Origin: Nonomuraea turcica
GTDB taxonomy: Bacteria; Actinomycetota; Actinomycetes; Streptosporangiales; Streptosporangiaceae
Length of the DNA: 64,000 nucleotides
Direction: 5' to 3'
Assembly: GCF_030718205.1 (NCBI RefSeq)
Contig: NZ_JAUZQF010000009.1
Location: 124,001 to 188,000 of the forward strand
Part shown: piece after piece, positions 1-64,000 of the stretch
Numbering within the stretch: the stretch's first letter is position 1
How the letters are laid out: the number at the start of each line of letters is the position of its first letter
Notes under the pieces: model-generated
Database searches by the model: none
What the model was told of the DNA's origin: nothing
Seen by the model: only the letters and a program-made list of their open reading frames with translations
Program-made: the position numbers and the translations under genes

Positions 1-294
1 GTGCGGCCGTTCGGCTTCCTCGACACGATGACGATCACCCATTGGCAGCCGCCCGCGCTGGTGCGGGTGGAGCACACCGGCCGGGTCGTGCGCGGCCGGG
101 GCTCCATCCGGGTCCGTCCGCGGGCGGGCGGCAGCCGGGTCATCTGGGCCGAGGAGCTGTCGCTGCCGTTCGGGCCGCTGGGCCGCGCCGTGTGGCCGAT
201 CGTCCGCCTGGTCGGCGCCGCGTTCGCCCGCCGTTCCCTGCGCAGACTCGCCGTACTGGCCGAGCGCGGCGGTGGCCGGCCGAGCTCGACCTGA
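1..294 (+). CDS. SRPBCC-like protein, C-terminal part (left-truncated)
   Basis: The open frame runs in from the left edge and ends at a TGA near 294, so only about 97 C-terminal residues are visible. The pattern of alternating beta strands (ITHWQPP, VRVEHTGRVVRGRGSIRV, SRVIWAEELSLPFGPLG) followed by a closing helix with LVGAAFARRSLRRLAVLAE matches the end of SRPBCC/polyketide cyclase-like proteins, which bind hydrophobic ligands in a helix-grip fold. The true start lies outside the window. The ligand cannot be inferred. The gene converges on the amidotransferase-like gene at 485-1198, with a hairpin between them. Confidence 0.6.
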   Translation: MRPFGFLDTMTITHWQPPALVRVEHTGRVVRGRGSIRVRPRAGGSRVIWAEELSLPFGPLGRAVWPIVRLVGAAFARRSLRRLAVLAERGGGRPSST

Positions 295-436
295 TGGCCC
301 AGCTCGCGGGTCTACGTGTGCGGCCCTGCTCCTTTCTTTCCGGCCCTTCTCGGGCCTCCCGTCGGGCGAGCCGCTCGGCTGCGGGCGCCGCTCTTGGCGC
401 TCGTCGCGAACCGATCCCGGGCTGCGGTCCGACCCT

Positions 437-473
437 CGTACGCCGGCAGGCCGTCAGGGCGTGCCGGCGTACG
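437..473. terminator. Hairpin between convergent genes
   Basis: A perfect 12-bp inverted repeat, CGTACGCCGGCA (437-448) with TGCCGGCGTACG (462-473), encloses a 13-nt loop between two converging genes. No T-tract follows, so this would be an actinobacterial-type hairpin terminator. The right arm also lies within a tandem repeat. Confidence 0.45.
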
Positions 474-511
474 TCGTCTGGCCGTCAGGGCGTGCCAGCG
501 TACGTCGTCTG
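450..511. repeat. 31-bp tandem duplication
   Basis: Two copies of a 31-bp unit (450-480 and 481-511) differ at one base, and a few bases of a third copy follow. The second copy overlaps the stop codon and the last residues of the minus-strand amidotransferase-like gene. The duplication has therefore copied the 3' end of that gene and part of the terminator hairpin. Confidence 0.8.
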
Positions 512-1198
512 GCCGTGGCCGGCGTGGCGGGCGACCGCGGCCGCGAACGCCGAGATCACCGGGTGCGGCCGCCGCCCGTCGCCGGCCAGCTCGGGCTGGA
601 ACAGCGTGCCGAGGAAGAACGGGTGGCCGGGCAGTTCGGCCGCCCGCACCGCGCCGTCGTCGGCGGCGTGACCGGAGAACACCAGCCCGCCCGCCGCCAG
701 CGTCTGCGTGTAAGACTCGTTGAGCCCGTAGGAGCACACGTAGGCCTCCATGGTGGCAGGCGTGCCCATGATCTGCTCGATGAGCGTGCCGGGCGTCAGC
801 CGTACCAGGTTCTCGTGGCCGGCCAGCGAGCACGCCAGCGGCGTGAGCAGGAAGTCGCGGGCGCCCGGCTCGTTCTCGGCGTGCGCCACGTCCAGCCCGC
901 ACACGTGCCGCGCGAACTCCAGAAGCATGTGCTGGAACCCGGCGCACGTGCCCAAGAGCGGGATCCGCTCCTCGCGGGCGACGCGCGCGGCCTCCACCAC
1001 GCCCGCCTCGTCGCGGTACGGGCTGCCGGGCAGGATCCAGATGCCGTCGAAGGCGTCCAGCCCGGCCACGTCGGTGGTGGGGATCCAGTACGGGTCGAGC
1101 GCGATGCCGTCGCGCTCACGCAGCGCCTCCATCAGCAGCGGGATGCGGGTGTGCGAGCGGACGGTGGGGGAGCGGTCCCCGACGAGGGCGATTCTCAT
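485..1198 (-). CDS. Class I glutamine amidotransferase-like protein (CTP synthase C-terminal region-related)
   Basis: This 237-residue protein has the class I amidotransferase fold. The nucleophile elbow LGTCAGFQ places the cysteine near residue 85, after a GIWILPGSP oxyanion-type strand. The usual C-terminal H-x-E is replaced by FQPEL, as I recall for the CTP-synthase C-terminal region-related (seleno)protein group, so hydrolysis of glutamine is doubtful. No synthetase domain is attached and no partner gene is adjacent. It is divergent from the LysR gene at 1269, with about 70 bp between them, and may be that regulator's target. The extreme C-terminus is encoded in a tandem repeat. Confidence 0.75.
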   Translation of the reverse strand: MRIALVGDRSPTVRSHTRIPLLMEALRERDGIALDPYWIPTTDVAGLDAFDGIWILPGSPYRDEAGVVEAARVAREERIPLLGTCAGFQHMLLEFARHVCGLDVAHAENEPGARDFLLTPLACSLAGHENLVRLTPGTLIEQIMGTPATMEAYVCSYGLNESYTQTLAAGGLVFSGHAADDGAVRAAELPGHPFFLGTLFQPELAGDGRRPHPVISAFAAAVARHAGHGQTTYAGTP

Positions 1199-1268
1199 GC
1201 CCCTATGGTGGCCGCCCGCTCCAGTTAAGCGCCAACGATGAAATCTGCATCTGCTATAAGCAACGCTG

Positions 1269-2171
1269 ATGGATCCTCATTTGCTGACGACGTTCGTCAC
1301 CGTCGCCCGGCACGGCTCGTTCTCCGCGGCCGCCGCCGAGCTCGGCTACACGCAATCGGCGATCTCCCAGCAGGTCGCCGCGCTCGAGGCGGACCTGGGG
1401 CTGGCATTGCTGAGCCGCCGCCCGGTGGAGCCGACCCCTGCGGGCCGGCGGCTGCTGGAGCACGCCGGGCCGCTGCTGCTGCGGCTGCGCGCCGCCCGCG
1501 CCGACGTGCTGCGCGCCGCGGCCGCACCCCGGCACCGGCTGCGCCTGGCCGCCACACCGCTGGCCATCAACGCGGTCCTGTCCGGCCGCCTGGCCCGGGC
1601 GCGCGCCGCTCAGCCGCGGCTGGAAGTGACGCTGGTGACGTGCGGGCGCGAGCACGTCGGCGCCCTGGTGGCCGAAGGAGAGGCGGATCTGGGGCTGGCC
1701 GACGGCATCGCCGCGCCCAGCGATCCACTGCGGCTGCCCGACACCGGTCCGATGACGACCGTGGGGGTGAGCGAGGAGGAACTGGTGGTGGCGCTGCCCG
1801 CCGATCACCCCCTGGCGGGGCGGACGGCCCTGCGGCTGGGCGACCTGGTGGACGCGCGCTGGTTGCAGACGGACCTGTGCCCGTTGGCGCGGCTGCGGGA
1901 TCTGGTGGGGGAGGGGTTCCCGGTGGCGCTGGAGTACCGGGGCGACGACGTGCACACGGTGGTCAACCTCGTGGCCGCCGGCCACGGCCTGACTCTCCTG
2001 CCTGCCTCCGCATTGCCCGGATGGGCGCCTGGGCCATCGGGCTCCGTGGCACCGCCGGCGGCGTGCGGCGTGCCGTTGGCCTGGCCGCGTCTAGTGCACC
2101 GGGTCGAACTGCTGCATGGCGCATTGCCTCCTGGCTCGGCGGCCGACCTGGCGCGGGCGCTGTCGAGCTGA
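1269..2171 (+). CDS. LysR family transcriptional regulator
   Basis: The protein has 300 residues. Residues 1-60 form the LysR winged helix-turn-helix (LLTTFVTVARHGSFSAAAAEL, then YTQSAISQQVAALEADLG). A short linker leads to a periplasmic-binding-protein-like effector domain from about residue 88 to 290, with the typical LALPADHPLAG and VNLVAAGHGLTLLP segments. It acts as a DNA-binding activator or repressor responding to a small effector. It is divergently placed against the amidotransferase-like gene, the usual LysR arrangement, so that gene is the likeliest target. The ligand is unknown. Confidence 0.9.
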   Translation: MDPHLLTTFVTVARHGSFSAAAAELGYTQSAISQQVAALEADLGLALLSRRPVEPTPAGRRLLEHAGPLLLRLRAARADVLRAAAAPRHRLRLAATPLAINAVLSGRLARARAAQPRLEVTLVTCGREHVGALVAEGEADLGLADGIAAPSDPLRLPDTGPMTTVGVSEEELVVALPADHPLAGRTALRLGDLVDARWLQTDLCPLARLRDLVGEGFPVALEYRGDDVHTVVNLVAAGHGLTLLPASALPGWAPGPSGSVAPPAACGVPLAWPRLVHRVELLHGALPPGSAADLARALSS

Positions 2172-2215
2172 CGGCGATCCGCGCTCCGGCCGAGCCGGCG
2201 GCTCTCCTGCGCCCG

Positions 2216-2794
2216 TTACGGGCCCGGTTTCCGTGAACGGTTTCTGAGAGCGCAGTCGAGGGTGTCGAGAGCCCACGCCCAGGAGGCGGCGGCGTCGCGC
2301 GGGGTATGGCGGAAGCCGCCCGCCATTTCCAGGCTCACGTATCCGTGGAAGGTGCTGCCCAGGAAACGCACCGCGTCGGTCTGGTCCGGCTCCGGCAGGT
2401 CGTAGCCGCGCAGGATCGCCCGCATCATCTCCGTGTGCCGGGGCCCCGCACTGGTGGCCGCGGTCTCCGGGTCGAGCTCGAACCGGGCGGCGGCGTACCG
2501 GCCCGGGTGCTGCTTGGCGTAGTCGCGGTAGGCGTTGGCGAAGGCGACCAGCGCGTCCTTGCCCGCCCGCCCGGCCAGCGCGGCGGCGGCCACGTCGGCC
2601 AGCTCCTCCAGGGCCAGCAGCGCCACCCGCACCTTCAGCTCTCGCGCGTTGCGGATGTGGGCGTACAGGCTCGGGTCCTTGACACCCAGCCTGCGGGCGA
2701 CCGCCGAGCCGGTCAGCTTGTCGAAGCCGATCTCGTCGGCCAGCTCCGCCGCTGTCCGGGTGAGCCGTTCGCCGGTGATTCCCTCGCGGGCCAC
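2216..2794 (-). CDS. TetR/AcrR family transcriptional regulator
   Basis: The protein has 192 residues. The N-terminal helix-turn-helix (LTRTAAELADEIGFDKLTGSA, VARRLGVKDPSLYAHIRN) is followed by an all-helical ligand-binding domain containing FLGSTFHGYVSLEMAGGF, characteristic of the WHG/TetR_C_33 class. It is divergent from the FBP-domain gene at 2867 and the spacer contains palindromes. It probably represses itself and its neighbour. The inducing ligand cannot be seen. Confidence 0.88.
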   Translation of the reverse strand: MAREGITGERLTRTAAELADEIGFDKLTGSAVARRLGVKDPSLYAHIRNARELKVRVALLALEELADVAAAALAGRAGKDALVAFANAYRDYAKQHPGRYAAARFELDPETAATSAGPRHTEMMRAILRGYDLPEPDQTDAVRFLGSTFHGYVSLEMAGGFRHTPRDAAASWAWALDTLDCALRNRSRKPGP

Positions 2795-2814
2795 GGGACC
2801 TCCGATCGTTTTCT

Positions 2815-2847
2815 AATCAAATAAGTGATTTGCCTAATTATATTAGG
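2815..2847. promoter_or_regulatory. Two palindromes in the TetR/FBP divergent spacer
   Basis: The AT-rich spacer holds AATCA-N6-TGATT (2815-2830) and, 2 bp further, a perfect CCTAAT-TAT-ATTAGG (2833-2847). Both are likely operators for the adjacent TetR. They contrast sharply with the GC-rich flanks. Binding is inferred only from position and symmetry. Confidence 0.5.
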
Positions 2848-2866
2848 AAAGCTAGCCTCGCGGAAC

Positions 2867-3364
2867 ATGGAACCCCTCACAGAGAGCGATGTCCGCCGGT
2901 CCTTCGTCAACTGCTCCAAGGGCGAGGCCCAGCGCCTGGGCGTCCCCCGCGACCTCGATGAGCAGCCCTGGGACCACCTCGACTTTCTCGGATGGCGAGA
3001 TCCTGGCGCACCGGAACGCGGCTACCTGGTCGCCGAACGCGACGGTGGTCTGGTCGGGATCGCGCTCCGGGCGGCCCCGGGGACCTCTCGCGGCTTCACC
3101 TCGCGCAGCATGTGCTCGCTGTGCCTGACCACCCACACCAGCGGCGGCGTGGCGCTGATGACCGCACGCCGCACCGGGGAGGCCGGACGCCAGGGCAACA
3201 CGGTCGGGCAGTACGTATGCAGCGATCTGGCCTGCTCCCTCTACACCCGGGGCAAGAAGCAGCCGGCTGCCGGGGGAGACCTTGACGAGACCCTCTCCGT
3301 GGAGGAGAAGATCGCCCGCACTCAGGTCAACCTGACCGCCTTCATCGACAAAGTGATCAAGTAA
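2867..3364 (+). CDS. FBP-domain protein (elongation factor G-binding C-terminal domain)
   Basis: This 165-residue protein matches the actinobacterial FBP-domain family. That family corresponds to the zinc-binding C-terminal domain of EF-G-binding proteins, which in FusB-type proteins bind EF-G on the ribosome. The zinc-site pattern is visible as MCSLCLTTH and, about 30 residues later, YVCSDLACS, giving four cysteines. I chose the ATG at 2867 over an in-frame GTG at 2825 because the earlier start would translate through the palindromes. It is divergent from and probably controlled by the TetR at 2216-2794. A role in ribosome rescue or antibiotic tolerance is family inference. Confidence 0.75.
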   Translation: MEPLTESDVRRSFVNCSKGEAQRLGVPRDLDEQPWDHLDFLGWRDPGAPERGYLVAERDGGLVGIALRAAPGTSRGFTSRSMCSLCLTTHTSGGVALMTARRTGEAGRQGNTVGQYVCSDLACSLYTRGKKQPAAGGDLDETLSVEEKIARTQVNLTAFIDKVIK

Positions 3365-3522
3365 CGGCCTTCTGAGGCGGTGTCGTGTCAGTGGCCGTGT
3401 CAGCACGGCAACAGCCCGATATCAGAGCGGTCGGCGATCGTGGATGCCATGAACGGCTCAGCGACTGCGTCCTCGCGCCGCACGGCCATTGCAACGCATC
3501 CTTCGCGAGATGAGGAATAGCC

Positions 3523-4731
3523 ATGGGTGAATCCCTCCACACCGTCACGACGATGCCGACGGCGCGTCAGCTCGGCTGCCCCTTCGACCCGCCCAAGGAG
3601 CTGATCGACGCCCGCGAGCACGGCCCGATCAGCCGCTTCCCCTTCCCCGACGGACACCAGGGCTGGCTGATCACCGGCTACGACCTGGTCAGGTCGGTTC
3701 TGGCCGATCCGCGGTTCAGCTCGCGCAAGGAGCTCATGCGCCATCACCCGCTGATCGACTACGGCGACATCGAGGTCCCTCCGGCGCCGCCCGGCGAGTT
3801 CCTCCTCATGGACGAGCCTCAGCACGGCCGGTACCGGAAACCGCTGGTGGGCAAGTTCACCGTCCGGCGGATGCGGCTGCTCACCGAGCGCGTCGAGCAG
3901 ATCACCGCCGAGCATCTGGACGCCATGGAGAAGGCCGGACCGCCGGTGGACCTGGTGACCGCGTTCGCCAAGCCCATCCCCGCCATCGTGATCTGCGAGC
4001 TGCTGGGGGTGCCGTACGAGGACCGGGGCCTCTTCCAGGAGAACATCGACAAGTTCCTCGGCGGAGAGGTCAGCGACGAGGAGCTGATCGCGGCCTACAC
4101 GGCGACCCAGCAGTACCTCGCCGAGCTGGTGGTGGCCAAGCGCGCGAACCCCACCGACGACGTGCTCAGCGACCTGCTCGACAGCGACCTGACCGACGAG
4201 GAGTTGCAGGGGATGGCCCTGATCCTGCTGTCGGCCGGGTTCGACACCACCGCGAACATGCTGGCGCTGGGCACCTTCGCGCTGCTGCAGAACCCGGAGC
4301 AGCTCGCCGCGCTGCGCGCCGACCCCACGCTCACCGACCAGGCCGTGGAAGAGCTGCTGCGGTATCTGAGCGTCGCCAAGCAGTTCCACAGGGTCGCGCT
4401 GGAGGACGTCGAGCTGGGCGGCCACACCATCACGGCCGGTACGACGGTCATCCTGTCCCTCAACACCGCCAACCGCGATCCCGAACGCTTCACCGACCCC
4501 CACGCGCTCAACCTGCGCAGGCAGGACGGCGGCCACCTGGCCTTCAGCCACGGCATCCACCAGTGCCTGGGCCAGCAGCTGGCCCGCGTCGAGATGCGCG
4601 TCGCGCTCCCCGCGCTGATCAACCGCTTCCCCACGCTACGGCTGGCCGTACCGGCCGACGAGGTTGCCCTCCGTCCGGAGACCGCGGACATCTACGGGGT
4701 GAAGAGCCTCCCGGTCACCTGGGACGTGTGA
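3523..4731 (+). CDS. Cytochrome P450
   Basis: This 402-residue soluble bacterial class I P450 is full length for the family. The I-helix oxygen-activation motif AGFDTT starts near residue 238, the K-helix ExxR is in EELLRYL, and the heme loop FSHGIHQCLGQQLAR places the thiolate cysteine near residue 348. It should insert one oxygen atom into an organic substrate using electrons from a ferredoxin and ferredoxin reductase. No ferredoxin gene is adjacent. The sequence resembles the CYP105/CYP107 groups of actinomycete secondary metabolism, but the substrate cannot be told. It is a monocistronic gene followed by a hairpin. Confidence 0.93.
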   Translation: MGESLHTVTTMPTARQLGCPFDPPKELIDAREHGPISRFPFPDGHQGWLITGYDLVRSVLADPRFSSRKELMRHHPLIDYGDIEVPPAPPGEFLLMDEPQHGRYRKPLVGKFTVRRMRLLTERVEQITAEHLDAMEKAGPPVDLVTAFAKPIPAIVICELLGVPYEDRGLFQENIDKFLGGEVSDEELIAAYTATQQYLAELVVAKRANPTDDVLSDLLDSDLTDEELQGMALILLSAGFDTTANMLALGTFALLQNPEQLAALRADPTLTDQAVEELLRYLSVAKQFHRVALEDVELGGHTITAGTTVILSLNTANRDPERFTDPHALNLRRQDGGHLAFSHGIHQCLGQQLARVEMRVALPALINRFPTLRLAVPADEVALRPETADIYGVKSLPVTWDV

Positions 4732-4779
4732 CCGGTACCGGCGTGGTCCCCGACTTTCGGGTTTGCCCCGGCGTGCCGC

Positions 4780-4809
4780 CCGGCTCCGCACCTCAGGTCG
4801 CGGAGCCGG
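4780..4809 (+). terminator. Hairpin downstream of the P450
   Basis: CCGGCTCCG (4780-4788) pairs with CGGAGCCGG (4801-4809) across a 12-nt loop, 49 bp past the P450 stop and before the convergent DUF6223 gene. There is no T-tract. I see no gene elsewhere in 4732-5052. Confidence 0.4.
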
Positions 4810-5052
4810 CCGGGGTGCTTGCGGGGCTGGCATGGCGGGAGGTGCCCGGCGGGTTCGCCGGGCCGACGGCGCTTCGCCGGGGGAGGTTGAGCTACGCCAC
4901 GTCTGTCCCAGAGCGTCGGTCACGGTGGTGCGCTCGCCGGTCAGGGAGGCGATGACGAACGTCGCGGCGGTCCCCTACCAGGGGCACACCGAAGAATCCG
5001 CCGCCGTCCTCCCAGATGTACGAGCGCATGGCCCGCGCTTCGTCCTGACGCC

Positions 5053-5520
5053 TCAGCTACGCGCTGAGCTCGAGGCGCGCACGCCGGCCGAGCGCGGCCC
5101 CGGCCCGCGGCGGGAGCGGGCCAGAGCCAGCCCGCCGAGGACCATGGCGATCAGCCCGACCACCAGGGCCATGAAGCCGCCGACTATTCCGTAGCCGGTG
5201 CCGGGGCCACCGTCGGCGGCGGCCACAATGAGCCCGCCGGTGACCGCGCCGGCCAGCCCCGCCACGAGCGCCACGATGGCCCCCCTTCGCCCGTTGCCGG
5301 TGCCGATCCGACCGGCCGCGCGGGCCAGGGCCAGCCCGCCGATGACCACGCCGGCCAGTCCCAGCAGCGCGGCCACCACGGACCAGAGACGCCCGGCGGT
5401 CAAGGTGTAGGCACCGACGTCGGCCGCCGGGACCATGACCTGCGCGGCCGCCGGTGCGGCGAACCCGAAACCTCCCAGCAGGGCGGCTGCGACGGCGGCA
5501 ACGAGGTGACGGACGGGCAT
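5053..5520 (-). CDS. DUF6223-type small membrane protein
   Basis: The protein has 155 residues: an N-terminal signal-like segment (MPVRHLVAAVAAALLGGF) followed by three hydrophobic glycine/alanine helices separated by short RR-containing loops (around LGLAGVVIGGLALARAAG, GLAGAVTGGLIVAAADGG, LVVGLIAMVLGGLALARSRRG). I start it at the ATG at 5520 because an AGAAGGAG ribosome site sits 6-8 nt upstream; longer open frames have no such site. It is divergent from the two-component system at 5740-7526 and is its probable target. The biochemical function is unknown. Confidence 0.7.
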   Translation of the reverse strand: MPVRHLVAAVAAALLGGFGFAAPAAAQVMVPAADVGAYTLTAGRLWSVVAALLGLAGVVIGGLALARAAGRIGTGNGRRGAIVALVAGLAGAVTGGLIVAAADGGPGTGYGIVGGFMALVVGLIAMVLGGLALARSRRGPGPRSAGVRASSSARS

Positions 5521-5739
5521 GAGGTGCTCCTTCTCTTGCTGCGACTGAACCTCGCCTGAGCATGTCCGCTGGACCCACCGCCGATCGTCCCCCGGAGGCA
5601 GGCAATTCACGCTGCCGCCGATGCCGCACCCGCGTGCTGCGGAAGCCGCAGGAGCAGCGGAAGGTACTGCGTGCGCGGTAGGCGGCTGGTCATCCGTGCG
5701 CAGGTGTTGCCCGGGCGAACATCCGGCTAGGGTGCGCGC

Positions 5740-6867
5740 ATGAGCACAGGACGGTCCGGTGTCCCGGCAGGTGTCACAGACTGGGCGATCGCCGTCGGCG
5801 TGGCGGCGGCTCTGCTGGTCACCGGGCTGTCCGGTGAGCACTCGGCCACGTTCCTCGACCTGCTCGGCTACGTGCTCCTGACGGCCGGCGGCCTGGTGCT
5901 GGCCGCGCGCCGCCGGGCTCCGGTTCCCGTCCTGGCCGTCACCGGGCTGTGCGCGGTGGGTTATCAGGCGGCCGGTTTCGACGTGCCGGCCGTCGCGTAC
6001 CTGTTCGCGGTGTACGCAGCCGTGCGGGCGGGACACCGGACGATCACGGTGGCGGCGAGCGTGGTCATGCTGGGACTTCTGCCCCTCGCGGCCCTGGCCT
6101 CGGGCCTGCATGACACGGGCGAGGCGTTCGCGCAGGCCCGAGGCGCCCTCGAGCTGGCCTGGCTGATCGCGGCCGGCGCCGCGGGCGAAGCGCTGCGGCA
6201 GGCCGAGCGGCGGGCGGATGAGGCCGAGCGCACCCGGGAGGAGACCGCGCGGCGCCGCGCCGACGAGGAGCGGCTCCACATCGCGCGGGAGCTGCATGAT
6301 TCACTCACCCACCAGATCTCGATCATCAAGCTGCAGGCCGAAGTCGCCGTCCACGTGGCCCGCAGGCGGGGTGAACAGGTGCCGGAGACCCTGCTGGCGA
6401 TCCAGGAGGCCGGACGTGAGGCGGCCCGGGAGCTGCGCGCGACCCTGGAGGCGCTGCGCGAGGACGACACGAGTCCGCCGCGTGGGCTCGACCACGTTGC
6501 GGAGCTGGTGGAACGGGCTCGGTCGACCGGCCTGGACGCAACGCTGACGATCGGGGGGCAACGACACGACGTGCCGGCCGCGGTGGACCGGACCGTCTAC
6601 CGGATCGTTCAGGAGTCGCTCACCAACATCGCCCGTCACGCCGCGGCCGCGACGGCGTCGGTCCGGATCGACTACCGTCCCGACGCCCTCGCGATCCGCA
6701 TCGATGACGACGGCAAGGCCACACCGGACGCCGCCCTGGTGCCCGGCGTGGGGCTGCTCGGGATGCGCGAGCGCGTCACCGCCCTCGGCGGTCGCCTGCG
6801 GGCGGCACCGCGCGGCGAGGGCGGCTTCACCGTCCAAGCCGAACTTCCCGTGGACCGGACGTCGTGA
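5740..6867 (+). CDS. NarL/DesK-type sensor histidine kinase
   Basis: The protein has 375 residues. Residues 1-140 contain about four to five hydrophobic membrane segments without a large extracellular loop. A charged coiled region (ADEAERTREETARRRADEERLH) leads into the HisKA_3 dimerisation box RELHDSLTHQIS, with the phospho-accepting histidine at residue 186. The HATPase_c domain follows, with ESLTNIARHA (N box) and GVGLLGMRERV (G box). The sensing mode is probably membrane stress or a lipophilic signal, as in intramembrane kinases. Its stop overlaps the start of the response regulator at 6864, so the two are co-translated. Confidence 0.92.
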   Translation: MSTGRSGVPAGVTDWAIAVGVAAALLVTGLSGEHSATFLDLLGYVLLTAGGLVLAARRRAPVPVLAVTGLCAVGYQAAGFDVPAVAYLFAVYAAVRAGHRTITVAASVVMLGLLPLAALASGLHDTGEAFAQARGALELAWLIAAGAAGEALRQAERRADEAERTREETARRRADEERLHIARELHDSLTHQISIIKLQAEVAVHVARRRGEQVPETLLAIQEAGREAARELRATLEALREDDTSPPRGLDHVAELVERARSTGLDATLTIGGQRHDVPAAVDRTVYRIVQESLTNIARHAAAATASVRIDYRPDALAIRIDDDGKATPDAALVPGVGLLGMRERVTALGGRLRAAPRGEGGFTVQAELPVDRTS

Positions 6868-7526
6868 TCCGCGTCCTGCTGGTCGACGACCAGCCGCTCC
6901 TTCGCAGTGGATTCCGGGCGCTCCTCGACCTCGAGGACGACATCGAGGTGGTGGCCGAGGCCGCCGACGGGAAGGAGGGCCTGGCCCTGGTCAAGGAACA
7001 CCTGCCCGACGTGGCGCTCATCGACATCCAGATGCCGGTCGTGGACGGCATCGAGGCGACCCGGCGCATCGCCGCGGACCCGGCCCTGGCCGGGGTGCAC
7101 GTCGTCATCCTGACCAACTACGGCTTGGACGAATACGTCTTCAACGCGCTGCGCGCCGGCGCGGCCGGATTCCTCGTCAAAGACATCGTGCCGGAGGACT
7201 TCCTCCACGCCGTACGCGTCGCGGCGCGCGGTGACGCCCTGCTCGCACCGTCGATCACCCGCAAGCTGATCAACCGGTACGTCACCCAGCCGCTCCGCGC
7301 CGGCGCCGGCACGGGGCTGAAAGAACTGACCAACCGTGAACGCGAGGCCGTCACGCTGGTCGCGCAGGGCCTGTCCAACGACCAGATCGCCGACCGCATG
7401 ATGATCAGCTCACTGACCGCGAAGACCCACATCAACCGGGCCATGGCCAAGCTCCATGCCCGTGACCGTGCCCAACTCGTGGTCCTCGCCTACGAATCGG
7501 GCCTGGTGGTCCCCCGCACCTCCTGA
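6864..7526 (+). CDS. NarL/LuxR-type response regulator
   Basis: The protein has 220 residues, with an N-terminal receiver (VLLVDDQ acidic pocket, phospho-acceptor Asp54 in ALIDIQMP, conserved Lys in FLVKD) and a C-terminal LuxR helix-turn-helix (LTNREREAVTLVAQGLSNDQ, then TAKTHINRAMAKL). It starts at GTG inside the end of the kinase gene. It is the cognate partner of the kinase and should bind promoter DNA when phosphorylated. The divergent DUF6223 gene, 220 bp upstream of the kinase start, is the nearest candidate target. Confidence 0.93.
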   Translation: MIRVLLVDDQPLLRSGFRALLDLEDDIEVVAEAADGKEGLALVKEHLPDVALIDIQMPVVDGIEATRRIAADPALAGVHVVILTNYGLDEYVFNALRAGAAGFLVKDIVPEDFLHAVRVAARGDALLAPSITRKLINRYVTQPLRAGAGTGLKELTNREREAVTLVAQGLSNDQIADRMMISSLTAKTHINRAMAKLHARDRAQLVVLAYESGLVVPRTS

Positions 7527-7540
7527 CCTCCACGGTAGGG

Positions 7541-8251
7541 CTAGCCGGCGAGGGTGTGGAGCATGCGCTTGATCTCCCTCTCCGCGGTCTCCGTGGTCAG
7601 GCCGAGCCCGTTGAGCGCGGCCACGACCGCCCCTTCGCCGAGGGCCAGCAGGCCGAGCAGAATGTGCTCGGTGCCGACATAGTTGTGGCCGAGCCGCAGC
7701 GCCTCGCGCAGCGTCAGCTCCAGGGCCTTCCTGGTCTGCGGGGCGAGCGGCAGCAGGTCGGGCGCGGCCTGGCCGCCCGGGCGCAGCATCGCCTTCATGA
7801 CGTCCTTGACCTGGTCGAGCGGCGCACCGAGCGTCACCATGGCCTTGGCCGCCAGCGCCTCCGGCTCGTGCAACAGGCCGAGAACGAGGTGCTCCGGCTC
7901 GACGGTCTCGCTGCCGGCCTCCCTGGCCTCCTTCTCCGCCGCCACAACCACGTTGCGGGCACGAGGGGTGAAGCGGCCGTAGGAGGCCAGCTCCGCGGCC
8001 AGCCCTCCCTCCTTGAGCACGAACCGCTTCTGGGCCGCCTGCTTGGTGACGCCCATGCTGCGGCCGATCTCGGTCCAGGAGGCGCCGGAATGGCGGGCCT
8101 GGTCGACGAAGTGGCCGATGAGGTGATCGGCCACTTCGCCCAGGTGCTCGCCCAGCGTCACGGCGTCGGAGAGCTGCTCCAGGGGGTCGCTGCCGGGGTG
8201 CCTGCTCTTGATCGCGTTGATGAGGTCGTCGAGGCGTACGATCTGATCCAT
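7541..8251 (-). CDS. Clp-N domain protein with an N-terminal helix-turn-helix
   Basis: The protein has 236 residues. Residues 55-75 (SGASWTEIGRSMGVTKQAAQ) are a clear helix-turn-helix preceded by a helical bundle. From about residue 92 two Clp N-terminal repeats follow, each starting F/L-T-P-R/Q-x-R and containing EPEHLVLGLL or GTEHILLGLL. There is no AAA+ module, so it is not an unfoldase. It is more likely a DNA-binding regulator using ClpN repeats to sense or bind peptide or protein. The upstream palindromes make it a probable autorepressor. The start codon lies only 6 nt after the predicted -10 box, implying a leaderless transcript. Confidence 0.85.
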   Translation of the reverse strand: MDQIVRLDDLINAIKSRHPGSDPLEQLSDAVTLGEHLGEVADHLIGHFVDQARHSGASWTEIGRSMGVTKQAAQKRFVLKEGGLAAELASYGRFTPRARNVVVAAEKEAREAGSETVEPEHLVLGLLHEPEALAAKAMVTLGAPLDQVKDVMKAMLRPGGQAAPDLLPLAPQTRKALELTLREALRLGHNYVGTEHILLGLLALGEGAVVAALNGLGLTTETAEREIKRMLHTLAG

Positions 8252-8252
8252 A

Positions 8253-8299
8253 CGTCAACCATAGGTTGACGATAGAGGATCGTCAACCTGAGGTTGACG
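8253..8299 (-). promoter_or_regulatory. Leaderless promoter covered by twin palindromes
   Basis: Two perfect copies of CGTCAACC-N3-GGTTGACG lie at 8253-8271 and 8281-8299, 28 bp apart. On the minus strand the outer palindrome supplies a -35 TTGACG (8281-8286) and the inner supplies a -10 TATGGT (8258-8263) with a 17-bp spacer. The start codon of the Clp-N/HTH gene follows 6 nt later. Binding by that protein itself is inferred. Confidence 0.75.
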
Positions 8300-8310
8300 A
8301 TTGTGGGCGG

Positions 8311-9369
8311 CTACCCGAGCGTGGCGTCGTGTCGTCCGCGGCGGCCGGCCACGTGACCGGTCAGCCGCTCCCAGTTGCCGGACCCGATCGCGGCCTTCTC
8401 CTCCTCGGTGAACGGCGCGCGCTCCAGGAAAGACCGGGCGACCCCGCCACTGGTGTCCAGAAAGGGAAAGCCACCGGGCCGCGTCCCAAAGGTGTACGGA
8501 TAGTCGGTCGAGTACAACATGCGGTCGGTCCCGACCACCTCCGCCGTCCACCGCAGGTAGCGCTCGCTCACCGTGCCGCTGCCGGCCACCCAGAAGTTCT
8601 GGCGGAAGTAGTCGGCCAGGGGCCGCTCCAGCTTCGCCGCGTTCTGCAGGATTCCGATGTGGTCCAGGTAGAACAGGACGACCTCGCCCCAGTGTCCCGC
8701 GATCACCTGCAGATCGGGATGACGGTCGAACACGCCGGAGAAGATCATCCGCAGATACTGGACGCCGAGGTCGTAGTACCAGCCCAGTCCGGCGGTCGCG
8801 AGCATGGGGCCCACACCGTTGGGCAGTCCTGAGTAATACGCCTCCTGAACCGCCTGCACCGGGGTCTGCGGGTGGAAATGCAGCGGCACGCGGAGCCGCT
8901 CGGCGGTGGCGTAGAGGTCGTCGAACTCCGGCGCGTCGGCCGGCTTGGCGCCCGTGCGCCCGTACAACATCGCGCCGCGAAGGCCGAGCTGCGTGACGGC
9001 GCGCTCCAGTTCCTCGGCGGCGGCCTCAGGGGACGGCGTCGGGATGGCCGCGAGCGCCTGGAACCGGTCCGCGTTCGCGTCGACGATCTCGGCGAGCGCG
9101 TCATTGGCGTCCCGCGCGACGCTCACGGCGTCCGCCGCCTCGAGGTTTTGTACGCCCGGTGTGGCCAGCGACAGCACCGCGACGTCCAGGCCCTGATCGT
9201 CCATGTCGGCCAGGCGCTGGTCGCCGGTCTCCCGTAGCCGCCGCGCGAACGGCTCGTCGCCGAAACCGAGCTGCGGGATCCGCGGGACCCCGGCCTTCGC
9301 CCACGCATCGAGCAGGACCGGCAGAACCACGTGTTCTTCGAGACCTACGATGCGCACCTTCTCTGGCAT
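8311..9369 (-). CDS. Amidohydrolase 2 family protein (ACMSD/gamma-resorcylate decarboxylase-like)
   Basis: This 352-residue protein is a TIM-barrel metal-dependent amidohydrolase of the ACMSD-like group. Visible landmarks are an N-terminal GLEEHVV in place of the usual HxH, a PLHFHPQTPV strand, IAGHWGEVVLFYLD with the metal-ligand histidine, and the catalytic Asp in LYSTDYPY. Family members decarboxylate or hydrolyse aromatic carboxylates or lactones; the substrate here is unknown. It reads toward the Clp-N gene but that gene has its own promoter. The spacer upstream carries widely spaced palindromic half-sites (9403-9449). Confidence 0.85.
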   Translation of the reverse strand: MPEKVRIVGLEEHVVLPVLLDAWAKAGVPRIPQLGFGDEPFARRLRETGDQRLADMDDQGLDVAVLSLATPGVQNLEAADAVSVARDANDALAEIVDANADRFQALAAIPTPSPEAAAEELERAVTQLGLRGAMLYGRTGAKPADAPEFDDLYATAERLRVPLHFHPQTPVQAVQEAYYSGLPNGVGPMLATAGLGWYYDLGVQYLRMIFSGVFDRHPDLQVIAGHWGEVVLFYLDHIGILQNAAKLERPLADYFRQNFWVAGSGTVSERYLRWTAEVVGTDRMLYSTDYPYTFGTRPGGFPFLDTSGGVARSFLERAPFTEEEKAAIGSGNWERLTGHVAGRRGRHDATLG

Positions 9370-9402
9370 GCCATGCTCCTTCTGTTTCCGTCGTTTCCTC
9401 TT

Positions 9403-9576
9403 AACGGTATCACAGATAACATCAGTGGAAACATATTTGCGTTACCGTTGATTCGTCATGCCGATCGGCACTGGCTTCCAAGCGGCCATCCGGGCGAAGG
9501 AACGCGGCTGGCGCTCTGACCTGCGATGGCCCTCCACGCTGTGTCAGACATATAGTAAGAAGTCATCTAATGACTT
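9403..9576. promoter_or_regulatory. Intergenic operators between amidohydrolase and FN3-phospholipase genes
   Basis: The 218-bp divergent spacer contains half-sites AACGGTA (9403-9409) and TACCGTT (9443-9449), and a perfect AAGTCAT-CTA-ATGACTT palindrome (9560-9576) 11 bp before the start of the large secreted protein. It is AT-richer than its flanks. No regulator gene is adjacent. Confidence 0.35.
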
Positions 9577-9587
9577 AATATCCTGGC

Positions 9588-12500
9588 GTGATCACCAGAT
9601 CTCGCAGCAGCCGGGCGTTATCCCGGTTACTCACTGCAGCCCTGTCGCTGATCGTCATGATGGGGCTGCTCCAAGCGCCCCCCACGGCCGCCTCCGCCAC
9701 CGCTACCTCAGCCTCCGCCACCGTTCTCACGCCGCCCCTCGACCTGGCCGAGATGTGGGGCCGGTACGGCAACGCCGGCGGCCATTGGACCGGCGGCGAC
9801 GCCACCGTCTCCATCCCGCTCCCCGACGGCCGCATCGCCTGGATCTTCTCCGACTCCTTCCTCGGCGCCGTCAACCCCGACTACTCCCGTCCCCAGGACG
9901 CCCCGTTCCTGCGCAACTCGATGGTCATCCAGAACGGTTCCAACCTCGGCCCAACGCTGCACGGGGGCACCGCCGCCGCGCCGACCTCGCTGATCGACAC
10001 CGACCTGTCTTCCGACGACTTCTACTGGGTGGGCGACGGCACGGTCGAGGGCAACACCCTCAAGGTCATCTACGGCCGCTACCTCAGCACCAACGACGGC
10101 ACTCCGCTCGGGTTCAAACGCCAGGGCACCGCGCTGGCCACCTTCAGCCTGCCCGACCTACGGGTGATCTCGGTCCGGCAGATGCCCGTCAGCGACTCCA
10201 TGACCTGGGGCTCGGCGCTGATGGAGGACGGCGGCTACAGCTACATCTACGGCAGCGAGTACGCCGATGGCGCCAAGTTCGTCCACCTGGCCAGGGCCAA
10301 GGCCGGCGACCTCGGCGGCCCGTGGGAGTTCTGGACCGGCAGCGGCTGGTCAGACAAGGAAAGCGACTCCGCGCGCTTGATCAGCGGCGTCGGCGAGGGC
10401 ATGTCGGTCAGCAAGGTCGGCAACCAGTACGCGATGATCACGCAGGAGAACAACGACCTGTTCAGCGGCTGGATCGTGGCGTACGTGTCCAACGCGCCGA
10501 CCGGGCCGTTCAGTGGGCCGACGTACCTGTACGAGGCGCCGGAGCCGGAGATCAGCAACCGGCGGCAGTTCGTCTACGTCGGCCGCCACCATCCGGAGTT
10601 GTCCGACCCCGGCAAGCTGCTCCTGACCTACGACGTCAACGCCTGGGACCCCGAGGATCTGTACCGGGACGTGCGTATCTACCGGCCGCGCTTCGTGGAG
10701 GTCCAGTGGCCGCCGGCCGTACCCGACCCGTCGAAACTGCCGGGCGCGCCGACGAACCTGAGCGTGCGGATGGCCGGTGACGGCACCGCCCACCTCACCT
10801 GGACGGCGCCGCCGGGCTCCGGCCTCAACTACTGGGTGTACAAGAAGGACCTGACGGCCGGGCAGACGCACTTCACGAGGACCGGCAACCCCGTCACAGA
10901 AACCCGCTACGGCGACCCGTTCCTCAAGGAGGGCCACACCTACGCCTTCCACGTCAGGGCGATCACCACCGCAGGGCACGAAGGACCGCCGTCCAACACG
11001 GTCAACACCGAGAGCCGCAAGACCGCCCCGCCCGCGCCGAGCGGCCTGGTCGCGACCGCCGGTGTGGCCGGTGACGTGAAACTGACCTGGAACGCCTCCG
11101 ACCCCGGCGTCACCTACCGCGTCTACCAGCGGGACGTGACCGTGGGCGAGACGGTGTTCACCGAGAGCGCGACGGAGGACCCACTCCTCGAGAGCGCGAC
11201 CCTGCGGGACCTGATCGCCACGCATGTCTACGAGTTCAAGGTCACCGCGGTCAACGACATCGGCGAGAGCCCGCCGTCCAACCTGGCGCGGGCGACCGCG
11301 GTGTTCACCCCGCCCGGTGCGCCGGGCAACCTGGCCGCGACCGCCCAATCCGACGGGTCGATCAAGCTCACCTGGACCGCGGTCGCGGGCGCCGATCGGT
11401 ACTGGGTACGGCTGCGCGACGTGACCTCGGGCGCCACCGACTTCACCAAGATCGAGCTGCCCGTCCACGGCACGACCACCACGCTCACGCACTTGCTGAG
11501 CGGCAACGCCTACGAGTTCAAGGTCACCGCGGGCAACGACGGCGGCGAGGGCCCGGCCAGCAACGTGGCCAGCGCCACCGCCAAGGTCGCGCTGCCGGAC
11601 GCGCCCACCGGGCTCGTGGCCACGCCGCAGGCGGACGGCTCGGTCAAGCTGACGTGGACGGCGGCGGCGCGGGCCAAGACCTACTGGATCTACCGCCGCG
11701 ACGTCACCTTCGGGCACACCGAGTTCTCCCGCTATCACCTGCCCGCCTCGGGCACCAGCGCGGTCATCGCCGACCTGTTCAACGGCAACACCTACGAGTT
11801 CAAGGTGACCGGCGTCGGCGACGGCGGCGAGGGTCCGGCGAGCGCGGTCGTCAGCGCCGTCTCACGGGTCACGCCGCCGCAGGCCCCCACCGGTCTGCGC
11901 GCCGAGCCGGGCGACGGCACGGTACGGCTGAGCTGGACCGCACCCGTGGGCGCCAGCATGTACTGGGTCTACCAGCGCGACGTCACCGCGGGGGAGAGCA
12001 CGTTCACCCGGCTCGCCTACCCCGCCGGGCAGCCTTCGGCCGACCTGCAGGGGCTGGTCAACGGCCACACCTACGAGTACAAGATCACCGGGATCAACGA
12101 CGCGGGCGAGGGACCGGCCAGCGGCGTCGTCAGCGTCGTGCCCAAGCCGCCCGCTCCGCCCAAGGTCACCGGCGTGAGCGCGCAGCCCCAGCAGGACGGC
12201 ACGGTCAAGCTGACCTGGACCCCGATCGACGGCTCCTTCTACTGGCTGTCGTACCGGGACACGACCGCCGGCCAGACGTCCTACACGCGGCTGGAGTACC
12301 CGGCCACGACGAACAGCGCGCAGATCGGGCCGTTCACCGGGGGCCATGCCTACGACTTCCTGGTCACGGCCACCAACCCGGGCGGCGACGGGCCGCCGTC
12401 CGACCCGGTCCGCGTCACCATCCTGGGCAGCGCGACGCTCGGCAAGGTGTCGATGCCCAAACCGGCGGCCAAGGCATCGGTGAAAGCGGCCGCCGCCCTT

Positions 12501-13715
12501 CCGCGGCCGCCCACGAACCTTCGGGTCACCCAGCGCACCCGGGACTTCGTCGCCCTGGAGTGGGATGCCAGCCCTGACCACGGCAGCGTCTACTACTGGG
12601 TTCAGTTCCGGTCGGTGGGCCGCTCGGAGTGGTACAACCTGACCTACCCGACGCTCAACGTCACCTACCACGTCGGCAAGCCGCTGTGGCCGGGCTTCCA
12701 GTACGAGTTCCGCGTCGTGGCCGAGAACCAGACGGGCGCCTCCAGCCCGACGAACACGGTCCGCTCGGCGCTCGGCGGGTCGCCGCCGCCCCGGCCCACC
12801 GGCCTCACAGTGGGCAGCACCGCGAACGGCGTGGACCTGCTCTGGACGCAGACCGCCGAGGAGGACTTCTACTGGGTGGAGTTCAAGCCGAGCGGGACCG
12901 GCACGTGGTACCGGCTCGCCTGGCCGGCCACCTGGCACGAGGCCAGCATCGGCGCGCCGCTGTGGCGCGGCTACTCCTACGACTTCCGGGTGATCGCGGT
13001 CAACCGCGACGGCGAGAGCCCGCCGAGCTCCTCCGTCTCCGCGGTGCCGGACTACCCGAAGCCCCAGCCACCCAGCGCCCTCTATCACACCGACGGGCCC
13101 GGGTGGTCACGGATCTCCTGGAACGACAGCGGCTCCGACGTCATGTACTGGCTGTACTACCGGCCGGCGGGCGGCGGATCCTGGACCCGGGCCCGCTACC
13201 CCCTCGCCCAGTCGGAGATCACCCTGAAGTACCTGCCGATCGGCAGGTACGACGTCAGGGTGACCGCCGTCAACATGAGAGGCGAAAGCGCCGCCAGCCC
13301 CACGATCACGATCCGCCTGAAGCCGTCGAAAGCCCACATGCTGGCGATGCTCACGGAGATCTCGACCGCCGGGTGGAATCGCTGGCTGGGGCTCGACGGC
13401 GGTGACGCCTACTACATCGACGGCTACGACTGGGACCACAGCACCGACCTGTGCTCGGGCAGCCCGGACCGGCCGGTCCTCGGGCTCGCCCCGTTCGAAC
13501 GGGTCGACTGGCGCAAGCAGTGCGCGCGTCATGACTTCGGCTACCGCAACTACAAGGCCATGGGCGCCTTCGACTACAACCGGAAACTGCGCATCGACCG
13601 GATGTTCTACCGGGACATGCTGGTCGCCTGTGACGCGCAGATCGTGCACCACGGCGTCAAGTGCATCGGGCTGGCCCACGTGTACTACGCGGCCGTCCTG
13701 AAGCTCGGCACGTGA
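9588..13715 (+). CDS. Secreted multidomain protein: propeller-like domain, nine FN3 repeats, phospholipase A2
   Basis: This 1375-residue protein begins with a Sec signal peptide (about residues 1-40, with hydrophobic core SRLLTAALSLIVMMGLL). Residues 45-380 resemble DUF4185-type beta-propeller, glycosidase-like domains (VSIPLPDGRIAWIFSDSFLG, then VNAWDPEDLYRDVRIYRPRF). Residues 384-1244 contain nine FN3 domains. The first six share a YWVYxRDVTxGxTxFTR signature; the last three share YYWVxFRxxGxxxW. Residues 1250-1375 are a prokaryotic phospholipase A2 domain with the catalytic CARHDFGYRN motif (His1315-Asp1316). It is probably an extracellular lipid-acting enzyme tethered to glycan or surface by its repeats. 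The start is GTG with a weak ribosome site. Confidence 0.88.
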   Translation: MITRSRSSRALSRLLTAALSLIVMMGLLQAPPTAASATATSASATVLTPPLDLAEMWGRYGNAGGHWTGGDATVSIPLPDGRIAWIFSDSFLGAVNPDYSRPQDAPFLRNSMVIQNGSNLGPTLHGGTAAAPTSLIDTDLSSDDFYWVGDGTVEGNTLKVIYGRYLSTNDGTPLGFKRQGTALATFSLPDLRVISVRQMPVSDSMTWGSALMEDGGYSYIYGSEYADGAKFVHLARAKAGDLGGPWEFWTGSGWSDKESDSARLISGVGEGMSVSKVGNQYAMITQENNDLFSGWIVAYVSNAPTGPFSGPTYLYEAPEPEISNRRQFVYVGRHHPELSDPGKLLLTYDVNAWDPEDLYRDVRIYRPRFVEVQWPPAVPDPSKLPGAPTNLSVRMAGDGTAHLTWTAPPGSGLNYWVYKKDLTAGQTHFTRTGNPVTETRYGDPFLKEGHTYAFHVRAITTAGHEGPPSNTVNTESRKTAPPAPSGLVATAGVAGDVKLTWNASDPGVTYRVYQRDVTVGETVFTESATEDPLLESATLRDLIATHVYEFKVTAVNDIGESPPSNLARATAVFTPPGAPGNLAATAQSDGSIKLTWTAVAGADRYWVRLRDVTSGATDFTKIELPVHGTTTTLTHLLSGNAYEFKVTAGNDGGEGPASNVASATAKVALPDAPTGLVATPQADGSVKLTWTAAARAKTYWIYRRDVTFGHTEFSRYHLPASGTSAVIADLFNGNTYEFKVTGVGDGGEGPASAVVSAVSRVTPPQAPTGLRAEPGDGTVRLSWTAPVGASMYWVYQRDVTAGESTFTRLAYPAGQPSADLQGLVNGHTYEYKITGINDAGEGPASGVVSVVPKPPAPPKVTGVSAQPQQDGTVKLTWTPIDGSFYWLSYRDTTAGQTSYTRLEYPATTNSAQIGPFTGGHAYDFLVTATNPGGDGPPSDPVRVTILGSATLGKVSMPKPAAKASVKAAAALPRPPTNLRVTQRTRDFVALEWDASPDHGSVYYWVQFRSVGRSEWYNLTYPTLNVTYHVGKPLWPGFQYEFRVVAENQTGASSPTNTVRSALGGSPPPRPTGLTVGSTANGVDLLWTQTAEEDFYWVEFKPSGTGTWYRLAWPATWHEASIGAPLWRGYSYDFRVIAVNRDGESPPSSSVSAVPDYPKPQPPSALYHTDGPGWSRISWNDSGSDVMYWLYYRPAGGGSWTRARYPLAQSEITLKYLPIGRYDVRVTAVNMRGESAASPTITIRLKPSKAHMLAMLTEISTAGWNRWLGLDGGDAYYIDGYDWDHSTDLCSGSPDRPVLGLAPFERVDWRKQCARHDFGYRNYKAMGAFDYNRKLRIDRMFYRDMLVACDAQIVHHGVKCIGLAHVYYAAVLKLGT

Positions 13716-13719
13716 CGCT

Positions 13720-13751
13720 GAGCCGGTCCCGGTGCCTGCCGGGACCGGCTC
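13720..13751 (+). terminator. Strong hairpin terminator
   Basis: GAGCCGGTCCCGG (13720-13732) pairs perfectly with CCGGGACCGGCTC (13739-13751) across a 6-nt loop, starting 5 bp after the stop of the FN3-phospholipase gene. This is a typical actinobacterial hairpin without U-tract. The rest of the 294-bp gap to the next gene holds no recognisable gene. Confidence 0.75.
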
Positions 13752-14009
13752 ACCGATGCGAGACCACGCTCACCACATGCCCCGCCGGCCCGAGCCGCCG
13801 CAGGCCTCACCCCCTGGGTTCCCTGGCTCGCGCCGGCGTGGTGCCGGGCGGCAACCAGGCGCCGGTGCTCATTCCCAAGACGCGACCGGCACGGAATGTG
13901 GCCTGGTCGGCAGGTGGAAGCTGCTCGGAGGTAAGACCGTTCGCTACTTGGCGTGGTTAACAGTGACACGCACAGTAAGTATGACATTCAGTCAGAGGAG
14001 TTGTTGCCG

Positions 14010-15281
14010 ATGCACATCCCCCTCCAACTGCCGGCTCCGAACGAGCGGACATCCCAAACGATCCGCCGCTATCGCGACGAGATCGGCCCCGTCCTGCGGG
14101 TCGAACTGCCGGGCAAGGTGCCCGTCTGGTTGGTGACCTCGTACGACATGATCAACGAGGTCCTCGCGAACGACGGCATCCTCTACAGCAAGGACCCCAG
14201 GAACTTCGCGGCCTTGCACGATGGCAGCATCCCTCCCGACTGGCCGCTGCGCCAGATCATCGAAGGCAAACATCTCCTGACCAAGGACGGTGCGGACCAC
14301 CATCGGCTGAGAGGTCTCATCAACCACGCCTTCACGCCCGGCCGCGTGCAGGGGCTGACCTCACGCATCCAGAAGATGACGGACGCGTTGCTCGACCGGA
14401 TGGCCGCCGAAGGTGGAGTGGTCGACCTCGTGTCCTCCTTCAACGCCCCGCTGCCCCTCACGGTGATCTGCGAACTGTTCGGCGTTCCCGAGGACGAGCG
14501 GCCCCAGATCCGCGAGTGGGGCAACGTGCTGGTGTCGCACATCGCCACTCCGGAGGAGTCCCTCGCCGCGAACAACGGGGTGCTCGGCTACCTGGCCGCC
14601 TTCATCGAGCGCAAGCGCCATGAACCCGGCGACGACCTCACCACCGGGCTCATCCGCGCACAAGAGGACGACGGCGACCGCCTGTCCGAGGACGAGATGT
14701 TGTGGATCATGTGGCATATGCTGATCGCCGGTCACGAGACCACCGTGCACCTGATCGGCAACGCCGTCATCGCCCTGTGCTCGGACCCGAAGCAGCTCGC
14801 GCAGGCGCGTACGGAGATCGCCTGGGAGCAGGTGGTCGAGGAGACGCTGCGCAGCCGCACCTCGGTGGTGGGCATCATGTTGCGCTACCCGCGGCATGAT
14901 GTGCAGCTCGCCGGGGTGACGATCCCGGCCGGGGAGGCCATCATGGTCGGCCTCGCCGGAGCGGGCACGGATCCGGCCAGGTTCGGCCGGGAAGCCGAGC
15001 GGTTCGACGTCACACGGGAGCCGGAGATGCATCTGGCGCTCGGCCGCGGTCCGCACTTCTGCCTCGGTGCGCCGCTGGCCAGGCTGGAAACACGCATCGC
15101 GCTGGCCTCGTTGTTCGGCAGGTTCCCCGAGTTGCGCCTGGCGGTCGGGGCGGACGAGATCGTCTACAACTCGTCGATCATCACCGAGGGACCGGTCAGG
15201 CTGCCGGTGGTTCTCGGTCCCGCGAGGGGCGTGCCCGGCGCGACCTCGTGCAGCTCGGCGTCGGCCCACGATTTCACGTAG
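14010..15281 (+). CDS. Cytochrome P450
   Basis: This is a 423-residue bacterial P450. The I-helix motif AGHETT starts at residue 240, the ExxR is in EETLRSR, and the heme-binding loop LGRGPHFCLGAPLARLE places the ligand cysteine at 351. I start it at the ATG at 14010, which has GAGGAG 9 nt upstream, rather than an in-frame GTG at 13953. The last 18 or so residues (after VVLGPA) look like read-through into foreign sequence joined to the DUF6262 fragment. No redox partner is adjacent. It is only distantly similar to the P450 at 3523, so it is not a recent duplicate. Confidence 0.92.
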   Translation: MHIPLQLPAPNERTSQTIRRYRDEIGPVLRVELPGKVPVWLVTSYDMINEVLANDGILYSKDPRNFAALHDGSIPPDWPLRQIIEGKHLLTKDGADHHRLRGLINHAFTPGRVQGLTSRIQKMTDALLDRMAAEGGVVDLVSSFNAPLPLTVICELFGVPEDERPQIREWGNVLVSHIATPEESLAANNGVLGYLAAFIERKRHEPGDDLTTGLIRAQEDDGDRLSEDEMLWIMWHMLIAGHETTVHLIGNAVIALCSDPKQLAQARTEIAWEQVVEETLRSRTSVVGIMLRYPRHDVQLAGVTIPAGEAIMVGLAGAGTDPARFGREAERFDVTREPEMHLALGRGPHFCLGAPLARLETRIALASLFGRFPELRLAVGADEIVYNSSIITEGPVRLPVVLGPARGVPGATSCSSASAHDFT

Positions 15282-15394
15282 GCAGGCGAAGTGACGCCAC
15301 GGGCGGCAGCGAAGAAGACTGCTCGGGACAGTTCGTCCTCAGGCAGGTTCGCCAAGCCCCCCGCAGCACGGAACCCTCTCTGTCGTGCGTCGAG

Positions 15395-15985
15395 ATGGAC
15401 AGGCACACGCGGTCCGCGGAGCCTGCACGCGACAAGGCCCGCCGCGCACTGCGACGCCTGTCCAGATCGCGCGAGCCCGTCAGCTTCACCGCCGTCGCGA
15501 AGGCCGCCGGCGTGAGCACCGATTTCCTCCATCGCCACGCTGAACTGCGCGCGCAGATCGAACGACAACGAGCCAAGTTCCGCAGCTCACCGCGCCATGC
15601 GGCCACGGATGACGAGCCCGGCTCCTCGTCCTTATCCGCCGTGCGGGTTCTCACGCGCAAGCTCGAAGTGGAGCGGCGCGCTCGACGGAACGAGGTGGCG
15701 GAGTTGCGCAGAGCGTTGGAAGTGGCCCAAGGCGAAAACCTTGAGCTGCGGCGACGCCTCGACCGATACGAGCGGGTGATCACCGCCCGTTGGAGTGCGC
15801 ATGTCCGGCATGGGATCTACACCGATCTCGCGCACACCCCGGCTACATCCGCCACGGCCGTCCATGAGAACTACTTAGATCGTCCGGTTCCAGTGCCGGA
15901 ACGCCCTCGCGGTGAGGTGGCGATGGCTGGCCAAAGTACGGCCACGACGCTTTCGGGAAGCTCCTCCTTCGGCTCGCCGGAGTAG
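15395..15985 (+). CDS. DUF6262 (TnpC-like) protein, probable orphan transposition gene
   Basis: The protein has 196 residues. Residues 1-60 carry the DUF6262 signature (ARDKARRALRRLSRSREPVSF then AVAKAAGVSTDFLHRHAELR), a helix-turn-helix, followed by a coiled coil from about 85 to 130 (VRVLTRKLEVERRARRNEVA region). Such proteins normally accompany the two tyrosine recombinases of Tn554-like elements; neither is present. The C-terminal 40 residues overlap the 3' end of the convergent TetR gene and look like read-through. This suggests a remnant whose original end was lost. Confidence 0.6.
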   Translation: MDRHTRSAEPARDKARRALRRLSRSREPVSFTAVAKAAGVSTDFLHRHAELRAQIERQRAKFRSSPRHAATDDEPGSSSLSAVRVLTRKLEVERRARRNEVAELRRALEVAQGENLELRRRLDRYERVITARWSAHVRHGIYTDLAHTPATSATAVHENYLDRPVPVPERPRGEVAMAGQSTATTLSGSSSFGSPE

Positions 15986-16563
15986 AACGCGGCGAAGTAA
16001 CTGCCGAAGCACATCATCGCGATCGTGCGGGTATCGATGTCGGCGTTGACCGCGTGGCGTTCCTGCAGTTGCTTCAGCACCTCCTCCACCAGGGCGACGC
16101 GAGGCTCGACACCGCGCTCGCGCAGAATCTCAAGCAACTCCGGGGTACGGGGCGCCTCGCCGGCGAAGTTGCCCATCAGCACCATGGCGTCGGGATTGAA
16201 GTACGCGGGGTCGAGTCGGCGGACGGCTTCGACGAGCGCGTCTCGAGGATCCAACTCGGAAAGGTCGACGGTGTATGTCTCGCGCTGCTTGCGAAACCCA
16301 TAATCGAGCGCGTCCATCACCAGGTCGAACTTGTTCTTCCAGCGGCGATAGAGCGTGGGTCGGGTCACCTTGGCGTCGGCGACGATGTCACCGATGGTCA
16401 TCCTCGAGTAGCCGTCGCGTACGAGCCGCTCGCGGGTGGCCCGGATGATGGCTTCGTCGATGGCCGTGTCGCGAGGCCGGCCTCCCTGATGCGTACGTTC
16501 GGTCTCGCCTGTCGTGCCATTGCCGCCACGTTGTCCGCCCTGCGGTTGTCGTCCTCGGACCAT
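15871..16563 (-). CDS. TetR family transcriptional regulator
   Basis: The protein has 230 residues with an extended, low-complexity N-terminus (about 30 residues rich in G, Q and R) before a TetR helix-turn-helix (MTIGDIVADAKVTRPTLYRRW). The C-terminal helical domain contains MCFGSYFAAFYSGE. Palindromes of CGTTAC type occur in the 250-bp upstream region and probably form its operators. No divergent target is obvious except the histidine kinase gene at 16815. Confidence 0.85.
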   Translation of the reverse strand: MVRGRQPQGGQRGGNGTTGETERTHQGGRPRDTAIDEAIIRATRERLVRDGYSRMTIGDIVADAKVTRPTLYRRWKNKFDLVMDALDYGFRKQRETYTVDLSELDPRDALVEAVRRLDPAYFNPDAMVLMGNFAGEAPRTPELLEILRERGVEPRVALVEEVLKQLQERHAVNADIDTRTIAMMCFGSYFAAFYSGEPKEELPESVVAVLWPAIATSPRGRSGTGTGRSK

Positions 16564-16609
16564 GGCTCACCTCGCGGATGACGGTTTGGGCCCATGCCGT
16601 ACGAGATAC

Positions 16610-16688
16610 GTTACAGATCGTAACCGTAACACAAGCACGGCTACCGGAGGGATGGGGAATACTTACGTTACAGTCATTTGTTGTAACG
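16610..16688. promoter_or_regulatory. CGTTAC-type palindromes between TetR and histidine kinase
   Basis: GTTAC-N5-GTAAC (16610-16624) is followed 42 bp later by CGTTACA-N9-TGTAACG (16666-16688). An extra GTAAC lies at 16626-16630. Repeated half-sites in a divergent spacer suggest operators for the adjacent TetR. Confidence 0.5.
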
Positions 16689-16814
16689 CAAGTCGAGCGG
16701 AGGGAGCCTCGGCCGTCCACAAGACGTTGCCTCGCGGGTTCGGCTTCACCGCCGACGCCACAGTGAGCCGCACATCAAGACCAAGAACTCCCGACACCTG
16801 AAGGGAAAGCAGCC

Positions 16815-17681
16815 ATGAGTGCTACAGACAGACTTGCTCAGCTCGAGGCGATCAGGACCCAGATCTCCCAGATCACGGTGAGCGACCTCAGCCTGCGTGT
16901 TCCCGTACCGCCGGGCGACGACGAGATCACCCAGCTCGCCACCACCACGAACCAGACCCTCAGCCAGCTCGACGGTGCGGTGGAGCAGCTACGCCGGTTC
17001 GCCTCCACGACCAGCCACGAGCTTCGCACCCCTATCGCCGGGCTGCGCGCGCAACTGGAGGAGGCGTTGCTCTACCCCGACGACGTCGACGCCCGACAAA
17101 CGCTCCAGACGGCGCTGACCACCGCCGGCCGGCTGGAGGCGATCGTCAATGACCTGCTGCTGCTGGCCCGACTCCCGGCCGCCGACCCGCGTCCCCCGGA
17201 GAAGATCGACCTCGGAGAGCTCGTCACCGCCGAGGTGAGCGAGCAGTCCTCGGCCGCGCCGATCTCCGTGCCGATCACCCTCCACGCACCCGCCGGACTG
17301 AAGATCAGCGGCTCGCGCATGCAGCTGATCCGCGTGCTGGGCAACCTCCTGGCCAACGCGCAGCGGCACGCCGAATCCTCTGTCGAGGTCACTGTCGAGC
17401 CGGCCGACGACGGGGTCGCGGTCGCGGTGACCGACGACGGGCCCGGCATCCCGCCCGCGCACCGCGAACGCGTCTTCGAACGCTTCGTCCGCCTCGACGA
17501 CGGCCGCCGCCGCGATCCCGGCGGAAGCGGGCTCGGCCTGGCCATCTCCCGCGACATCGCGCACGCCCACCACGGCACCCTCACGGTCGAGGACTCGCCA
17601 CGTGGAGCGAGGTTCGTGCTGGGGCTGCCGCTCATCAGCGGATATCCCACAACACCAGCGAAACGAACGGTACGGGCATGA
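16815..17681 (+). CDS. HAMP-HisKA-HATPase histidine kinase lacking its sensor and membrane region
   Basis: The protein has 288 residues. Residues 1-60 are the second half of a HAMP linker (VSDLSLRVPVPPGDDEITQL). HisKA follows with SHELRTP and phospho-accepting His68. HATPase_c contains NLLANAQRHA, DDGPGIP and GGSGLGLAISR. No membrane helix or sensor domain precedes the HAMP, although an AAGGGAAAG ribosome site sits before the ATG. No response regulator is adjacent. It is probably the 3' part of a truncated kinase, possibly still expressed. The last 15 residues run into debris at a sharp junction. Confidence 0.75.
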   Translation: MSATDRLAQLEAIRTQISQITVSDLSLRVPVPPGDDEITQLATTTNQTLSQLDGAVEQLRRFASTTSHELRTPIAGLRAQLEEALLYPDDVDARQTLQTALTTAGRLEAIVNDLLLLARLPAADPRPPEKIDLGELVTAEVSEQSSAAPISVPITLHAPAGLKISGSRMQLIRVLGNLLANAQRHAESSVEVTVEPADDGVAVAVTDDGPGIPPAHRERVFERFVRLDDGRRRDPGGSGLGLAISRDIAHAHHGTLTVEDSPRGARFVLGLPLISGYPTTPAKRTVRA

Positions 17682-17693
17682 TGCCCGGTGAGC

Positions 17694-17940
17694 CAGCACG
17701 GAGAAGCTGAGGGTCAGGCCGTCCGTGATGACGGGCAGCTTGAATTCCACTGGACCGGTGGGCCGCTTCCGCAAGACCACATCGTGACGGAAACCGGTCG
17801 GCAGGGCGGTAATCACCAGGTCGGCGCCTGGCAGACCGGCGGCGCCCTCGTAGACAGCCTTGTTGCCCTCGATCCGCGGCGTTGGCAGCGCGGTGGGCCA
17901 ACTCAAAGCGAAGGACTTGCCGTCCTCGCGGGTCAGCTTC
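17694..17940 (-). pseudogene. Fragment of a large secreted RHS/DNRLRE-type protein
   Basis: On the minus strand about 80 residues read cleanly (KSFALSWPTALPTPRIEGN, then FRHDVVLRKRPTGPVEFKLP). This resembles the N-terminal beta-rich region of very large actinobacterial wall or RHS-like proteins. There is no start and no continuation; the fragment ends exactly where the 180-bp repeat begins. It is debris from a deletion or transposition. Confidence 0.45.
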
Positions 17941-18120
17941 GCCCACAGCCCAAGTACGGCTGGAAGGGGCAGCCGGTGGATATCGAGCAACGCGACCTGC
18001 GGAAACGCCGAAGATCGCATTATCGCGCCGGACTTATCCCACCATGTTCGAGCCGGAACCCTAGCGCACCCCGCCGCGACCAGGGGGCTGTCCCCTTCAC
18101 CGTTACTTGGTCTGCGCCCC
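17941..18120. repeat. 180-bp direct repeat, copy 1
   Basis: This segment recurs at 18938-19119 with one substitution and a short variant region (CTAGCGCACC versus CTCGCGCGCACC). It contains a GGGG-CTG-TCCCC mini-hairpin near its right end. The sequence outside both copies differs, so the boundaries are sharp. It encodes no recognised protein. Confidence 0.85.
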
Positions 18121-18937
18121 ATTTAGGTAGCAGACCGGTCCCAGCAACACCCAAGGACGATCAGATCAGGTCGGCAAGCGGCCAACGCCAGGAGAAATGC
18201 CCCAAAAGTGGCCCATTTCGGGGAAGCCTCCGCCCGCATCCCCGGTTGGGGGACCTTTGAAACTTAAATGAATGCACATAAGCCGGTCCACATCCCGACC
18301 GGCACACCAATGAACTGGGAGATGTCATGTCCATCCAGCACTACCTGCCCATCGCGCTCCGCACGATCGGCTCGGACAGCGATTTGCCGCGCCGGCGAGG
18401 CCCCAGCTCCAGGCGCCGCCGCCGCAGCCGAACTCGACGCTGAACGGTTGTCCCTCGGCACCCTCGCCAGCATGTGGGCGAGGATGCCGAAGCATTTTCC
18501 CCAGCGGGCCCAGGCCCCCGCTGAGCATGGACGATGCACTTGACCACGTGGACTCCGTGGCACGCGCGAGGGCCGGCTGGCCTGTGGCCTGGTGACCGTC
18601 CAGGCTCCCGCTGCGGCCACCGCGGCACGCTAGCGGTTGGCGGCAGGGGGAAGAGCTGTTCGGCGTGCTCCTCCTCCTGGCGCACCTGCTCGGCGTCGAT
18701 CTCCATCCACAGCTGCCGCTCGAGATAGTCGCCGCAGTCAGAGGTGTGGAGCTGGTGGACGGCTACCCCGTCTTCCACCCACATCATGACAACCATGTCA
18801 CCAGTCCTGGGCGGCATAGTCTTGCAGGTCCGGCAGAGACGGTCCAGCTCCCTGTTCCTCGGACTTCGCAGGTTGAGGTCAGGACTTCCGCGTCGGTGGG
18901 ACGTCCGGCGGCGGGGTCCGGTTGGGGTAAGACGTAG
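18121..18937. other. 817 bp between the direct repeats, no secure gene
   Basis: No complete gene is recognisable. On the minus strand, about 18,700-18,870 reads a protein-like segment with CRTCKTMPP and MVVMMWVEDGVAVHQLHTSDC, which has a possible Cys-x2-Cys site, and then an acidic QVRQEEEHAEQLFP stretch. It may be a remnant of a small zinc-binding protein. It could equally be a chance open frame. Confidence 0.3.
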
Positions 18938-19119
18938 GCCCACAGCCCAAGTACGGCTGGAAGGGGCAGCCGGTGGATATCGAGCAACGCGACCTGCGAA
19001 AACGCCGAAGATCGCATTATCGCGCCGGACTTATCCCACCATGTTCGAGCCGGAACCCTCGCGCGCACCCCGCCGCGACCAGGGGGCTGTCCCCTTCACC
19101 GTTACTTGGTCTGCGCCCC
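18938..19119. repeat. 180-bp direct repeat, copy 2
   Basis: This is the second copy of the repeat at 17941-18120, in the same orientation and offset by 997 bp. The high identity implies recent duplication or an insertion-sequence-like unit. Confidence 0.85.
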
Positions 19120-19455
19120 TAGAAGTTCCGGGCCGTTTCGGCCCGAAGCAAGAGGGCTTACCTGCACTAACGCAACGCGTGCACCTGGTAGCAGCAGTCT
19201 TACCGACCCGTCTGCCACAGGTCCAGCACGCGGCCCGCGCGGTGGTGGGTCGGTTGGTCACCATACGGGCTGCCCGTGGGCACGTCCCGGACCAGCCGCA
19301 CGGACACGGCCCGGCCGCGTGGTCGTCGCCGACCGCGTAGCGGTGATCGGCGGTGGCCTCGACACCGATGGTGAAGCATGACCTGATGCTCAGTGTTGGT
19401 TGATGTTTCGAATCCTACACTGGGCGATATAAACGACGTATTAGGGGAGGATTCC
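19120..19455. other. Spacer with a cysteine-rich minus-strand open frame
   Basis: On the minus strand from about 19,370 down to 19,031 an open frame reads a cysteine-rich sequence (CPCGWSGTCP, CWTCGRR, RCTRC), arranged like zinc ribbons. No good start or ribosome site is visible and its end runs into the direct repeat. It is listed as unassigned rather than as a gene. Confidence 0.25.
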
Positions 19456-20019
19456 ATGGAAATGCACCGCATCGGAAACATAGTACGTAGTGTGGGGATT
19501 TCGACCGTTCGGTATGGACTTGCGATCAACCTTCTGGAGATTGGGCGAATAAAATTTGAAGACTACGAGGTAGAGAATATTCGTCCCCTCGTAACCTCAA
19601 GCCCCCCACTCTCGTGGCTTATCGCCAGATTGGGGGAGAAGAAGGTCGCTAGGTTGATCGGCGTCACTGAAATCGTTCTGGGCGCGCTGATCGGAGCAAA
19701 ACCGATTGCGCCGAGGGCGTCAGCCCTCGGCAGCCTCGCCGCCGTCGGCGTGTTCGCCACCACCCTCAGCTTCCTGGCTACGACGCCCGAGGCGTGGCAA
19801 GAGACCCGCGGGGAACCGAAGCTGTCCCTCGCGGGGCAGTTCCTGGTGAAGGACGTCGTGCTCCTCGGAGCCTCCTTGCTGACGGCCGCGGACGCCCTGC
19901 AAGCCGCCGGTGGCGCGGACCGTAGGACGGACCCAGCCGTGAGGGATGTGCCGGTCATGCCGCCCGGCGTCCTCACGCCCCAGAATTCTCGGAGCGGCTT
20001 CGAACACGGTGACCTGTGA
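19456..20019 (+). CDS. DUF417 (RclC/YkgB-like) inner membrane protein
   Basis: This 187-residue integral membrane protein has the DUF417 features: YGLAINLLEIGRIKFEDYEV near the N-terminus, then VTSSPPLSWL, and hydrophobic helices ending in FLVKDVVLLGASLL. In E. coli the homologue RclC belongs to the reactive-chlorine-response operon with the flavoprotein RclA. The ATG at 19456 has GGGGAGG 6-10 nt upstream. The first third has far lower GC than surrounding DNA, a sign of different origin. The last 30 residues, after LQAAGG, run into an antisense RclA-like remnant and are probably not native. Confidence 0.8.
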   Translation: MEMHRIGNIVRSVGISTVRYGLAINLLEIGRIKFEDYEVENIRPLVTSSPPLSWLIARLGEKKVARLIGVTEIVLGALIGAKPIAPRASALGSLAAVGVFATTLSFLATTPEAWQETRGEPKLSLAGQFLVKDVVLLGASLLTAADALQAAGGADRRTDPAVRDVPVMPPGVLTPQNSRSGFEHGDL

Positions 20020-20200
20020 ACCGAACCCGCGGTCGATTGAGGCGAACTCGATGCCCTGGTATCCGCTGCCCACGATCGTAAGCCGTCCGGGCAGGGTCGT
20101 GCCGCTGGGCCGGTCGGTCGGAAACAAGGCGTCGGGATTGACGACATCGCCAGGATCCAGTGCGGACAGTTCGACCAGTTCTTGATGCCAATGGCAGCCG
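19965..20200 (-). pseudogene. Remnant of an RclA-like pyridine nucleotide-disulfide oxidoreductase
   Basis: About 70 residues of the NAD-binding segment of a flavoprotein disulfide reductase are readable: LTIVGSGYQGIEFASID with the GxGxxG fingerprint, then VTVFEAAPRILGREDA. No catalytic domain or start remains. Its family (RclA/mercuric reductase type) matches the partner expected for the adjacent DUF417 gene, but it lies on the opposite strand and overlaps that gene's 3' end. Confidence 0.65.
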
Positions 20201-20209
20201 GGAGCACTG

Positions 20210-22084
20210 ATGAGCAGCACACCCATCGCCGACCTCGCGTTGGTGTCCGATCGCCATTCCGCCGGCCTGATCAGCCGGGACGGGTCGGCCGAGTGGCTGT
20301 GCTTCCCTCGGTTCGACCGGCCGTCCGTCTTCGCCAGCCTGCTGGACGACGAGGCCGGGCACTGGGCGATCCGCCCGGCCGTCCCGTATGAGACGACGCG
20401 CCGCTACCTACCGCAGACGATGGTGCTGGAGACCACCTTCCGCACCGGGAGCGGCACGGTCGTTCTCACCGACGCCCTGCTCACCGGCCCGGACGACGGC
20501 GGCCACCGGCTTGGCGTCGGTGTGCCGCACCTGCTCGCCCGACGGGTGTCCGGCGTCGGCGGCGAGGTGCCGATGGAGATGGAGTACCGGCCCCGGCCGG
20601 AGTACGGCCTGATCTACCCGATCCTGTCCGTCGTCGACGGCGGCGTGACCGCCCGCGGCGGTGCCGAGTGGCTCGTGCTGACCACGCCGGTCCCCCTCGG
20701 CATCGGCGACTGCAGCGGATACGGCGTGTTCACGGTGCGAGAGGGCGAGACACGGCACTTCGGGATGCACCACTCGACGCTGCAGGAGACTCCCTCGCGG
20801 GTGTGGGACCAGGCGGAACTGGCGGCCCGGCTGGACGACACGATCGTCGCCTGGCAGTCGTGGTCCAGCCTCCACCAGGCCTACGACGGCCCGTGGCGCG
20901 ACCTGGTGCACCACAGCGGGCGGGTGCTGCAGGCACTGTCCTTCCAGCCCAGCGGCGCGATCGTCGCGGCCGCCACGACGTCGCTGCCCGAATGGGCCGG
21001 CGGCGAGCGCAACTGGGACTACCGGTACACGTGGGTACGGGACGCGTCACTGACCATGGGCGCCCTGTGGGTCGCGGCCTGCCCCGACGAGGCGGGCGAC
21101 TTCTTCGCCTTCCTCACCACCGCCGCCCCATCCCTGGGCAAGGACCGCGCGCTGCAGATCATGTTCAGCGTCCGCGGCGAGCACGACCTGAGCGAGCGCA
21201 CTCTGCCGCACCTGCGCGGCTGGCGCGGCAGCCGACCGGTACGCGTCGGAAACGACGCGTGGAACCAGCGGCAGATCGACGTGTACGGCGAGCTACTCGA
21301 TGCGGCCATGCGCCTCGAACACCAGATCGGCGACATCGACGACGACGTCCGGCGCTTCCTCGTCGCCTGCGCCGACACCGCGGCCGAGCGCTGGATGGAA
21401 AAGGACCAGGGCATCTGGGAGATACGCGGGGAGCCGCGGCACTTCCTGTACTCCAAGCTCATGTGCTGGGTGGCGCTGGACCGCGGCATCGCCCTCGCCG
21501 GCCTCCTACGGGCGCAGGAGCGTGTCGAGTCCTGGCGGCGGACCCGCGCCGAGATCCGCGAAACCCTGCTGCGCGAGGGCTGGAACGATCGGGTGGGGGC
21601 GTTCACGCAGGCCTTCGGCTCCGACGAGCTGGACGCCAGCGCCCTCATGGTGCCGATCGTCGGCTTCCTTCCCGCGGGTGACCCGCGAGTGCTTTCCACG
21701 ATCGACGCCGTCACGGACCGGCTCACCGACGACCAGGGCCTGGTCTACCGCTACCGCACCGCGGACGGCATCGACGGCCTCGCTGGCGAGGAGGGCACCT
21801 TCCTGCTGTGCTCGTTCTGGCTGGCGCAGGCGCTCGCCATGTCCGGGCAGGTCGGCCGGGCCAGGGAGGCATTCGAGCGAGCCGCCGCGTACACCAACGA
21901 CGTGGGCCTGCTGTCGGAGGAGGCCGACCCCAGGAGCGGCGAGCTGCTCGGCAACTTCCCGCAGGCGTTCAGCCACATCGGGCTCATCAACGCCGCCTGG
22001 GCCATCGACGAGGCCGAACGGACCGCGCGGGCCGGCGGGGCGGCCGGCGCGGGCCGGGGAAACGGCAATGGTCGGATGGCGTGA
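20210..22084 (+). CDS. Glycoside hydrolase family 15 protein (glucoamylase/trehalase-like)
   Basis: This 624-residue enzyme is the usual length for actinobacterial cytosolic GH15. The N-terminal beta domain begins LALVSDRHSAGLISRDGSAE. The alpha/alpha-barrel contains NWDYRYTWVRDAS, the acid region KDQGIWEIRGEPRHF, and the base region LLSEEADPRSGELLGNFPQA. Close family members hydrolyse trehalose or alpha-1,4/1,6 glucans to glucose. There is no signal peptide, so an intracellular role, such as trehalose turnover, is likely. Its stop overlaps the aquaporin gene by 17 bp, indicating one operon. Confidence 0.9.
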   Translation: MSSTPIADLALVSDRHSAGLISRDGSAEWLCFPRFDRPSVFASLLDDEAGHWAIRPAVPYETTRRYLPQTMVLETTFRTGSGTVVLTDALLTGPDDGGHRLGVGVPHLLARRVSGVGGEVPMEMEYRPRPEYGLIYPILSVVDGGVTARGGAEWLVLTTPVPLGIGDCSGYGVFTVREGETRHFGMHHSTLQETPSRVWDQAELAARLDDTIVAWQSWSSLHQAYDGPWRDLVHHSGRVLQALSFQPSGAIVAAATTSLPEWAGGERNWDYRYTWVRDASLTMGALWVAACPDEAGDFFAFLTTAAPSLGKDRALQIMFSVRGEHDLSERTLPHLRGWRGSRPVRVGNDAWNQRQIDVYGELLDAAMRLEHQIGDIDDDVRRFLVACADTAAERWMEKDQGIWEIRGEPRHFLYSKLMCWVALDRGIALAGLLRAQERVESWRRTRAEIRETLLREGWNDRVGAFTQAFGSDELDASALMVPIVGFLPAGDPRVLSTIDAVTDRLTDDQGLVYRYRTADGIDGLAGEEGTFLLCSFWLAQALAMSGQVGRAREAFERAAAYTNDVGLLSEEADPRSGELLGNFPQAFSHIGLINAAWAIDEAERTARAGGAAGAGRGNGNGRMA

Positions 22085-22943
22085 GGTCACCGCCGAGTTC
22101 GCCGGCACGGCGCTCCTGCTACTGCTCGTCGTCAGCGCGACCGTCGCAGGCTTCGCACCCGGCTCGCCGCTCGTCGATACGGTGCCGAACGAGGACCTGC
22201 GGAGGCTCCTGACGGGCGTCCTGACCTCTACTGCGGCGGCGGGGATTATCTACTCGCCACTTGGCCGGATCAGCGGCGGCCATCTGAACCCCTCGGTCAC
22301 GACCGCGTTCTGGGTGCTGGGCAAGATGACGTCCGGTTCGGCGCTGAAGTACGCCGCAGCGCAGGTGGCGGGCGCGAGCACCGGCGCGCTGGCGGCGCTT
22401 CTGGTGTGGGACGGTGCGGCGGCCAGCGTGCGGGTCGGCGCGACTGTACCCGGGCTCGGCGGCGCGGCCACCGCGCTGGTCGCCGAGGCCGTGATGACGT
22501 TCCTGCTCCTCACGCTGATCCTCACCTTCGTCGACAGCCCGCGCCTGATGCCGTACACCGCGGCCGCCGCGTCATCGCTCGTGGCCGTACTGGTGTTCAC
22601 CGAGGCGCCGGTGTCTGGCACCAGCCTGAACCCCGCCCGCAGCATCGGCCCCGCGCTGGTCGGCGGCACCTGGACGGGACTGTGGGTATACCTCGTGGCA
22701 CCGACACTCGGCGCGCTCACCGCGGCGCTGCTGCACCGGCGCCTGTGGGGGACCGTGGCCTGCGCGAAGCTCATGCACGACCAGGCCTACCCATGCCGCT
22801 TCCTGAACTGCGCCTACACCTCACCCGAGGACCGCATCCAGCGGCCCGTCCGCACCCGCTCCGCAGCTCTGTCGCCCATCGGTTTCGGCCGGTGGCGACC
22901 GGGCGCCCGTCACCATCGCTCACGGAGGGAGCACCGAAGATGA
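22068..22943 (+). CDS. MIP family channel (aquaporin/glycerol facilitator)
   Basis: This 291-residue protein has six hydrophobic helices and the paired half-helix motifs: GGHLNPSVT (NPS instead of NPA) and SLNPARS (canonical NPA). The first residues MVGWREVTAEFAGTALLLLL are typical. A 55-residue C-terminal tail contains ACAKLMHDQAYPCRFLNC, rich in cysteine and histidine. GGGGAAA precedes the ATG inside the GH15 gene. It should conduct water or small polyols. Translational overlap with a trehalase-like enzyme suggests an osmotic function. Confidence 0.88.
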   Translation: MVGWREVTAEFAGTALLLLLVVSATVAGFAPGSPLVDTVPNEDLRRLLTGVLTSTAAAGIIYSPLGRISGGHLNPSVTTAFWVLGKMTSGSALKYAAAQVAGASTGALAALLVWDGAAASVRVGATVPGLGGAATALVAEAVMTFLLLTLILTFVDSPRLMPYTAAAASSLVAVLVFTEAPVSGTSLNPARSIGPALVGGTWTGLWVYLVAPTLGALTAALLHRRLWGTVACAKLMHDQAYPCRFLNCAYTSPEDRIQRPVRTRSAALSPIGFGRWRPGARHHRSRREHRR

Positions 22944-23069
22944 AGGCGATCGCCGTATATCCCCGGAAGGAATCGGCGGCCTGGCCACCCACCTGGCGGC
23001 ACTGCGCATCACCGACGGTGATATATCACCTGTTAGCCGTCACGCCTCATAGGCCAGTAGCGTCCGATC
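22940..23069 (+). other. Short remnant, possibly the start of a glucose dehydrogenase
   Basis: An ATG overlapping the aquaporin stop begins MKAIAVYPRKES, which resembles the N-terminus of medium-chain glucose dehydrogenases. The frame loses similarity after about 12 residues. Another frame reads GIGGLATHLAALRITDGD. A carbohydrate dehydrogenase would suit the GH15 context, but the evidence is thin. Confidence 0.25.
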
Positions 23070-23390
23070 ATGACTTCTGTCCTCCCCGAGCCCCGCAGCC
23101 TGGTCCTTCTGGGATCGACTGGATCCATCGGCACCCAGGCGATCGATGTGATCGAGCGCAACCGCGCCCGCTTGCATCAAGGCGATCTCGGCCCGGGGGC
23201 GGCAACCTGGAGACGCTCGCCCGGCAGGCTCTGGACCTGCAGGTGGACTACGTCGGGATCGCGACTGATCGCGCGACGGCGTTCGAGGAGGCGTTCCGGA
23301 CGCAGGCCAGGCTTCAGGGGGTGACGAGTGTCCGTCTGCCGGAGGTGGTGTGCGGTCCACGAGCTTCCGCCGAACTCGTCGCGTTCCCCT
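23070..23390 (+). pseudogene. dxr: dxr remnant (1-deoxy-D-xylulose 5-phosphate reductoisomerase)
   Basis: The start reads a DXR N-terminus: SLVLLGSTGSIGTQAIDVIE, with the NADPH-binding GSTGSIG. After NRARL the frame breaks. The adjacent frame continues with GGGNLETLARQALDLQVDY and GIATDRATAFEEAF, as expected for the next part of DXR, up to VVCGPRASAELVAF. About 20 residues are missing at the break and the remaining 70% of the enzyme is absent. It cannot be functional. A complete copy must exist elsewhere if the organism uses the MEP pathway. Confidence 0.8.
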
Positions 23391-23453
23391 GTGACGCGGC
23401 GGCGAGGAAGTGCCCGGCGGCTATCAGCAGCGGGTATCGCCGCAGCACACGCT

Positions 23454-23471
23454 GGAAACCGATCGGTTTTC
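23454..23471. promoter_or_regulatory. Single AAACCGATCGGTTT operator before the TetR gene
   Basis: The perfect 14-bp palindrome AAACCGATCGGTTT lies at 23456-23469, 32 bp upstream of the TetR start at 23502. The same palindrome occurs as pairs at 24681-24718, 48735-48772 and 49277-49314. Autoregulation by this TetR is inferred. Confidence 0.75.
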
Positions 23472-23501
23472 ATTTCGCAGGAATGGGGTTAACCTCGCAG
23501 T

Positions 23502-24071
23502 ATGACCACCGAAGTGAGGCTAAGTCCCCGAGAGCGACTGCTGGAGGCGGCGGCCACGCTCACCTACCGAAACGGTGTCGGCATCGGCATCGAGGCGCTG
23601 TGCAAGGCGGCGGGGGTGTCCAAGCGCTCCATGTACCAGCTGTTCGAGAGCAAGGACGAACTGCTGGCAGCGAGCCTGGAGGAGCGCTCGTCTGCCTTCG
23701 TGAAGAAGCTCCTGCCTGAGGCGGACGATGGCCGTTCACCCCGCGAGCGGATCCTGCACGTCTTCGAGCAGGTGGAGGTGCAGGCGGGTGCGCCCGAGTT
23801 CCGAGGCTGCCAGTACCTCGCTGTGCAGATCGAGCTCAAGGACCAGAGCCACCCTGCGAGCCAGGTGGCGCACCGGGTCAAGGGGAACCTGATGGCCTTT
23901 TTCCGTGCCGAGGCCGAGCACGGTGGGGCGAGCGACCCGGACCTGCTGGCCCGCCAGCTCAGCGTGGTCTTCGACGGCGCCAGCGCCCGTGCTGGGATCG
24001 GAGCCGACACCCTGACAGGGCTCATCGCGCCCACCGTGGTCACCCTTCTCGATGCGGCAGGCGTGCACTGA
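23502..24071 (+). CDS. TetR family regulator, probable master of the AAACCGATCGGTTT regulon
   Basis: The protein has 189 residues. The N-terminal helix-turn-helix is VGIGIEALCKAAGVSKRSMY with QLFESKDELLAASL after it. The C-terminal domain contains FRGCQYLAVQIELKDQSHPA, typical of the group that represses oxidoreductase genes and senses electrophilic or hydrophobic compounds. Its promoter holds one copy of the palindrome found in pairs at three SDR promoters, which makes it the best candidate for their repressor. The ligand is unknown. Confidence 0.88.
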   Translation: MTTEVRLSPRERLLEAAATLTYRNGVGIGIEALCKAAGVSKRSMYQLFESKDELLAASLEERSSAFVKKLLPEADDGRSPRERILHVFEQVEVQAGAPEFRGCQYLAVQIELKDQSHPASQVAHRVKGNLMAFFRAEAEHGGASDPDLLARQLSVVFDGASARAGIGADTLTGLIAPTVVTLLDAAGVH

Positions 24072-24130
24072 CGCATCACCTTTCCGGGTCGGGCAGCAGG
24101 GCCAGAGCCCGGAGGTCGCGCGATGTATCA

Positions 24131-24390
24131 ATGAAGCGCACTGCTGAAGAGGCGGCGGCCACCCGTGCCCGGGTGTTGGAGGCCGCCATCCTGGTGTTCG
24201 CCGGCACGGGCGGGAAGAGGCCACCTACGAGGCCATCGGCGCCCGCGCGAGGGTCACGCGCGGCGCCGTCCACCACCACTTCCGGGACAAGACCCGACTG
24301 CTGGAGGAGGCGATCTCCGCCGGGTGGCGCCGCCACGCCGCACCTGCCCTGAGCGAACTGAACTGCGAGGACCGGCCTCCCGCCGCCTGA
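24131..24390 (+). pseudogene. Frameshifted TetR gene
   Basis: The ATG at 24131 begins a TetR helix (KRTAEEAAATRARVLEAAIL). Near 24,212 the frame shifts and the recognition helix continues in another frame as ARVTRGAVHHHFRDKTRLLE, ending soon after in a stop. The 277 bp that follow (to 24,667) read VLSAVMAFLRGVTATAATA in a third frame and may be its C-terminal domain. It is not functional as read. Confidence 0.65.
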
Positions 24391-24669
24391 ACGGCGAAGG
24401 CGCAGGCCGAATCCCCGGGCTTCAGTACGGACGGGGTTGCGGCCGGCAGACGTCCTGTCCGCCGTGATGGCCTTCCTGCGCGGCGTCACCGCCACCGCCG
24501 CCACCGCCCCTCAGGACCTGCCCGCGCCTGAAGCCTCCGAGAGCATCGCCCGTGCCATCGTGGCGTGGGTGGATGCGTCTGGCCCCGGCGACGCTCGCAC
24601 CCTGACCCCTCTGCTGGCGGGGCAACGTGAACGAAGGGTGACGCGCCTGGATCTGTTTCCTGTTTGAGC

Positions 24670-24718
24670 TTGCACCGGGGAAACCGGTCGGTTTACAGTG
24701 AGGGAAACCGATCGGTTT
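24670..24718 (+). promoter_or_regulatory. Promoter with paired operators, 24 bp apart
   Basis: Operator 1 (AAACCGGTCGGTTT, 24681-24694) lies within the spacer of a promoter reading TTGCAC (24670-24675), 18 bp, TACAGT (24694-24699). Operator 2 (AAACCGATCGGTTT, 24705-24718) covers the predicted transcription start. The SDR start codon follows at 24743. The same layout recurs at 48.7 and 49.3 kb. Confidence 0.75.
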
Positions 24719-24742
24719 TCTCACTGAGCTAGGGAGTCCAGG

Positions 24743-25558
24743 ATGGCGACAAATCGGCCGGTAGCACTCGTGACGGGTGCGTCATCCGGCATCGGAAAAG
24801 CGGCCGCGCTCGCGCTGGTCGAAGCGGGCTTCGACGTGGTCGGCACAAGCCGTGACACCTCGCGCGTCACCCCGCTCGACGGTGTGACCTTCCTCGACCT
24901 CGACGTGGCCAGTGACAAGTCGGTCACCGCCGCGGTCCAGCAGATGTTCGAGCGGTTCGGGCGGATTGACGTGCTGGTCAACAACGCCGGCATGGGCGCG
25001 ATCGGTGCCGTTGAGGAAAGCTCCGTCGCGCAGGCCCAGGACCTCTTCAACGTCAACGTCTTCGGGGTGATGCGGATGACGAAGGCCGTCCTGCCCCGAA
25101 TGCGCGCTCAAGGACGCGGGCGCATCATCAACCTCTCCTCCGTGGTCGGCTTCCTCCCCTCGCCTTACATGGCCGCCTACGCCGCCTCCAAGCATGCGAT
25201 CGAGGGATACTCCGAGTCCCTGGACCACGAGGTCCGCGAGTACGGCGTCCGGGCGCTTCTCGTCGAGCCCGCCTACACCACCACCGGATTCGAGGCCAAC
25301 AGCCCGCGGCCCGACACGCCCCTGCAGGTCTACGCGGACCAACGGCGCGCCTTCGACCGCATGATGGAGACAGCGATCAAGGACGGCGACGACCCCACCG
25401 TCGTCGCCAAGGTGATCGTCGAGGCAGCGACCGACCCGAAGCCGAAGCTGCGCTACACCGCCGGATCCCTGGCCGGACGCGCAAGCACACTGCGTCGCAT
25501 CGCTCCTGCCCGGGTTTTCGACAAGCAGATCCGCAAGCTCAACCAGCTGGCCGGTTGA
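24743..25558 (+). CDS. Short-chain dehydrogenase/reductase
   Basis: This 271-residue classical SDR has the cofactor fingerprint TGASSGIG at residues 11-18, VNNAG, the catalytic serine in NLSSVVG and YAASK with the catalytic Tyr-Lys. An arginine in GTSRDTSR after beta-2 suggests NADP(H). It probably reduces a carbonyl or oxidises an alcohol; the substrate is unknown. It is first in a unit with the alpha/beta hydrolase at 25587 and sits behind the paired TetR operators, so it should be induced when the TetR ligand is present. Confidence 0.9.
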   Translation: MATNRPVALVTGASSGIGKAAALALVEAGFDVVGTSRDTSRVTPLDGVTFLDLDVASDKSVTAAVQQMFERFGRIDVLVNNAGMGAIGAVEESSVAQAQDLFNVNVFGVMRMTKAVLPRMRAQGRGRIINLSSVVGFLPSPYMAAYAASKHAIEGYSESLDHEVREYGVRALLVEPAYTTTGFEANSPRPDTPLQVYADQRRAFDRMMETAIKDGDDPTVVAKVIVEAATDPKPKLRYTAGSLAGRASTLRRIAPARVFDKQIRKLNQLAG

Positions 25559-25586
25559 CTCCTGCCCGCCACAGGGAGCCGGCGAT

Positions 25587-26465
25587 ATGCCCAGCCAAGA
25601 GGCGCGTCCCACGATCCATATTCCGGGGACCACCAGCCACACCATCGCCCCGCGCGGAAGGCGCCACAGCCATGAGGGAACGCTGCGTTACCTCAAGGCG
25701 GGCACGGGTGCCCCCCTGGTCCTGCTGCACACCGTGCGAACGCAGGCCGAGCACTTCCGCTTCCTCATCCCCTTGATCTCCGACCAGTACACCGTGTACG
25801 TCCTCGATCTCCCGGGGATGGGCTACTCCGAGATCGTGCCTGGTGCGTCGTACCAGGAGCCCGCGATGCGCGCGGGCGTCGAACGGCTCCTCGCCGAACT
25901 CGACCTCTCTGACGTGACATTGGTCGGGGAGTCCATGGGTGCGGTGCTCGCCCTGACCACCGCGGCCGATCTGCCGGAGCGGGTACGGCGCGTCGTTGCG
26001 GTGAATACCTACGATTACCGCGGCGGAATCGCCCGGTCCGGTCTCCTCGCCCGTGTGGTGGTCGGCGGTGTTCTCACTCCGGGGGTGGGCCCGGTGGTCG
26101 CCGGGGTGGAGCCCAAGGCCATCCTCCGCAGGATCCTGCGGGGCGGGCTGGTGGACAAGACCGCTTTGCGGGCGGACTACGTGGACGAGCTCCTCCAGGT
26201 GGGCAGCCGGCCCGGCTATCCGACTGTTGCCCGGGCCGTATACCAGAGCCTGCCCAGCCTCATCGCGGCCCGCGCGCGCTACACCGCGGTCAAGGCCCCC
26301 ATTCATCTCGTTTACGGGGAGAAGGACTGGTCCCGGTGGTCGGACCGGGAGGCCAACAAGGAGCTGCTGCCTGCCGCCGATTTCACGCAGGTGCCGGGAG
26401 CGGGCCACTTCATTGCTCTGGAACGGCCCGACATGCTGGCCGACCTGTTGAACGCGGTGGCGTGA
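25587..26465 (+). CDS. Alpha/beta hydrolase
   Basis: The protein has 292 residues. The nucleophile elbow GESMGA gives Ser116; the acid is likely the Asp in VYGEKDWSRW and the base the His in GAGHFIALERP. The oxyanion strand is LVLLHTVRTQAEHF in place of the usual HG. There is no signal peptide. It lies 28 bp after the SDR and is presumably co-transcribed. It resembles haloperoxidase or ester-hydrolase relatives; the substrate is unknown. The following CocE fragment may have been the third gene of this operon before the transposon. Confidence 0.85.
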   Translation: MPSQEARPTIHIPGTTSHTIAPRGRRHSHEGTLRYLKAGTGAPLVLLHTVRTQAEHFRFLIPLISDQYTVYVLDLPGMGYSEIVPGASYQEPAMRAGVERLLAELDLSDVTLVGESMGAVLALTTAADLPERVRRVVAVNTYDYRGGIARSGLLARVVVGGVLTPGVGPVVAGVEPKAILRRILRGGLVDKTALRADYVDELLQVGSRPGYPTVARAVYQSLPSLIAARARYTAVKAPIHLVYGEKDWSRWSDREANKELLPAADFTQVPGAGHFIALERPDMLADLLNAVA

Positions 26466-26481
26466 CCGGCCCGAGACCGGA

Positions 26482-26661
26482 GTGATCACCCGGCCCGGCG
26501 GTACGGGACCGTGGCCGGTGCTGCTGAGCCGGCTGCCGTACGGCAAGCAGTCGCCCATGGTGGCCATGGTGCTCGACCCCGCGGCGGCGGCCAGGCGCGG
26601 CTTCATGGTCGTCCTACAGGACACCCGTGGCCGCTTCGCCTCTGAGGGGGAGTGGGGCCCT
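26482..26661 (+). pseudogene. CocE/NonD-type hydrolase, N-terminal fragment cut by the transposon
   Basis: About 60 residues match the start of the X-Pro dipeptidyl-peptidase/cocaine esterase family: GPWPVLLSRLPYGKQS, then RRGFMVVLQDTRGRFASEG. The frame runs straight into the terminal inverted repeat at 26662. A small piece of a similar gene (WEPWTYEESDGY) appears just outside the right inverted repeat at 43,531. The catalytic serine region is missing from both pieces. Confidence 0.75.
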
Positions 26662-26709
26662 CGAGTAGGAAACCTCCGGTGAACCGGGGTTACTGTCACA
26701 TTTGTTGAC
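26662..26709 (+). repeat. Left terminal inverted repeat of the Tn3-like element
   Basis: The 48 bp beginning CGAGTAGGAAAC and ending TTGTTGAC match the reverse complement of 43483-43530 at 45 of 48 positions. Tn3-family inverted repeats are usually about 38 bp, so the match may extend slightly beyond the true end on either side. Confidence 0.9.
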
Positions 26710-26740
26710 GCCAGTGGGTTGACCAGGTCAGTCTTGCTGG

Positions 26741-27034
26741 ATGGCGGAGTTCGAGGGTGTCGCGTTCATCCGGTCGGATGTTGAGCGGTTCTGTGCCGAG
26801 CTGGTTGGGTTGGCTCCGGCGATCAGGTTGCGGCGGCTCGCGGAGTTGCGGGTGATGCTGGACAGCGTGGTCGCGGCGGCGTCGAGGGCAGCGATGGCGG
26901 ACGCGCGGGGGGAAGGCTGGGGGTTGCGTCGGATCGGTCAGCATGCGGGGATGTCGCACGAGCAGGTACGGCGGTTGTTGGTAGATGTTCCGTCGGATAG
27001 CACGGCTCAGGGGGCTTTGGATCAAGACCCATGA
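26741..27034 (+). CDS. Small helix-turn-helix protein at the left end of the transposon
   Basis: This 97-residue protein is helical (LVGLAPAIRLRRLAELRVML) and ends in a helix-turn-helix (LRRIGQHAGMSHEQVRRLL). It starts 31 bp inside the left inverted repeat and overlaps the next small gene by ATGA. Similar small proteins are common in actinobacteria; a specific role in transposition is not established. It might be a regulator brought with the element. Confidence 0.55.
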   Translation: MAEFEGVAFIRSDVERFCAELVGLAPAIRLRRLAELRVMLDSVVAAASRAAMADARGEGWGLRRIGQHAGMSHEQVRRLLVDVPSDSTAQGALDQDP

Positions 27035-27141
27035 GCGCCGGTGCTCTCGCCGACTTCGTGCTCGCCCGGCTGCTCGAAGAAGAGCAGACCGCGGACCTGT
27101 TCCACGAGCCGACTTGCCAACACAACGGCTGGTGCCCCTAG
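27031..27141 (+). CDS. 36-residue hypothetical protein
   Basis: A short frame overlaps the preceding stop by ATGA. It begins MSAGALADFVLARLLEEEQT and ends EPTCQHNGWCP. The opening resembles the first helix of DUF6221-type proteins, so it may be a truncated member. The translational coupling argues that it was once a real gene. Confidence 0.35.
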   Translation: MSAGALADFVLARLLEEEQTADLFHEPTCQHNGWCP

Positions 27142-27670
27142 CCCGCCCCCCGCCAGATCCTTGATCATGACGTCATGACGGCATGCCGTAATGACGGCCA
27201 GCATTGTTGATGACTGCCGCAAGCAGCTCACCCAACCCGATGGCTGGCCTATCACCGCCATTTACGCTGACAGGCCCTCAGCGCGATCGCACGAGCGGTG
27301 CTTCGCGCGTGTGTCTCCGACCAGCGAGACGATCGACCCGAAGCCGGAGGCGGGAGGGGAACCCAGTTCTCGTTGCTGATGCCCGTGGACGCCAGGTGGA
27401 GGTCGTCGGCCTCCTCGCTCAGGGCCTTACCAACGCCGAGATCGCTGACTGGCTCGTGCTGTCGGTCCGCACGGTGGACACCCACGTCTTAGCCGATGCC
27501 AGCCAGGCCGGGGCGCCAGCGGCCCGTAGTGTTAGCTGTGATCGTTTCGCCCGGCGTGGGGTGGAGGCGCGGCGAGGCTCCCAGCGCTGGCGACCTTCGC
27601 GTGCAATTGCTCGCCTTCAGCCCCCGAACGGCGATCACCCCACCTCTCCACTCTCAACCGTGAACCCGCC
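27142..27670. other. Debris including a LuxR helix-turn-helix remnant
   Basis: On the plus strand at about 27,390-27,490 the sequence reads RQVEVVGLLAQGLTNAEIAD then LSVRTVDTHV, a LuxR-type DNA-binding domain without the rest of its protein; a stop-free run-on follows. Nothing else is recognisable up to the end of the crotonase gene at 27671. Confidence 0.5.
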
Positions 27671-28480
27671 TCATGCCGACCGAGAGCCCGGCTGGAACAC
27701 GGGGGGACGTTTCTCCTGGAGCGCGGCGATGCCTTCCTGCACCTCCGACCCGGCGAACCCGAGGAATTCGAGCGCCAAAGCAGCGTCGAAATGCGGGGTG
27801 GCAGTTCGCAACCAGGAATTGAGCGCCTGTTTGGTCCAGCGCAACGCGGTGGGAGCACCGCCCGCGAGCCGGATGGCGACGTCGGTGGCCTTGTCGAGCA
27901 CCTCGCTATCGTCGACCGCGAGTGAGACCAGGCCGATGCGCTCCGCTTCCGCGCCGTCCAGCGGGTCACACGTGAGCAGGTAGTACTTGGCCTTGGCCAG
28001 TCCGCACAGCAGCGGCCAGACGAGGGCCGCGTGGTCACCGGCGGCGACGCCCAGTTTTGTGTGGCCGTCGATCAGCCGGGCGTCCTTGGCGACCACAGAG
28101 ACGTCAGCGAGCAGGGCCACGACGAGTCCCGCTCCAACCGCCGCCCCGCGTACCGCCGACACCACTGGTTTGGTGAACTCGATGAGGTTGGTCACGAGTT
28201 CGCGAGCTTCGCGGAGCCCGGCGGTCCGGGCCTGCGGGTCGTCGGCCAGGCTGCGGACCCAGTCGAGGTCCCCGCCCGCGCTGAATGTGCGGCCCGCCCC
28301 GGTCACCAGGACGGCGCGCACCCGTGGGTCGGCCTCGGCGTCGCGCCAGACTCGGGTGATCTCCCCGTGGCCAACCGCATCCAGAGCGTTGGCGCGGCGG
28401 GGGTTGTTGATGGTGATCCGCAGGACACCTTCCGAGACCCAGCTCAGGTCCAGCCGCTGGTATTCCGGATACCCGTCCAT
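27671..28480 (-). CDS. Enoyl-CoA hydratase/isomerase (crotonase) family protein
   Basis: This 269-residue crotonase has the oxyanion-hole segments [14 protein letters not shown] and [14 protein letters not shown] and the C-terminal trimerisation helix. At the first catalytic position it has [14 protein letters not shown], where hydratases usually have a glutamate, so it may be an isomerase, hydrolase or dehydratase rather than a plain hydratase. AAGGAGG precedes its start. It is divergent from the second crotonase across an 18-bp operator, so both are probably controlled together. Confidence 0.85.
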
Positions 28481-28488
28481 GATCCTCC

Positions 28489-28516
28489 TTGCATAGTATC
28501 GATCGATCGATACAAT
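28489..28516. promoter_or_regulatory. Divergent promoter with the GTATCGATCGATCGATAC operator
   Basis: The perfect 18-bp palindrome GTATCGATCGATCGATAC occupies 28496-28513. For the plus strand it fills the spacer between TTGCAT (28489-28494) and TACAAT (28511-28516), with the GTG start at 28523 six bases later, so that transcript is probably leaderless. A near-copy lies at 35252-35269. The TetR at 31772 is the likeliest binder. Confidence 0.7.
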
Positions 28517-28522
28517 ACATTC

Positions 28523-29332
28523 GTGTCAATGGAATTCCCAATCCCAGCCGCTGACAGCCACGCCGGACGAGTGCTGCTCCACCATCAAGGGCCGGTGTCG
28601 GTGGTGACGCTGAACCGGCCAGAAAGGCGCAACGCGCTGTCCCGCCAGATGGTGTGCGACCTCATCGATGCGCTCGTCGAGGCGGACGGGCACGACCAGA
28701 CGGCAGCCATCGTGCTCACCGGTACGGGCTCGGCGTTCTGCTCGGGCGACGATCTGTCGGAGGCGGCCCGCACCGACACCGAGACCTTCGACGAGACCAT
28801 CGAGGGGCTGCAACGCGTTACGAGAGTGCTGCTCACCTCCGACAAGCCGAGTGTCGCCGCGATCAACGGCGCGGCGATGGGCGGCGGCCTGGAACTGACC
28901 CTGGCCTGCGACCTGCGGATGGCCGGCCGGGACGCCGTATTCGCCTGCCCGGAGGTGGCCTGGGGCCTGGTGTGCACGAATGGGGCGTCGGTGCTGCTGC
29001 CGTCCCTGGTCGGGCACGGACGTGCGCGCGACATGTTGCTCACCGGACGGACCTACGACGCGACGTGGGCCCTGGCCGCCGGCCTGGTCAGCGAGGTCCT
29101 GCCCGGTGACCAGGTCCTCGACCGGGCTGTCGCACTCGGTGCGGAATTGGCGAGCCGCGCGCAGGCCGTCCGGCTGACCCGGCGGTTGATCAGCGACGGC
29201 GGTCATGAGGATCTGCTGCGTGCGCTGGAACGCGAGGCGGTCACGGTCGGAGAGGCGCGACGCACCGACGTGGCCGAGACTAACCTGCGCGAGTTCGAGG
29301 CTCGCCGGGCGCGAAGGGAGGCTCGGTCATGA
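28523..29332 (+). CDS. Enoyl-CoA hydratase/isomerase (crotonase) family protein
   Basis: This crotonase has 269 residues from the GTG at 28523 (an ATG follows two codons later). The oxyanion-hole segments are GTGSAFCSGDDLSE and INGAAMGGGLELTL, and ACPEVAWGLVCTNGA carries a glutamate at the first catalytic position. It probably hydrates a 2-enoyl-CoA or dehydrates a hydroxyacyl-CoA, and its sequence recalls carnitinyl-CoA dehydratase-type proteins. It overlaps the CoA ligase by ATGA, so the two are co-translated. Confidence 0.85.
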   Translation: MSMEFPIPAADSHAGRVLLHHQGPVSVVTLNRPERRNALSRQMVCDLIDALVEADGHDQTAAIVLTGTGSAFCSGDDLSEAARTDTETFDETIEGLQRVTRVLLTSDKPSVAAINGAAMGGGLELTLACDLRMAGRDAVFACPEVAWGLVCTNGASVLLPSLVGHGRARDMLLTGRTYDATWALAAGLVSEVLPGDQVLDRAVALGAELASRAQAVRLTRRLISDGGHEDLLRALEREAVTVGEARRTDVAETNLREFEARRARREARS

Positions 29333-30894
29333 TCGAAGACGTGCGCACCCTCAGCGACCTCGTCGACCAGCACGCCCGTACCCGGCCCGACCACCTGGCA
29401 GTGCGGGTCGAGGACGACGCACTCACCTACCGCCAACTGGCCGCGCGAGTCCAGTCGGTGGCCGCCGGCTTGGCGGACGACGGCGTGTGCGCGGGGCAGA
29501 GCGTGGCTCTCGTCCTGCCGAACTGCGTCGAGTTCGTCATCTCCTGGCTGGCTCTGGGCCGGATCGGGGCCGTGGCGGCGCCGGTGAACACGGCGCTGCT
29601 GGGCGATGGGATCGCGGCCGCCCTGCGGACGTCCAGGGCCGAGGTCGCGATCGTCGATGAACAGTTCCTGCCGGCGCTGGGGGAAGCGCTGCTGAACGAG
29701 GTGAACCTGCGCGCGGTCTTCGTCCGCAGCCAGGCCGATGCCCACGCCGATGCCGCTTCCTTCCGGCGCTGGGAGGACCTGGCGGCGCCCGCGTCCTCTG
29801 CACCCCGTCACGACACCCGTCCGGGAGACCCCAGCATTCTGCTGTTCACCTCCGGCAGCACCGGCCGCTCAAAGGCCTGTGTGCTGCCGCACCGGTATGT
29901 GCTCCGGCAGGCGGAGGTCTTCTCCGAGCAGCTCGGTCTGACCGCTGACGACGTGCTGTTCTGCCCCTTCCCGCTGTTCCACGCCGATGCCGCGATCTTC
30001 ACCGTCGCCCCCGCGCTCCTGCTCGGCGCGACCGCGGCACTGGTGGAGCGCTTCTCGGTGCGGCGGTTCTGGGACCAGGTGCGCCGCTTCCAGGCGACCG
30101 TCTTCGACTTCATGGGCGCGACGCTGACCATGCTGGACAAACAGGAGCCCGCACCCGACGACGCTGACAACCCCGCCCGGCTCGGCTGGGGCGTCCCGCT
30201 CCCGCAGTGGGCAGGTGACTTCGAGCGCAGGTTCGGCGTCGAGCTCGTCGAGGTGTACGGCCTCAGCGACACCGGGATCGTGCTGTACAACCGTCCTGGT
30301 GAGGCACGTCGCACTGGGGCGTGCGGACGTCCCGTCCACCCGTTCGACGTCAAGGTTCTGGATCCCGACGGATTCGAGCTGCCGACCGGCGAGGTGGGGG
30401 AGATCTGCATCCGGCCCCTTGAGCCGCACGTGATCCTGAACGAGTACCTCGGCATGCCCGAGGTCACCGTCCAGGCGTGGCGCGACCTGTGGTTCCACAC
30501 CGGAGATCTCGCCCGCCGGGACGACGACGGCTACTTCTACTTCGTCGGCCGGGGCGCGGACGTGATCCGCCGACGCGGGGAGAACATCTCCGCCCTGGAC
30601 ATCGAGGCGGTGATCAGCCGGCATCCCGCCGTGCTGGAGGTGGCGGCGTTCGGCGTGCCGAGCGACCTCACAGAAGAGGACGTGATGGCGGTCGTGTCCC
30701 TTCGGCCGGGCGAGAGCCTGGACACCCGCGCCCTGCTCTCCTACTGCGACGACCGGCTACCCCGCCACATGCTGCCGCGCTACGTCGAGTTCACCGGTCC
30801 GCTGCCCAAGACGCCGACCGAGAAGATCGAAAAGCGCGTGCTCAAGTCACGCGGAACCGGCCCCCACACCTTCGACCGCGAAACGCGCGACTGA
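29329..30894 (+). CDS. ATP-dependent acyl-CoA ligase (AMP-binding family)
   Basis: The protein has 521 residues. The adenylation P-loop LFTSGSTGRSKACVLP, the motif VYGLSDTG, WFHTGDLA with its catalytic Asp, and PTEKIEKRVL with the C-terminal lysine are all present. The overall pattern resembles crotonobetaine/carnitine-CoA ligase-type and alicyclic acid-CoA ligases. It activates a carboxylic acid to its CoA thioester and so defines the entry step of the transposon pathway. The substrate cannot be read from sequence. It is translationally coupled to the crotonase before it. Confidence 0.9.
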   Translation: MIEDVRTLSDLVDQHARTRPDHLAVRVEDDALTYRQLAARVQSVAAGLADDGVCAGQSVALVLPNCVEFVISWLALGRIGAVAAPVNTALLGDGIAAALRTSRAEVAIVDEQFLPALGEALLNEVNLRAVFVRSQADAHADAASFRRWEDLAAPASSAPRHDTRPGDPSILLFTSGSTGRSKACVLPHRYVLRQAEVFSEQLGLTADDVLFCPFPLFHADAAIFTVAPALLLGATAALVERFSVRRFWDQVRRFQATVFDFMGATLTMLDKQEPAPDDADNPARLGWGVPLPQWAGDFERRFGVELVEVYGLSDTGIVLYNRPGEARRTGACGRPVHPFDVKVLDPDGFELPTGEVGEICIRPLEPHVILNEYLGMPEVTVQAWRDLWFHTGDLARRDDDGYFYFVGRGADVIRRRGENISALDIEAVISRHPAVLEVAAFGVPSDLTEEDVMAVVSLRPGESLDTRALLSYCDDRLPRHMLPRYVEFTGPLPKTPTEKIEKRVLKSRGTGPHTFDRETRD

Positions 30895-30930
30895 CCACCG
30901 CTTTCCGCCACCGACGACAAGGGTTCCACA

Positions 30931-31704
30931 ATGACCAACGCCTCTTCCCTCAACCACCCCGCTCTCGGCAACGCCACGGCGATCGTGACCGGCGGCGCGA
31001 AGGGCATCGGCGCCGCGATCGTCCGCAGACTGGCCGCGTCGGGCGCCGCCGTCGCCGTCATCGACCTCGACGCCGCAGCCGCGCAGGCGCTCGCCGACGA
31101 GGTGCCCAACGCTTTCGCGCTGACCGCCGACGTCGGCGACCACGCGTCCATGAACGAGGTCGTGGAGGCGGCCTGCACACGGCTGAACGGCCTGGACATC
31201 CTGGTCAACAACGCCGGCTGGGATCACGTGAAGCGATTCGCCGACACCGAGCCGCCGCTGTGGGACAAGCTCATCCACATCAACTTGAAGGGCGTGTTCA
31301 ACGCCACTCACCTCGCCCTTCCCTGGCTCGTCGCACGCGGCGGAGGCCGCATCGTCAACGTGGCCAGCGACGCCGGACGCGTCGGCTCCTCCGGCGAGGC
31401 GGTGTACGCCGCGTGCAAGGGCGGCACGATCGCCTTCACCAAGTCCATCGCCAGGGAGACCGCCCGCCACGGCATCGCCGTCAACTGCGTGTGCCCCGGC
31501 CCCACCGACACCCCCCTGCTCGAAGAGATCAAGCAGGACGAGCGCGCCGCGGCCACCATGGACGCGATCGTCCGCGCCACCCCCGACAGGCGCCTCGCCC
31601 AGCCCGAGGAGATCGCCGAGGCGGTCGCCTTCTTCGCCGCGTCCCCGGCACACGTCACCGGCCAGATCCTGTCCGTCAGCGGCGGCCTGACGATGGCCGG
31701 GTGA
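30931..31704 (+). CDS. SDR resembling 2-hydroxycyclohexanecarboxyl-CoA dehydrogenase (BadH-like)
   Basis: This 257-residue SDR has TGGAKGIG, NNAGWDHVKRF, the catalytic serine in NVASDAGRVGSS and the Tyr-Lys in YAACKGG. The stretches NNAGWD and SDAGRVGSSGEAVYAACKGG are, from memory, close to BadH of Rhodopseudomonas palustris, which oxidises 2-hydroxycyclohexanecarboxyl-CoA. The aspartate in AVIDLDAAAA suggests NAD preference. It would act after a crotonase in the pathway. Similar SDRs act on straight-chain 3-hydroxyacyl-CoAs, so the alicyclic assignment is tentative. Confidence 0.85.
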   Translation: MTNASSLNHPALGNATAIVTGGAKGIGAAIVRRLAASGAAVAVIDLDAAAAQALADEVPNAFALTADVGDHASMNEVVEAACTRLNGLDILVNNAGWDHVKRFADTEPPLWDKLIHINLKGVFNATHLALPWLVARGGGRIVNVASDAGRVGSSGEAVYAACKGGTIAFTKSIARETARHGIAVNCVCPGPTDTPLLEEIKQDERAAATMDAIVRATPDRRLAQPEEIAEAVAFFAASPAHVTGQILSVSGGLTMAG

Positions 31705-31771
31705 CGGCAGCAGTGATCGCAATCCGGTAGGTTCAGCACACGAGATGGTCTCGTCAGGTAGGAGCCGAACG

Positions 31772-32431
31772 ATGCCGCGCCCGCGCGCCGCCGATGCGGC
31801 GGAAACGCCCCGTCGTATCCGCTCGGCAGCCATCAGCCTCTTCGCCGAGCGAGGGTTCCACGGCACGGGCATCCGCGACATCGCCACACAGGCCGGCGTC
31901 ACCCTGTCCTCGCTCTACCACCACTTCGGCAGCAAGGACGACCTGCTGGTGGACATCATGTTCACCAGCACCGCCCCGCTCAAACAAGCCGCCGACCAGG
32001 CGTATCAGGCGCTGGAGACACCCTGCCGACGCCTGGCGATGCTGATCGAGCAGCATGTGTGGGAACACGTCACCGACCGGCTGGCGAAGATCGTCAGCGA
32101 CACCGAGATCCGGGCGCTGTCCGGTGAGCGTCGCGACCGCGTGGTGGGCCTGCGCGACTCCTACGAGAACGTGTGGCGGACCACAGTGGAAGGAGGCGTC
32201 GCCGAGGGCGTGTTCACCGTCTCGCATCCCAAAGCGCTGACCATCGGCCTGCTGGAGATGTGCACCGCGGTGTCCCACTGGTTCCAGCCCAGCGGCGACC
32301 TCACCCTGCCGGAGCTGTGCCACAGCTACGCCGACGGGGGCCTGGCCATGGTTCGCGCCGCACGCGAGGGTCGCCCCGTGCGGCGCGTGGACCTGGAGAT
32401 CGGCGAACCTACGCGGTTCCTGGTGAGCTGA
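31772..32431 (+). CDS. TetR family regulator, candidate repressor of the transposon pathway
   Basis: The protein has 219 residues. The helix-turn-helix is FHGTGIRDIATQAGVTLSSL with YHHFGSKDDLL; the C-terminal domain carries TEIRALSGERRDRVVGLRD, a segment common in regulators of fatty-acid and CoA-ester catabolism (KstR2/FadR-like TetRs). The ATG at 31772 has GGTAGGAG upstream and is preferred to one at 31745. It follows the ligase-SDR genes on the same strand. The operator GTATCGATCGATCGATAC at 28496 and 35252 is the probable binding site, with an acyl-CoA as likely inducer. Confidence 0.87.
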   Translation: MPRPRAADAAETPRRIRSAAISLFAERGFHGTGIRDIATQAGVTLSSLYHHFGSKDDLLVDIMFTSTAPLKQAADQAYQALETPCRRLAMLIEQHVWEHVTDRLAKIVSDTEIRALSGERRDRVVGLRDSYENVWRTTVEGGVAEGVFTVSHPKALTIGLLEMCTAVSHWFQPSGDLTLPELCHSYADGGLAMVRAAREGRPVRRVDLEIGEPTRFLVS

Positions 32432-32493
32432 TCGCGGGAGCACGCTGGTTGGTGGCGAGAGTGTTCTTTGCAGCGCGGAAGGGAGATCATCAG

Positions 32494-33186
32494 GTGTCAC
32501 AAGTTCTCGTCATCCTGACGTCTCACGGGCAACTGGGCTCGACAGGGCAGGCGACGGGCGTGGGGTTGCAGACGTTTGCGTCGCCGTACTACGCACTGAA
32601 GGAGGCTGGTGTCGAGGTTGTCGTCGCATCACCACTTGGTGGCGACCCGCCGGTCGATCCTTTGAGCTTCGGCGAGGGCGTCGAGACGGTGGCTTTGCGG
32701 AGGTTGAATGAGGATGTCGACGCGCGAGCGCTACTGCGTGCGTCGCTGCCCCTGCGGAACGCGGCATCGACTGACTACGACGGCCTCTTTTTCGCGGGTG
32801 GCCATGGCGGAATGTGGGACTTCCCCGATGATCTCGTGGTCGGTGGCCTCATCGCCGCGGCGCTGAACGCGGGCAAGCCCGTTGTCGCGGTGTGCCACGG
32901 TGTTGCCGCATTGTGCGGGACCGATCCGGTGAGCGGCCGACCACTTGTCGAGGGGCGGAGGGTGACGGCACTGACGAACCAGGAGGAGGCCGCACTCGAA
33001 CGCGACGCTCTCGTGCCATTCTTGTTGCAAGACCGACTCATGAAACTGGGCGCCGAGTTCGATGAGGCGGCCAAATTCACCTCGCACGTCGTGGTCCACG
33101 GCTCTCTGATCACCGGGCAGAACATGCGGTCGGCCGACGAAGCTTCGCGCGCCTTCCTGGCCGCACTCGCCTCGCGGTGCGCATAG
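32494..33186 (+). CDS. DJ-1/PfpI family protein (type 1 glutamine amidotransferase-like)
   Basis: This 230-residue protein is like Hsp31/glyoxalase III-type DJ-1 members. The nucleophile elbow AVCHGVAAL holds the cysteine and histidine, and FFAGGHGGMWDF is the characteristic strand. It begins at GTG with GGGAG upstream. Members detoxify glyoxals or act as chaperones. Its place within a catabolic cluster suggests protection against reactive aldehydes, but it may simply be passenger cargo. Confidence 0.85.
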   Translation: MSQVLVILTSHGQLGSTGQATGVGLQTFASPYYALKEAGVEVVVASPLGGDPPVDPLSFGEGVETVALRRLNEDVDARALLRASLPLRNAASTDYDGLFFAGGHGGMWDFPDDLVVGGLIAAALNAGKPVVAVCHGVAALCGTDPVSGRPLVEGRRVTALTNQEEAALERDALVPFLLQDRLMKLGAEFDEAAKFTSHVVVHGSLITGQNMRSADEASRAFLAALASRCA

Positions 33187-33548
33187 GACCAGGTTGCGCC
33201 GACCCACAGCCAAGAGCCGAACCAAGCCACGCGACACGCCGCCCCGAGGTGTCGCACACCTATCGGAACTCCTGTCGCACGCCAGCCGGAACCCCGTCGC
33301 CCAGCTGCCGGAAACACGTCCTCAGAGGGCGATTCACGAGTTGCAGGGCGGTCGGTGGGTGCGATCGCCGGAACTTCTCTATGATCACCGACTTGCCGTT
33401 GTTGGTGGACACGAATAGCCGCAGGTTCCGCATCCGCTGACTCTCCGGCCGGGCCAGCAACGTCTCGATTGGGTCAGCCACCTCGGTGGCACGGGTGTAG
33501 CCCAGAACGACATCACCCGCCCGGCGCCGGGAGATCCGCGGGCTGTTC
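33187..33548. other. 361 bp before the ISL3 element, with a minus-strand gene fragment
   Basis: No complete gene. The minus strand reads a coherent protein-like stretch, including EVADPIETLLARPESQRMRN and LRLFVSTNNGKSVIIEKFRR, that is cut at the ISL3 boundary. I do not recognise the family. It may be a gene interrupted by the insertion. Confidence 0.35.
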
Positions 33549-35209
33549 GGGACTGTACGGTCTTCGGCTCTGGCCCGTAATCGGTGGTGGCGCTGGGTGA
33601 CACCTATCAGGCTGGGCCGTGCTGAAGATCGACGATCTTACGGATGTGGTGTTTGCGGGCCTGTCTGCCCTGGTCATCGAGGGTGTGGAGGGCGAGGACG
33701 ACCTCATTCGGGTCACGACCCGTACTCGGGATAAGCCGGTGCCATGCCCAGTGTGCGGGAGGCTGACCGGCCGGGTGCATGGCTACTACAGCCGGACGGT
33801 GGCCGACGTCCCGGTCGACGGTCGGCGGGTGGTGATCTCGGTACAGGGACGGCGTCTGCTCTGCCCGGCGTGGGAATGTGCTCGGCAGACGTTTCGTGAG
33901 CAAGTGCCCGGGCTGCTCGAGCGCTACCAGCGTCGGACAAGCAGGCTCACCGGCCAACTGGGCGCGGTGGTCACCGAGTTGGCCGGCCGGGCGGGCGCTC
34001 GGCTCTCGGCGGTCCTGGCCGTCACGGTCTCCAGATCCACGGCACTGCGCCTGCTGATGCGGCTGCCGCTGCCACCGCTGCGGATCCCGCGCGTGCTCGG
34101 TGTCGATGACTTCGCGCTCAAGCGCCGCCACCGGTATGCCACCATCCTCACCGACGCCGAGACCGGCGAGCGGATCGATGTCCTGCCCGGCCGCGGTGCC
34201 GACGCCCTGGAGGCCTGGCTGCGCTCCCACCCGGGGGTCGAGATCGTGTGCCGCGACGGGTCGGGCGCCTACGGCGAGGCGATTCGACGTGCTTTGCCGG
34301 ATGCGGTGCAGGTCAGCGACCGGTGGCACCTGTGGGCGAACCTGTGCGACAAGACCCTGGCTGAGATTCGTTCCCACAGCGCCTGCTGGGCCACGGTCAA
34401 CCCGCCCCGGCCCGCCGGCGTGCGCGAACAGACCACCCGCGAGCGCTGGCAGCAGATCCACGACTTGCTGGACAAGGGCGTCGGCCTGCTGGAGTGCGCC
34501 CGCCGGCTGAATCTGTCTCTCAACACAGTCAAGCGCTATGCCCGCACCCGCGAACCGGACGCCTTACGCCGTGCTCCGCGCTACCGGCCCACCCTCGTCG
34601 ATCCTTACCGCGATCACCTACGCGAGCGGCGCGCCACCGACCCGGCCGTGCCGGTTCAGCAGTTGTTCCGCGAGATCAAAGAGCTCGGCTATACCGGCAG
34701 CCTGAACCTGCTCTACCGCTACATCACCCAAGGCCGAGCCGAAGGAGAACGGCCCGTCACCACCCCGCGCCGCCTGGCCCGTCTCCTGCTCACCCACCCC
34801 GACCGGCTACGCGACAGCGACACCCAGCTGGTGCAGGAACTTACCGCGGCCTGTCCCGAACTGACCGCCCTTGCCCGCCTGGTCCGCAGCTTCGCCGCAC
34901 TCCTCACCCCAGCCGAAGGCAACGACACCAAGCTCACCGCCTGGATCACCACCGTCCGAGCCGCGGATCTGCCCCATCTGCACGGCTTCGCCAACGGCAT
35001 CGAACTCGACCGCGACGCCGTGAACGCCGCCCTCACCCTCCCGCACCACAACGGCCGAACCGAAGGCGTCAACACCCGCACGAAGAAGATCATGCGGCAG
35101 ATGCACGGCCGTGCCGGCTTCGACCTTCTGCGCCACCGCATCCTGCTGCAGTGAAGATCGCTCAACGCCACCACCGATTACGGGCCAGAGCCGATCACTG
35201 GACAGACCC
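33549..35209 (+). mobile_element. ISL3-family insertion sequence nested in the transposon
   Basis: The inner terminal repeats at 33564-33595 and 35163-35194 match at 31 of 32 bases (starting TCGGCTCTGGCCCG). Weaker similarity extends outward to CGGG(A/T)CTGT at about 33,548 and 35,210, which sets the probable ends. One transposase gene fills the element. I could not see an 8-bp target duplication, so the exact ends are uncertain. It separates the ligase half of the pathway from the permease-dehydrogenase half. Confidence 0.8.
33619..35154 (+). CDS. ISL3 family transposase
   Basis: The protein has 511 residues, full length. An N-terminal zinc-binding segment (PCPVCGRLTGRVHG, then LCPAWECAR) is followed by a helix-turn-helix and the DDE catalytic domain: Asp in LGVDDFALKRRHRYA, Asp in IVCRDGSGAY, and Glu in NGRTEGVNTRTKKIMRQ. 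A second helix-turn-helix (GVGLLECARRLNLSLNTVKR) lies within the insertion. It appears intact and could be active, unlike the Tn3 transposase. Confidence 0.93.
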   Translation: MLKIDDLTDVVFAGLSALVIEGVEGEDDLIRVTTRTRDKPVPCPVCGRLTGRVHGYYSRTVADVPVDGRRVVISVQGRRLLCPAWECARQTFREQVPGLLERYQRRTSRLTGQLGAVVTELAGRAGARLSAVLAVTVSRSTALRLLMRLPLPPLRIPRVLGVDDFALKRRHRYATILTDAETGERIDVLPGRGADALEAWLRSHPGVEIVCRDGSGAYGEAIRRALPDAVQVSDRWHLWANLCDKTLAEIRSHSACWATVNPPRPAGVREQTTRERWQQIHDLLDKGVGLLECARRLNLSLNTVKRYARTREPDALRRAPRYRPTLVDPYRDHLRERRATDPAVPVQQLFREIKELGYTGSLNLLYRYITQGRAEGERPVTTPRRLARLLLTHPDRLRDSDTQLVQELTAACPELTALARLVRSFAALLTPAEGNDTKLTAWITTVRAADLPHLHGFANGIELDRDAVNAALTLPHHNGRTEGVNTRTKKIMRQMHGRAGFDLLRHRILLQ

Positions 35210-35251
35210 GGCCATGAACACGCTCCTATGGCCGGATCTTGGCAAAGTATT

Positions 35252-35269
35252 GTATCGATCGATCGAATC
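35252..35269. promoter_or_regulatory. Second GTATCGATCGATCGA operator
   Basis: GTATCGATCGATCGAATC at 35252-35269 shares its first 15 bases with the palindrome at 28496-28513. It lies 112 bp before the permease gene and 43 bp beyond the ISL3 end. It suggests that the permease-dehydrogenase-crotonase unit is controlled by the same regulator as the ligase unit. Confidence 0.65.
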
Positions 35270-35380
35270 AATTAGGCTGCCGCCTCAAGCGCCGGGCAGC
35301 CGCGGCCCTCTCATCGCGTGCCGAGGCTGCCCACGCCCGCGTTTCCCCCATCTGCGGTCGGCCTTACTGGAGGCGAACCC

Positions 35381-36778
35381 TTGCCGCACCACAACGACTG
35401 GAATCCCCCACAGGCGCTGCGGCGATCCCTGCGACCTCGACATCTCTCCATGATCGCGCTGGGAGGCGTTATCGGGGCAGGGCTGTTCGTCGGTTCCGGC
35501 GCCGTCATCCACACGGCGGGCGTGCTGGCTCCGCTTGCCTACGCGGCGGGCGGAGTGATCCTGCTCCTGGTGATGCGCATGCTCGCCGAGATGGCCGCCG
35601 CACGGCCCTCGGTCGGCTCGTTCTCGGACTACGCCCGGCTCGCCCTAGGAGATGGGGCCGGGTTCATCATCGGCTGGACGTACTGGTACTTCTGGGTCGT
35701 GGTCGTGGCCTTCGAGGCCGTGGCCGGAGCCGAGATCATCGGCGAGTTTCTTCCACACATTCCGCTCTGGGTCATCTCCGCCGCCGTCATGGGCGTGATG
35801 AGCGTGGTCAACCTGCTGTCCGCGCGAGGATTCGCCGAGGCCGAGTTCTGGTTCGCCGCCGTCAAGGTGGCGGCGATCGTGGTCTTCCTGGCGATCGGGG
35901 TCGCCGCGTTGTTCGGCGTGCTGCCCGGACAGCCGGCGCACGTTCTGGCCATCGGCGACGGCCCGCTCGCCCCGATGGGCGCCGCCGGGGTGTTGAGCGC
36001 CATCACCGTGGTGGTCTTCTCCTACTTCGGTGCGGAGATCGTCACCATCGCCGCCGCGGAGGCCACCGACCCGGTCAGGGCAGTCGTCAGGGCAGCCACC
36101 ACTGTGGTGTGGCGGGTCATCATCTTCTACGTCGGTTCGATCGGCCTCATCGTGTTGCTGATCCCGCATGCCGAGATCCAGCCGGGCGAGAGCCCGTTCG
36201 TCGCCCTCCTGGAGCGGCTCGGCGTTCCGGGGGCGGCCGTCGCCATGCAGCTCGTCGTGCTGACCGCCGTGCTGTCGGTGCTCAACGCCGGCATCTACAC
36301 CGCGTCCCGCATGCTGTTCGCTCTCACCGCTCAAGGTGAGGCGCCGCGCTCCCTGGCCAGGACCACGGCCCGCGGCACGCCGATCCGTGCGATCGTGCTC
36401 AGCACGCTGGCCGGCTGGCTGGCGGTCGCGGTGGCCTACCTCGCCCCCGAGGCGGTGTTCGCGTTCCTGCTCAACGCCGCGGGCAGTGTCGCCTTGGTCA
36501 TCTACGCCATGATCGCGATCTCTCAGCTACGGCTGCGCAGACTCGTCGAGCAGGAGGGTGGAGAGCTGCGCGTCAGGATGTGGGGTCATCCGTATCTGAG
36601 CTGGTTCACGCTGGGGCTTCTGGTGGCGGTCGCCGTCAGCATGGTCGTCCTGCCCGAAACGCGTGGCCAGCTCGGGCTCGGGCTGGTCGCGCCCGCCGGG
36701 ATCGCGGTGATCTACCTCCTCCGGCGGCTGCTCCGGCCCAGGGCCGCGTCCGTTCTCGCGACTGATAAGGCGCAGTGA
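35381..36778 (+). CDS. APC superfamily amino acid permease
   Basis: The protein has 465 residues with about 12 hydrophobic helices. The first contains the amino acid-binding IALGGVIGAGLFVGSG motif of the AAT/GABA-permease group. I prefer the TTG at 35381, with GGAGG 8 nt upstream, because translation from it starts at the typical LRRSLRPRHLSMIA N-terminus; a GTG at 35318 is in frame. It should import an amino acid or amine by proton symport, possibly the pathway substrate. It begins a unit with the dehydrogenase and crotonase genes that follow. Confidence 0.88.
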   Translation: MPHHNDWNPPQALRRSLRPRHLSMIALGGVIGAGLFVGSGAVIHTAGVLAPLAYAAGGVILLLVMRMLAEMAAARPSVGSFSDYARLALGDGAGFIIGWTYWYFWVVVVAFEAVAGAEIIGEFLPHIPLWVISAAVMGVMSVVNLLSARGFAEAEFWFAAVKVAAIVVFLAIGVAALFGVLPGQPAHVLAIGDGPLAPMGAAGVLSAITVVVFSYFGAEIVTIAAAEATDPVRAVVRAATTVVWRVIIFYVGSIGLIVLLIPHAEIQPGESPFVALLERLGVPGAAVAMQLVVLTAVLSVLNAGIYTASRMLFALTAQGEAPRSLARTTARGTPIRAIVLSTLAGWLAVAVAYLAPEAVFAFLLNAAGSVALVIYAMIAISQLRLRRLVEQEGGELRVRMWGHPYLSWFTLGLLVAVAVSMVVLPETRGQLGLGLVAPAGIAVIYLLRRLLRPRAASVLATDKAQ

Positions 36779-36810
36779 CCAGCGGTTTCAGCCAAACACT
36801 TGAAGGAGAC

Positions 36811-37653
36811 ATGACGAATCACCCGCGTCACGTGACGATCATCGGCGGGGGCACCATGGGATGCGGCATCGCCGGCCTCATGGCCGCCACGGGCAGCACC
36901 GTGACCGTGGTCGAGGTCGACCAGGCGGCCGCCGGCCGGGTGGCCGAACGGGTCCGCCGAGAGTGGCCGGACGACGCCGACGCGCTCGCCCGGCTGGAAA
37001 CGACCACGAACCTCTCGCGCACCCCGCCGGAAGCGGACCTTGTCATCGAGGCCGTGGCGGAGGACGCGAAGCTGAAGGCGGACGTGCTCGCCGCAGCCGG
37101 CAGGGTGGCGCCCCATGCGATCCTCGCCACCAACACCAGCTCCATCGCCATCGGCCGACTGGCACAGGCCGTCCATGCCCCGGACAGGTTTCTCGGGCTG
37201 CACTTCTTCAATCCGGTCGCGAAGTCGGCACTGGTCGAGATCGTCACCAGTGAGCGGACAGCGTCGCGGACCGTGGAACTGGCGAAGAGCTGGAGCCAGA
37301 GGTGGCAACGCCACCCCGTCGTCGTCCGCGACAGTCCCGGGTTCGCCACCAGCCGCCTCGGGGTGCTGCTCGGCCTGGAGGCGATCCGCATGGTGGAGGA
37401 GGGCGTGGCAGAGCCGCACGACATCGACACCGCCATGGTCCTGGGCTACCGGCACCCCATCGGCCCGCTACGCCTGACAGACCTGGTGGGGCTCGATATC
37501 AGGCTCGCCATCGCCGAATACCTCTCCGGTGAGCTCGGCGACCGGTTCGCGCCACCGCGACTGCTGCGCGAGAAGGTCGCCGCCGGCCTCCTGGGCCGCA
37601 AAACAGGACAGGGCTTCTACACCTGGACGAGCCGCGCAGCCAACGGCCGATAA
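36811..37653 (+). CDS. 3-hydroxyacyl-CoA dehydrogenase
   Basis: The protein has 280 residues. The NAD-binding fingerprint is IIGGGTMGCGIAG, the cofactor acid is in VVEVDQ, and the catalytic stretch NTSSIAIGRLA then GLHFFNPV carries the active-site His. The C-terminal domain has PGFATSRLG and YRHPIGPLRLTDLVGLD and ends KTGQGFYTW. It oxidises (S)-3-hydroxyacyl-CoA to 3-oxoacyl-CoA. AAGGAG precedes the ATG; the gene lies 32 bp after the permease and 26 bp before the crotonase. Confidence 0.92.
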   Translation: MTNHPRHVTIIGGGTMGCGIAGLMAATGSTVTVVEVDQAAAGRVAERVRREWPDDADALARLETTTNLSRTPPEADLVIEAVAEDAKLKADVLAAAGRVAPHAILATNTSSIAIGRLAQAVHAPDRFLGLHFFNPVAKSALVEIVTSERTASRTVELAKSWSQRWQRHPVVVRDSPGFATSRLGVLLGLEAIRMVEEGVAEPHDIDTAMVLGYRHPIGPLRLTDLVGLDIRLAIAEYLSGELGDRFAPPRLLREKVAAGLLGRKTGQGFYTWTSRAANGR

Positions 37654-37679
37654 CCCGCAGCCAACCGAATGGGAGACCC

Positions 37680-38444
37680 ATGTGCGATGAAGTGATCACC
37701 GAGTACGCCGACGGCCTCGCCGTCATCACCATCAACCGCCCGAAGGCACGCAACGCCATCAACAGCTCCGTCGCCGAAGGCATCGCCGCCGCGATGGACG
37801 AGCTCGACGCCCGCCAGGACCTGAAAGTCGGCATCATCACCGGCGTAGGAGACGTCTTCTGCGCCGGCATGGACCTCAAGGCGTTCCTGCGCGGAGAACG
37901 CCCCTACGTGCCAGGACGCGGGTTCGCGGGCCTGGTCGAGGCGCCTCCGCGCAAACCGCTCATCGCCGCCGTCGAAGGCTACGCCGTGGCGGGCGGATGC
38001 GAGCTGGTGCTGGCGAGTGATCTCGTGGTGGCCGCCCAGAACGCCCAGTTCGGCCTCCCCGAGGTACGTCGAGGGCTGGTCGCGGCCGGGGGCGGGCTGC
38101 TGCGCCTCCCCGGACGCATCCCGTACCAGGTCGCCATGGAACTGGCGCTGACCGGCGACTTCCTGCCCGCGGAACGGGCCCACGCGCTCGGCCTCGTCAA
38201 CCGGCTGACCTCGCCGGGAGAAGCACTGGCGCAGGCCCGGCGGCTCGCCGCCGCGATCGCCGCGAACGGGCCGCTGGCGGTCCGTGTCACCAAGCAGGTC
38301 CTCGTGGAGTCACGAGAGTGGCCGGCGGAGGTCGCCTTCGACCGGCAGCGGGAGCTGATCGCCCCGATCTTCACCTCACACGACGCCCAGGAGGGCGCCC
38401 GCGCCTTCGCCGAGAAGCGGGCGCCGGTGTGGACGGGGGAGTGA
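37680..38444 (+). CDS. Enoyl-CoA hydratase/isomerase (third crotonase)
   Basis: This 254-residue protein is a typical crotonase. The oxyanion-hole segments are GVGDVFCAGMDLKAF and VEGYAVAGGCELVLA, and FGLPEVRRGLVAAGGG carries the catalytic glutamate. Members of this subgroup hydrate short or branched enoyl-CoAs. It ends 1 bp from the 3' end of the convergent TetR gene. Together with the neighbouring dehydrogenase it provides the hydration and oxidation steps of beta-oxidation. Confidence 0.9.
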   Translation: MCDEVITEYADGLAVITINRPKARNAINSSVAEGIAAAMDELDARQDLKVGIITGVGDVFCAGMDLKAFLRGERPYVPGRGFAGLVEAPPRKPLIAAVEGYAVAGGCELVLASDLVVAAQNAQFGLPEVRRGLVAAGGGLLRLPGRIPYQVAMELALTGDFLPAERAHALGLVNRLTSPGEALAQARRLAAAIAANGPLAVRVTKQVLVESREWPAEVAFDRQRELIAPIFTSHDAQEGARAFAEKRAPVWTGE

Positions 38445-38445
38445 C

Positions 38446-39144
38446 TCAGGTGACCCGTTCCGACGGGTCACCGCCTGCTGTTACTGTCCGATACCGCAGC
38501 TCAAGCCCGTCGAGCAGGGACTCAAGACCGACCGCGAAGGCGCTCTCGTTGATCTCCTGCTGCCGCTCGGCGAGGAGATGCGCCTGCCCCAGGTGCGCGT
38601 AGTTCCCCTCGTACACGGTCGCGTCATCGGGAAACCCGCCGGCGAAGGAGCCGAGCGCCGAACCCGTGACGAAATACCGCATGAGCGCTCCCACCCGGGT
38701 GGCTTCACGGCGAGACCACCCGGCCGCGACCAGCCCCCCGAAGACGGCGTCGGCGATCTGCAGCGCATGAGGACGCCGTCCGGGCCCCCTGGCCACCACC
38801 GGGACGATGTTGGGATGCGCGGCCAGCGTAGCCCGGTAGGACTCCGCCCAGGCCGCCAAGGCCGTGCGCCAGTCACGGTCATCGCCACCGAGCCGGGCGA
38901 ACATCGACGTGTCGACCTCGCTGAGCACCGCGTCCACGACGGAATCGACCAGCTCCTCTTTGGTGGCCACGTGGTTGTAGAGCGACGGTCCGCTAACCCC
39001 GAGTTCGGTGGCCAGCCGCCGCGTGGAGACGGCGTCGAGCCCTTCGGCGTCGACCAGGGCGAGAGCCGCGGTCACGATACGTTCCCGGCTCAGCAACGGC
39101 TGACGAGGTCGCGCCACGACGTTCTCCCTGCGCCTGGATGCCAT
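38446..39144 (-). CDS. TetR family regulator controlling the acyl-CoA dehydrogenase unit
   Basis: The protein has 232 residues. The helix-turn-helix is AVSTRRLATELGVSGPSLYN with HVATKEELVDSVVD; the C-terminal domain is of the TetR_C_1 type (long, with YFVTGSALGSFAGG). It is divergent from the acyl-CoA dehydrogenase gene, and the spacer contains two copies of a 19-bp palindrome, so it is probably an autoregulated repressor distinct from the regulator at 31772. Confidence 0.9.
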   Translation of the reverse strand: MASRRRENVVARPRQPLLSRERIVTAALALVDAEGLDAVSTRRLATELGVSGPSLYNHVATKEELVDSVVDAVLSEVDTSMFARLGGDDRDWRTALAAWAESYRATLAAHPNIVPVVARGPGRRPHALQIADAVFGGLVAAGWSRREATRVGALMRYFVTGSALGSFAGGFPDDATVYEGNYAHLGQAHLLAERQQEINESAFAVGLESLLDGLELRYRTVTAGGDPSERVT

Positions 39145-39150
39145 CCTTGA

Positions 39151-39209
39151 AAACTTGCAACGCTAGTTTACCTGGATTACGATGCAATCAAAACTTGCAC
39201 TGCTAGTTT
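39151..39209. promoter_or_regulatory. Two AAACTTGCA-N-GCTAGTTT operators in a divergent promoter
   Basis: AAACTTGCAACGCTAGTTT (39151-39169) and AAACTTGCACTGCTAGTTT (39191-39209) are near-palindromes 40 bp apart. A plus-strand promoter TTGCAA (39155-39160), 17 bp, TACGAT (39178-39183) begins inside the first. The second lies at the transcript start, just before GGAGGA and the ATG at 39221. Confidence 0.75.
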
Positions 39210-39220
39210 TGGAGGACGGG

Positions 39221-40372
39221 ATGAACCTCGAACTGTCCGAGGAACAGATCGCCGTACGGCAACTCGCTGCCGAATTCGTCGCCCGCGAGATCACTCCCCA
39301 TGCCGGTGACTGGGACCGCGCGGAATCCGTCGACCGGACGATCGTGGACCGGCTCGGCGACCTCGGATTTCTCGGCCTGACGATCCCCGAGGAGTACGGC
39401 GGCTCAGCGGGCGATCATCTGGCCTATGCCCTGGTGTTGGAGGAACTCGGCCGGGGCGACTCCGCCGTCCGCGGAATCGTGTCCGTCTCTCTGGGCCTCG
39501 TCGCCAATTCGATCAACACCTACGGCGACGAGGACCAGAAGAAACGATGGCTGCCCGCCCTCACCAGCGGCCAGGCACTGGGATGCTTCGCACTGACCGA
39601 GCCGGGCAGCGGATCCGACGCGGCCGGGCTCACGACCAGGGCCGAGCGCGCCGGCGCGGATTGGCTGATCAGCGGTTCCAAGATGTTCATCACCAACGGC
39701 ACCTGGGCGGACGTCGCCTTGGTATTCGCTCGTACCGGGGAACCCGGCCACCGGGGCATCACGGCCTTCCTCGTGCCGACCGACACTCCCGGCCTCGAAC
39801 GCCGGGAATTGCACGGCAAGCTCGGCCTGCGCGGACAACCCACCGCCGAGCTGATCTTCGACGCCGTGCGCGTGCCCCGAACAGCTGTCCTGGGTCCTGA
39901 GGGCAAGGGTTTCTCCATCGCCATGGCGGCGCTGGCCAAGGGCCGCATGTCCGTCGCAGCCGGATGCGTGGGCCTGGCACGAGCATCCCTGGAGGCGGCC
40001 GTCGCGTACGCCAAAGAGCGCGAGCAGTTCGGCAAAACCATCGCCGCCCACCAACTCGTGCAGGATCTGCTCGCGGGCATCGCGGTGGACGTCGACGCGG
40101 CCCGGCTGCTGGTGTGGCGGGTCGCCGACCACATCGACCGCGGCCTGCCGTTCGCCACAGAATCCTCGATGGCGAAGCTGTACGCCAGCGAGGCGGCCGT
40201 GCGCGCCGCCAACGACGCTATTCAGATCTTCGGCGGCTATGGCTACATCGACGAATACCCGGTCGCCAAGTACCTGCGAGACGCCCGCGTGATGACCCTC
40301 TACGAAGGCACCAGCCAGGTCCACAAGCTACTGATCGGCCGGGCCCTGACGGGCGTCGCCGCCTTCACCTGA
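39221..40372 (+). CDS. Acyl-CoA dehydrogenase
   Basis: The protein has 383 residues, full length. The FAD/substrate segment CFALTEPGSGSDAAGL, FITNGTWAD, and the C-terminal QIFGGYGYIDEYPVAKYLRDAR with LYEGTSQVH are present; the glutamate of YEGTSQ is the usual catalytic base for short-chain members. It oxidises an acyl-CoA to 2-enoyl-CoA, passing electrons to ETF. I start it at the ATG at 39221 with GGAGGA; a start at 39182 would translate the operators. It is followed after 20 bp by the thiolase. Confidence 0.93.
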   Translation: MNLELSEEQIAVRQLAAEFVAREITPHAGDWDRAESVDRTIVDRLGDLGFLGLTIPEEYGGSAGDHLAYALVLEELGRGDSAVRGIVSVSLGLVANSINTYGDEDQKKRWLPALTSGQALGCFALTEPGSGSDAAGLTTRAERAGADWLISGSKMFITNGTWADVALVFARTGEPGHRGITAFLVPTDTPGLERRELHGKLGLRGQPTAELIFDAVRVPRTAVLGPEGKGFSIAMAALAKGRMSVAAGCVGLARASLEAAVAYAKEREQFGKTIAAHQLVQDLLAGIAVDVDAARLLVWRVADHIDRGLPFATESSMAKLYASEAAVRAANDAIQIFGGYGYIDEYPVAKYLRDARVMTLYEGTSQVHKLLIGRALTGVAAFT

Positions 40373-40392
40373 GCCAGTGAAAGGAACTCCTG

Positions 40393-41571
40393 ATGCGTCC
40401 CGTCTACTTCGCCGCTGCCCGCCGAACTCCCATCGGCAAACTGCACGGCTCGCTGTCGAACGTCCGTCCGGACGACTTGGCGGCCACGGTCCTGCGCGGC
40501 CTGCTCGCCGACGTACAGGCACTCGACCCGGCCCGGATCGACGACGGCTACTGGGGCGCCGCCAACCAGTCCGGAGAGGACAACCGCAACGTCGCGCGGA
40601 TGAGCGTCCTGCTCGCCGGCCTCCCGGACACCGTCCCCGGAGCCACGGTCAACCGGTTGTGCGGCTCAGGAATGGAAGCAGTGATCATCGCCGCCCGCAC
40701 CGTCGCCGCCGGCGAGGCGGACGTCGTCGTCGCCGGCGGTTCCGAATCCATGAGCCGCGCCCCCTTCGTGCTGCCCCGCCCCGACGAACCCTTCCCGCGA
40801 ACGCTCGATACCCACGACACACGCCTCGGCTGGCGACTCACCAACCCCCGGATGGCCGACCTGCACGGCGTCCTGTCCATGGGGGAGACCGCCGAAGAGG
40901 TCGCCACGCGGCATGGCATCACCCGTGACCAGCAGGACACCTTCGCCTTGCGCAGCCACCAGCGCGCCGCCGCCCACCGTGCCGGCGCCTTCGACGCCGA
41001 ACTCCTGCCGGTCGAACGCGCCGACGGCGTCACGGTGACGGCCGACGAATGCATCCGCGAGAACACCAGCCCCCAGCGCCTGGCCTCACTCAAACCCGTC
41101 TTCCGCGCGGACGGTACCGTCACCGCAGGCAACGCCTCCCCCATGAACGACGGCGCCGCCGCACTCCTGCTGGTGAGCGAGCAGGCACTCGCCGACCTCG
41201 AACCGCTGGGCCGCTACGTTGCAGGGACGATCGCCGGCGTGCACCCCGACGTCATGGGCCTCGGCCCGATCCCGGCCACCCGCAAGGCGTTGACCCAGGC
41301 CGGCTGGGCGATCGACGACCTCGACACAGCCGAGATCAACGAGGCGTTCGCCGCCCAGGCCCTCGCCTGCCTCCAGGACCTGCGCATCGACCCCGACCAG
41401 GTCAACCCCGACGGCGGCGCCATCGCACTGGGCCACCCACTCGGCTGCTCGGGCGCACGCATCCTCACGACCTTGCTGCACCGCATGAACCGCACGAACG
41501 CCACAAAGGGCCTGGCGACCATGTGCGTCGGCACGGGGCAGGGCGTTGCAGTCCTCGTCCAGCACGTCTGA
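40393..41571 (+). CDS. Acetyl-CoA acyltransferase (thiolase)
   Basis: The protein has 392 residues. The nucleophile is in NRLCGSGMEAV, the second catalytic region is NEAFAAQ, and the C-terminal GGAIALGHPLGCSGAR and CVGTGQG motifs are present. It resembles PcaF/beta-ketoadipyl-CoA thiolases as well as general FadA-type enzymes. It cleaves 3-oxoacyl-CoA with CoA, completing the beta-oxidation cycle encoded in this element. It is co-transcribed with the acyl-CoA dehydrogenase. Confidence 0.93.
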   Translation: MRPVYFAAARRTPIGKLHGSLSNVRPDDLAATVLRGLLADVQALDPARIDDGYWGAANQSGEDNRNVARMSVLLAGLPDTVPGATVNRLCGSGMEAVIIAARTVAAGEADVVVAGGSESMSRAPFVLPRPDEPFPRTLDTHDTRLGWRLTNPRMADLHGVLSMGETAEEVATRHGITRDQQDTFALRSHQRAAAHRAGAFDAELLPVERADGVTVTADECIRENTSPQRLASLKPVFRADGTVTAGNASPMNDGAAALLLVSEQALADLEPLGRYVAGTIAGVHPDVMGLGPIPATRKALTQAGWAIDDLDTAEINEAFAAQALACLQDLRIDPDQVNPDGGAIALGHPLGCSGARILTTLLHRMNRTNATKGLATMCVGTGQGVAVLVQHV

Positions 41572-41588
41572 CTCCGCCGGCGGAGACC

Positions 41589-41966
41589 ATGACCCCTGGA
41601 GCCCGGCGCCGGGTGCGCGCATTGGCCGCGGCCGTGAGAAAAATCAGCCCAGGTCGTGGCGACCGAATCGCCCTGTTGTGTCCCGGCGTGAAGAGGTCTC
41701 ACCACGTCCGCCACGCCATCCTTGCCGCAGGAGCGGAGGTCGTGCAGGTGAGCCCTCTGATGACGGCTGATGAGATCATGCGACTGCTCGTGGACAGCCG
41801 TGCCGAAGTGATGCTGTGCCACCGCAACATGATCGCCGTGGGTTCGCAGGCAGCGCGGATGGCGGGCATCCGGCTGTTCACCATCGGCCCACCGTCCAGG
41901 GCGCCGGGCTCCGATGGCCGTCTGGAAGACCTGGCAGAGGCGCTGGCCGCCAACGCGAGGGGATGA
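41589..41966 (+). pseudogene. Acyl-CoA synthetase, N-terminal fragment
   Basis: About 125 residues follow the thiolase by 17 bp and match part of an AMP-forming ligase N-terminus (RVRALAAAVRKISPGRGDRI, then IALLCPG and AEVVQVSPLMTADEIMRLLV). The P-loop and the entire catalytic core are missing. It is a truncated second CoA ligase whose 3' part was lost near the transposase. Confidence 0.7.
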
Positions 41967-42119
41967 AGCATCACATTCTTACGATCGCTCGGCCCCACGA
42001 ACTCCAAGACCACCGGCAGAACACTGGCGCCCTGACCCGCGCTGCGGCGCCGACGAGCTGGGCCGGTCCAGGCGAGATCGAACCCTGAACCGACCGAGGC
42101 CTTCCGCTTCGGCGGGACC

Positions 42120-43370
42120 TTACTCGCCGGGCGGAGGTGTACGGAGCGGCCAGAGGTTGCCGTCGCGTACGGCATCGGGCAGGGAGAAGCTGTAGCGTCC
42201 CAGGAAGTTCAGGTGATCGAACCCCGGGGGGCCAAGTCGGGCGATGTCGGCGGCCGAGATCTTCCTGCCTTCGGCCCGGAGTGCTTCCAAGGCCCGCGCC
42301 GTGTAGATCGTGTTCCACAAAATACAGACATTGGTCATGAAACCGCGCCTAGTTGATCTTCCTGGCCTTCTTTGTATTTTTGGCGGAGTTCGCCCTTCTG
42401 GCCGTGGAAGATCTTGCGGGCGAGGGTGTGGCGGGCTTCTTGGCGGTTGAGCTGGGTGTTGACGCGGCGGCGTAGGAGTTCGTCGTCGAAGTAGGAGGCC
42501 AGGTAGGTGGAGCGGTCGAGTTTGCCTAGCTCCATGAGGGCGCGGCCGATCGGGGTCGGGGTGCCGCCGCCGGCGAAGTAGCGGAACAGCTCGGCCGGCC
42601 GGACCGCGTTGGTCCGCAGCGCCCCCGCGACCCGCAGCAGTTCGTCCCAGTGATCGTTGATGAGGTCGAGGTTGACGCGGCTCTTGATCAGTGGGTCGAG
42701 GCGTTCGTAGAAGGCGGCGGGGTCGGCCCGGTACAGGGTGGCGCTGCCGACATCGGCCAGGCGTGGGGAGAACTGGAATCCCAGCAGCCGGAAGATCCCG
42801 AACGCGATCTCCGAGGCGCCCGCGGTGTCGGAGGCGATCTCGGTCGGTTGCAGGGACGTTTCCTGCTCCAGAAGCCCTTCCAGGAGGTAGTACCAGTCCT
42901 TGGGGGTGCCGGGGATGACGATGCCGTGAAACCCGGAGAACTGGTCGGAGGTGAAGTTGTAGCAGGTCACGCCCTTGGCGCCCTTGCCGAAGTACTTGGT
43001 GTTCGGCCCGGCGTTGATGGTCTTGACCGGGACCACGAACCGCAGCCCGTCGGCGGAGGCGAGTTCGCCGCCGCCCCAGGCCTGCACGAGTTCCAGGCTG
43101 GAGTGGTAGTCGACCAGGGTCGTGTTCGCCGCGGTGAGGGTCGCGGCCCGGATGTAGTTCTGCTCGGCCCAGAACAGCCGGTCCAGGGCGAGCGCGGGCT
43201 CGGTGTCGTTGACCATGGGTCAGATCCCGACATTCATGGACTGGGCTACCAGGACAGCGGCGATCGACTTGATCATGTCCTCGCGGCGGGAGGGCGCTTC
43301 GTCGGAGACGTGGGTGAAAGCGTTCAGGCAGCCGGTCCAGGAGTGGACCTCCAGCAGCGCTTCGGGCGCT
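42120..43370 (-). pseudogene. Tn3 family transposase, C-terminal part, disrupted
   Basis: Three pieces of one transposase read on the minus strand: ALLEVHSWTGCLNAFTHVSD (from about 43,365), then a TGA at 43220-43222, then a 293-residue stretch (43,216 to 42,335), then after a frameshift the last 72 residues (TNVCILWNTIYTARALEALR to LGRYSFSLPDAVR). The catalytic residues are visible in ASADGLRF, ASDTAGASEIAFG and NRQEARHTLAR. The N-terminal DNA-binding half, roughly 55-60% of the usual 1000 residues, is gone. It cannot be active. Confidence 0.88.
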
Positions 43371-43482
43371 GTTCAGGGTTCAACGCCGTCAACGCCATCA
43401 GACCACCCCTCCTCATAGATCGACTCGTCACACCTTCCCGCCGTACGCCAAGCGAGGATCCGAGCCAATCATGGACCAGGCT

Positions 43483-43530
43483 GTCAACGGATGTGACAGT
43501 AACCCCGGTTCACCGGACGTTTCCTACTCG
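43483..43530 (-). repeat. Right terminal inverted repeat of the Tn3-like element
   Basis: This is the reverse complement of the left repeat with three mismatches over 48 bp. It lies about 110 bp beyond the surviving transposase segment. Confidence 0.9.
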
Positions 43531-43600
43531 GGGGCCAGTGGGAGCCGTGGACGTACGAGGAGAGCGACGGTTACCGAAGGTCCGTAGAAAGCCTCGGCGT
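43531..43600 (+). pseudogene. CocE/NonD-type hydrolase fragment outside the right end
   Basis: Immediately after the inverted repeat the plus strand reads GGQWEPWTYEESDGYRRSVE, matching the family segment that follows the SEGEW of the left fragment. Both flanks include a Glu/Gln-Trp pair, so the two flanks overlap rather than abut, and they may come from two related genes. Nothing further of the gene follows. The next 80 bp hold no recognisable gene. Confidence 0.6.
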
Positions 43601-43678
43601 TCAGTTCAGGCCAGGGCGGTCCCCCTTTGGGGGATGGCCCGCTGTGGCGGGGCATCCCGGAGCGCGGAGCGCGGACCC

Positions 43679-44107
43679 TCAGGTGGGGTGGCGTTGTGGC
43701 CCGGCAGCAGGTCTTCCACGACCCCGCCCGGCCGTCCCGCGTCGTCCTGCCGGTGGTTCCGGCCGGATGAAAGCGCAGCAAGCGCCGAGGCCGCGCAAGG
43801 CGGAATAGATGGGCAGAGACACCCGATCATGCACCACCGGCCACACCTGCCCGTGACCGAGTTCCGCCACCGGTCGTACCGGGCCAGGCCCGGCCGTTGC
43901 GAGGAGCCCAGCCACCTCGCACAGCAATTCGCCGACGTCGATGGGACGCCCCTGACCCGCACCATCCCTGAGAACCCAGGCCATGATGGCCGCGTCGAAG
44001 GTGAGCTGGTCGGCGTTGGCGGGACCTTCGGAATCGAATGTCGCTTCGAACGAGCCGTATCGGGCGACGCGCTTGACACGGGGGAGGGCGTTGTCGCGGC
44101 CCGACAT
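43679..44107 (-). CDS. Hypothetical protein, possibly a remnant
   Basis: A 142-residue minus-strand frame begins MSGRDNALPRVKRVARYG and continues with a reasonable composition (LTFDAAIMAWVLRDGAGQGR). The last 40 residues become Arg/Gly/Pro-rich and look like read-through. The open frame extends further upstream without a stop toward the DsbA gene. I do not recognise a family. Confidence 0.3.
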   Translation of the reverse strand: MSGRDNALPRVKRVARYGSFEATFDSEGPANADQLTFDAAIMAWVLRDGAGQGRPIDVGELLCEVAGLLATAGPGPVRPVAELGHGQVWPVVHDRVSLPIYSALRGLGACCAFIRPEPPAGRRGTAGRGRGRPAAGPQRHPT

Positions 44108-44175
44108 GAACGAGACGCGGATCTCGATGGTCTGGGGGTGGCCAGACCAAAGTGGCGAAGGCGGCAGCTTGCGGC

Positions 44176-44796
44176 TCAGAAGCGTGTCGCGCGTTCGAGG
44201 AGGCTTGTCAGAACGGCAGGTTCCTGAACGGCCGAGACTGGCGGGGCTCCGTCAATGACGAGTGCAGGCACGCCTCGGATTCCCCTCTGGGTGGCGCGGC
44301 GTTCATCGGCTCGGACTTCAGCGGTGAACGCGTCGCCGGTCAAGAGTTCACCTACCTGGGCGCGATCAAGTCCGGCCTCGACGCCGAGTGCTTGGAGAAC
44401 GTCCGGGTCGGCGATGTTACGGCCCATGGTGTGATAGCCGTGAAGGAGATGTTCCAGAACGGCGTCGGCCAGGCCGCAGGTGGCGGCCAGGTGGATCAGG
44501 CGGTGAGCATCGAAGGAGTTGACGGGCCGGGCCTGGTGCAGGTTGAGTTCCAGTTCCTCGGCTGCGCCGAGCGCTTGGATGTGGGCCACCCGGGCGCTCG
44601 CTCGGGCTGGGTCGTTCTGGTAGGTGGCGATCACCTGCGCCGCTGTCAGGCCGGGGATGGGGCTTCCGTACGGATCGAGTTCGAAACTGCGCCAGACGAC
44701 GTTCACATCGTTTCGGCCCTTCAGGGCGGTGGCCAGTCTTCTCTTGCCGATGTAGCACCAGGGGCACAGGACGTCGAAGTAGACCTCGACTTGCAT
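44176..44796 (-). CDS. DsbA family oxidoreductase (FrnE-like)
   Basis: This 206-residue cytosolic thioredoxin-fold protein has FDVLCPWCYIGKRRL with the redox pair Cys11-Pro-Trp-Cys14, the helical insertion, and GIRGVPALVIDG with the cis-proline loop. No signal peptide is present, as usual for the FrnE/polyketide-associated group, which acts as a disulfide isomerase or glutathione-transferase-like enzyme. It is third in an operon with an MFS pump (15 bp upstream) and a quinone oxidoreductase, consistent with defence against reactive electrophiles. Confidence 0.9.
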   Translation of the reverse strand: MQVEVYFDVLCPWCYIGKRRLATALKGRNDVNVVWRSFELDPYGSPIPGLTAAQVIATYQNDPARASARVAHIQALGAAEELELNLHQARPVNSFDAHRLIHLAATCGLADAVLEHLLHGYHTMGRNIADPDVLQALGVEAGLDRAQVGELLTGDAFTAEVRADERRATQRGIRGVPALVIDGAPPVSAVQEPAVLTSLLERATRF

Positions 44797-44811
44797 GATC
44801 GTTCGGTCCTT

Positions 44812-46371
44812 TCAGTCGAGCGCTGGGGTGGGCGTCGTGGCCTGTTCGGGCTGGCTAGGTGGTTGCGGCCGTGTTGCGCGCCGCAGGGTCAGGGTCAGCA
44901 GGGCGAGCGCGATGAGCAGGGGGATCGTGATGAGCGCGTGCACGTGGAGGCTGTGGGCGAACGCGTCCCGGGCGGTCTGGGCCAAGGGGATGCCGAGGCT
45001 TTCGGGGAGTTGCTGGGCTGCCTGGAGCGCGGCGGGCAACGTCTCGCGGGCGGCTTCGGCGACCTTGGCAGGGACGCCGTCGGGCGTGTGGCCGATCATG
45101 TAGTTGCCGTAGACGCCGGTGGCGATGCTGCCGAGCACGGCGATGCCGAGCGCGCCGCCGAGTTCGGCGCCGGTCTCGGAGATCGCTGAGGCGGCCCCGG
45201 CGCGTTCGGGCGGTGCCGCGCGGAGGACCAGGTTGGTTCCCAGGGCCATGAACGGGGTCAGCCCGGCGAAGAGGAGTACGGAGCCGGACACCAGGATGAC
45301 GGGGTTTCTGTCCACCTGGGTGAGCAGGATGGGACCGATGACGGCGAACGCGGCTCCGGCGCTCATGAGGACGACTGGGCGGATTCGCTCGGTGAGGCTG
45401 GAGACCACCAGGGCCACGACGGTACCGGTGACCGCGGTGGGCAGCTGCCATAGACCGGCCTCCAACGGAGAGAAGCCGAGCACCAGTTGCAGGTATTGCG
45501 AGGTGAGCAGGCTGGTCCCGAACAGCACGATGCCGACCAGCACCATGCCTGTGACGGATACGGCGAAGGCAGGGAAACGGAACAATCCCAGGTCCAAGAG
45601 CGGGTTGGACAGCCGCCACTGGCGGCGTACGAATACCACGCCGATCATCAGGCCCGCGACCAGGACACCAGCGGACGGCAGGGCGAAGCCGTGGACGGCG
45701 AGATCCTTGATGCCGAACACGATCGTCAGAGGAGTCAGCAGCGACAGGACCACGCTGACCGTGTCCAGCCGCCCGGAAGCCGAAGCGCGGGATTCAGGGA
45801 TCAGGCTGGGGCCGGTGACCAGCAGCAGGGCCATAGCGGGAATGGCGAGCAGGAACACCGACCCCCACCAGAAGGATTGCAGCAGCACACCGCCGACCAG
45901 CGGGCCGAGCGCACCACCGCCCATGAAAGCCATCATCCAGATCGTGATGGCCAGGGTGCGCTGCCGGACGTCGAGGAACAGGGCGCGGATCAGCGCCAGC
46001 GAGGACGGCGCCAGAGCGGCGGCGGCGACTCCCTGGATCGCCCGTGCTGCGATGAGCGTGCCGGCGCTGGGGGTGTATGCGGCGGCAACAGATGCGCCGG
46101 TGAACGCGACGGCGCCGACCAGCAGGATCCGGCGGTGCCCAAGACGGTCGCCGAGCGTACCCATCGTGACCAGTGATCCGGCGACCATGAAGCCGTAGAT
46201 ATCGGTGATCCACAGCAGTTGGGGGCCGTCGGGCTCCAGATCGGCGCTCAGGCTTGGCAGCGCCAGATAGAGCACGGACATGTTCATCATGACCAGCACG
46301 GCGGGGACGCCCAGGACCGCCAGGGCGGTCCACTCCCGCACTCCGGCTCTGGCAGGGGGCTTGTGGGCCAT
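44812..46371 (-). CDS. MFS drug/multidrug efflux transporter (DHA2, 14 TMS)
   Basis: This 519-residue membrane protein has about 14 hydrophobic helices. Signatures are WITDIYGFMVAGSLVTMGTL then GDRLGHRRILL (motif A) and RAIQGVAAAALAPSSLALI (motif C-like), as in QacA/SmvA-type proton-driven exporters. It probably exports cationic or aromatic drugs. It lies 12 bp after the quinone oxidoreductase gene and 15 bp before the DsbA gene, and should be controlled by the divergent TetR at 47455. Confidence 0.92.
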   Translation of the reverse strand: MAHKPPARAGVREWTALAVLGVPAVLVMMNMSVLYLALPSLSADLEPDGPQLLWITDIYGFMVAGSLVTMGTLGDRLGHRRILLVGAVAFTGASVAAAYTPSAGTLIAARAIQGVAAAALAPSSLALIRALFLDVRQRTLAITIWMMAFMGGGALGPLVGGVLLQSFWWGSVFLLAIPAMALLLVTGPSLIPESRASASGRLDTVSVVLSLLTPLTIVFGIKDLAVHGFALPSAGVLVAGLMIGVVFVRRQWRLSNPLLDLGLFRFPAFAVSVTGMVLVGIVLFGTSLLTSQYLQLVLGFSPLEAGLWQLPTAVTGTVVALVVSSLTERIRPVVLMSAGAAFAVIGPILLTQVDRNPVILVSGSVLLFAGLTPFMALGTNLVLRAAPPERAGAASAISETGAELGGALGIAVLGSIATGVYGNYMIGHTPDGVPAKVAEAARETLPAALQAAQQLPESLGIPLAQTARDAFAHSLHVHALITIPLLIALALLTLTLRRATRPQPPSQPEQATTPTPALD

Positions 46372-46383
46372 GGAAATCCGATC

Positions 46384-47367
46384 TCAGCCGCGGGCATTGC
46401 CGGCGGGGATGAGTAGGGTCTTGCCGATGGTGGTCCGGGCCTCGATCGCCCGGTGCGCGGCGGCCGCCGCCTCGAGCGGAAAAGTCTGGCCGATGACCGG
46501 ACGCAGCTTCCCGTCGGCCGCGAGGTTCAGCGCGTCGACGATGAGAGCACGGGTTTGGGCCGGGTTCGGTGCGGTGGTGAGGCCGATGACGCCGATGGAG
46601 CGTGCCCGGAGTTCGCCTTCGTCGAGTTCGGCGTCGGCGCCGCCGGCCATTCCGTAGATGCTCACGCGTCCGCCGTCGCGTAGCGCTGCGATCGCCTCGG
46701 TGGCGATCCGGCCGCCGACCCCGTCGAAGACGAGATCGAGTCCGGCGCCGCCGGTCGCCTCCGCCACCCGATCCAGCCAGTCAGGCCGGGAGTAGTCGAC
46801 ATAGGCGGCCGCGCCCAGTGAGGTGACCAGCCCGGCCTTGCCGACGCCTCGCGCAGCGCCGATCACGTGGGCATCCGCGGCGGCGGCGAGTTGCACCAGC
46901 AGGCTGCCGACACCCCCTCCCGCAGCCTCCACTAGAACCCGCTCCGACGGCTTGATCTCCGCCTGCCGGTAGAGCAGCAGCGCCGTACGCCCATCGGCCA
47001 GCAGCGCGACCGCATCCTTGAGTTCCAGACCCGCGGGAACCGGAACCGCGTCCTGGGCCCGAGCCAGCGCCAGCTCGGCGTAACCGCCCTCGCCGCCGGT
47101 GGTGGTGACCACGACTGTTCCCATCAGGGCCGGGTCCACGTCTGCTCCGACGGCGACGATGCGGCCGCCCACGCCATTGCCGGGTATGCGGGGTAGCGCG
47201 GGCCTGCCGAACGGCCCGTTGCCCGAGCGCACCTGCGTCTCGACGAACGTGATACTCGCGTACGCCACCGCGACGAGCACCTGCCCCGGCTCTGGCACGG
47301 GATCTTCGACGTGCCGTATCCACAGGACCTCCGGCCCTCCGAACTCTTCCATGACGACGGCGCGCAT
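46384..47367 (-). CDS. Zinc-less medium-chain quinone oxidoreductase
   Basis: This 327-residue medium-chain dehydrogenase has an N-terminal GroES-like domain (MRAVVMEEFGGPEVL, then RIPGNGVGG) and a Rossmann fold with LVEAAGGGVGSLLVQLA. No zinc-ligand pattern is present. It reduces quinones or alpha,beta-unsaturated carbonyls with NADPH. First gene of the operon with the MFS and DsbA genes; it is divergent from the TetR at 47455, a frequent layout for quinone-sensing circuits. Confidence 0.9.
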   Translation of the reverse strand: MRAVVMEEFGGPEVLWIRHVEDPVPEPGQVLVAVAYASITFVETQVRSGNGPFGRPALPRIPGNGVGGRIVAVGADVDPALMGTVVVTTTGGEGGYAELALARAQDAVPVPAGLELKDAVALLADGRTALLLYRQAEIKPSERVLVEAAGGGVGSLLVQLAAAADAHVIGAARGVGKAGLVTSLGAAAYVDYSRPDWLDRVAEATGGAGLDLVFDGVGGRIATEAIAALRDGGRVSIYGMAGGADAELDEGELRARSIGVIGLTTAPNPAQTRALIVDALNLAADGKLRPVIGQTFPLEAAAAAHRAIEARTTIGKTLLIPAGNARG

Positions 47368-47388
47368 GACACTCCTCTAAACGGATAG

Positions 47389-47433
47389 ATTCGCTTCGTT
47401 TGGACTTAACCTATAACGGAGTGAATCGCTTCG
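47389..47433. promoter_or_regulatory. Repeated A(T/A)TCGCTTCG half-sites in the qor/TetR spacer
   Basis: ATTCGCTTCG (47389-47398) and AATCGCTTCG (47424-47433) are direct repeats 35 bp apart in the 87-bp divergent spacer; the second extends into an imperfect CGCTTCGCAAAGCG palindrome. They are likely operators of the TetR at 47455. Confidence 0.45.
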
Positions 47434-47454
47434 CAAAGCGGATACAGTGAGCGC

Positions 47455-48138
47455 ATGGCCCGCAGAGCTCCCCGGCACGCAGAAGCCGAACGCAACGACC
47501 AGGCCCTCCTGGAGGCCGCCAAGAAAGTCCTGGCCGTGGACGGAGCGCATGCATCGGTGGCGACGATCGCCGCACGCGCCGGAGTCGGCATCGCCAGCCT
47601 CTACCGCCGCTACCGTTCCAAAGACGAGCTCTTCCAGCACCTGTGCGCGCTCTCACTCGACCAGTGGATCCAGGCCGCCGAACGCGGCCTGCGACACAAC
47701 GACCCTTGGGAAGGGCTCGCTCACTACATCAGCGCCTGCATCGAGTTCAGCGGCGGCTCCCTCGGGCCGCTGGCCGGCACGATCGCCGTCACCGACGAAA
47801 TGGCGGCCAAGTTCACCAGGTCCGATGAGCTGATGCGAGCGCTGGTGGCCCGCGCGCACGCCGCCGGAGTGCTCAGACCGGACGCCACGGCCATGGACAT
47901 CTCGCTCCTGATCGAACAACTCGGCAAGTCCCCCCTGATCGAACAACTCGACCGGCAGGGCCGCACCGACCTGACCGACGCAGCCCACAACGCCCGAAAG
48001 CGCACGATCGCCATCGCTCTCGACGGCCTGCGCTCCGGTCACCCTCAACTGCCCGGGACCGCACCCACTCCCGCCCTCCTCGCCGAACGCTGGGAGCACG
48101 CCCCCACAGACTCGACGAGGACGCCAGGACGGCCGTAG
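47455..48138 (+). CDS. TetR family regulator of the efflux operon
   Basis: The protein has 227 residues. The helix-turn-helix is ASVATIAARAGVGIASLYRR with YRSKDELFQHLC; the C-terminal domain has the TetR_C_25/SbtR-like LAHYISACIEFSGGSLGPLA. A duplicated segment, IEQLGKSPLIEQLDRQG, is visible near residue 165. It is divergent from the qor-MFS-dsbA operon and most likely represses it until a xenobiotic or quinone binds. Confidence 0.88.
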   Translation: MARRAPRHAEAERNDQALLEAAKKVLAVDGAHASVATIAARAGVGIASLYRRYRSKDELFQHLCALSLDQWIQAAERGLRHNDPWEGLAHYISACIEFSGGSLGPLAGTIAVTDEMAAKFTRSDELMRALVARAHAAGVLRPDATAMDISLLIEQLGKSPLIEQLDRQGRTDLTDAAHNARKRTIAIALDGLRSGHPQLPGTAPTPALLAERWEHAPTDSTRTPGRP

Positions 48139-48487
48139 ACCAAGGAAGCAGGCCGACGCAAAGGGGCCCGCAATCTCACAAACCCTCCCGGTCGCGGGGA
48201 CCTATCACACCGGCCTCTTCACCAAGGTCGGCCGCCTGGCCAAGCTGCTGCGCGTGCCCACCCCTGCCGACCGCGGACCCGGACAGCCCGACGCCGCGCC
48301 GGCTCACTCGCCCCGAACCAGTCGCCCCGGCCGGATGACGCCAGGTCGGCACGGGCATGGATGAACGCGGCCGCCTGGGCAGAGCCGGCCTCAGTTGACC
48401 TGGTCCTTTTCCGATGGCCCCCTCGGAACCAGCCGTGCCCGCTTTCGTAGCAGCTGGCTCTCCAGTGCTCATCCTGGCATGCGTGTG
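48139..48487. other. 350-bp spacer, no gene recognised
   Basis: I see neither a protein-like frame nor a clear structural element between the TetR gene and the intron-maturase remnant. Confidence 0.5.
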
Positions 48488-48691
48488 GACGTCCGGCGTG
48501 GATGCCCTCATGGCATACGCGGCAGACGACGAGGGTCTTGCGCCATGGAACCGCATAATTCGCAGACCTCGGCGGTGAGCCGTTGGATCAGCTCCGACCG
48601 GCGGCCAGCTCCTGGTCGGTCCAGCGGCGCGTGGACAAGTGGAACGGCCTGTCGCCGGTGATCCGAGCGAGGGCATCAACCGCGTCCGCAC
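48488..48691 (-). pseudogene. Remnant of a group II intron maturase C-terminus
   Basis: The minus strand reads TDQELAAGRSELIQRLTAEV followed by CELCGS, and, in a shifted frame, WRKTLVVCRVCHEGIHAGR. These are the two halves of the HNH-like C-terminal tail of group II intron reverse transcriptases, with the middle (including the conserved HH) deleted. No reverse transcriptase domain or intron RNA structure remains nearby. Confidence 0.7.
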
Positions 48692-48723
48692 CGCTCAACT
48701 TTGAAGACCCGGATACCGGGCGC

Positions 48724-48772
48724 TTGCCGTCTGGAAACCGGTCGGTGTACGCTGTCGGAAACCGATCGGTTT
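48724..48772 (+). promoter_or_regulatory. Paired operators, 24 bp apart, before a decayed SDR
   Basis: AAACCGGTCGGTGT (48735-48748) and AAACCGATCGGTTT (48759-48772) repeat the layout at 24.7 and 49.3 kb. The promoter reads TTGCCG (48724-48729), 18 bp, TACGCT (48748-48753). The downstream gene is a pseudogene. Confidence 0.75.
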
Positions 48773-48792
48773 CCGATTGAAGCGCCCATACC

Positions 48793-48960
48793 AGCATCAA
48801 AGACGCGTTCGCCGTCGTGACAGGGGCAGTCGCGGCATCGGGAAGGCACTGATGGGGGCCCCCTACGAGTGTGGAGCCGCCAAGGTCTGCGCGACCGCCC
48901 GCGACCCACGGGCCATCGGCGCAGCGTCAGTCGGTGCCGTTGATCGCCAAGCTGATACAG
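48793..48960 (+). pseudogene. SDR fragment, decayed copy of the gene at 49333
   Basis: The sequence reads SIKDAFAVVTG, then after a frameshift SRGIGKALMGAPYECGAAKV and CATARDPRAI. This parallels GRGIGKVLVEELYARGAAKV and YATARDPRTV of the intact SDR at 49333. Only the first 55 or so residues survive. Confidence 0.75.
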
Positions 48961-49031
48961 AGATCCGTCTCGAACACGCCGCGCTCATCGCGTACTGATC
49001 GCGTGCGTACTTAACTTCTGGAGTAAAAGCC

Positions 49032-49231
49032 ATGTCTTCTCACACCACCTCCACCATCTTCGTCATCGGCGGCACAGGGGCTCAAGGGATGCCCATCGTC
49101 CGCGCTCTTGTCGCCGACAAGAAGTACTCGTTCGAGTCCTCACCCGCGATCCCACCTCCCCCCGAGCCCAGGTCCTCCTCGGGCTCGGCAACGTCTCCAT
49201 CCTCGAAGGGTCAGCTGACCTCCTTGGTTCT
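49032..49231 (+). pseudogene. NmrA-family protein fragment
   Basis: The ATG begins TIFVIGGTGAQGMPIVRALV with the NAD(P)-binding GGTGAQG. After DKKYS the frame shifts and the expected continuation, RVLTRDPTSPRAQVLLGLG, appears in another frame and ends near SILEGS. It matches the start of NmrA-like redox sensors and is cut off by the next operator region. Confidence 0.7.
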
Positions 49232-49266
49232 GTTTTGAAACTCACATGGTGATGGCCCAACTGAAT

Positions 49267-49314
49267 TTGCATGATGAAACCGATCGGTTTACGGTGGAGG
49301 AAACCGATCGGTTT
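49267..49314 (+). promoter_or_regulatory. Paired operators, 24 bp apart, before the intact SDR
   Basis: Two perfect AAACCGATCGGTTT copies lie at 49277-49290 and 49301-49314. The promoter reads TTGCAT (49267-49272), 17 bp, TACGGT (49290-49295), so the first operator sits in the spacer and the second at the transcript start. The SDR ATG with GGAGG follows at 49333. Confidence 0.78.
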
Positions 49315-49332
49315 CTCGTTGTGGAGGCAGTC

Positions 49333-50034
49333 ATGACAGCAATCAAGGGCGCCAACGTCTTCGTCACCGGAGGCGGCCGGGGCATCGGCAAGGTGCTGGT
49401 CGAGGAGCTCTACGCGCGCGGTGCCGCCAAGGTGTACGCCACGGCCCGTGACCCGCGCACGGTGACGAACCCCGATGCCGTCCCGCTGGCCCTCGAGGTC
49501 ACCGACCCGGCATCCGTGGTGGCCGCCGCCGAGCAGGCCCAGGACGTCACCATCCTCATCAACAACGCCGGCGCCTCCGTCCGCGCTTCGTACCTCGGCT
49601 CCCCGATGGAAGAAGTGCGCCGAGATCTGGAGACCAACTTCTACGGGCCGCTGCTGGCCACCCGGGCTTTCGCGCCGATCATCGAGCGCAACGGCGGGGG
49701 CCACATCCTCAACGTCCACTCCGCGCTGTCCTGGCTGGCCGACGGCACGCCCTACAGCGCCTCCAAGGCCGCCCTGTGGTCGCAGACCAATTCCTTGCGC
49801 CTGGAGTTGCAGCCGCGCGGCATCGCGGTGACCGGGCTCCACGTGGCCTACGTGGACACCGATATGACGTCGGGTATCGACGCGCCCAAGTCCGACCCCC
49901 GCGATGTCGCCGTGGCCGCGCTCGACGGCATCGAGGCAGGGGCACACGAGGTGCTGGCCGACGACACCACCCGCTGGATCAAGTCGCAGCTGTCCGCTGA
50001 CCTCGAAGCCATGTACGCCCAGCTGAAGAAGTAG
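49333..50034 (+). CDS. Short-chain dehydrogenase/reductase
   Basis: This 233-residue SDR has TGGGRGIG, INNAG, and YSASK. The serine of the triad is in NVHSALSW. The arginine in YATARDPRTV suggests NADP(H). It starts at the ATG at 49333 rather than at a GTG at 49246 that would read through the operators. It begins a unit with the epoxide hydrolase (30 bp later) and the NmrA protein, and is the intact relative of the fragment at 48793. Confidence 0.9.
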   Translation: MTAIKGANVFVTGGGRGIGKVLVEELYARGAAKVYATARDPRTVTNPDAVPLALEVTDPASVVAAAEQAQDVTILINNAGASVRASYLGSPMEEVRRDLETNFYGPLLATRAFAPIIERNGGGHILNVHSALSWLADGTPYSASKAALWSQTNSLRLELQPRGIAVTGLHVAYVDTDMTSGIDAPKSDPRDVAVAALDGIEAGAHEVLADDTTRWIKSQLSADLEAMYAQLKK

Positions 50035-50064
50035 CACGCACTCACCGACCTCAAGGAGGTCCTT

Positions 50065-51099
50065 GTGGAAAGCTCGCTCACCCACCGCTTCGTCGACGTG
50101 AACGGGGTCCGGCTGCACATCGCCGAGCAGGGGGAGGGGCCGCTGGTCCTGCTGCTGCACGGCTGGCCGGAGAGCTGGTACTCCTGGCGTCACCAGTTCG
50201 GGCCGCTGGCGGCGGCCGGATACCGCGTCGTCGCCCCTGACCAGCGCGGCTACGCCCGCAGCGAGCAGCCGCCGGACGTCACGTCCTACACCCTGCTCCA
50301 CCTTGTCGGCGACGTGATCGCCTTGATCGAGGAGCTGGGGGAGGAGCAGGCGGTCGTCGTGGGCCACGACTGGGGCGCACCGGTGGCCTGGACCGCGGCG
50401 ATGCTGCGCCCGGACAAGGTCCGCGCGGTGGCCGGGCTCAGCATTCCGCCGATCCTGCCCGGCGGGATGGTCCCGCCCTCGATCACCCGAACCCAATACG
50501 GCGAGGGCTTCTACCAGGTTTACTTCCAAGAGCCGGGAGTCGCTGACGCGGAGTTCGCCAAGGACATCCCGGACTCCTTCCGCCGTCTCCTGGTCGGCGC
50601 CTCAGGCGACAATCCGCTCGGCAGGGAGCCCCGCCCGCTGGTCATACCCAACGGTCTGGGCCTGCTGGACATCATGCCGCAGTCGCCCGCTCTGCCGGCC
50701 TGGCTGACGGAGGAGGACATCCAGGCCTACGCCGAGGACTTCGCCCTGCACGGCGAGCAGGCCTTCACCGGAGCCTTCAACTGGTACCGCAACATCGAAC
50801 GCAACAACGAGCTGCTCGCGCCTTTCCGGGGGCGCGGGATCGACGTCCCCGCGCTGTACGTGGTGGGAGACCGTGACATGGTCACCTCGTTGCGTGGCCC
50901 GGACGGGGGCAGCTCGCTGAGCGAGCTTTTGCGTGGCCAGGGCGGGCCGGGCAACCCGCTGAGCGCTGTCGCGCCTCACCTGCACGGCCCGGTGGTGCTG
51001 CCGGATTGCGGGCATTGGACGCAGCAGGAGCGTCCCGCCGAAGTCAACGCCGCCCTCCTCGACTTCCTCGCCCGCATCGACGGCCCGGCGCCCCGATGA
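50065..51099 (+). CDS. Epoxide hydrolase (alpha/beta fold)
   Basis: The protein has 344 residues. HGWPESWYSWRHQ supplies the oxyanion HGxP, GHDWGAP carries the nucleophile Asp102, the cap domain includes tyrosines in FNWYRNIERN, the acid is in YVVGDRDMV and the base in LPDCGHWTQQE. It opens epoxides to diols. The start is GTG with AAGGAGG upstream. Position behind the paired operators and an SDR suggests a detoxification or catabolic unit for an epoxide- or carbonyl-containing compound. Confidence 0.92.
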   Translation: MESSLTHRFVDVNGVRLHIAEQGEGPLVLLLHGWPESWYSWRHQFGPLAAAGYRVVAPDQRGYARSEQPPDVTSYTLLHLVGDVIALIEELGEEQAVVVGHDWGAPVAWTAAMLRPDKVRAVAGLSIPPILPGGMVPPSITRTQYGEGFYQVYFQEPGVADAEFAKDIPDSFRRLLVGASGDNPLGREPRPLVIPNGLGLLDIMPQSPALPAWLTEEDIQAYAEDFALHGEQAFTGAFNWYRNIERNNELLAPFRGRGIDVPALYVVGDRDMVTSLRGPDGGSSLSELLRGQGGPGNPLSAVAPHLHGPVVLPDCGHWTQQERPAEVNAALLDFLARIDGPAPR

Positions 51100-51148
51100 C
51101 ACTACGCGGAACCCGCTGACCCACCCTAACCAGACAGAGGACACATCG

Positions 51149-52123
51149 ATGCCAGAGCGCAATCCCATCCTGATCACCGGTGCCGCCGGCGAGATCGGCG
51201 GTGTGAGCAGAACAATGGTCGAGATGCTGCTTGACCAAGGGCACCCGGTGCGCGCGTTCGTGCGGCGGGACGACGAACGCGCGCACGCGCTCCGCCAGGC
51301 CGGGGCCGAGGTCTTCGTCGGTGACCTGCTCAACATCGCCGACGTGACCGCCGCGCTGAAGGGCTGCCGACGCATCTACTTCAGCATGAGCCTGTCGCCG
51401 TACTACACCGACGCCGTCGCGCTGACGGCCGCGGCGGCGCGGGCCCAGGGCGGCATCGAGGTCTTCGTCAACATCTCCGAGTACGAGCAGTCGTTCATGA
51501 CGTTCGAGAAGATGACCGCACCGGACGAAGAACGGCGTTCATGGCTCGGCGGGCTCATCGCGGACTGGTCGCCGCAGCAGCGGGCCCACTGGGTCGCCGA
51601 GCGGGTGCTGGAGTGGTCCGGCCTCCCGACCGTCAACGTGCGGGCGGCCATGTTCGTCGAAAACCCCCTGATGACCTGGCTGGCGCTGGAGCCGCTGAGC
51701 AACGGTGAACTGCGCCTGCCCTTCGGCCACCACCGGCTCGCGCCCATCGCGGGGTACGACGTGGCGGAGGTGTGCGCGAAGATCCTGGCCGACCCGGCGC
51801 CGCACATCTCGAAGTCCTACGAGCTCAACGGTCCGGAGCTGAAGGACATGCACGGGTTCGCGGAGGACTTCGGGGCCGTGCTGGGACGCCAGGTCACTTA
51901 CGTTCCCGTAGAGGTCGAAACCTGGAACGAGACCTACGTGGACAGCGCCCTGGCCGCGTTTCCGCACACTGCGGAGCACCTGAAGACCCTGACCCGGCTG
52001 ATGGGCGGCGGAGGGTACCGCGGCGTCACCGACCAGCTGGAAACCCTGCTCGGGCGCCCGCCGAAGACCGTGCGGTGGGCGCTGGAGAACCATCCGCGCA
52101 TCCGGAAACTGGCGACCGCCTGA
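51149..52123 (+). CDS. NmrA-like NAD(P)-binding protein (atypical SDR)
   Basis: The protein has 324 residues. Its N-terminal fingerprint is ITGAAGEIGGVSRTMVEMLL; the arginine-rich VRAFVRRDDERA suggests NADPH. The rest (FVNISEYEQSFMTFEKMTAP, then VNVRAAMFVENPLM) is NmrA/HSCARG-like. Such proteins act as redox sensors or quinone reductases. It ends the SDR-epoxide hydrolase-NmrA unit and converges on the ProA-like gene. Confidence 0.87.
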   Translation: MPERNPILITGAAGEIGGVSRTMVEMLLDQGHPVRAFVRRDDERAHALRQAGAEVFVGDLLNIADVTAALKGCRRIYFSMSLSPYYTDAVALTAAAARAQGGIEVFVNISEYEQSFMTFEKMTAPDEERRSWLGGLIADWSPQQRAHWVAERVLEWSGLPTVNVRAAMFVENPLMTWLALEPLSNGELRLPFGHHRLAPIAGYDVAEVCAKILADPAPHISKSYELNGPELKDMHGFAEDFGAVLGRQVTYVPVEVETWNETYVDSALAAFPHTAEHLKTLTRLMGGGGYRGVTDQLETLLGRPPKTVRWALENHPRIRKLATA

Positions 52124-52177
52124 GCCGCTGAGCGCTCCAGAGCACGAAGATGCCTCCCTCCCAAAGTCTTGTTCCGG

Positions 52178-53449
52178 TCAGGGCGTGAAGCGGCCGCTGG
52201 GCACGACCACGTACTGCCGCAGATACAGGTCGCGGAAGCTCACCGGACCGCGTGGGCCGGGCACCCGGTCGATGTTGATGCCGGTTTCCGGCAGCCGCAG
52301 CAGCTTGAAGCCGTCGAGGAGGCGTGTGGTGGAGTTCCAGAAGACCCCGGAGCCGGCATAGGCGTCGATGAACTGCGCGGCGGCGGCCGGGTCCTCGGTC
52401 GCGATGGCGGCGGCCAGCCCAGATGTCTCTTCATTGGCGATCCGAGCCGCGTGCAGCGGGCCGTCGGCGGCGTCGACCGTCACGGTGGCCGCACGCTTCG
52501 GGTCGAGCGACCACTCATACCCGCGGGGGTGGGTGTGCGGGGGCAGGGAGACGGTGATGCCGAGGCGGTCCAGGACCTGGAGAATGCCGGGGAGCCGCTC
52601 GTCGTACACGGATCGGTCGATGAGCAGCAGATTGAGCCGGTTGCACACGCCCAGCCGGTCCAGGCTGTCGGCGATCAGCTGGTGCACGGCCTTGTCGTCG
52701 GCGGCCGAGTCCACGTACAGGACCCCGCCGCCGTCGGCATGGGCAAGAGTACGCACGCCGTGTCGGGCGGCCTCGCGGCCGAGGTCGCGGGTGCTGTCTC
52801 CGCTGCCGCGCAGGATGACCAGCGGAATGAGCTCGGGCAGGGACACCAGTGCGTACGCCGCCGAGCGGTCTTCGCTGGGAACCAGCTGGATGGCGTCCGG
52901 ATCGAGGCCGGCTTCGCCGAGGGCTGGTGCGATCACCTGGTCCACGATGGCCCGGGACGAGCGGAGGGCGGCCGAACCGGTGCGGAGCACGCCTGCGTTG
53001 CGTGATTTGAGGAACTGGGAGGCGATGTCGAGGGTGACGTTCGGGCGTGCTTCGAAGTTCGCGCCGATGACGCCGACCGGCCTGCGGCGTTCCAGCAGGG
53101 TGAGGCCGTCCGAGCGCTCTTCGAGGGCCTTGTCGCGAGGCTCGTGCGCCACGTCCGCCAGCGTGCGCAGCTCTGCGGCCATGCTCTCCAGTCGTGGGCC
53201 GGTCAACCGCAGCCGGTCCTGCAGGGCGGGTGACATCCCGGCGGACACGGCTGCGGCGAGGTCTTCTTCGTTGGCGGACGTGAGAGTGTCCCGCGCTGCC
53301 CGCAACCGTTCCGCCATGGCGCGCAGCGCGGTGTCGATGGCCGTGTCCGTCGCGTTGTGGAGGGTCGCGCAGCTCTGCTTGGCCCGGATCGCGCAGGCAC
53401 GCACCGCCTCTTCGGCGGAGGGGGTCTGGCGGTTGTCGTCGCTGGTCAA
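52178..53449 (-). CDS. Glutamate-5-semialdehyde dehydrogenase-like protein
   Basis: The protein has 423 residues, the length of ProA. It shares ERRRPVGVIGANFEARPNVT, then VLRTGSAALRSS, and the catalytic-cysteine segment LGVCNRLNLLLID, which in ProA reads VCNALETLL. The alanine and glutamate around the cysteine are changed, so it may be a paralogue acting on another acyl-phosphate or aldehyde. No proB neighbour is present. An operator-like palindrome precedes it, unusual for housekeeping proA. Confidence 0.8.
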   Translation of the reverse strand: MTSDDNRQTPSAEEAVRACAIRAKQSCATLHNATDTAIDTALRAMAERLRAARDTLTSANEEDLAAAVSAGMSPALQDRLRLTGPRLESMAAELRTLADVAHEPRDKALEERSDGLTLLERRRPVGVIGANFEARPNVTLDIASQFLKSRNAGVLRTGSAALRSSRAIVDQVIAPALGEAGLDPDAIQLVPSEDRSAAYALVSLPELIPLVILRGSGDSTRDLGREAARHGVRTLAHADGGGVLYVDSAADDKAVHQLIADSLDRLGVCNRLNLLLIDRSVYDERLPGILQVLDRLGITVSLPPHTHPRGYEWSLDPKRAATVTVDAADGPLHAARIANEETSGLAAAIATEDPAAAAQFIDAYAGSGVFWNSTTRLLDGFKLLRLPETGINIDRVPGPRGPVSFRDLYLRQYVVVPSGRFTP

Positions 53450-53488
53450 GGAGCGTCCTTCTGCGGGCCGAGCGTATTGGCAACTTCA

Positions 53489-53519
53489 AGAGGATTGTAG
53501 CATCGTTCAACAATCCTCT
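53489..53519. promoter_or_regulatory. Perfect palindrome upstream of the ProA-like gene
   Basis: AGAGGATTGT (53489-53498) and ACAATCCTCT (53510-53519) form a 10-bp inverted repeat with an 11-bp spacer, 39 bp before the start of the minus-strand ProA-like gene. It is probably an operator for an unlinked regulator, or less likely an RNA hairpin in the leader. Confidence 0.5.
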
Positions 53520-53656
53520 GGAATGGCGCCTCCCGAGGCGGGGCCCTGTGGTCACAGCTCGGGCCCCACTGGGGTGATGTCTTAACGTGGCCAGGGTGGC
53601 CCATGCGTTCACGGGTATTGGCTCGGGGCGGCCACAACATAGAGGGAGGAATCGCG

Positions 53657-54373
53657 ATGTCGACTCTGGGAATCATCGGAAGCGGAAACATCGGGTCGGC
53701 GGTGGCGCGGCTGGCGGTGGCGGCGGACATCGACGTGGTGATCGCCAACTCGCGCGGCCCGCAGAGCCTGGCCGGCCTGGTCGAGGAGCTGGGGCCGCGA
53801 GCCGTGGCAGGCACCGTGGAGGAGGCTGCCCGCGCTGGTGAGGCGACCTTGCTCAGCATCCCGCTGAGCGCCTACAGCTCCGTGCCTGCTGAGCTGCTGC
53901 GGGGCCGGACCGTGCTGGACACCGGCAACTACTACCCCTCCCGCGACGGCCGCATCGCCGAACTCGACTCCGAAAAGATGACCACGACCGAGCTGGCCCA
54001 GCAGCTCTTGCCCGGCGCTCTGCTGGTCAAGGCCTTCAACAACATCCTGGCCCACCACATCCCCCAGCTCGCCCGGCCCGCCGGGGCCCCGGACCGCAGC
54101 GCCCTGCCCATCGCCGGCGATGACCCCGGCGCGAAGGCTCGGGCAGCGGAGCTGATCGAGCGGCTCGGCTTCGACACCGTCGATGCCGGAGCCCTGGCCG
54201 AGAGCTGGCGCTTCGAGCCCGAGTCCGGCGCCTACACCCAGATCTACCTCGCCGACCCCGACGTGCCGGTCGAGCGCATGCTCCAGGCCCCCGCCGCGCC
54301 GCTGCCGGCCGACAAATTGCGCGCCGCGTTGGAGGCCGGCCAGCGAGTAAAGGTCGCTGAGCGCACCTTCTAA
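53657..54373 (+). CDS. NADPH-dependent F420 oxidoreductase-like protein
   Basis: The protein has 238 residues. The Rossmann fingerprint is LGIIGSGNIGSAVARLAV and the NADP-binding IANSRGPQSL follows strand 2. The middle has the FNNILAHHI stretch. It matches the F420_oxidored/NAD-binding 2 family, which transfers hydride between NADP and F420 or acts as a small reductase. ATG at 53657 with GGGAGGA. It is monocistronic. Confidence 0.85.
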   Translation: MSTLGIIGSGNIGSAVARLAVAADIDVVIANSRGPQSLAGLVEELGPRAVAGTVEEAARAGEATLLSIPLSAYSSVPAELLRGRTVLDTGNYYPSRDGRIAELDSEKMTTTELAQQLLPGALLVKAFNNILAHHIPQLARPAGAPDRSALPIAGDDPGAKARAAELIERLGFDTVDAGALAESWRFEPESGAYTQIYLADPDVPVERMLQAPAAPLPADKLRAALEAGQRVKVAERTF

Positions 54374-54423
54374 AGCTCACACCGAGGCAAACGGCGGAGG
54401 TGCCTAGTCTGTCCGGCGGGCGG

Positions 54424-55764
54424 TCAGGCGTGCCAGCCGGTCACCCCGCCCGGCACCGGCGCCGCCGGGTCGTACGGCTCGCGGGTGAAGATGAACGTGT
54501 TGAGGTCGAGATGGTCGGCCGCCACCCGCAGCGTCTCCCCGGCGTAGTAGCCGTCCAGCCCCCGCCAGGTCCCGTCCGGCTGGGGGACGAACCGCGAGGC
54601 CCGCCCGGCCCCGCCGACCGGCTCCAGTGACAGGCCCCGCTCGGGCAGCAGCCGCAGCGTGTACGGCTTGGGCCCCCAATGCCACAGCCCCGTCAGCGCG
54701 AGCAGCTCCGGGTCGGTCGGCACGGGACGCCATTCGTCGGGCAGCCGCGGCTCGTACTCCTCCAGGATGTCGAGCAGGTCGGTGAGTAGCCGGCCGCTGA
54801 GCCCCGAGGTGGTGTTGGCCATGAACAGCACCCCGACCCCTTCGGCCGCGTCCGCCCACACGGTGGCCAGGAACCCGGGCATGGATCCGCTGTGCCCGGC
54901 CAGGCGCCGGCCGCCGTCCCTGGACAGTTGCAGGCCGAGCCCGAACCCGCCGGTCCAGGTGTCGCCGTCGTCGACGCCGACCGGTTCGCGCATCTCGGCC
55001 AGCGTGTCGCCGCACAGCACGCCGCCGGTGTCGCCGCCCAGGAACGCCGCCCAGCGGGCCAGGTCGTGCGGGGTCGACCACAGCTGCCCTGCCGGGCTCA
55101 TGGCGTCGGCGTCGTGCTCCGGCTCGGCGAGCACGACGTCGGCCCACGGGTGCACCGCGTAGCCCGTGGCGTGCGGGGCGCGGGGGCGGGCGGTGGTGTC
55201 GTTCATGCCGAGCGGGGCGAGCACCTCGCCGTGGACGGCTTGCAGCCAGGTGGTGCCGCGCAGGTGGGCGACGAGCTCGCCGAGCAGGGCGAAGCCGACG
55301 TTGGAGTAGTGGAAGCGGCGTCCCGGCCGGTGTTTGAGCTCGCCGGGGCCCAGGCGCTTGAGCAGGTCGGCGGCGGGGATGCCGGGGGTGCGTTCCCACC
55401 AGGCGGTGGGGGGTTCGGCGGTCAGCCCGCCGGTGTGCGACAGCAGCTGGGCGATGGTCAGGTGGCCGTGCGGGGCGCCGGGCAGGTGCGCGTCCAGGGG
55501 GTCGGTCAGGGCCAGCGCTCCTTCGTCGCGTAGCCGCATGACGACCACGGCGACCATGGATTTGGTGATGGAGCCGAGCCGGTATTGGGTGGCGGCGGTC
55601 GGGGGTGCGTCGCCGACGCGCCCCCGGCCGCCGAACCACGCCGTCCGCCCGTCGCGCACGATCGCGGCCGTCAGCGACGGCACCCTGCATTCGGCCTGTT
55701 CGACGGCCAGTCTGCGCAGCAGGGCGCGGGCCGTCGCGTGTCCCACCTGACTCATGAGCGACAA
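54424..55764 (-). CDS. Serine hydrolase of the beta-lactamase class C/penicillin-binding family
   Basis: The protein has 446 residues. The catalytic SxxK is SITKS (Ser65, Lys68), YxN is in FHYSNVGFALLG, and HSG appears in LAGHSGSMPG in the KTG position. There is no signal peptide. A beta-rich C-terminal domain (about 350-446) follows. Such proteins are esterases or D-aminopeptidases more often than true beta-lactamases. Third gene of a minus-strand operon with the amine oxidase-like and esterase genes. Confidence 0.88.
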   Translation of the reverse strand: MSLMSQVGHATARALLRRLAVEQAECRVPSLTAAIVRDGRTAWFGGRGRVGDAPPTAATQYRLGSITKSMVAVVVMRLRDEGALALTDPLDAHLPGAPHGHLTIAQLLSHTGGLTAEPPTAWWERTPGIPAADLLKRLGPGELKHRPGRRFHYSNVGFALLGELVAHLRGTTWLQAVHGEVLAPLGMNDTTARPRAPHATGYAVHPWADVVLAEPEHDADAMSPAGQLWSTPHDLARWAAFLGGDTGGVLCGDTLAEMREPVGVDDGDTWTGGFGLGLQLSRDGGRRLAGHSGSMPGFLATVWADAAEGVGVLFMANTTSGLSGRLLTDLLDILEEYEPRLPDEWRPVPTDPELLALTGLWHWGPKPYTLRLLPERGLSLEPVGGAGRASRFVPQPDGTWRGLDGYYAGETLRVAADHLDLNTFIFTREPYDPAAPVPGGVTGWHA

Positions 55765-55797
55765 GAGTAGCCGCTGGATCGGCGCCTGCCGCTCCGG

Positions 55798-57357
55798 TCA
55801 GATCAGCACCAGCCGCGGCCCGATCAGCTCGCCCTGGTGGGGCTGGGGGTGGGCCTGGTCGTGGTAGTAGTGGCCGGCGTACCAGACGACGACGTTGGCG
55901 CCGTTGATGTTCTCGCCGTTGAGCCAGCGGTTGATCGCGGCGCGGTCGCGGGGGCCGGGGTTGCCGTCGTCGAGCTCGCGCGGGTGGTGGCGCAGGAACC
56001 ACAGGTCGGACACGCCGTAGGCGTCGGCGGTGCCGTCGAACTCGCCCGGATGGATCTGGAAGCCGCGGCCGGACGCCTTGTCGCGTACCTGCCAGTAGCG
56101 GGCCCGGGCATCGGCAGGGCGGCGCCGGCGGGAGGTCTCGCGGATGATCGGGACGGGTTCGGGGATGATCGAGCCGGTGTCGTCGATCTGTTCGACGACG
56201 TCGTTGCCGGCGCCTTCGATGTCGAAGTCGAGCCGCCAGTAGGCGTGGTGGCGGTGCACCAGGCATGTCATGGGGTTGCGGGTGGCGGCGAATCCGAAGC
56301 GCGGGCTGATGTCGCCGTTGTCGCCGAGCCGCCAGTCGCTGGCGTAGCGGTACCAGCCTGCGGCGATCTCACTGACGATGCGCAGTTCCTCGCCGTCGTG
56401 GTGGAAGGCGACGCCCTGGAAGTTGCCGGCGTCGGTGCCGGGGCGCTCCAGGATGGTACGGGGGCTGCTGGTGCACAGCCGCCACCCCCACCCGACCGGG
56501 TCGGAGCCGGTGGCCGAGAAGCGGGTTTCGAAGGCGACGTCGTCGCGGAAGGTCGTGCCCTCCTCGTATTCGACGTTGAGGATGGGCAGGTGGGCCTGGC
56601 GCAGCAGGAGCCGGCCGCGGTAGCGGACCTCGCGCAGCTCGACGCCGCCGCCCAGGCCGGGGTTCTGCGGCGCCGAGGCGCGCGGCCGCACCACCAGCAG
56701 GTTCCACAACTCGGTGGCGCCGCGGTGGACGCGCACGCGTACCTGGTCGGGGCCGCCGCGGTCGACCAGGGAGTCGACGCCTTCGGGGACGCTGTTGTCG
56801 CAGTCGTGGTGCATGCGCACGTTGACCCCCTCCGGGGTCCAGTCGACCACGCGGTTGACCAGGTCGACGGCGACGATGCGGTGGCGCAGCCCGGTCGGCT
56901 CGCCCGGCGTGTACACCCCGAGCGTGGGGCGGCGCACGGTGGTGCCGTCGAGGTTTTCGGCGTCGGCCAGCGGCGGCATGGGCCGGTAGACCACGACGTC
57001 GTCGCCGGCGGGGAAGCGGGGGTCGGCGCGCAGGATCGCGGCGGCGGTCACGAGTTCGGCGCGGCTGGGCTGGGGCCGCCAGGCGCTGGGCCGAAGGTCG
57101 GCGCGTTCGGGCCGGTCCAGGGTGCCGCGCAGCTCGACGGCGCGGTTGCCGACCGGGTCGAACACGCTCGCCTGGAACGGCGCGTTCTCGCCGGGGTCGT
57201 GGCCGAGACCGGGGGCGAAGGCGACGGTGAGCCTGTCCGGTTCGGCCACCTCCAGCGCCGATAACGCCTCGGGATGCTCGGCGATCGCCTGGCGCAGCCG
57301 CTGCTCGGTCAGCCCGGCGCGGGGCACGGCTTCGATTGTGACGCGTACGTCGTCCAT
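55798..57357 (-). CDS. Copper amine oxidase-like protein with an altered cofactor motif
   Basis: This 519-residue protein is shorter than typical copper amine oxidases (about 640-700). The C-terminal catalytic fold is recognisable: GWYRYASDWRLGDNGDISPR aligns with the topaquinone region, and HRHHAYWRLDFDIEG supplies the copper-binding HxH. The usual cofactor sequence N-Y-D/E is replaced by W-Y-R here, so topaquinone formation is uncertain. The N2/N3 domains are reduced. It is 22 bp after the esterase gene and 33 bp before the serine hydrolase gene. Confidence 0.8.
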   Translation of the reverse strand: MDDVRVTIEAVPRAGLTEQRLRQAIAEHPEALSALEVAEPDRLTVAFAPGLGHDPGENAPFQASVFDPVGNRAVELRGTLDRPERADLRPSAWRPQPSRAELVTAAAILRADPRFPAGDDVVVYRPMPPLADAENLDGTTVRRPTLGVYTPGEPTGLRHRIVAVDLVNRVVDWTPEGVNVRMHHDCDNSVPEGVDSLVDRGGPDQVRVRVHRGATELWNLLVVRPRASAPQNPGLGGGVELREVRYRGRLLLRQAHLPILNVEYEEGTTFRDDVAFETRFSATGSDPVGWGWRLCTSSPRTILERPGTDAGNFQGVAFHHDGEELRIVSEIAAGWYRYASDWRLGDNGDISPRFGFAATRNPMTCLVHRHHAYWRLDFDIEGAGNDVVEQIDDTGSIIPEPVPIIRETSRRRRPADARARYWQVRDKASGRGFQIHPGEFDGTADAYGVSDLWFLRHHPRELDDGNPGPRDRAAINRWLNGENINGANVVVWYAGHYYHDQAHPQPHQGELIGPRLVLI

Positions 57358-57379
57358 GGACTCTCCATTGTCGGGCGGG

Positions 57380-58342
57380 TCACCGGGAAGGGGTGCGGTC
57401 GAAGGTGTCGAGGATGAGCGCGGTGGCGTCCAGGTCGCGGGCGGTGACGCCGAGCCTGGGCACCTCGATGGGGCCGGGCCAGGTGTGGCCGCCCCCGTCG
57501 ACCGTGTACAGGCGCAGTGTGGCCCCGCCGGGGCAGGATTTCCAGCCGCGCAGCCGTACGTGCTCGCTCAGGCCGCTGCTGGTGCGGCCGGCGCAGCTGT
57601 GCGCCTTGGCCCAGCCGTCCATGACCTGCTCGACCGGCGCCAGCACCACGAGCTGGGCCAGGGCGCGCAGGTCGCCGGTGGCGTCGCGGAACGGGTGGCC
57701 GCCGCGGTAGGGGACGATGCGGTCGGCGGTGCCGTGGAAGGCGATGATCGTCGTGGGGCGGGGCCGGTCGCAGGGGGGCACGATGTTGAGCCCGGCCACG
57801 GCGGCGATCCCGGCCAGGCGGCCGTCCAGGGCGCACACCAGGCCCGCGGCCATGCCGGCGCCGTACGACATGCCGGCGGCGAACTCGCGCCGCGAGTCGA
57901 CGCACAGCCGCTGCTCGAGCCGGTCCAGCAGCGCGGTCATGAATCCGGTGTCGTCGGGGCCGCCGGTGTGGGGCAGCGTCCAGCCCATGCGGCCCTCGGC
58001 GGCCTGCGGGGTGGCCACGATGTAGCCGCGCAGCGAGCCTTCGGCGGCCAGCCGGCTGTAGGTGCTCTGCTGGCGGGCCGAGGAGCCGAGGCCGTGCAGG
58101 TCGAGCAGGACCGGGTGGGGGCCGGTGCCGTCGGGCACCGACAGCAGGAAGCGGCGCTGCTGCCCGCCGTGGGTGAGGGTGTGGCTGCCGGGCCGCAGCG
58201 GCTGGGCGGCCTGGCAGCCGCTGGTGGGAGACGGCGTGGGGGTGGGGACCGCGGCCTGCGCGGGCGGGCGCGGGGCGGGCGGGCCGCCGCAGCGGGTGGC
58301 CAGCAGGACCGCCAGCATCACGATGAGCGCGCCTTTGGCCAT
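57380..58342 (-). CDS. Secreted esterase, polyhydroxybutyrate depolymerase/LpqC-like
   Basis: The protein has 320 residues from the ATG at 58342, which has GGGAGG upstream. A hydrophobic signal segment (GALIVMLAVLLATRCGG) ends near a cysteine, but the lipobox is poor because of the arginine at -1. A Pro/Thr-rich linker leads to the hydrolase: LLDLHGLGSS, nucleophile GMSYGAGMAAG, FHGTADRIVPY with the likely Asp, and GGGHTWPGP with the His. It is an extracellular or anchored esterase for polyesters or feruloyl-type esters. First gene of its operon. Confidence 0.87.
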   Translation of the reverse strand: MAKGALIVMLAVLLATRCGGPPAPRPPAQAAVPTPTPSPTSGCQAAQPLRPGSHTLTHGGQQRRFLLSVPDGTGPHPVLLDLHGLGSSARQQSTYSRLAAEGSLRGYIVATPQAAEGRMGWTLPHTGGPDDTGFMTALLDRLEQRLCVDSRREFAAGMSYGAGMAAGLVCALDGRLAGIAAVAGLNIVPPCDRPRPTTIIAFHGTADRIVPYRGGHPFRDATGDLRALAQLVVLAPVEQVMDGWAKAHSCAGRTSSGLSEHVRLRGWKSCPGGATLRLYTVDGGGHTWPGPIEVPRLGVTARDLDATALILDTFDRTPSR

Positions 58343-58431
58343 CGCCGCCTCCCGCCCGCCTGCCGGCCCCTTGAGGGCAGTGTGCTGCACGCCGCGCCCC
58401 CGCGCACCCCTTCCCCCGGCCCTGGCCCCGC

Positions 58432-59001
58432 CTACCTGGCAACCCGGAACCGTAAGTGGGTGACCGCATCGGAGGCGATCACCCGCGTGCGCTCCAGTTC
58501 GATGGGGCTCAGGTCCTCCAGCAGTCGGGTGCCGCCGCCCAGCATGACCGGCACCAAGGTGATCTGCAGCTCGTTCACCAGCCCGGCGCGCAGGAACTGC
58601 CGCCCGGTCTGCGCGCCCATGACGATCACCTCCTTGTCGCCGGCTGCGTCCTGTGCGGACTCGATGCTGCTGGCGATGCCGTCGGTGATGAAGGTGAAGG
58701 TCGCGCTTTTCATGGCCAGCTCGTCACGGGCCTGGTGGGTGAGCACGAAGGTCGGCACCGGGAACGGCGTGTCCTGCCAATGGGGCAGACCGACGTCGAA
58801 CGTCCGCCGGCCGACGACGACCGCGCCCACCGAGGCCGTGATCGCGGCGATGATCTCCGTGTCGCGCGGATCGGGCCGCTCGGTGAACATCCACTCGTGC
58901 AGCCGCATGCCGCCCTCGCCCATCGGATGCTCGGCGCCGACGTGCGGACCGGCGACGAACCCGTCCAAGGACATGCTCTTGTACAGCACCACGGAACCCA
59001 C
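58432..59001 (-). CDS. Dihydrofolate reductase family protein (RibD C-terminal-like)
   Basis: The protein has 189 residues. It has the YKSMSLDGFVAGP start, VVVGRRTFDVG, VIVMGAQTGRQFLRAGLVN and PVMLGGGTRLLED of the RibD_C/YwjB-type reductases. It uses NADPH for an unknown small substrate and is not a housekeeping DHFR. It is 90 bp upstream of the esterase operon on the same strand. Confidence 0.88.
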   Translation of the reverse strand: MGSVVLYKSMSLDGFVAGPHVGAEHPMGEGGMRLHEWMFTERPDPRDTEIIAAITASVGAVVVGRRTFDVGLPHWQDTPFPVPTFVLTHQARDELAMKSATFTFITDGIASSIESAQDAAGDKEVIVMGAQTGRQFLRAGLVNELQITLVPVMLGGGTRLLEDLSPIELERTRVIASDAVTHLRFRVAR

Positions 59002-59157
59002 GTGACCTCCTGGACATCGTCTTCAGGAGGTGGACTGCCCGCCCTGCCATAACTCATCGGCACACGCTGGACTCGGGCCGGCATCGGGAGGCCGTGAGCG
59101 CAGGAGAGCGTCGATCATGGCTCGCCCAGGGTGAGGTGGCCCGTTACCCTGACCGTC

Positions 59158-59508
59158 ATGCGAGCGCACCTCAACCAGATCGTGGTTGACTGCCGGAATC
59201 CGCACCAGTTGGTTCGCTTCTGGGCGGCCCTGCTCGGCGGCGACCCCGTGGATCGTGCCCGGGGCTGGTCCCACGTCGAACCGCCCGGCAGCGCGCGGCT
59301 GGCGTTCCAGCCCGTGGCAGAAGACAAGGCCGGCAAGAACCGGCTCCATCTGGACATCGTGGTGGACGCGATCGAGCCGGCCATCGCCCACGCCCTGCGG
59401 CTGGGCGCCGCCCGGATCGGCGAGACCGTCTGTGACGACCAGGGCTCCTTCCAGGTCATGTCGGACCCCGAAGGCAACGAGTTCTGCTTGGTCACCCCTG
59501 CCGGCTGA
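59158..59508 (+). CDS. VOC family protein (glyoxalase/bleomycin resistance fold)
   Basis: The protein has 116 residues and one VOC domain. It contains IVVDCRNPHQLVRFWAALLG, GKNRLHLDIVVD and DPEGNEFCLV, giving the usual histidine and glutamate metal-site positions. The length fits a single-domain dimer of the glyoxalase_6 type. The substrate is unknown. I start it at the ATG at 59158. Confidence 0.87.
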   Translation: MRAHLNQIVVDCRNPHQLVRFWAALLGGDPVDRARGWSHVEPPGSARLAFQPVAEDKAGKNRLHLDIVVDAIEPAIAHALRLGAARIGETVCDDQGSFQVMSDPEGNEFCLVTPAG

Positions 59509-59590
59509 TGCCGTCCGGCCGGCTCACCGCAGGAACAGGCGGTCCTGGCCAAGCGTCGGCCGGCGTGTTCCCCATCCTCGTAGTGCTCTC

Positions 59591-60028
59591 TCAGGTGACG
59601 CGGGTGTCGTAGGTCTCGCGGTTGGCGATCACCTCGTCCATGTGCACCTCGGCCCAGGCCTTGAGGCCGCGCATCATTTCGTACAGTGACAGGCCGAGAT
59701 CGGTCAGCTCGTAGGAGACCGTGACGGGCACGGTCGGCGTCACTGTGCGGGTCACCAGGCCGTCGCGCTCCAGGGAGCGCAGCGTCTGGGTGAGCATCTT
59801 CTGGCTGACGCCGGCCAGCAGGCGCAGCAGCTCCGAGTAGCGCATCGCCCGCGGCTCGCCGGCGCAGTCAGTGCCTGGCTGGTGCGAGCTGCCGAGCGCG
59901 GCCAGGATCAGCGTGACCCATTTGTCGGAGATCCGGTCGAGCAGTTTGCGACTGGGGCAGGCCGCCAGGAAGGCGTCGTACTCCACCTTGGCCTGTGCCC
60001 TCTGCTGGGCTGCCGTCTTCGTTGCCAT
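59591..60028 (-). CDS. HxlR family transcriptional regulator
   Basis: The protein has 145 residues. The winged helix includes DRISDKWVTLILAALG, the recognition region MRYSELLRLLAGVSQKMLTQ and TLRSLERDGLVTR, and the wing VSYELTDLGLSL. HxlR proteins respond to carbonyl and redox stress. It is divergent from the aldo/keto reductase gene at 60159 and should control it. Confidence 0.9.
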   Translation of the reverse strand: MATKTAAQQRAQAKVEYDAFLAACPSRKLLDRISDKWVTLILAALGSSHQPGTDCAGEPRAMRYSELLRLLAGVSQKMLTQTLRSLERDGLVTRTVTPTVPVTVSYELTDLGLSLYEMMRGLKAWAEVHMDEVIANRETYDTRVT

Positions 60029-60076
60029 CGACCACTCCTCTCACCTGCGGATGCCTTACACACTCCGAAGTGCCTA

Positions 60077-60091
60077 CTTCCGTTTAGGAAG
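60077..60091. promoter_or_regulatory. CTTCC-N5-GGAAG palindrome in the HxlR/AKR spacer
   Basis: CTTCC (60077-60081) and GGAAG (60087-60091) form an inverted repeat, extended imperfectly to TACTTCC and GGAAGCTA, in the 130-bp divergent spacer. Probable HxlR operator. Confidence 0.45.
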
Positions 60092-60158
60092 CTACAAACC
60101 AATGATGGTGCAAGGCGCTGTCAGGCACTACCCCTGAGCTCAACACGAAAGGCACAGT

Positions 60159-61031
60159 ATGAGCACGCTCTCCGCTTCGCTTCCCGGCGGCACCTGGACC
60201 CTGGGCGATCTGACCGTTACCCGGTTCGGCTACGGCGCTATGCAGCTCGCCGGCCCCTGGGTCATGGGCCCGCCTGCCGACCGCGACGGCGCACTCGCCG
60301 TTCTCCGCGAGGCCGTCGCCCTCGGCATCACCCACATCGACACCGCCGACGCCTACGGGCCACGCTTCACCAACCAGCTGATCCGCGAAGCGCTGCACCC
60401 GTACCCGGACTCGCTGCACATCGTGACCAAGGTCGGCGCGACCCGGGACCAGGAGGGAGGCTGGCCCCCGGCCAGGCGGCCCGAAGACCTGCGCCGGGCC
60501 GTCCAGGAGAACCTGGAAAACCTCGGCCTCGAGACGCTGGAGGTGGTCAACCTCCGCCTCGGCGACGCCCAGGGTCCCCAGCCCGGCTCGCTCGCCGAGG
60601 CGTTCGACACACTCGTCGAACTCCAGCGGCAGGGCCTGATCCGGCACCTGGGCGTGAGCAACGCGACGGCGGAACAGGTCGCCGAGGCACAGGCGATGGC
60701 GCCGATCGTGTGTGTGCAGAACATGTACAACCTCGCCCACCGCCAGGACGACGAGCTGATCGATGAGCTCGCCGAGCAGGGCATCGCCTACGTGCCCTTC
60801 TTCCCGCTCGGCGGCTTCAGCCCGCTGCAGTCCTCGGCGCTCACGGCCGTGGCCTCCCGGCTGGACGCGACGCCGATGTCGGTCGCCCTGGCCTGGCTGC
60901 TGCAGCGGTCGCCGAACATCTTGCTGATCCCCGGCACCTCGTCGGTGGCGCACCTACGCGAGAACGTTGCGGGCGCGGGACTCTCGCTCTCCGAGGAGGA
61001 CCTCATCGAGCTGGACAAGATCGGCCGCTGA
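60159..61031 (+). CDS. Aldo/keto reductase
   Basis: The protein has 290 residues. The (beta/alpha)8 landmarks include FGYGAMQLAG, HIDTADAYGP (catalytic Asp and Tyr), VTKVG with the lysine, and the C-terminal LLIPGTSSVAHLRENV for NADPH binding. The expected catalytic His region reads VNLRLGD, where many members have H. It reduces aldehydes or ketones, and its pairing with HxlR suggests induction by reactive carbonyls. Confidence 0.9.
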   Translation: MSTLSASLPGGTWTLGDLTVTRFGYGAMQLAGPWVMGPPADRDGALAVLREAVALGITHIDTADAYGPRFTNQLIREALHPYPDSLHIVTKVGATRDQEGGWPPARRPEDLRRAVQENLENLGLETLEVVNLRLGDAQGPQPGSLAEAFDTLVELQRQGLIRHLGVSNATAEQVAEAQAMAPIVCVQNMYNLAHRQDDELIDELAEQGIAYVPFFPLGGFSPLQSSALTAVASRLDATPMSVALAWLLQRSPNILLIPGTSSVAHLRENVAGAGLSLSEEDLIELDKIGR

Positions 61032-61115
61032 CGGCAGAGCGAAAGTCACGCTCATGGCCGGTGAACATCCTTGAGGGTCGGCGACCCGGCGCGAGCGCTG
61101 CCCACTGCGCCGGGC

Positions 61116-61841
61116 TCAGGCGAGGCGGCTGACCTCGCCGGTGTCGATCGAGTAGTAGGCGCCGATCACCTTGAGCTGCCCCTTGGCCAGACGCGGGGTG
61201 AACAGCCTGTCCTTCTTGAGCTGGTTCACCACGTCGATGGTGTGGATGCGGATCATCTTGTCGACGTCGCCGCCCGAGCGTTTGTAGGACGAGCGCAGCG
61301 ATGAGGCGATGGTGCTCAGCTCTCCCGGCAGCTTCTTGTGGTCGTGCAGCGACTCGGCGGCGGCCGTGACGGCGCCGCAGCGCTGGTGGCCGAGTACGAC
61401 GACGAGCGGGGTGCCCAGTTCGGCGGGGCCGTACTCCGCCGAGCCCGTGACGAGCGGGTCGATGGTCTGCCCGGCGGTGCGCAGCACGAACAGGTCACCC
61501 AATCCGGTGTCGAAGACGAGCTCGGGCGCCACCCGCGAGTCGATGCACGAGAAGACGACCGCGAACGGGTCCTGCTTCTGCGCCACCTCCGCCCGCCGCG
61601 CCGCGTCCTGGTGCGGGTGTGTGGAGGTGCCGGCCACCCAGCGGCGGTTGCCTTCACGCAGTCTCGCCCAGGCCGCATCGGGTGTGGCGGGACGCTTGTC
61701 CGACGTGGTGGTCCCGCTCGAGGACGGAACGCTCTGAGCATGGACGGCGGTGCCCGCAGCGGCCGTCCCGGCGAACAGGCCTCCCACGACAAGACCGGCG
61801 CGCAGCAGCCCTCGCCGGCCGATCGGTTGATCATTTGGCAT
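61116..61841 (-). CDS. Beta-carbonic anhydrase with a Tat signal
   Basis: The protein has 241 residues. The N-terminus IGRRGLLRAGLVVGGLFAG is a twin-arginine signal ending near VHAQS. The mature part has the beta-class zinc ligands: Cys99 in FSCIDSRVAPE with Asp101-Arg103, His152 and Cys155 in LGHQRCGAV. It hydrates CO2 outside the membrane. It is monocistronic. Confidence 0.92.
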   Translation of the reverse strand: MPNDQPIGRRGLLRAGLVVGGLFAGTAAAGTAVHAQSVPSSSGTTTSDKRPATPDAAWARLREGNRRWVAGTSTHPHQDAARRAEVAQKQDPFAVVFSCIDSRVAPELVFDTGLGDLFVLRTAGQTIDPLVTGSAEYGPAELGTPLVVVLGHQRCGAVTAAAESLHDHKKLPGELSTIASSLRSSYKRSGGDVDKMIRIHTIDVVNQLKKDRLFTPRLAKGQLKVIGAYYSIDTGEVSRLA

Positions 61842-62289
61842 GGCCTTGAGTATGCGCCGCCCGCGCGTTTACGCGCTAGAAAATGTAACACTCATCACAA
61901 GGAACATCGCACACCGTTATGGCCGGCATGATCCGGCCGGTCACGCCGGGGCCGTCCACGACGCACTCCCCCGGCCGGCGAGCGCCCTGGCGGCCGCTTT
62001 CGGCAAGCAACCCGTCGTAGGCCGCCGGCGGCGTGGTCCCGCAGCAGTCGTTCGCGTTGCCATCAGGCCGCGAGCGAGGTGTCGGTCTCGTGGAGGAGTT
62101 GCTTGGAGTCCGTAGGCCGCTGAGACAGGTCGAGAACGTGCTCCATTCGCACGTGGACATCACTTTGCCGGGTGATGTACTCAACTTCAGGCGGATTGCG
62201 GCGACTTCGCGGAGCGCAGCCACCAACGGGTGAGAAACCACACGCGCGGCGGAGACCGTCGCAACCCGCGGCTCATGGGCTTGGCTCAC
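61842..62289. other. Spacer without a recognised gene
   Basis: Weak minus-strand similarity to transposase-like sequence (SHPLVAALREVAAIRLKLST, about 62,150-62,230) may be insertion-sequence debris, but the family cannot be named. No other feature was seen. Confidence 0.3.
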
Positions 62290-62415
62290 TCACCAATCCC
62301 AGTCATGTCTCCAGGGGCCCCACCAGCGCCGACGGCGGCGGCAGCGACGGCGACGCCACCAGCGGCGGCGTCTGCAGCCCCCTCCATCCTCGAAGCCAGG
62401 CATTCCGGCCATCAT
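62290..62415 (-). CDS. Small Arg/Trp-rich peptide frame
   Basis: A 41-codon frame on the minus strand starts at a tandem ATG ATG (62415-62410) directly behind GGGGGGA. The peptide begins MMAGMPGFEDGGGC, then has RRRRWWRRRRCRRRRRWW, and ends GPWRHDWDW. It is extremely basic, with alternating Arg blocks and Trp pairs and two cysteines, like cationic antimicrobial or nucleic-acid-binding peptides. The underlying GGC/CGC repeats could also create such a frame by chance. No modification or export genes are adjacent. Confidence 0.35.
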   Translation of the reverse strand: MMAGMPGFEDGGGCRRRRWWRRRRCRRRRRWWGPWRHDWDW

Positions 62416-63047
62416 TTCCCCCCGTCGATTGGTACCAGAATCCTCAATGCCGACGTTAACACCCAAAGCATGACAAACTATGATATATTCTTCATTTTCG
62501 CCGAGATTTGACGGCGAATTCAATACGTAAAAGCCACTCATGACCGCGCTTACCAGGACATGGGCATCGTGGCCCTCATGCGATCTTGGCGGACGAGCCT
62601 TTCGTCACGTCGCGGGAGAGACATCCCGCCGGAGTCTCTGCGTCGAGGCCTGCGCCGGCAGGAGACAAGGTGTTCCGTCGGCGAAATGGCTGGCGTCATC
62701 CTGGATCACCGACACAGAAGGGCAACCAGCGCGAACAAAGGCCAGCTCATCAAGAGTGCCTGAACCGCAGGCCTTGGCACTGACGACGCGGCGGTCCAGC
62801 GACCGGCCGGCACCGCATTGGAGGGAGCAGAAGACTCAGAACCTCCACCTCATAGGGAATCCGGTGCCGGGACCTTGAGGCTATGGGGGGCTTATGCGCA
62901 GTGTGGCACAGCACATAACCTGTGTGCCGTTTGACGTATTGAGGAACGCTTGAGTGCCTTTTGAATGGTCGCGAACGGTCGATGGAGCTTTTCGTCCCAT
63001 AACGGAGATCCATCGGCAATTTCCACCACAATCAAAGGATAGGCACC
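62416..63047. other. 632-bp spacer, no secure gene
   Basis: The first 110 bp are AT-rich and could hold the promoter of the small minus-strand peptide frame. Beyond that, no protein-like frame stands out. The last 100 bp should contain the promoter of the RTX-like gene. Confidence 0.45.
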
Positions 63048-63863
63048 ATGCGTATCACCAAGCACCTGGCTCGACTGGCGCTGCCGACCCTCGCCGCCGC
63101 CGCGCTGGCCGGCGCCCTGGCCACCCCCAGCCACGCCGCCACTCCCACGGCCTACGTCACCAGCATCAACGACCTCTACTACGAGGGCAGCGACTTCGCG
63201 AACAAGATCAAGCTGGTCAGCTTAAGCGCCGGGAGGATCGTAACCCTGGAAGACACCACCGGCACGGGGATTGAACCCGGCACGGGGTGCCGCCGGAATG
63301 GATCTTCCAATAAGGTCGTCTGCGAGGTCAGTACGCCGATCAAGGTCATCAAGTTGATGACCGGCGGCGGCCCCGACGAGGTTCGGGTGGACACGTCGCT
63401 CACCACCCGGATCGAGGGCGGCGAGGGCCGCGACACCTACTTCGGCGCCTCCACCTCCACCGGTACCAACGTCACCTTCAACGGCGGTGACGACGTCGAC
63501 ACGGCCGACTTCGGACTCAGCACCTCCGGTGTGCTGGTCGACATGGACGACCAGGCTGACGACGGCCGCCTGAACAAGGACCACGACAACATCGGCACGA
63601 CCGTGGAGAACCTGCTCGGCAGCGACTTCGACGACTCGCTGCGAGGCAACTCCAACAAAAACTGGATCGTCGGCCGTGAGGGCGCTGACGCGCTGCGCGG
63701 CGGCGACAACGACGACGAGATCTGGGCCACGGAGGCCGCCGGAGCCGACGGCTCCAAGGCCGACAAGCCAGACCTGAGCTGCGGTACCGGCAACGACATC
63801 ATCCGCGTTGACCTGACCGATCCGCAGGTTTCCGGCGACTGCGAGACCGTCGATCGTCGCTGA
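63048..63863 (+). CDS. Secreted RTX-like (hemolysin-type calcium-binding) protein
   Basis: The protein has 271 residues. A signal peptide (RLALPTLAAAALAGALATPSH, cleaved near SHAATP) is followed by a beta-rich protein with Gly/Asp repeats: TGGGPDEVRVD, EGGEGRDTYFG, NGGDDVDTADFG, GSDFDDSLRGN, GREGADALRGGDNDDEIW and CGTGNDIIRVD. These resemble degenerate GGxGxDxxx calcium-binding nonapeptides. There is no catalytic domain. AAAGGATAGG precedes the ATG. It may be a surface or matrix protein; the function is unknown. Confidence 0.85.
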   Translation: MRITKHLARLALPTLAAAALAGALATPSHAATPTAYVTSINDLYYEGSDFANKIKLVSLSAGRIVTLEDTTGTGIEPGTGCRRNGSSNKVVCEVSTPIKVIKLMTGGGPDEVRVDTSLTTRIEGGEGRDTYFGASTSTGTNVTFNGGDDVDTADFGLSTSGVLVDMDDQADDGRLNKDHDNIGTTVENLLGSDFDDSLRGNSNKNWIVGREGADALRGGDNDDEIWATEAAGADGSKADKPDLSCGTGNDIIRVDLTDPQVSGDCETVDRR

Positions 63864-63946
63864 TCACGCCTGCCTGGTGGAGAACCCTTGCCTCAGTCCT
63901 CCGTGACCGAGGTCTCCACCAGTCAGCCACGTGTGGCATCGCTTTC

Positions 63947-63981
63947 GGCCCCGGCATCCTCACTCCGAGGATGCCGGGGCC
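63947..63981 (+). terminator. Strong intrinsic terminator
   Basis: GGCCCCGGCATCCTC (63947-63961) pairs perfectly with GAGGATGCCGGGGCC (63967-63981) around a 5-nt loop, followed by CTTCGTCT. It lies 84 bp after the RTX-like gene. The 15-bp stem is the strongest in the window. Confidence 0.85.
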
Positions 63982-64000
63982 CTTCGTCTGCGGCGGGTCA

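Follow-up and report, generated by a model that had tools for sequence, protein, structure and literature searches.

A decayed Tn3-family transposon enclosing a beta-oxidation gene cluster in a CocE hydrolase gene of Nonomuraea turcica

The window analysed here, a 64,000-nucleotide stretch of the genome of the soil actinomycete Nonomuraea turcica, contains a set of catabolic genes enclosed by inverted repeats, and the question it raises is whether these genes are the passengers of a transposon. To our knowledge, the catabolic Tn3 elements known so far are proteobacterial. We conclude that the locus derives from an actinobacterial transposon of the Tn3 family, is no longer autonomous and lies inserted in a CocE hydrolase gene. 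The transposon origin proposed in an earlier note on this DNA is supported by a transposase domain, by ends shared within a clade, by a 5-bp target-site duplication and by the restoration of the CocE reading frame. The interest of the locus is that, in a rare actinomycete, a beta-oxidation regulon is bordered by Tn3 ends, documented by a duplicated target site and by a target gene that can be restored. A literature search on Nonomuraea and Tn3, covering mostly papers outside subscription, yielded no description of this element.

The element spans positions 26656–43536 (16,881 bp, 16.9 kb). Its terminal inverted repeats are 54 bp long (left, 26656–26709, plus strand; right, 43483–43536, minus strand) and identical at 50 of 54 positions; the 48-bp repeats (45/48 identical) initially recognized are real and form part of this longer pair. 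It is the longest and most complementary long inverted pair between positions 20000 and 50000, where the runner-up (53 nt, 85%) corresponds to the two ends of an ISL3 element. With up to three mismatches allowed, a 24-base core of the repeat is found at just these two sites across the 12.66-Mb genome, in which the same core read backward, used as a control, gives no match. An exact 5-bp direct repeat, AGTGG, abuts both ends of the element (26651–26655 and 43537–43541), as is characteristic of Tn3 insertion. This duplication had been overlooked in the earlier note. Base composition shows no contrast between the cargo and the flanks.

CocE-type hydrolase fragments do lie on both outer sides, as had been claimed, and they flank the element in frame: the left piece (26490–26655, plus strand) ends in the target duplication, and the right piece (43542–43578, plus strand) belongs to a gene that is truncated soon after. 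When the flanks are joined in silico, they form a single open CocE reading frame whose alignment to cocaine esterase (E about 3e-8) runs through the junction without a gap. The comparison with a related strain, suggested as a way to see whether CocE is uninterrupted there, was successful in part: in a genome labelled as the same species (G046) both flanks are present at 96–99% and the element is absent, but the CocE gene carries a deletion spanning the target, so that the empty site is not intact. Two other genomes of the genus (G020 and G043) have kept the flank with a damaged CocE gene, and the search of these three genomes for an intact empty site found none. Because CocE is damaged in all three, the empty-site case rests on the target duplication and the joined frame.

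The decayed Tn3 transposase reported previously is present at 42123–43366, on the minus strand. It corresponds to residues about 616–1033 of a 1033-amino-acid transposase, the first 60% of TnpA being missing, and it contains one in-frame stop and one frameshift. The remnant scores 326 bits against PF01526 (gathering score 24) and 339 bits against positions 615–899 of NF033527, a value below the cut-off of 500 set for the whole protein, of which this is a fragment. The catalytic D-D-E residues of the Tn3 DDE domain are kept, at positions equivalent to D679, D751 and E881 of Tn4430, and the remnant matches at 82–84% the intact 1033-amino-acid TnpA of a Nonomuraea roseoviolacea element (L029). 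Since TnpA falls short of the about 1000 residues of an autonomous element and is interrupted by a stop and a frameshift, we file the locus as a Tn3 derivative and not as an autonomous member of the family. No resolvase gene was found in the element, which has no match with three serine resolvases of the clade and no tyrosine resolvase in Pfam scans of its larger open reading frames. A tyrosine-recombinase element sits in tnpA of one relative (L121), and probably of another (L032), near the codon of the frameshift located around 42341; the idea that this frameshift is the scar of such an element was dropped because the positions differ by several codons.

A small gene, or what is left of one, lies inside each end of the element. 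The first 11 codons of a mihF-like gene (actinobacterial IHF; 43366–43398, minus strand) are fused to tnpA by a deletion; they are too short for a BLAST match and were assigned by motif and position. At the other end, positions 26741–27034 (plus strand) encode a 97-amino-acid protein that matches no Pfam or NCBIfam model and is probably DNA-binding, as judged by eye. This gene is conserved in related Tn3 elements, where it also sits immediately inside one end, and orthologues of the protein are present on Streptomyces plasmids.

Judged from their sequences, the ends, the TnpA remnant and the small end gene all place the locus in a single clade of Tn3 elements. The ends occur in actinobacterial Tn3 elements of Nonomuraea, Sinosporangium and Streptomyces plasmids, and the same family of repeats borders relatives that carry tnpA; the possibility that the repeats are unrelated to Tn3 ends, which would have spoken against the transposon, is thus not borne out. 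Among 53 genomes of the genus, 30 ends of this family were found in 15 (this genome and its three ends counted), and none in the backward control. Seven relatives have paired ends; their inverted repeats are identical at 48 to 54 of 54 positions, and the target duplication is exact in four and absent in three. Two relatives, L029 (9.6 kb) and an element of G046 (L101, 6.6 kb), resemble the present element in TnpA clade and repeat family, and both have a 5-bp target duplication and the small end gene. The cargo of L029, which includes oxidoreductases, a hydrolase and a TetR gene, recalls the present one but is placed between tnpR and tnpA; L029 further differs by its intact tnpA and by the presence of a resolvase. 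L101 differs in its cargo genes, and its tnpA is frameshifted; it was rejected as a donor, as it carries an aminotransferase, an AsnC regulator and an RHS repeat instead.

An unexpected finding was that some members of this clade encode their own actinobacterial IHF beside a terminal repeat. A complete IHF gene lies just inside the repeat in three of the seven paired relatives, and a remnant was found in addition. One element (L035) has two unlike ends (repeats identical at 48/54), each with its own IHF gene, separated by 12.3 kb and flanked by an exact target duplication, which is evidence that a pair of unlike ends can carry a segment of this size as a unit. A literature search on Tn3 and IHF or mIHF, covering mostly papers outside subscription and these in part, found no description of a Tn3-borne IHF or of the present element. 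The presence of an IHF gene beside the terminal repeat of some clade members would open the part played by IHF in Tn3 transposition to a direct test in Gram-positives.

The cargo occupies about 14.3 kb between the 3' end of tnpA and the small end gene, an ISL3 element included, and its annotated CoA genes agree with the earlier description of a coherent CoA-dependent catabolic set inside the repeats. An unassigned junction stretch with a LuxR-type HTH fragment (27035–27663) is followed by two divergent genes of the enoyl-CoA hydratase/isomerase family, ECH1 (27671–28480, minus strand; NF005595 above cut-off) and ECH2 (28529–29332, plus strand; start codon picked by eye), with a palindromic operator-like site between them (28494–28515). 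Then come, on the plus strand, genes for an AMP-forming acyl-CoA ligase (29329–30894), a short-chain dehydrogenase (30931–31704; nearest NCBIfam model BadH, below cut-off), TetR-family regulator A (TetR_C_24; 31745–32431) and a DJ-1/PfpI family protein (32482–33186). A second palindromic operator-like site (35250–35271) stands before plus-strand genes for an amino-acid/GABA-permease-like transporter (35318–36778), a 3-hydroxyacyl-CoA dehydrogenase (36775–37653) and the crotonase/enoyl-CoA hydratase ECH3 (37680–38444; NF006100 above cut-off). TetR-family regulator B (38446–39144) is on the minus strand, and an acyl-CoA dehydrogenase (39182–40372), an acyl-CoA thiolase (40393–41571) and an AMP-binding ligase remnant (41572–41942) are on the plus strand, the latter marking the right limit of homology to a repeat-free cluster in G044. 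An ISL3-family insertion sequence (33548–35210, plus strand), in which the transposase frame is open (33619–35154), also lies within the cargo and is an addition to the earlier note.

The operator-like site occurs twice in the 12.66-Mb genome, both times within the cargo. It is conserved in G044, G160, G268 and G084, and was not found around a more distant cluster in G294. TetR A is likely the cognate regulator of this predicted operator. The thiolase is nearest to PcaF models, below the family cut-offs, and among the models listed passes only the general acetyl-CoA C-acyltransferase. Because the nearest models of the short-chain dehydrogenase (BadH) and of the thiolase (PcaF) are both below their family cut-offs, no substrate was assigned; some of the strict-limit PDB searches made to name one returned no match.

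Did the Tn3 element move this cluster? The same cargo order without the repeats, anticipated as an argument against a transposon, does exist in one genome of the genus, G044, where the cluster is colinear, and the cluster occurs in part without these ends in G160 and G084. The G044 cluster leaves the evidence from the ends untouched; it shows that the catabolic genes occur independently of the transposon, are not specific to it and were presumably captured. Because of these end-free occurrences, nothing shows that this Tn3 moved the cluster. The search for a second copy of the element carrying this cargo was negative: the genome has one pair of ends of this type, and the only other loci with this repeat type among 54 genomes of the genus (L026 and L027) have no DNA match with the cargo.

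A small Tn3 might have entered the CocE gene first, and the cluster been added later, by homologous or illegitimate recombination or by a second mobile element, without ever being moved by Tn3. The place of the cargo is indeed unusual, as in 11 of the 13 relatives with both genes the small end gene is the convergent neighbour of tnpA at its 3' end; the occurrence of the cluster free of these ends and the lack of a DNA-level match for 27035–27663 in any compared locus point in the same direction. However, the two cargo junctions share no repeat of more than 9 exact bases, which leaves no visible border of a second element, and the available part of the literature on Tn5046 provides a precedent for passenger genes downstream of tnpA (PMC7157771). 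We consider this order of events unlikely. The left and right ends could also stem from separate Tn3 elements, one on each side of the cluster in a donor chromosome, that were mobilized as a pair. L035 is such a hybrid, and the ends of the present element differ at 4 of 54 positions; however, this level of identity is inside the range of the seven paired relatives, and each end-specific gene is present once and oriented as in a single element, which makes a dual origin quite improbable. Finally, that the repeats are a chance or unrelated inverted duplication around a resident cluster, as the repeat-free G044 cluster might suggest, is already contradicted by ends common to Tn3 elements of the same transposase clade, the exact target duplication, the restored reading frame and the absence of the element from G046, and is hardly credible.

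We therefore favour, as a likely full account, a Tn3 derivative in which the cluster was captured, moved with the transposon and placed under TetR A regulation, and which later underwent a deletion. The cluster would have been captured from a Streptosporangiaceae-type chromosome and moved as a part of the transposon by paste-and-copy transposition, so that the cargo would have travelled with it. It may have enabled the host to take up, activate and beta-oxidize an acid, with TetR A acting at the two private predicted operators to control the cluster. The later deletion would have taken the greater part of mihF, the DNA-binding region of tnpA and any tnpR, leaving an element that presumably can move only with the help of a same-clade transposase in trans. 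More tentatively, and with less than even confidence, the locus could be the fossil of an actinobacterial Tn3 lineage that carried its own mIHF inside the tnpR-side repeat and a probably DNA-binding protein inside the other end. Such a lineage would provide its architectural factors itself, without relying on the host, and would have used this machinery to pick up regulated metabolic cassettes and spread them among Streptosporangiaceae. The odds of self-supplied mIHF are lowered by the IHF gene being complete in just three of the seven paired elements.

Tn4651/Tn4655-type catabolic transposons of Pseudomonas are members of the Tn3 family and, like the present element, have catabolic operons aboard; they differ by their proteobacterial hosts and aromatic pathways, whereas here the cargo is for beta-oxidation and tnpA is broken. 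They are also larger, 38–56 kb according to the part of the source available (PMC10494377). The same partial source describes the nic-gene element of Paenarthrobacter, likewise a putative catabolic transposon in an actinobacterium, which lies between site-specific recombinases and IS elements; the main text as available does not contain the word Tn3 (PMC10494377). Tn4556 of Streptomyces is a characterized actinobacterial Tn3-family element that resembles the present one by its Tn3 DDE transposase of about 1000 amino acids, its long inverted repeats, its 5-bp target duplication and its passengers. In the available part of its description, it has 38-bp repeats, a size of 6.6 kb, other passengers, a resolvase with a PF00589 motif, unlike the 16.9-kb element, and four described open reading frames with no IHF gene among them, and it is active (PMC6403206). 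TIMEs and TIME-COMPs are non-autonomous Tn3 derivatives; as far as the accessible part of the source goes, a TIME-COMP comprises a miniature element in two copies, whereas here each end is single, one with the small gene and one with tnpA (PMC4133298). Like TIMEs and TIME-COMPs, the present element has Tn3 ends without working transposition genes, and activation in trans is reported for Tn3-family elements in that same part (PMC4133298).

The observation of a transposon-like structure is confirmed for the element at 26656–43536 (16,881 bp), in a window that lies on a 426.6-kb contig of the 12.66-Mb genome. Alignment bears out the 48-bp inverted repeats described in the earlier note and extends them to a 54-bp pair (26656–26709 and 43483–43536) with 4 mismatches, whose outer edge is GGCC, where, as judged by eye, similarity to the compared relatives ends. 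AGTGG stands directly outside both repeats, a 5-bp duplication such as the Tn3 family would give; such duplications are described as confirmed for Tn4556 in an excerpt of PMC6403206. The 24-base core of the repeat occurs at two sites in the whole genome, both of them the ends of this element, and a looser clade pattern finds one additional end, on contig C41. This end on C41 (L113, 1696–3293) lies near the contig edge and is accompanied by an IHF gene and by a resolvase that is 91% identical to the resolvase of L029, a locus with a related element. When the element is removed with one copy of AGTGG, two reading frames fuse (...DTRGRFASEGEW-EPWTYEESDGYR), and the fused frame matches 13 PDB sequences, which are all cocaine esterase, with E values between 3e-8 and 1e-7; most matches cover residues 28–93, and the three printed alignments show no gap at the junction. 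The CocE-type fragments noticed earlier on both outer sides are thus joined into one frame that aligns to cocaine esterase. The gene is decayed on either side of the element: upstream, ~153 bp present in G046, a genome labelled as the same species, are missing from the window, and the right piece ends after ~12 codons. The comparison with a related strain proposed in the earlier note succeeded in part, as G046 has both flanks at 96–99% identity and lacks the element, but the site there is not cleanly empty because its CocE gene has lost the stretch containing the target; the situation is similar in G020 and G043.

The decayed transposase retains residues ~616 to 1033 of TnpA, interrupted by a single in-frame stop and a single frameshift. 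This remnant is 82–84% identical to the intact L029 TnpA and keeps all three catalytic residues, which correspond to D679, D751 and E881 of Tn4430 (positions from an excerpt of PMC9579193). It is directly preceded by 11 codons of an IHF-like gene (43366–43398), so that a single deletion could have removed the 5' part of tnpA along with any resolvase and the rest of this gene. No resolvase was matched inside the element with three clade resolvases as queries. No close full-length TnpA is visible elsewhere in the draft genome, where C21 has an 88% match to TnpA residues 40–124, C39 a 44% match to part of TnpA, and the remaining matches are distant; as the draft consists of 113 contigs, a full-length TnpA may sit in assembly gaps. 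Taken together, the repeats, the 5-bp duplication, the TnpA remnant and the joined CocE frame make the Tn3 origin proposed in the earlier note well supported.

The coherent CoA-dependent gene set is indeed present, as ligase-to-thiolase genes accompanied by two TetR genes and one for a permease. The cluster (27664–41942) is colinear in G044 at 84–87% DNA identity, bar the ISL3 element and the DJ-1 gene, the latter found elsewhere on the same G044 contig, and G084 has its right half at 93%. Terminal repeats were looked for in the 45 kb surrounding the G044 cluster and the 34 kb surrounding that of G084, and none exceeded background (best 30 of 54 and 28, respectively); the one clade end of G044 is on a different contig, C38. 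The same cargo order without repeats, which the earlier note had set against a transposon origin, therefore does occur, and the Tn3 origin of the ends is still well supported. Counting the window's own genome, 15 of 297 genomes from the order have ligase matches (E below 1e-140; the closest in G044, 86%, G160, 78%, and G268, 63%) and three have hydroxyacyl-CoA dehydrogenase matches (E below 1e-100), and G046 has scattered paralogue-level matches only, plus copies of the ISL3 element. This rare and patchy distribution among the sampled genomes fits expectation for horizontal transfer. The main rival explanation is that the cargo was captured in situ, after insertion of the Tn3; that this Tn3 transported its cargo is the most likely reading, which we favour with reasonable though not high confidence.

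A 22-bp palindrome lies ahead of ECH2/ECH1 and again ahead of the permease gene, with no further site genome-wide when up to 3 mismatches are allowed and zero expected from window shuffles. The palindrome is conserved in G044 (3 sites), G160 (2), G268 (1) and G084 (2); the 19 kb of G294, which has a more distant cluster, gave no match to it. In the fetched DNA, G160 and G268 have TetR A and no TetR B match, which makes TetR A rather than TetR B the likelier cognate of this putative operator, yet in G084 the palindrome is kept although TetR B is present there and TetR A is not matched. The ISL3-family element within the cargo (33548–35210) has 53-bp ends (85%), and G046 and G050 contain relatives of it that are 89% identical at the DNA level. 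On either side of the transposon, recurring GAAACCGRTCGGTTT-type sites close to SDR genes of the host (24668–24718, 48722–48772 and 49264–49314) resemble operators for a regulator of the host.

Of 17 loci from named genomes with a gene for a TnpA relative, nine belong to Nonomuraea. The 97-aa small end protein (26741–27034), which has no Pfam or NCBIfam match and, by eye, is probably DNA-binding, is conserved beside one clade end, Streptomyces plasmids included, and occurs in 14 loci besides the window (20 compared, L025–L044). Its gene adjoins the 3' end of tnpA convergently in 11 of the 13 loci having both and precedes tnpA in L036 and L033. The convergent arrangement is also found in two Streptomyces plasmid elements, and in a third plasmid locus the end and the small gene persist next to a tnpA that is interrupted by tyrosine recombinases; in the window the two genes are 15.1 kb apart. 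In L121 (Streptomyces plasmid, 7860–12500) tnpA is cut by site-specific integrase genes and in L032 (Pseudonocardiales MAG, from ~6690) by a stretch with, by eye, recombinase-like frames, at almost the same codon, which looks like a fixed integration site. Among seven end pairs of fetched relatives, the 5-bp duplication is exact in L029, L035, L040 and L101 and absent in L031, L034 and L102; an eighth pair (L038), detected only at a lower threshold, has flanks that do not match by eye. Passenger ORFs were scanned in five of the seven pairs, and four have metabolic genes: L029 (SDR, alpha/beta hydrolase, zinc alcohol dehydrogenase, TetR), L035 (TetR, SDR), L101 (aminotransferase, AsnC regulator) and L102 (aldo/keto reductase), while the L031 scan gave nothing metabolic beyond its transposition genes. 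In the 12.3-kb L035 element (4381–16652) the two repeats differ from each other, either end has its own IHF gene, and the 5-bp duplication is exact; it seems to be a hybrid in which two Tn3 elements moved as a unit.

IHF genes lie ~80–90 bp inside terminal repeats in L035 (4522–4833 and 16212–16517), L037 (9215–9526), L040 (2579–2890), L041 (11026–11337), L102 (969–1280), L104 (10214–10528), L113 (2848–3150) and L116 (8515–8823), as does the 11-codon remnant in the window. PF22525 is matched by all five transposon IHF genes scanned, NF041260 (actinobacterial integration host factor) is above cut-off in three of three, and a profile of six 103–104-aa genes from within clade ends retrieves the solved proteins SCO1480 (4itq) and MIHF (6tob). 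The 53 genomes searched in the genus set (53–54 genomes) have two IHF genes each (54–59% and 42–43% identity to the query), except for an incomplete genome among them in which one was found. Twelve extra copies in the 53 genomes are 65–92% identical: seven sit ~80–90 bp inside independently found clade ends, one is inside an end found in a separate search, two adjoin a resolvase with no recognised end, and two have neither (one at a contig edge). A BLAST census that covered 36 sequences with 39 ends (L036 and L105 being copies of a single end) gave the small protein at 17 ends, an IHF gene at 10 (nine near-complete, one remnant in L029) and neither at 12, among which the window right end, L026 and L106 keep the first IHF codons by motif. 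A complete IHF gene is present in three of the seven paired elements (L035, L040, L102), a remnant in L029 and none in L031, L034 and L101, and none lies within ~15 kb in each of three Streptomyces plasmid loci. Since many ends and three of seven paired elements lack it, an IHF gene at the end is not a general rule.

In conclusion, the element is a crippled Tn3 derivative, not previously known itself, of an already known type. Searches of mostly open-access literature on Tn3 with IHF or mIHF yielded no description of a Tn3-borne IHF gene. In Escherichia coli, IHF comes from the host and binds next to the Tn1000 ends; some elements of this clade, as predicted from their genes, would bring their own.
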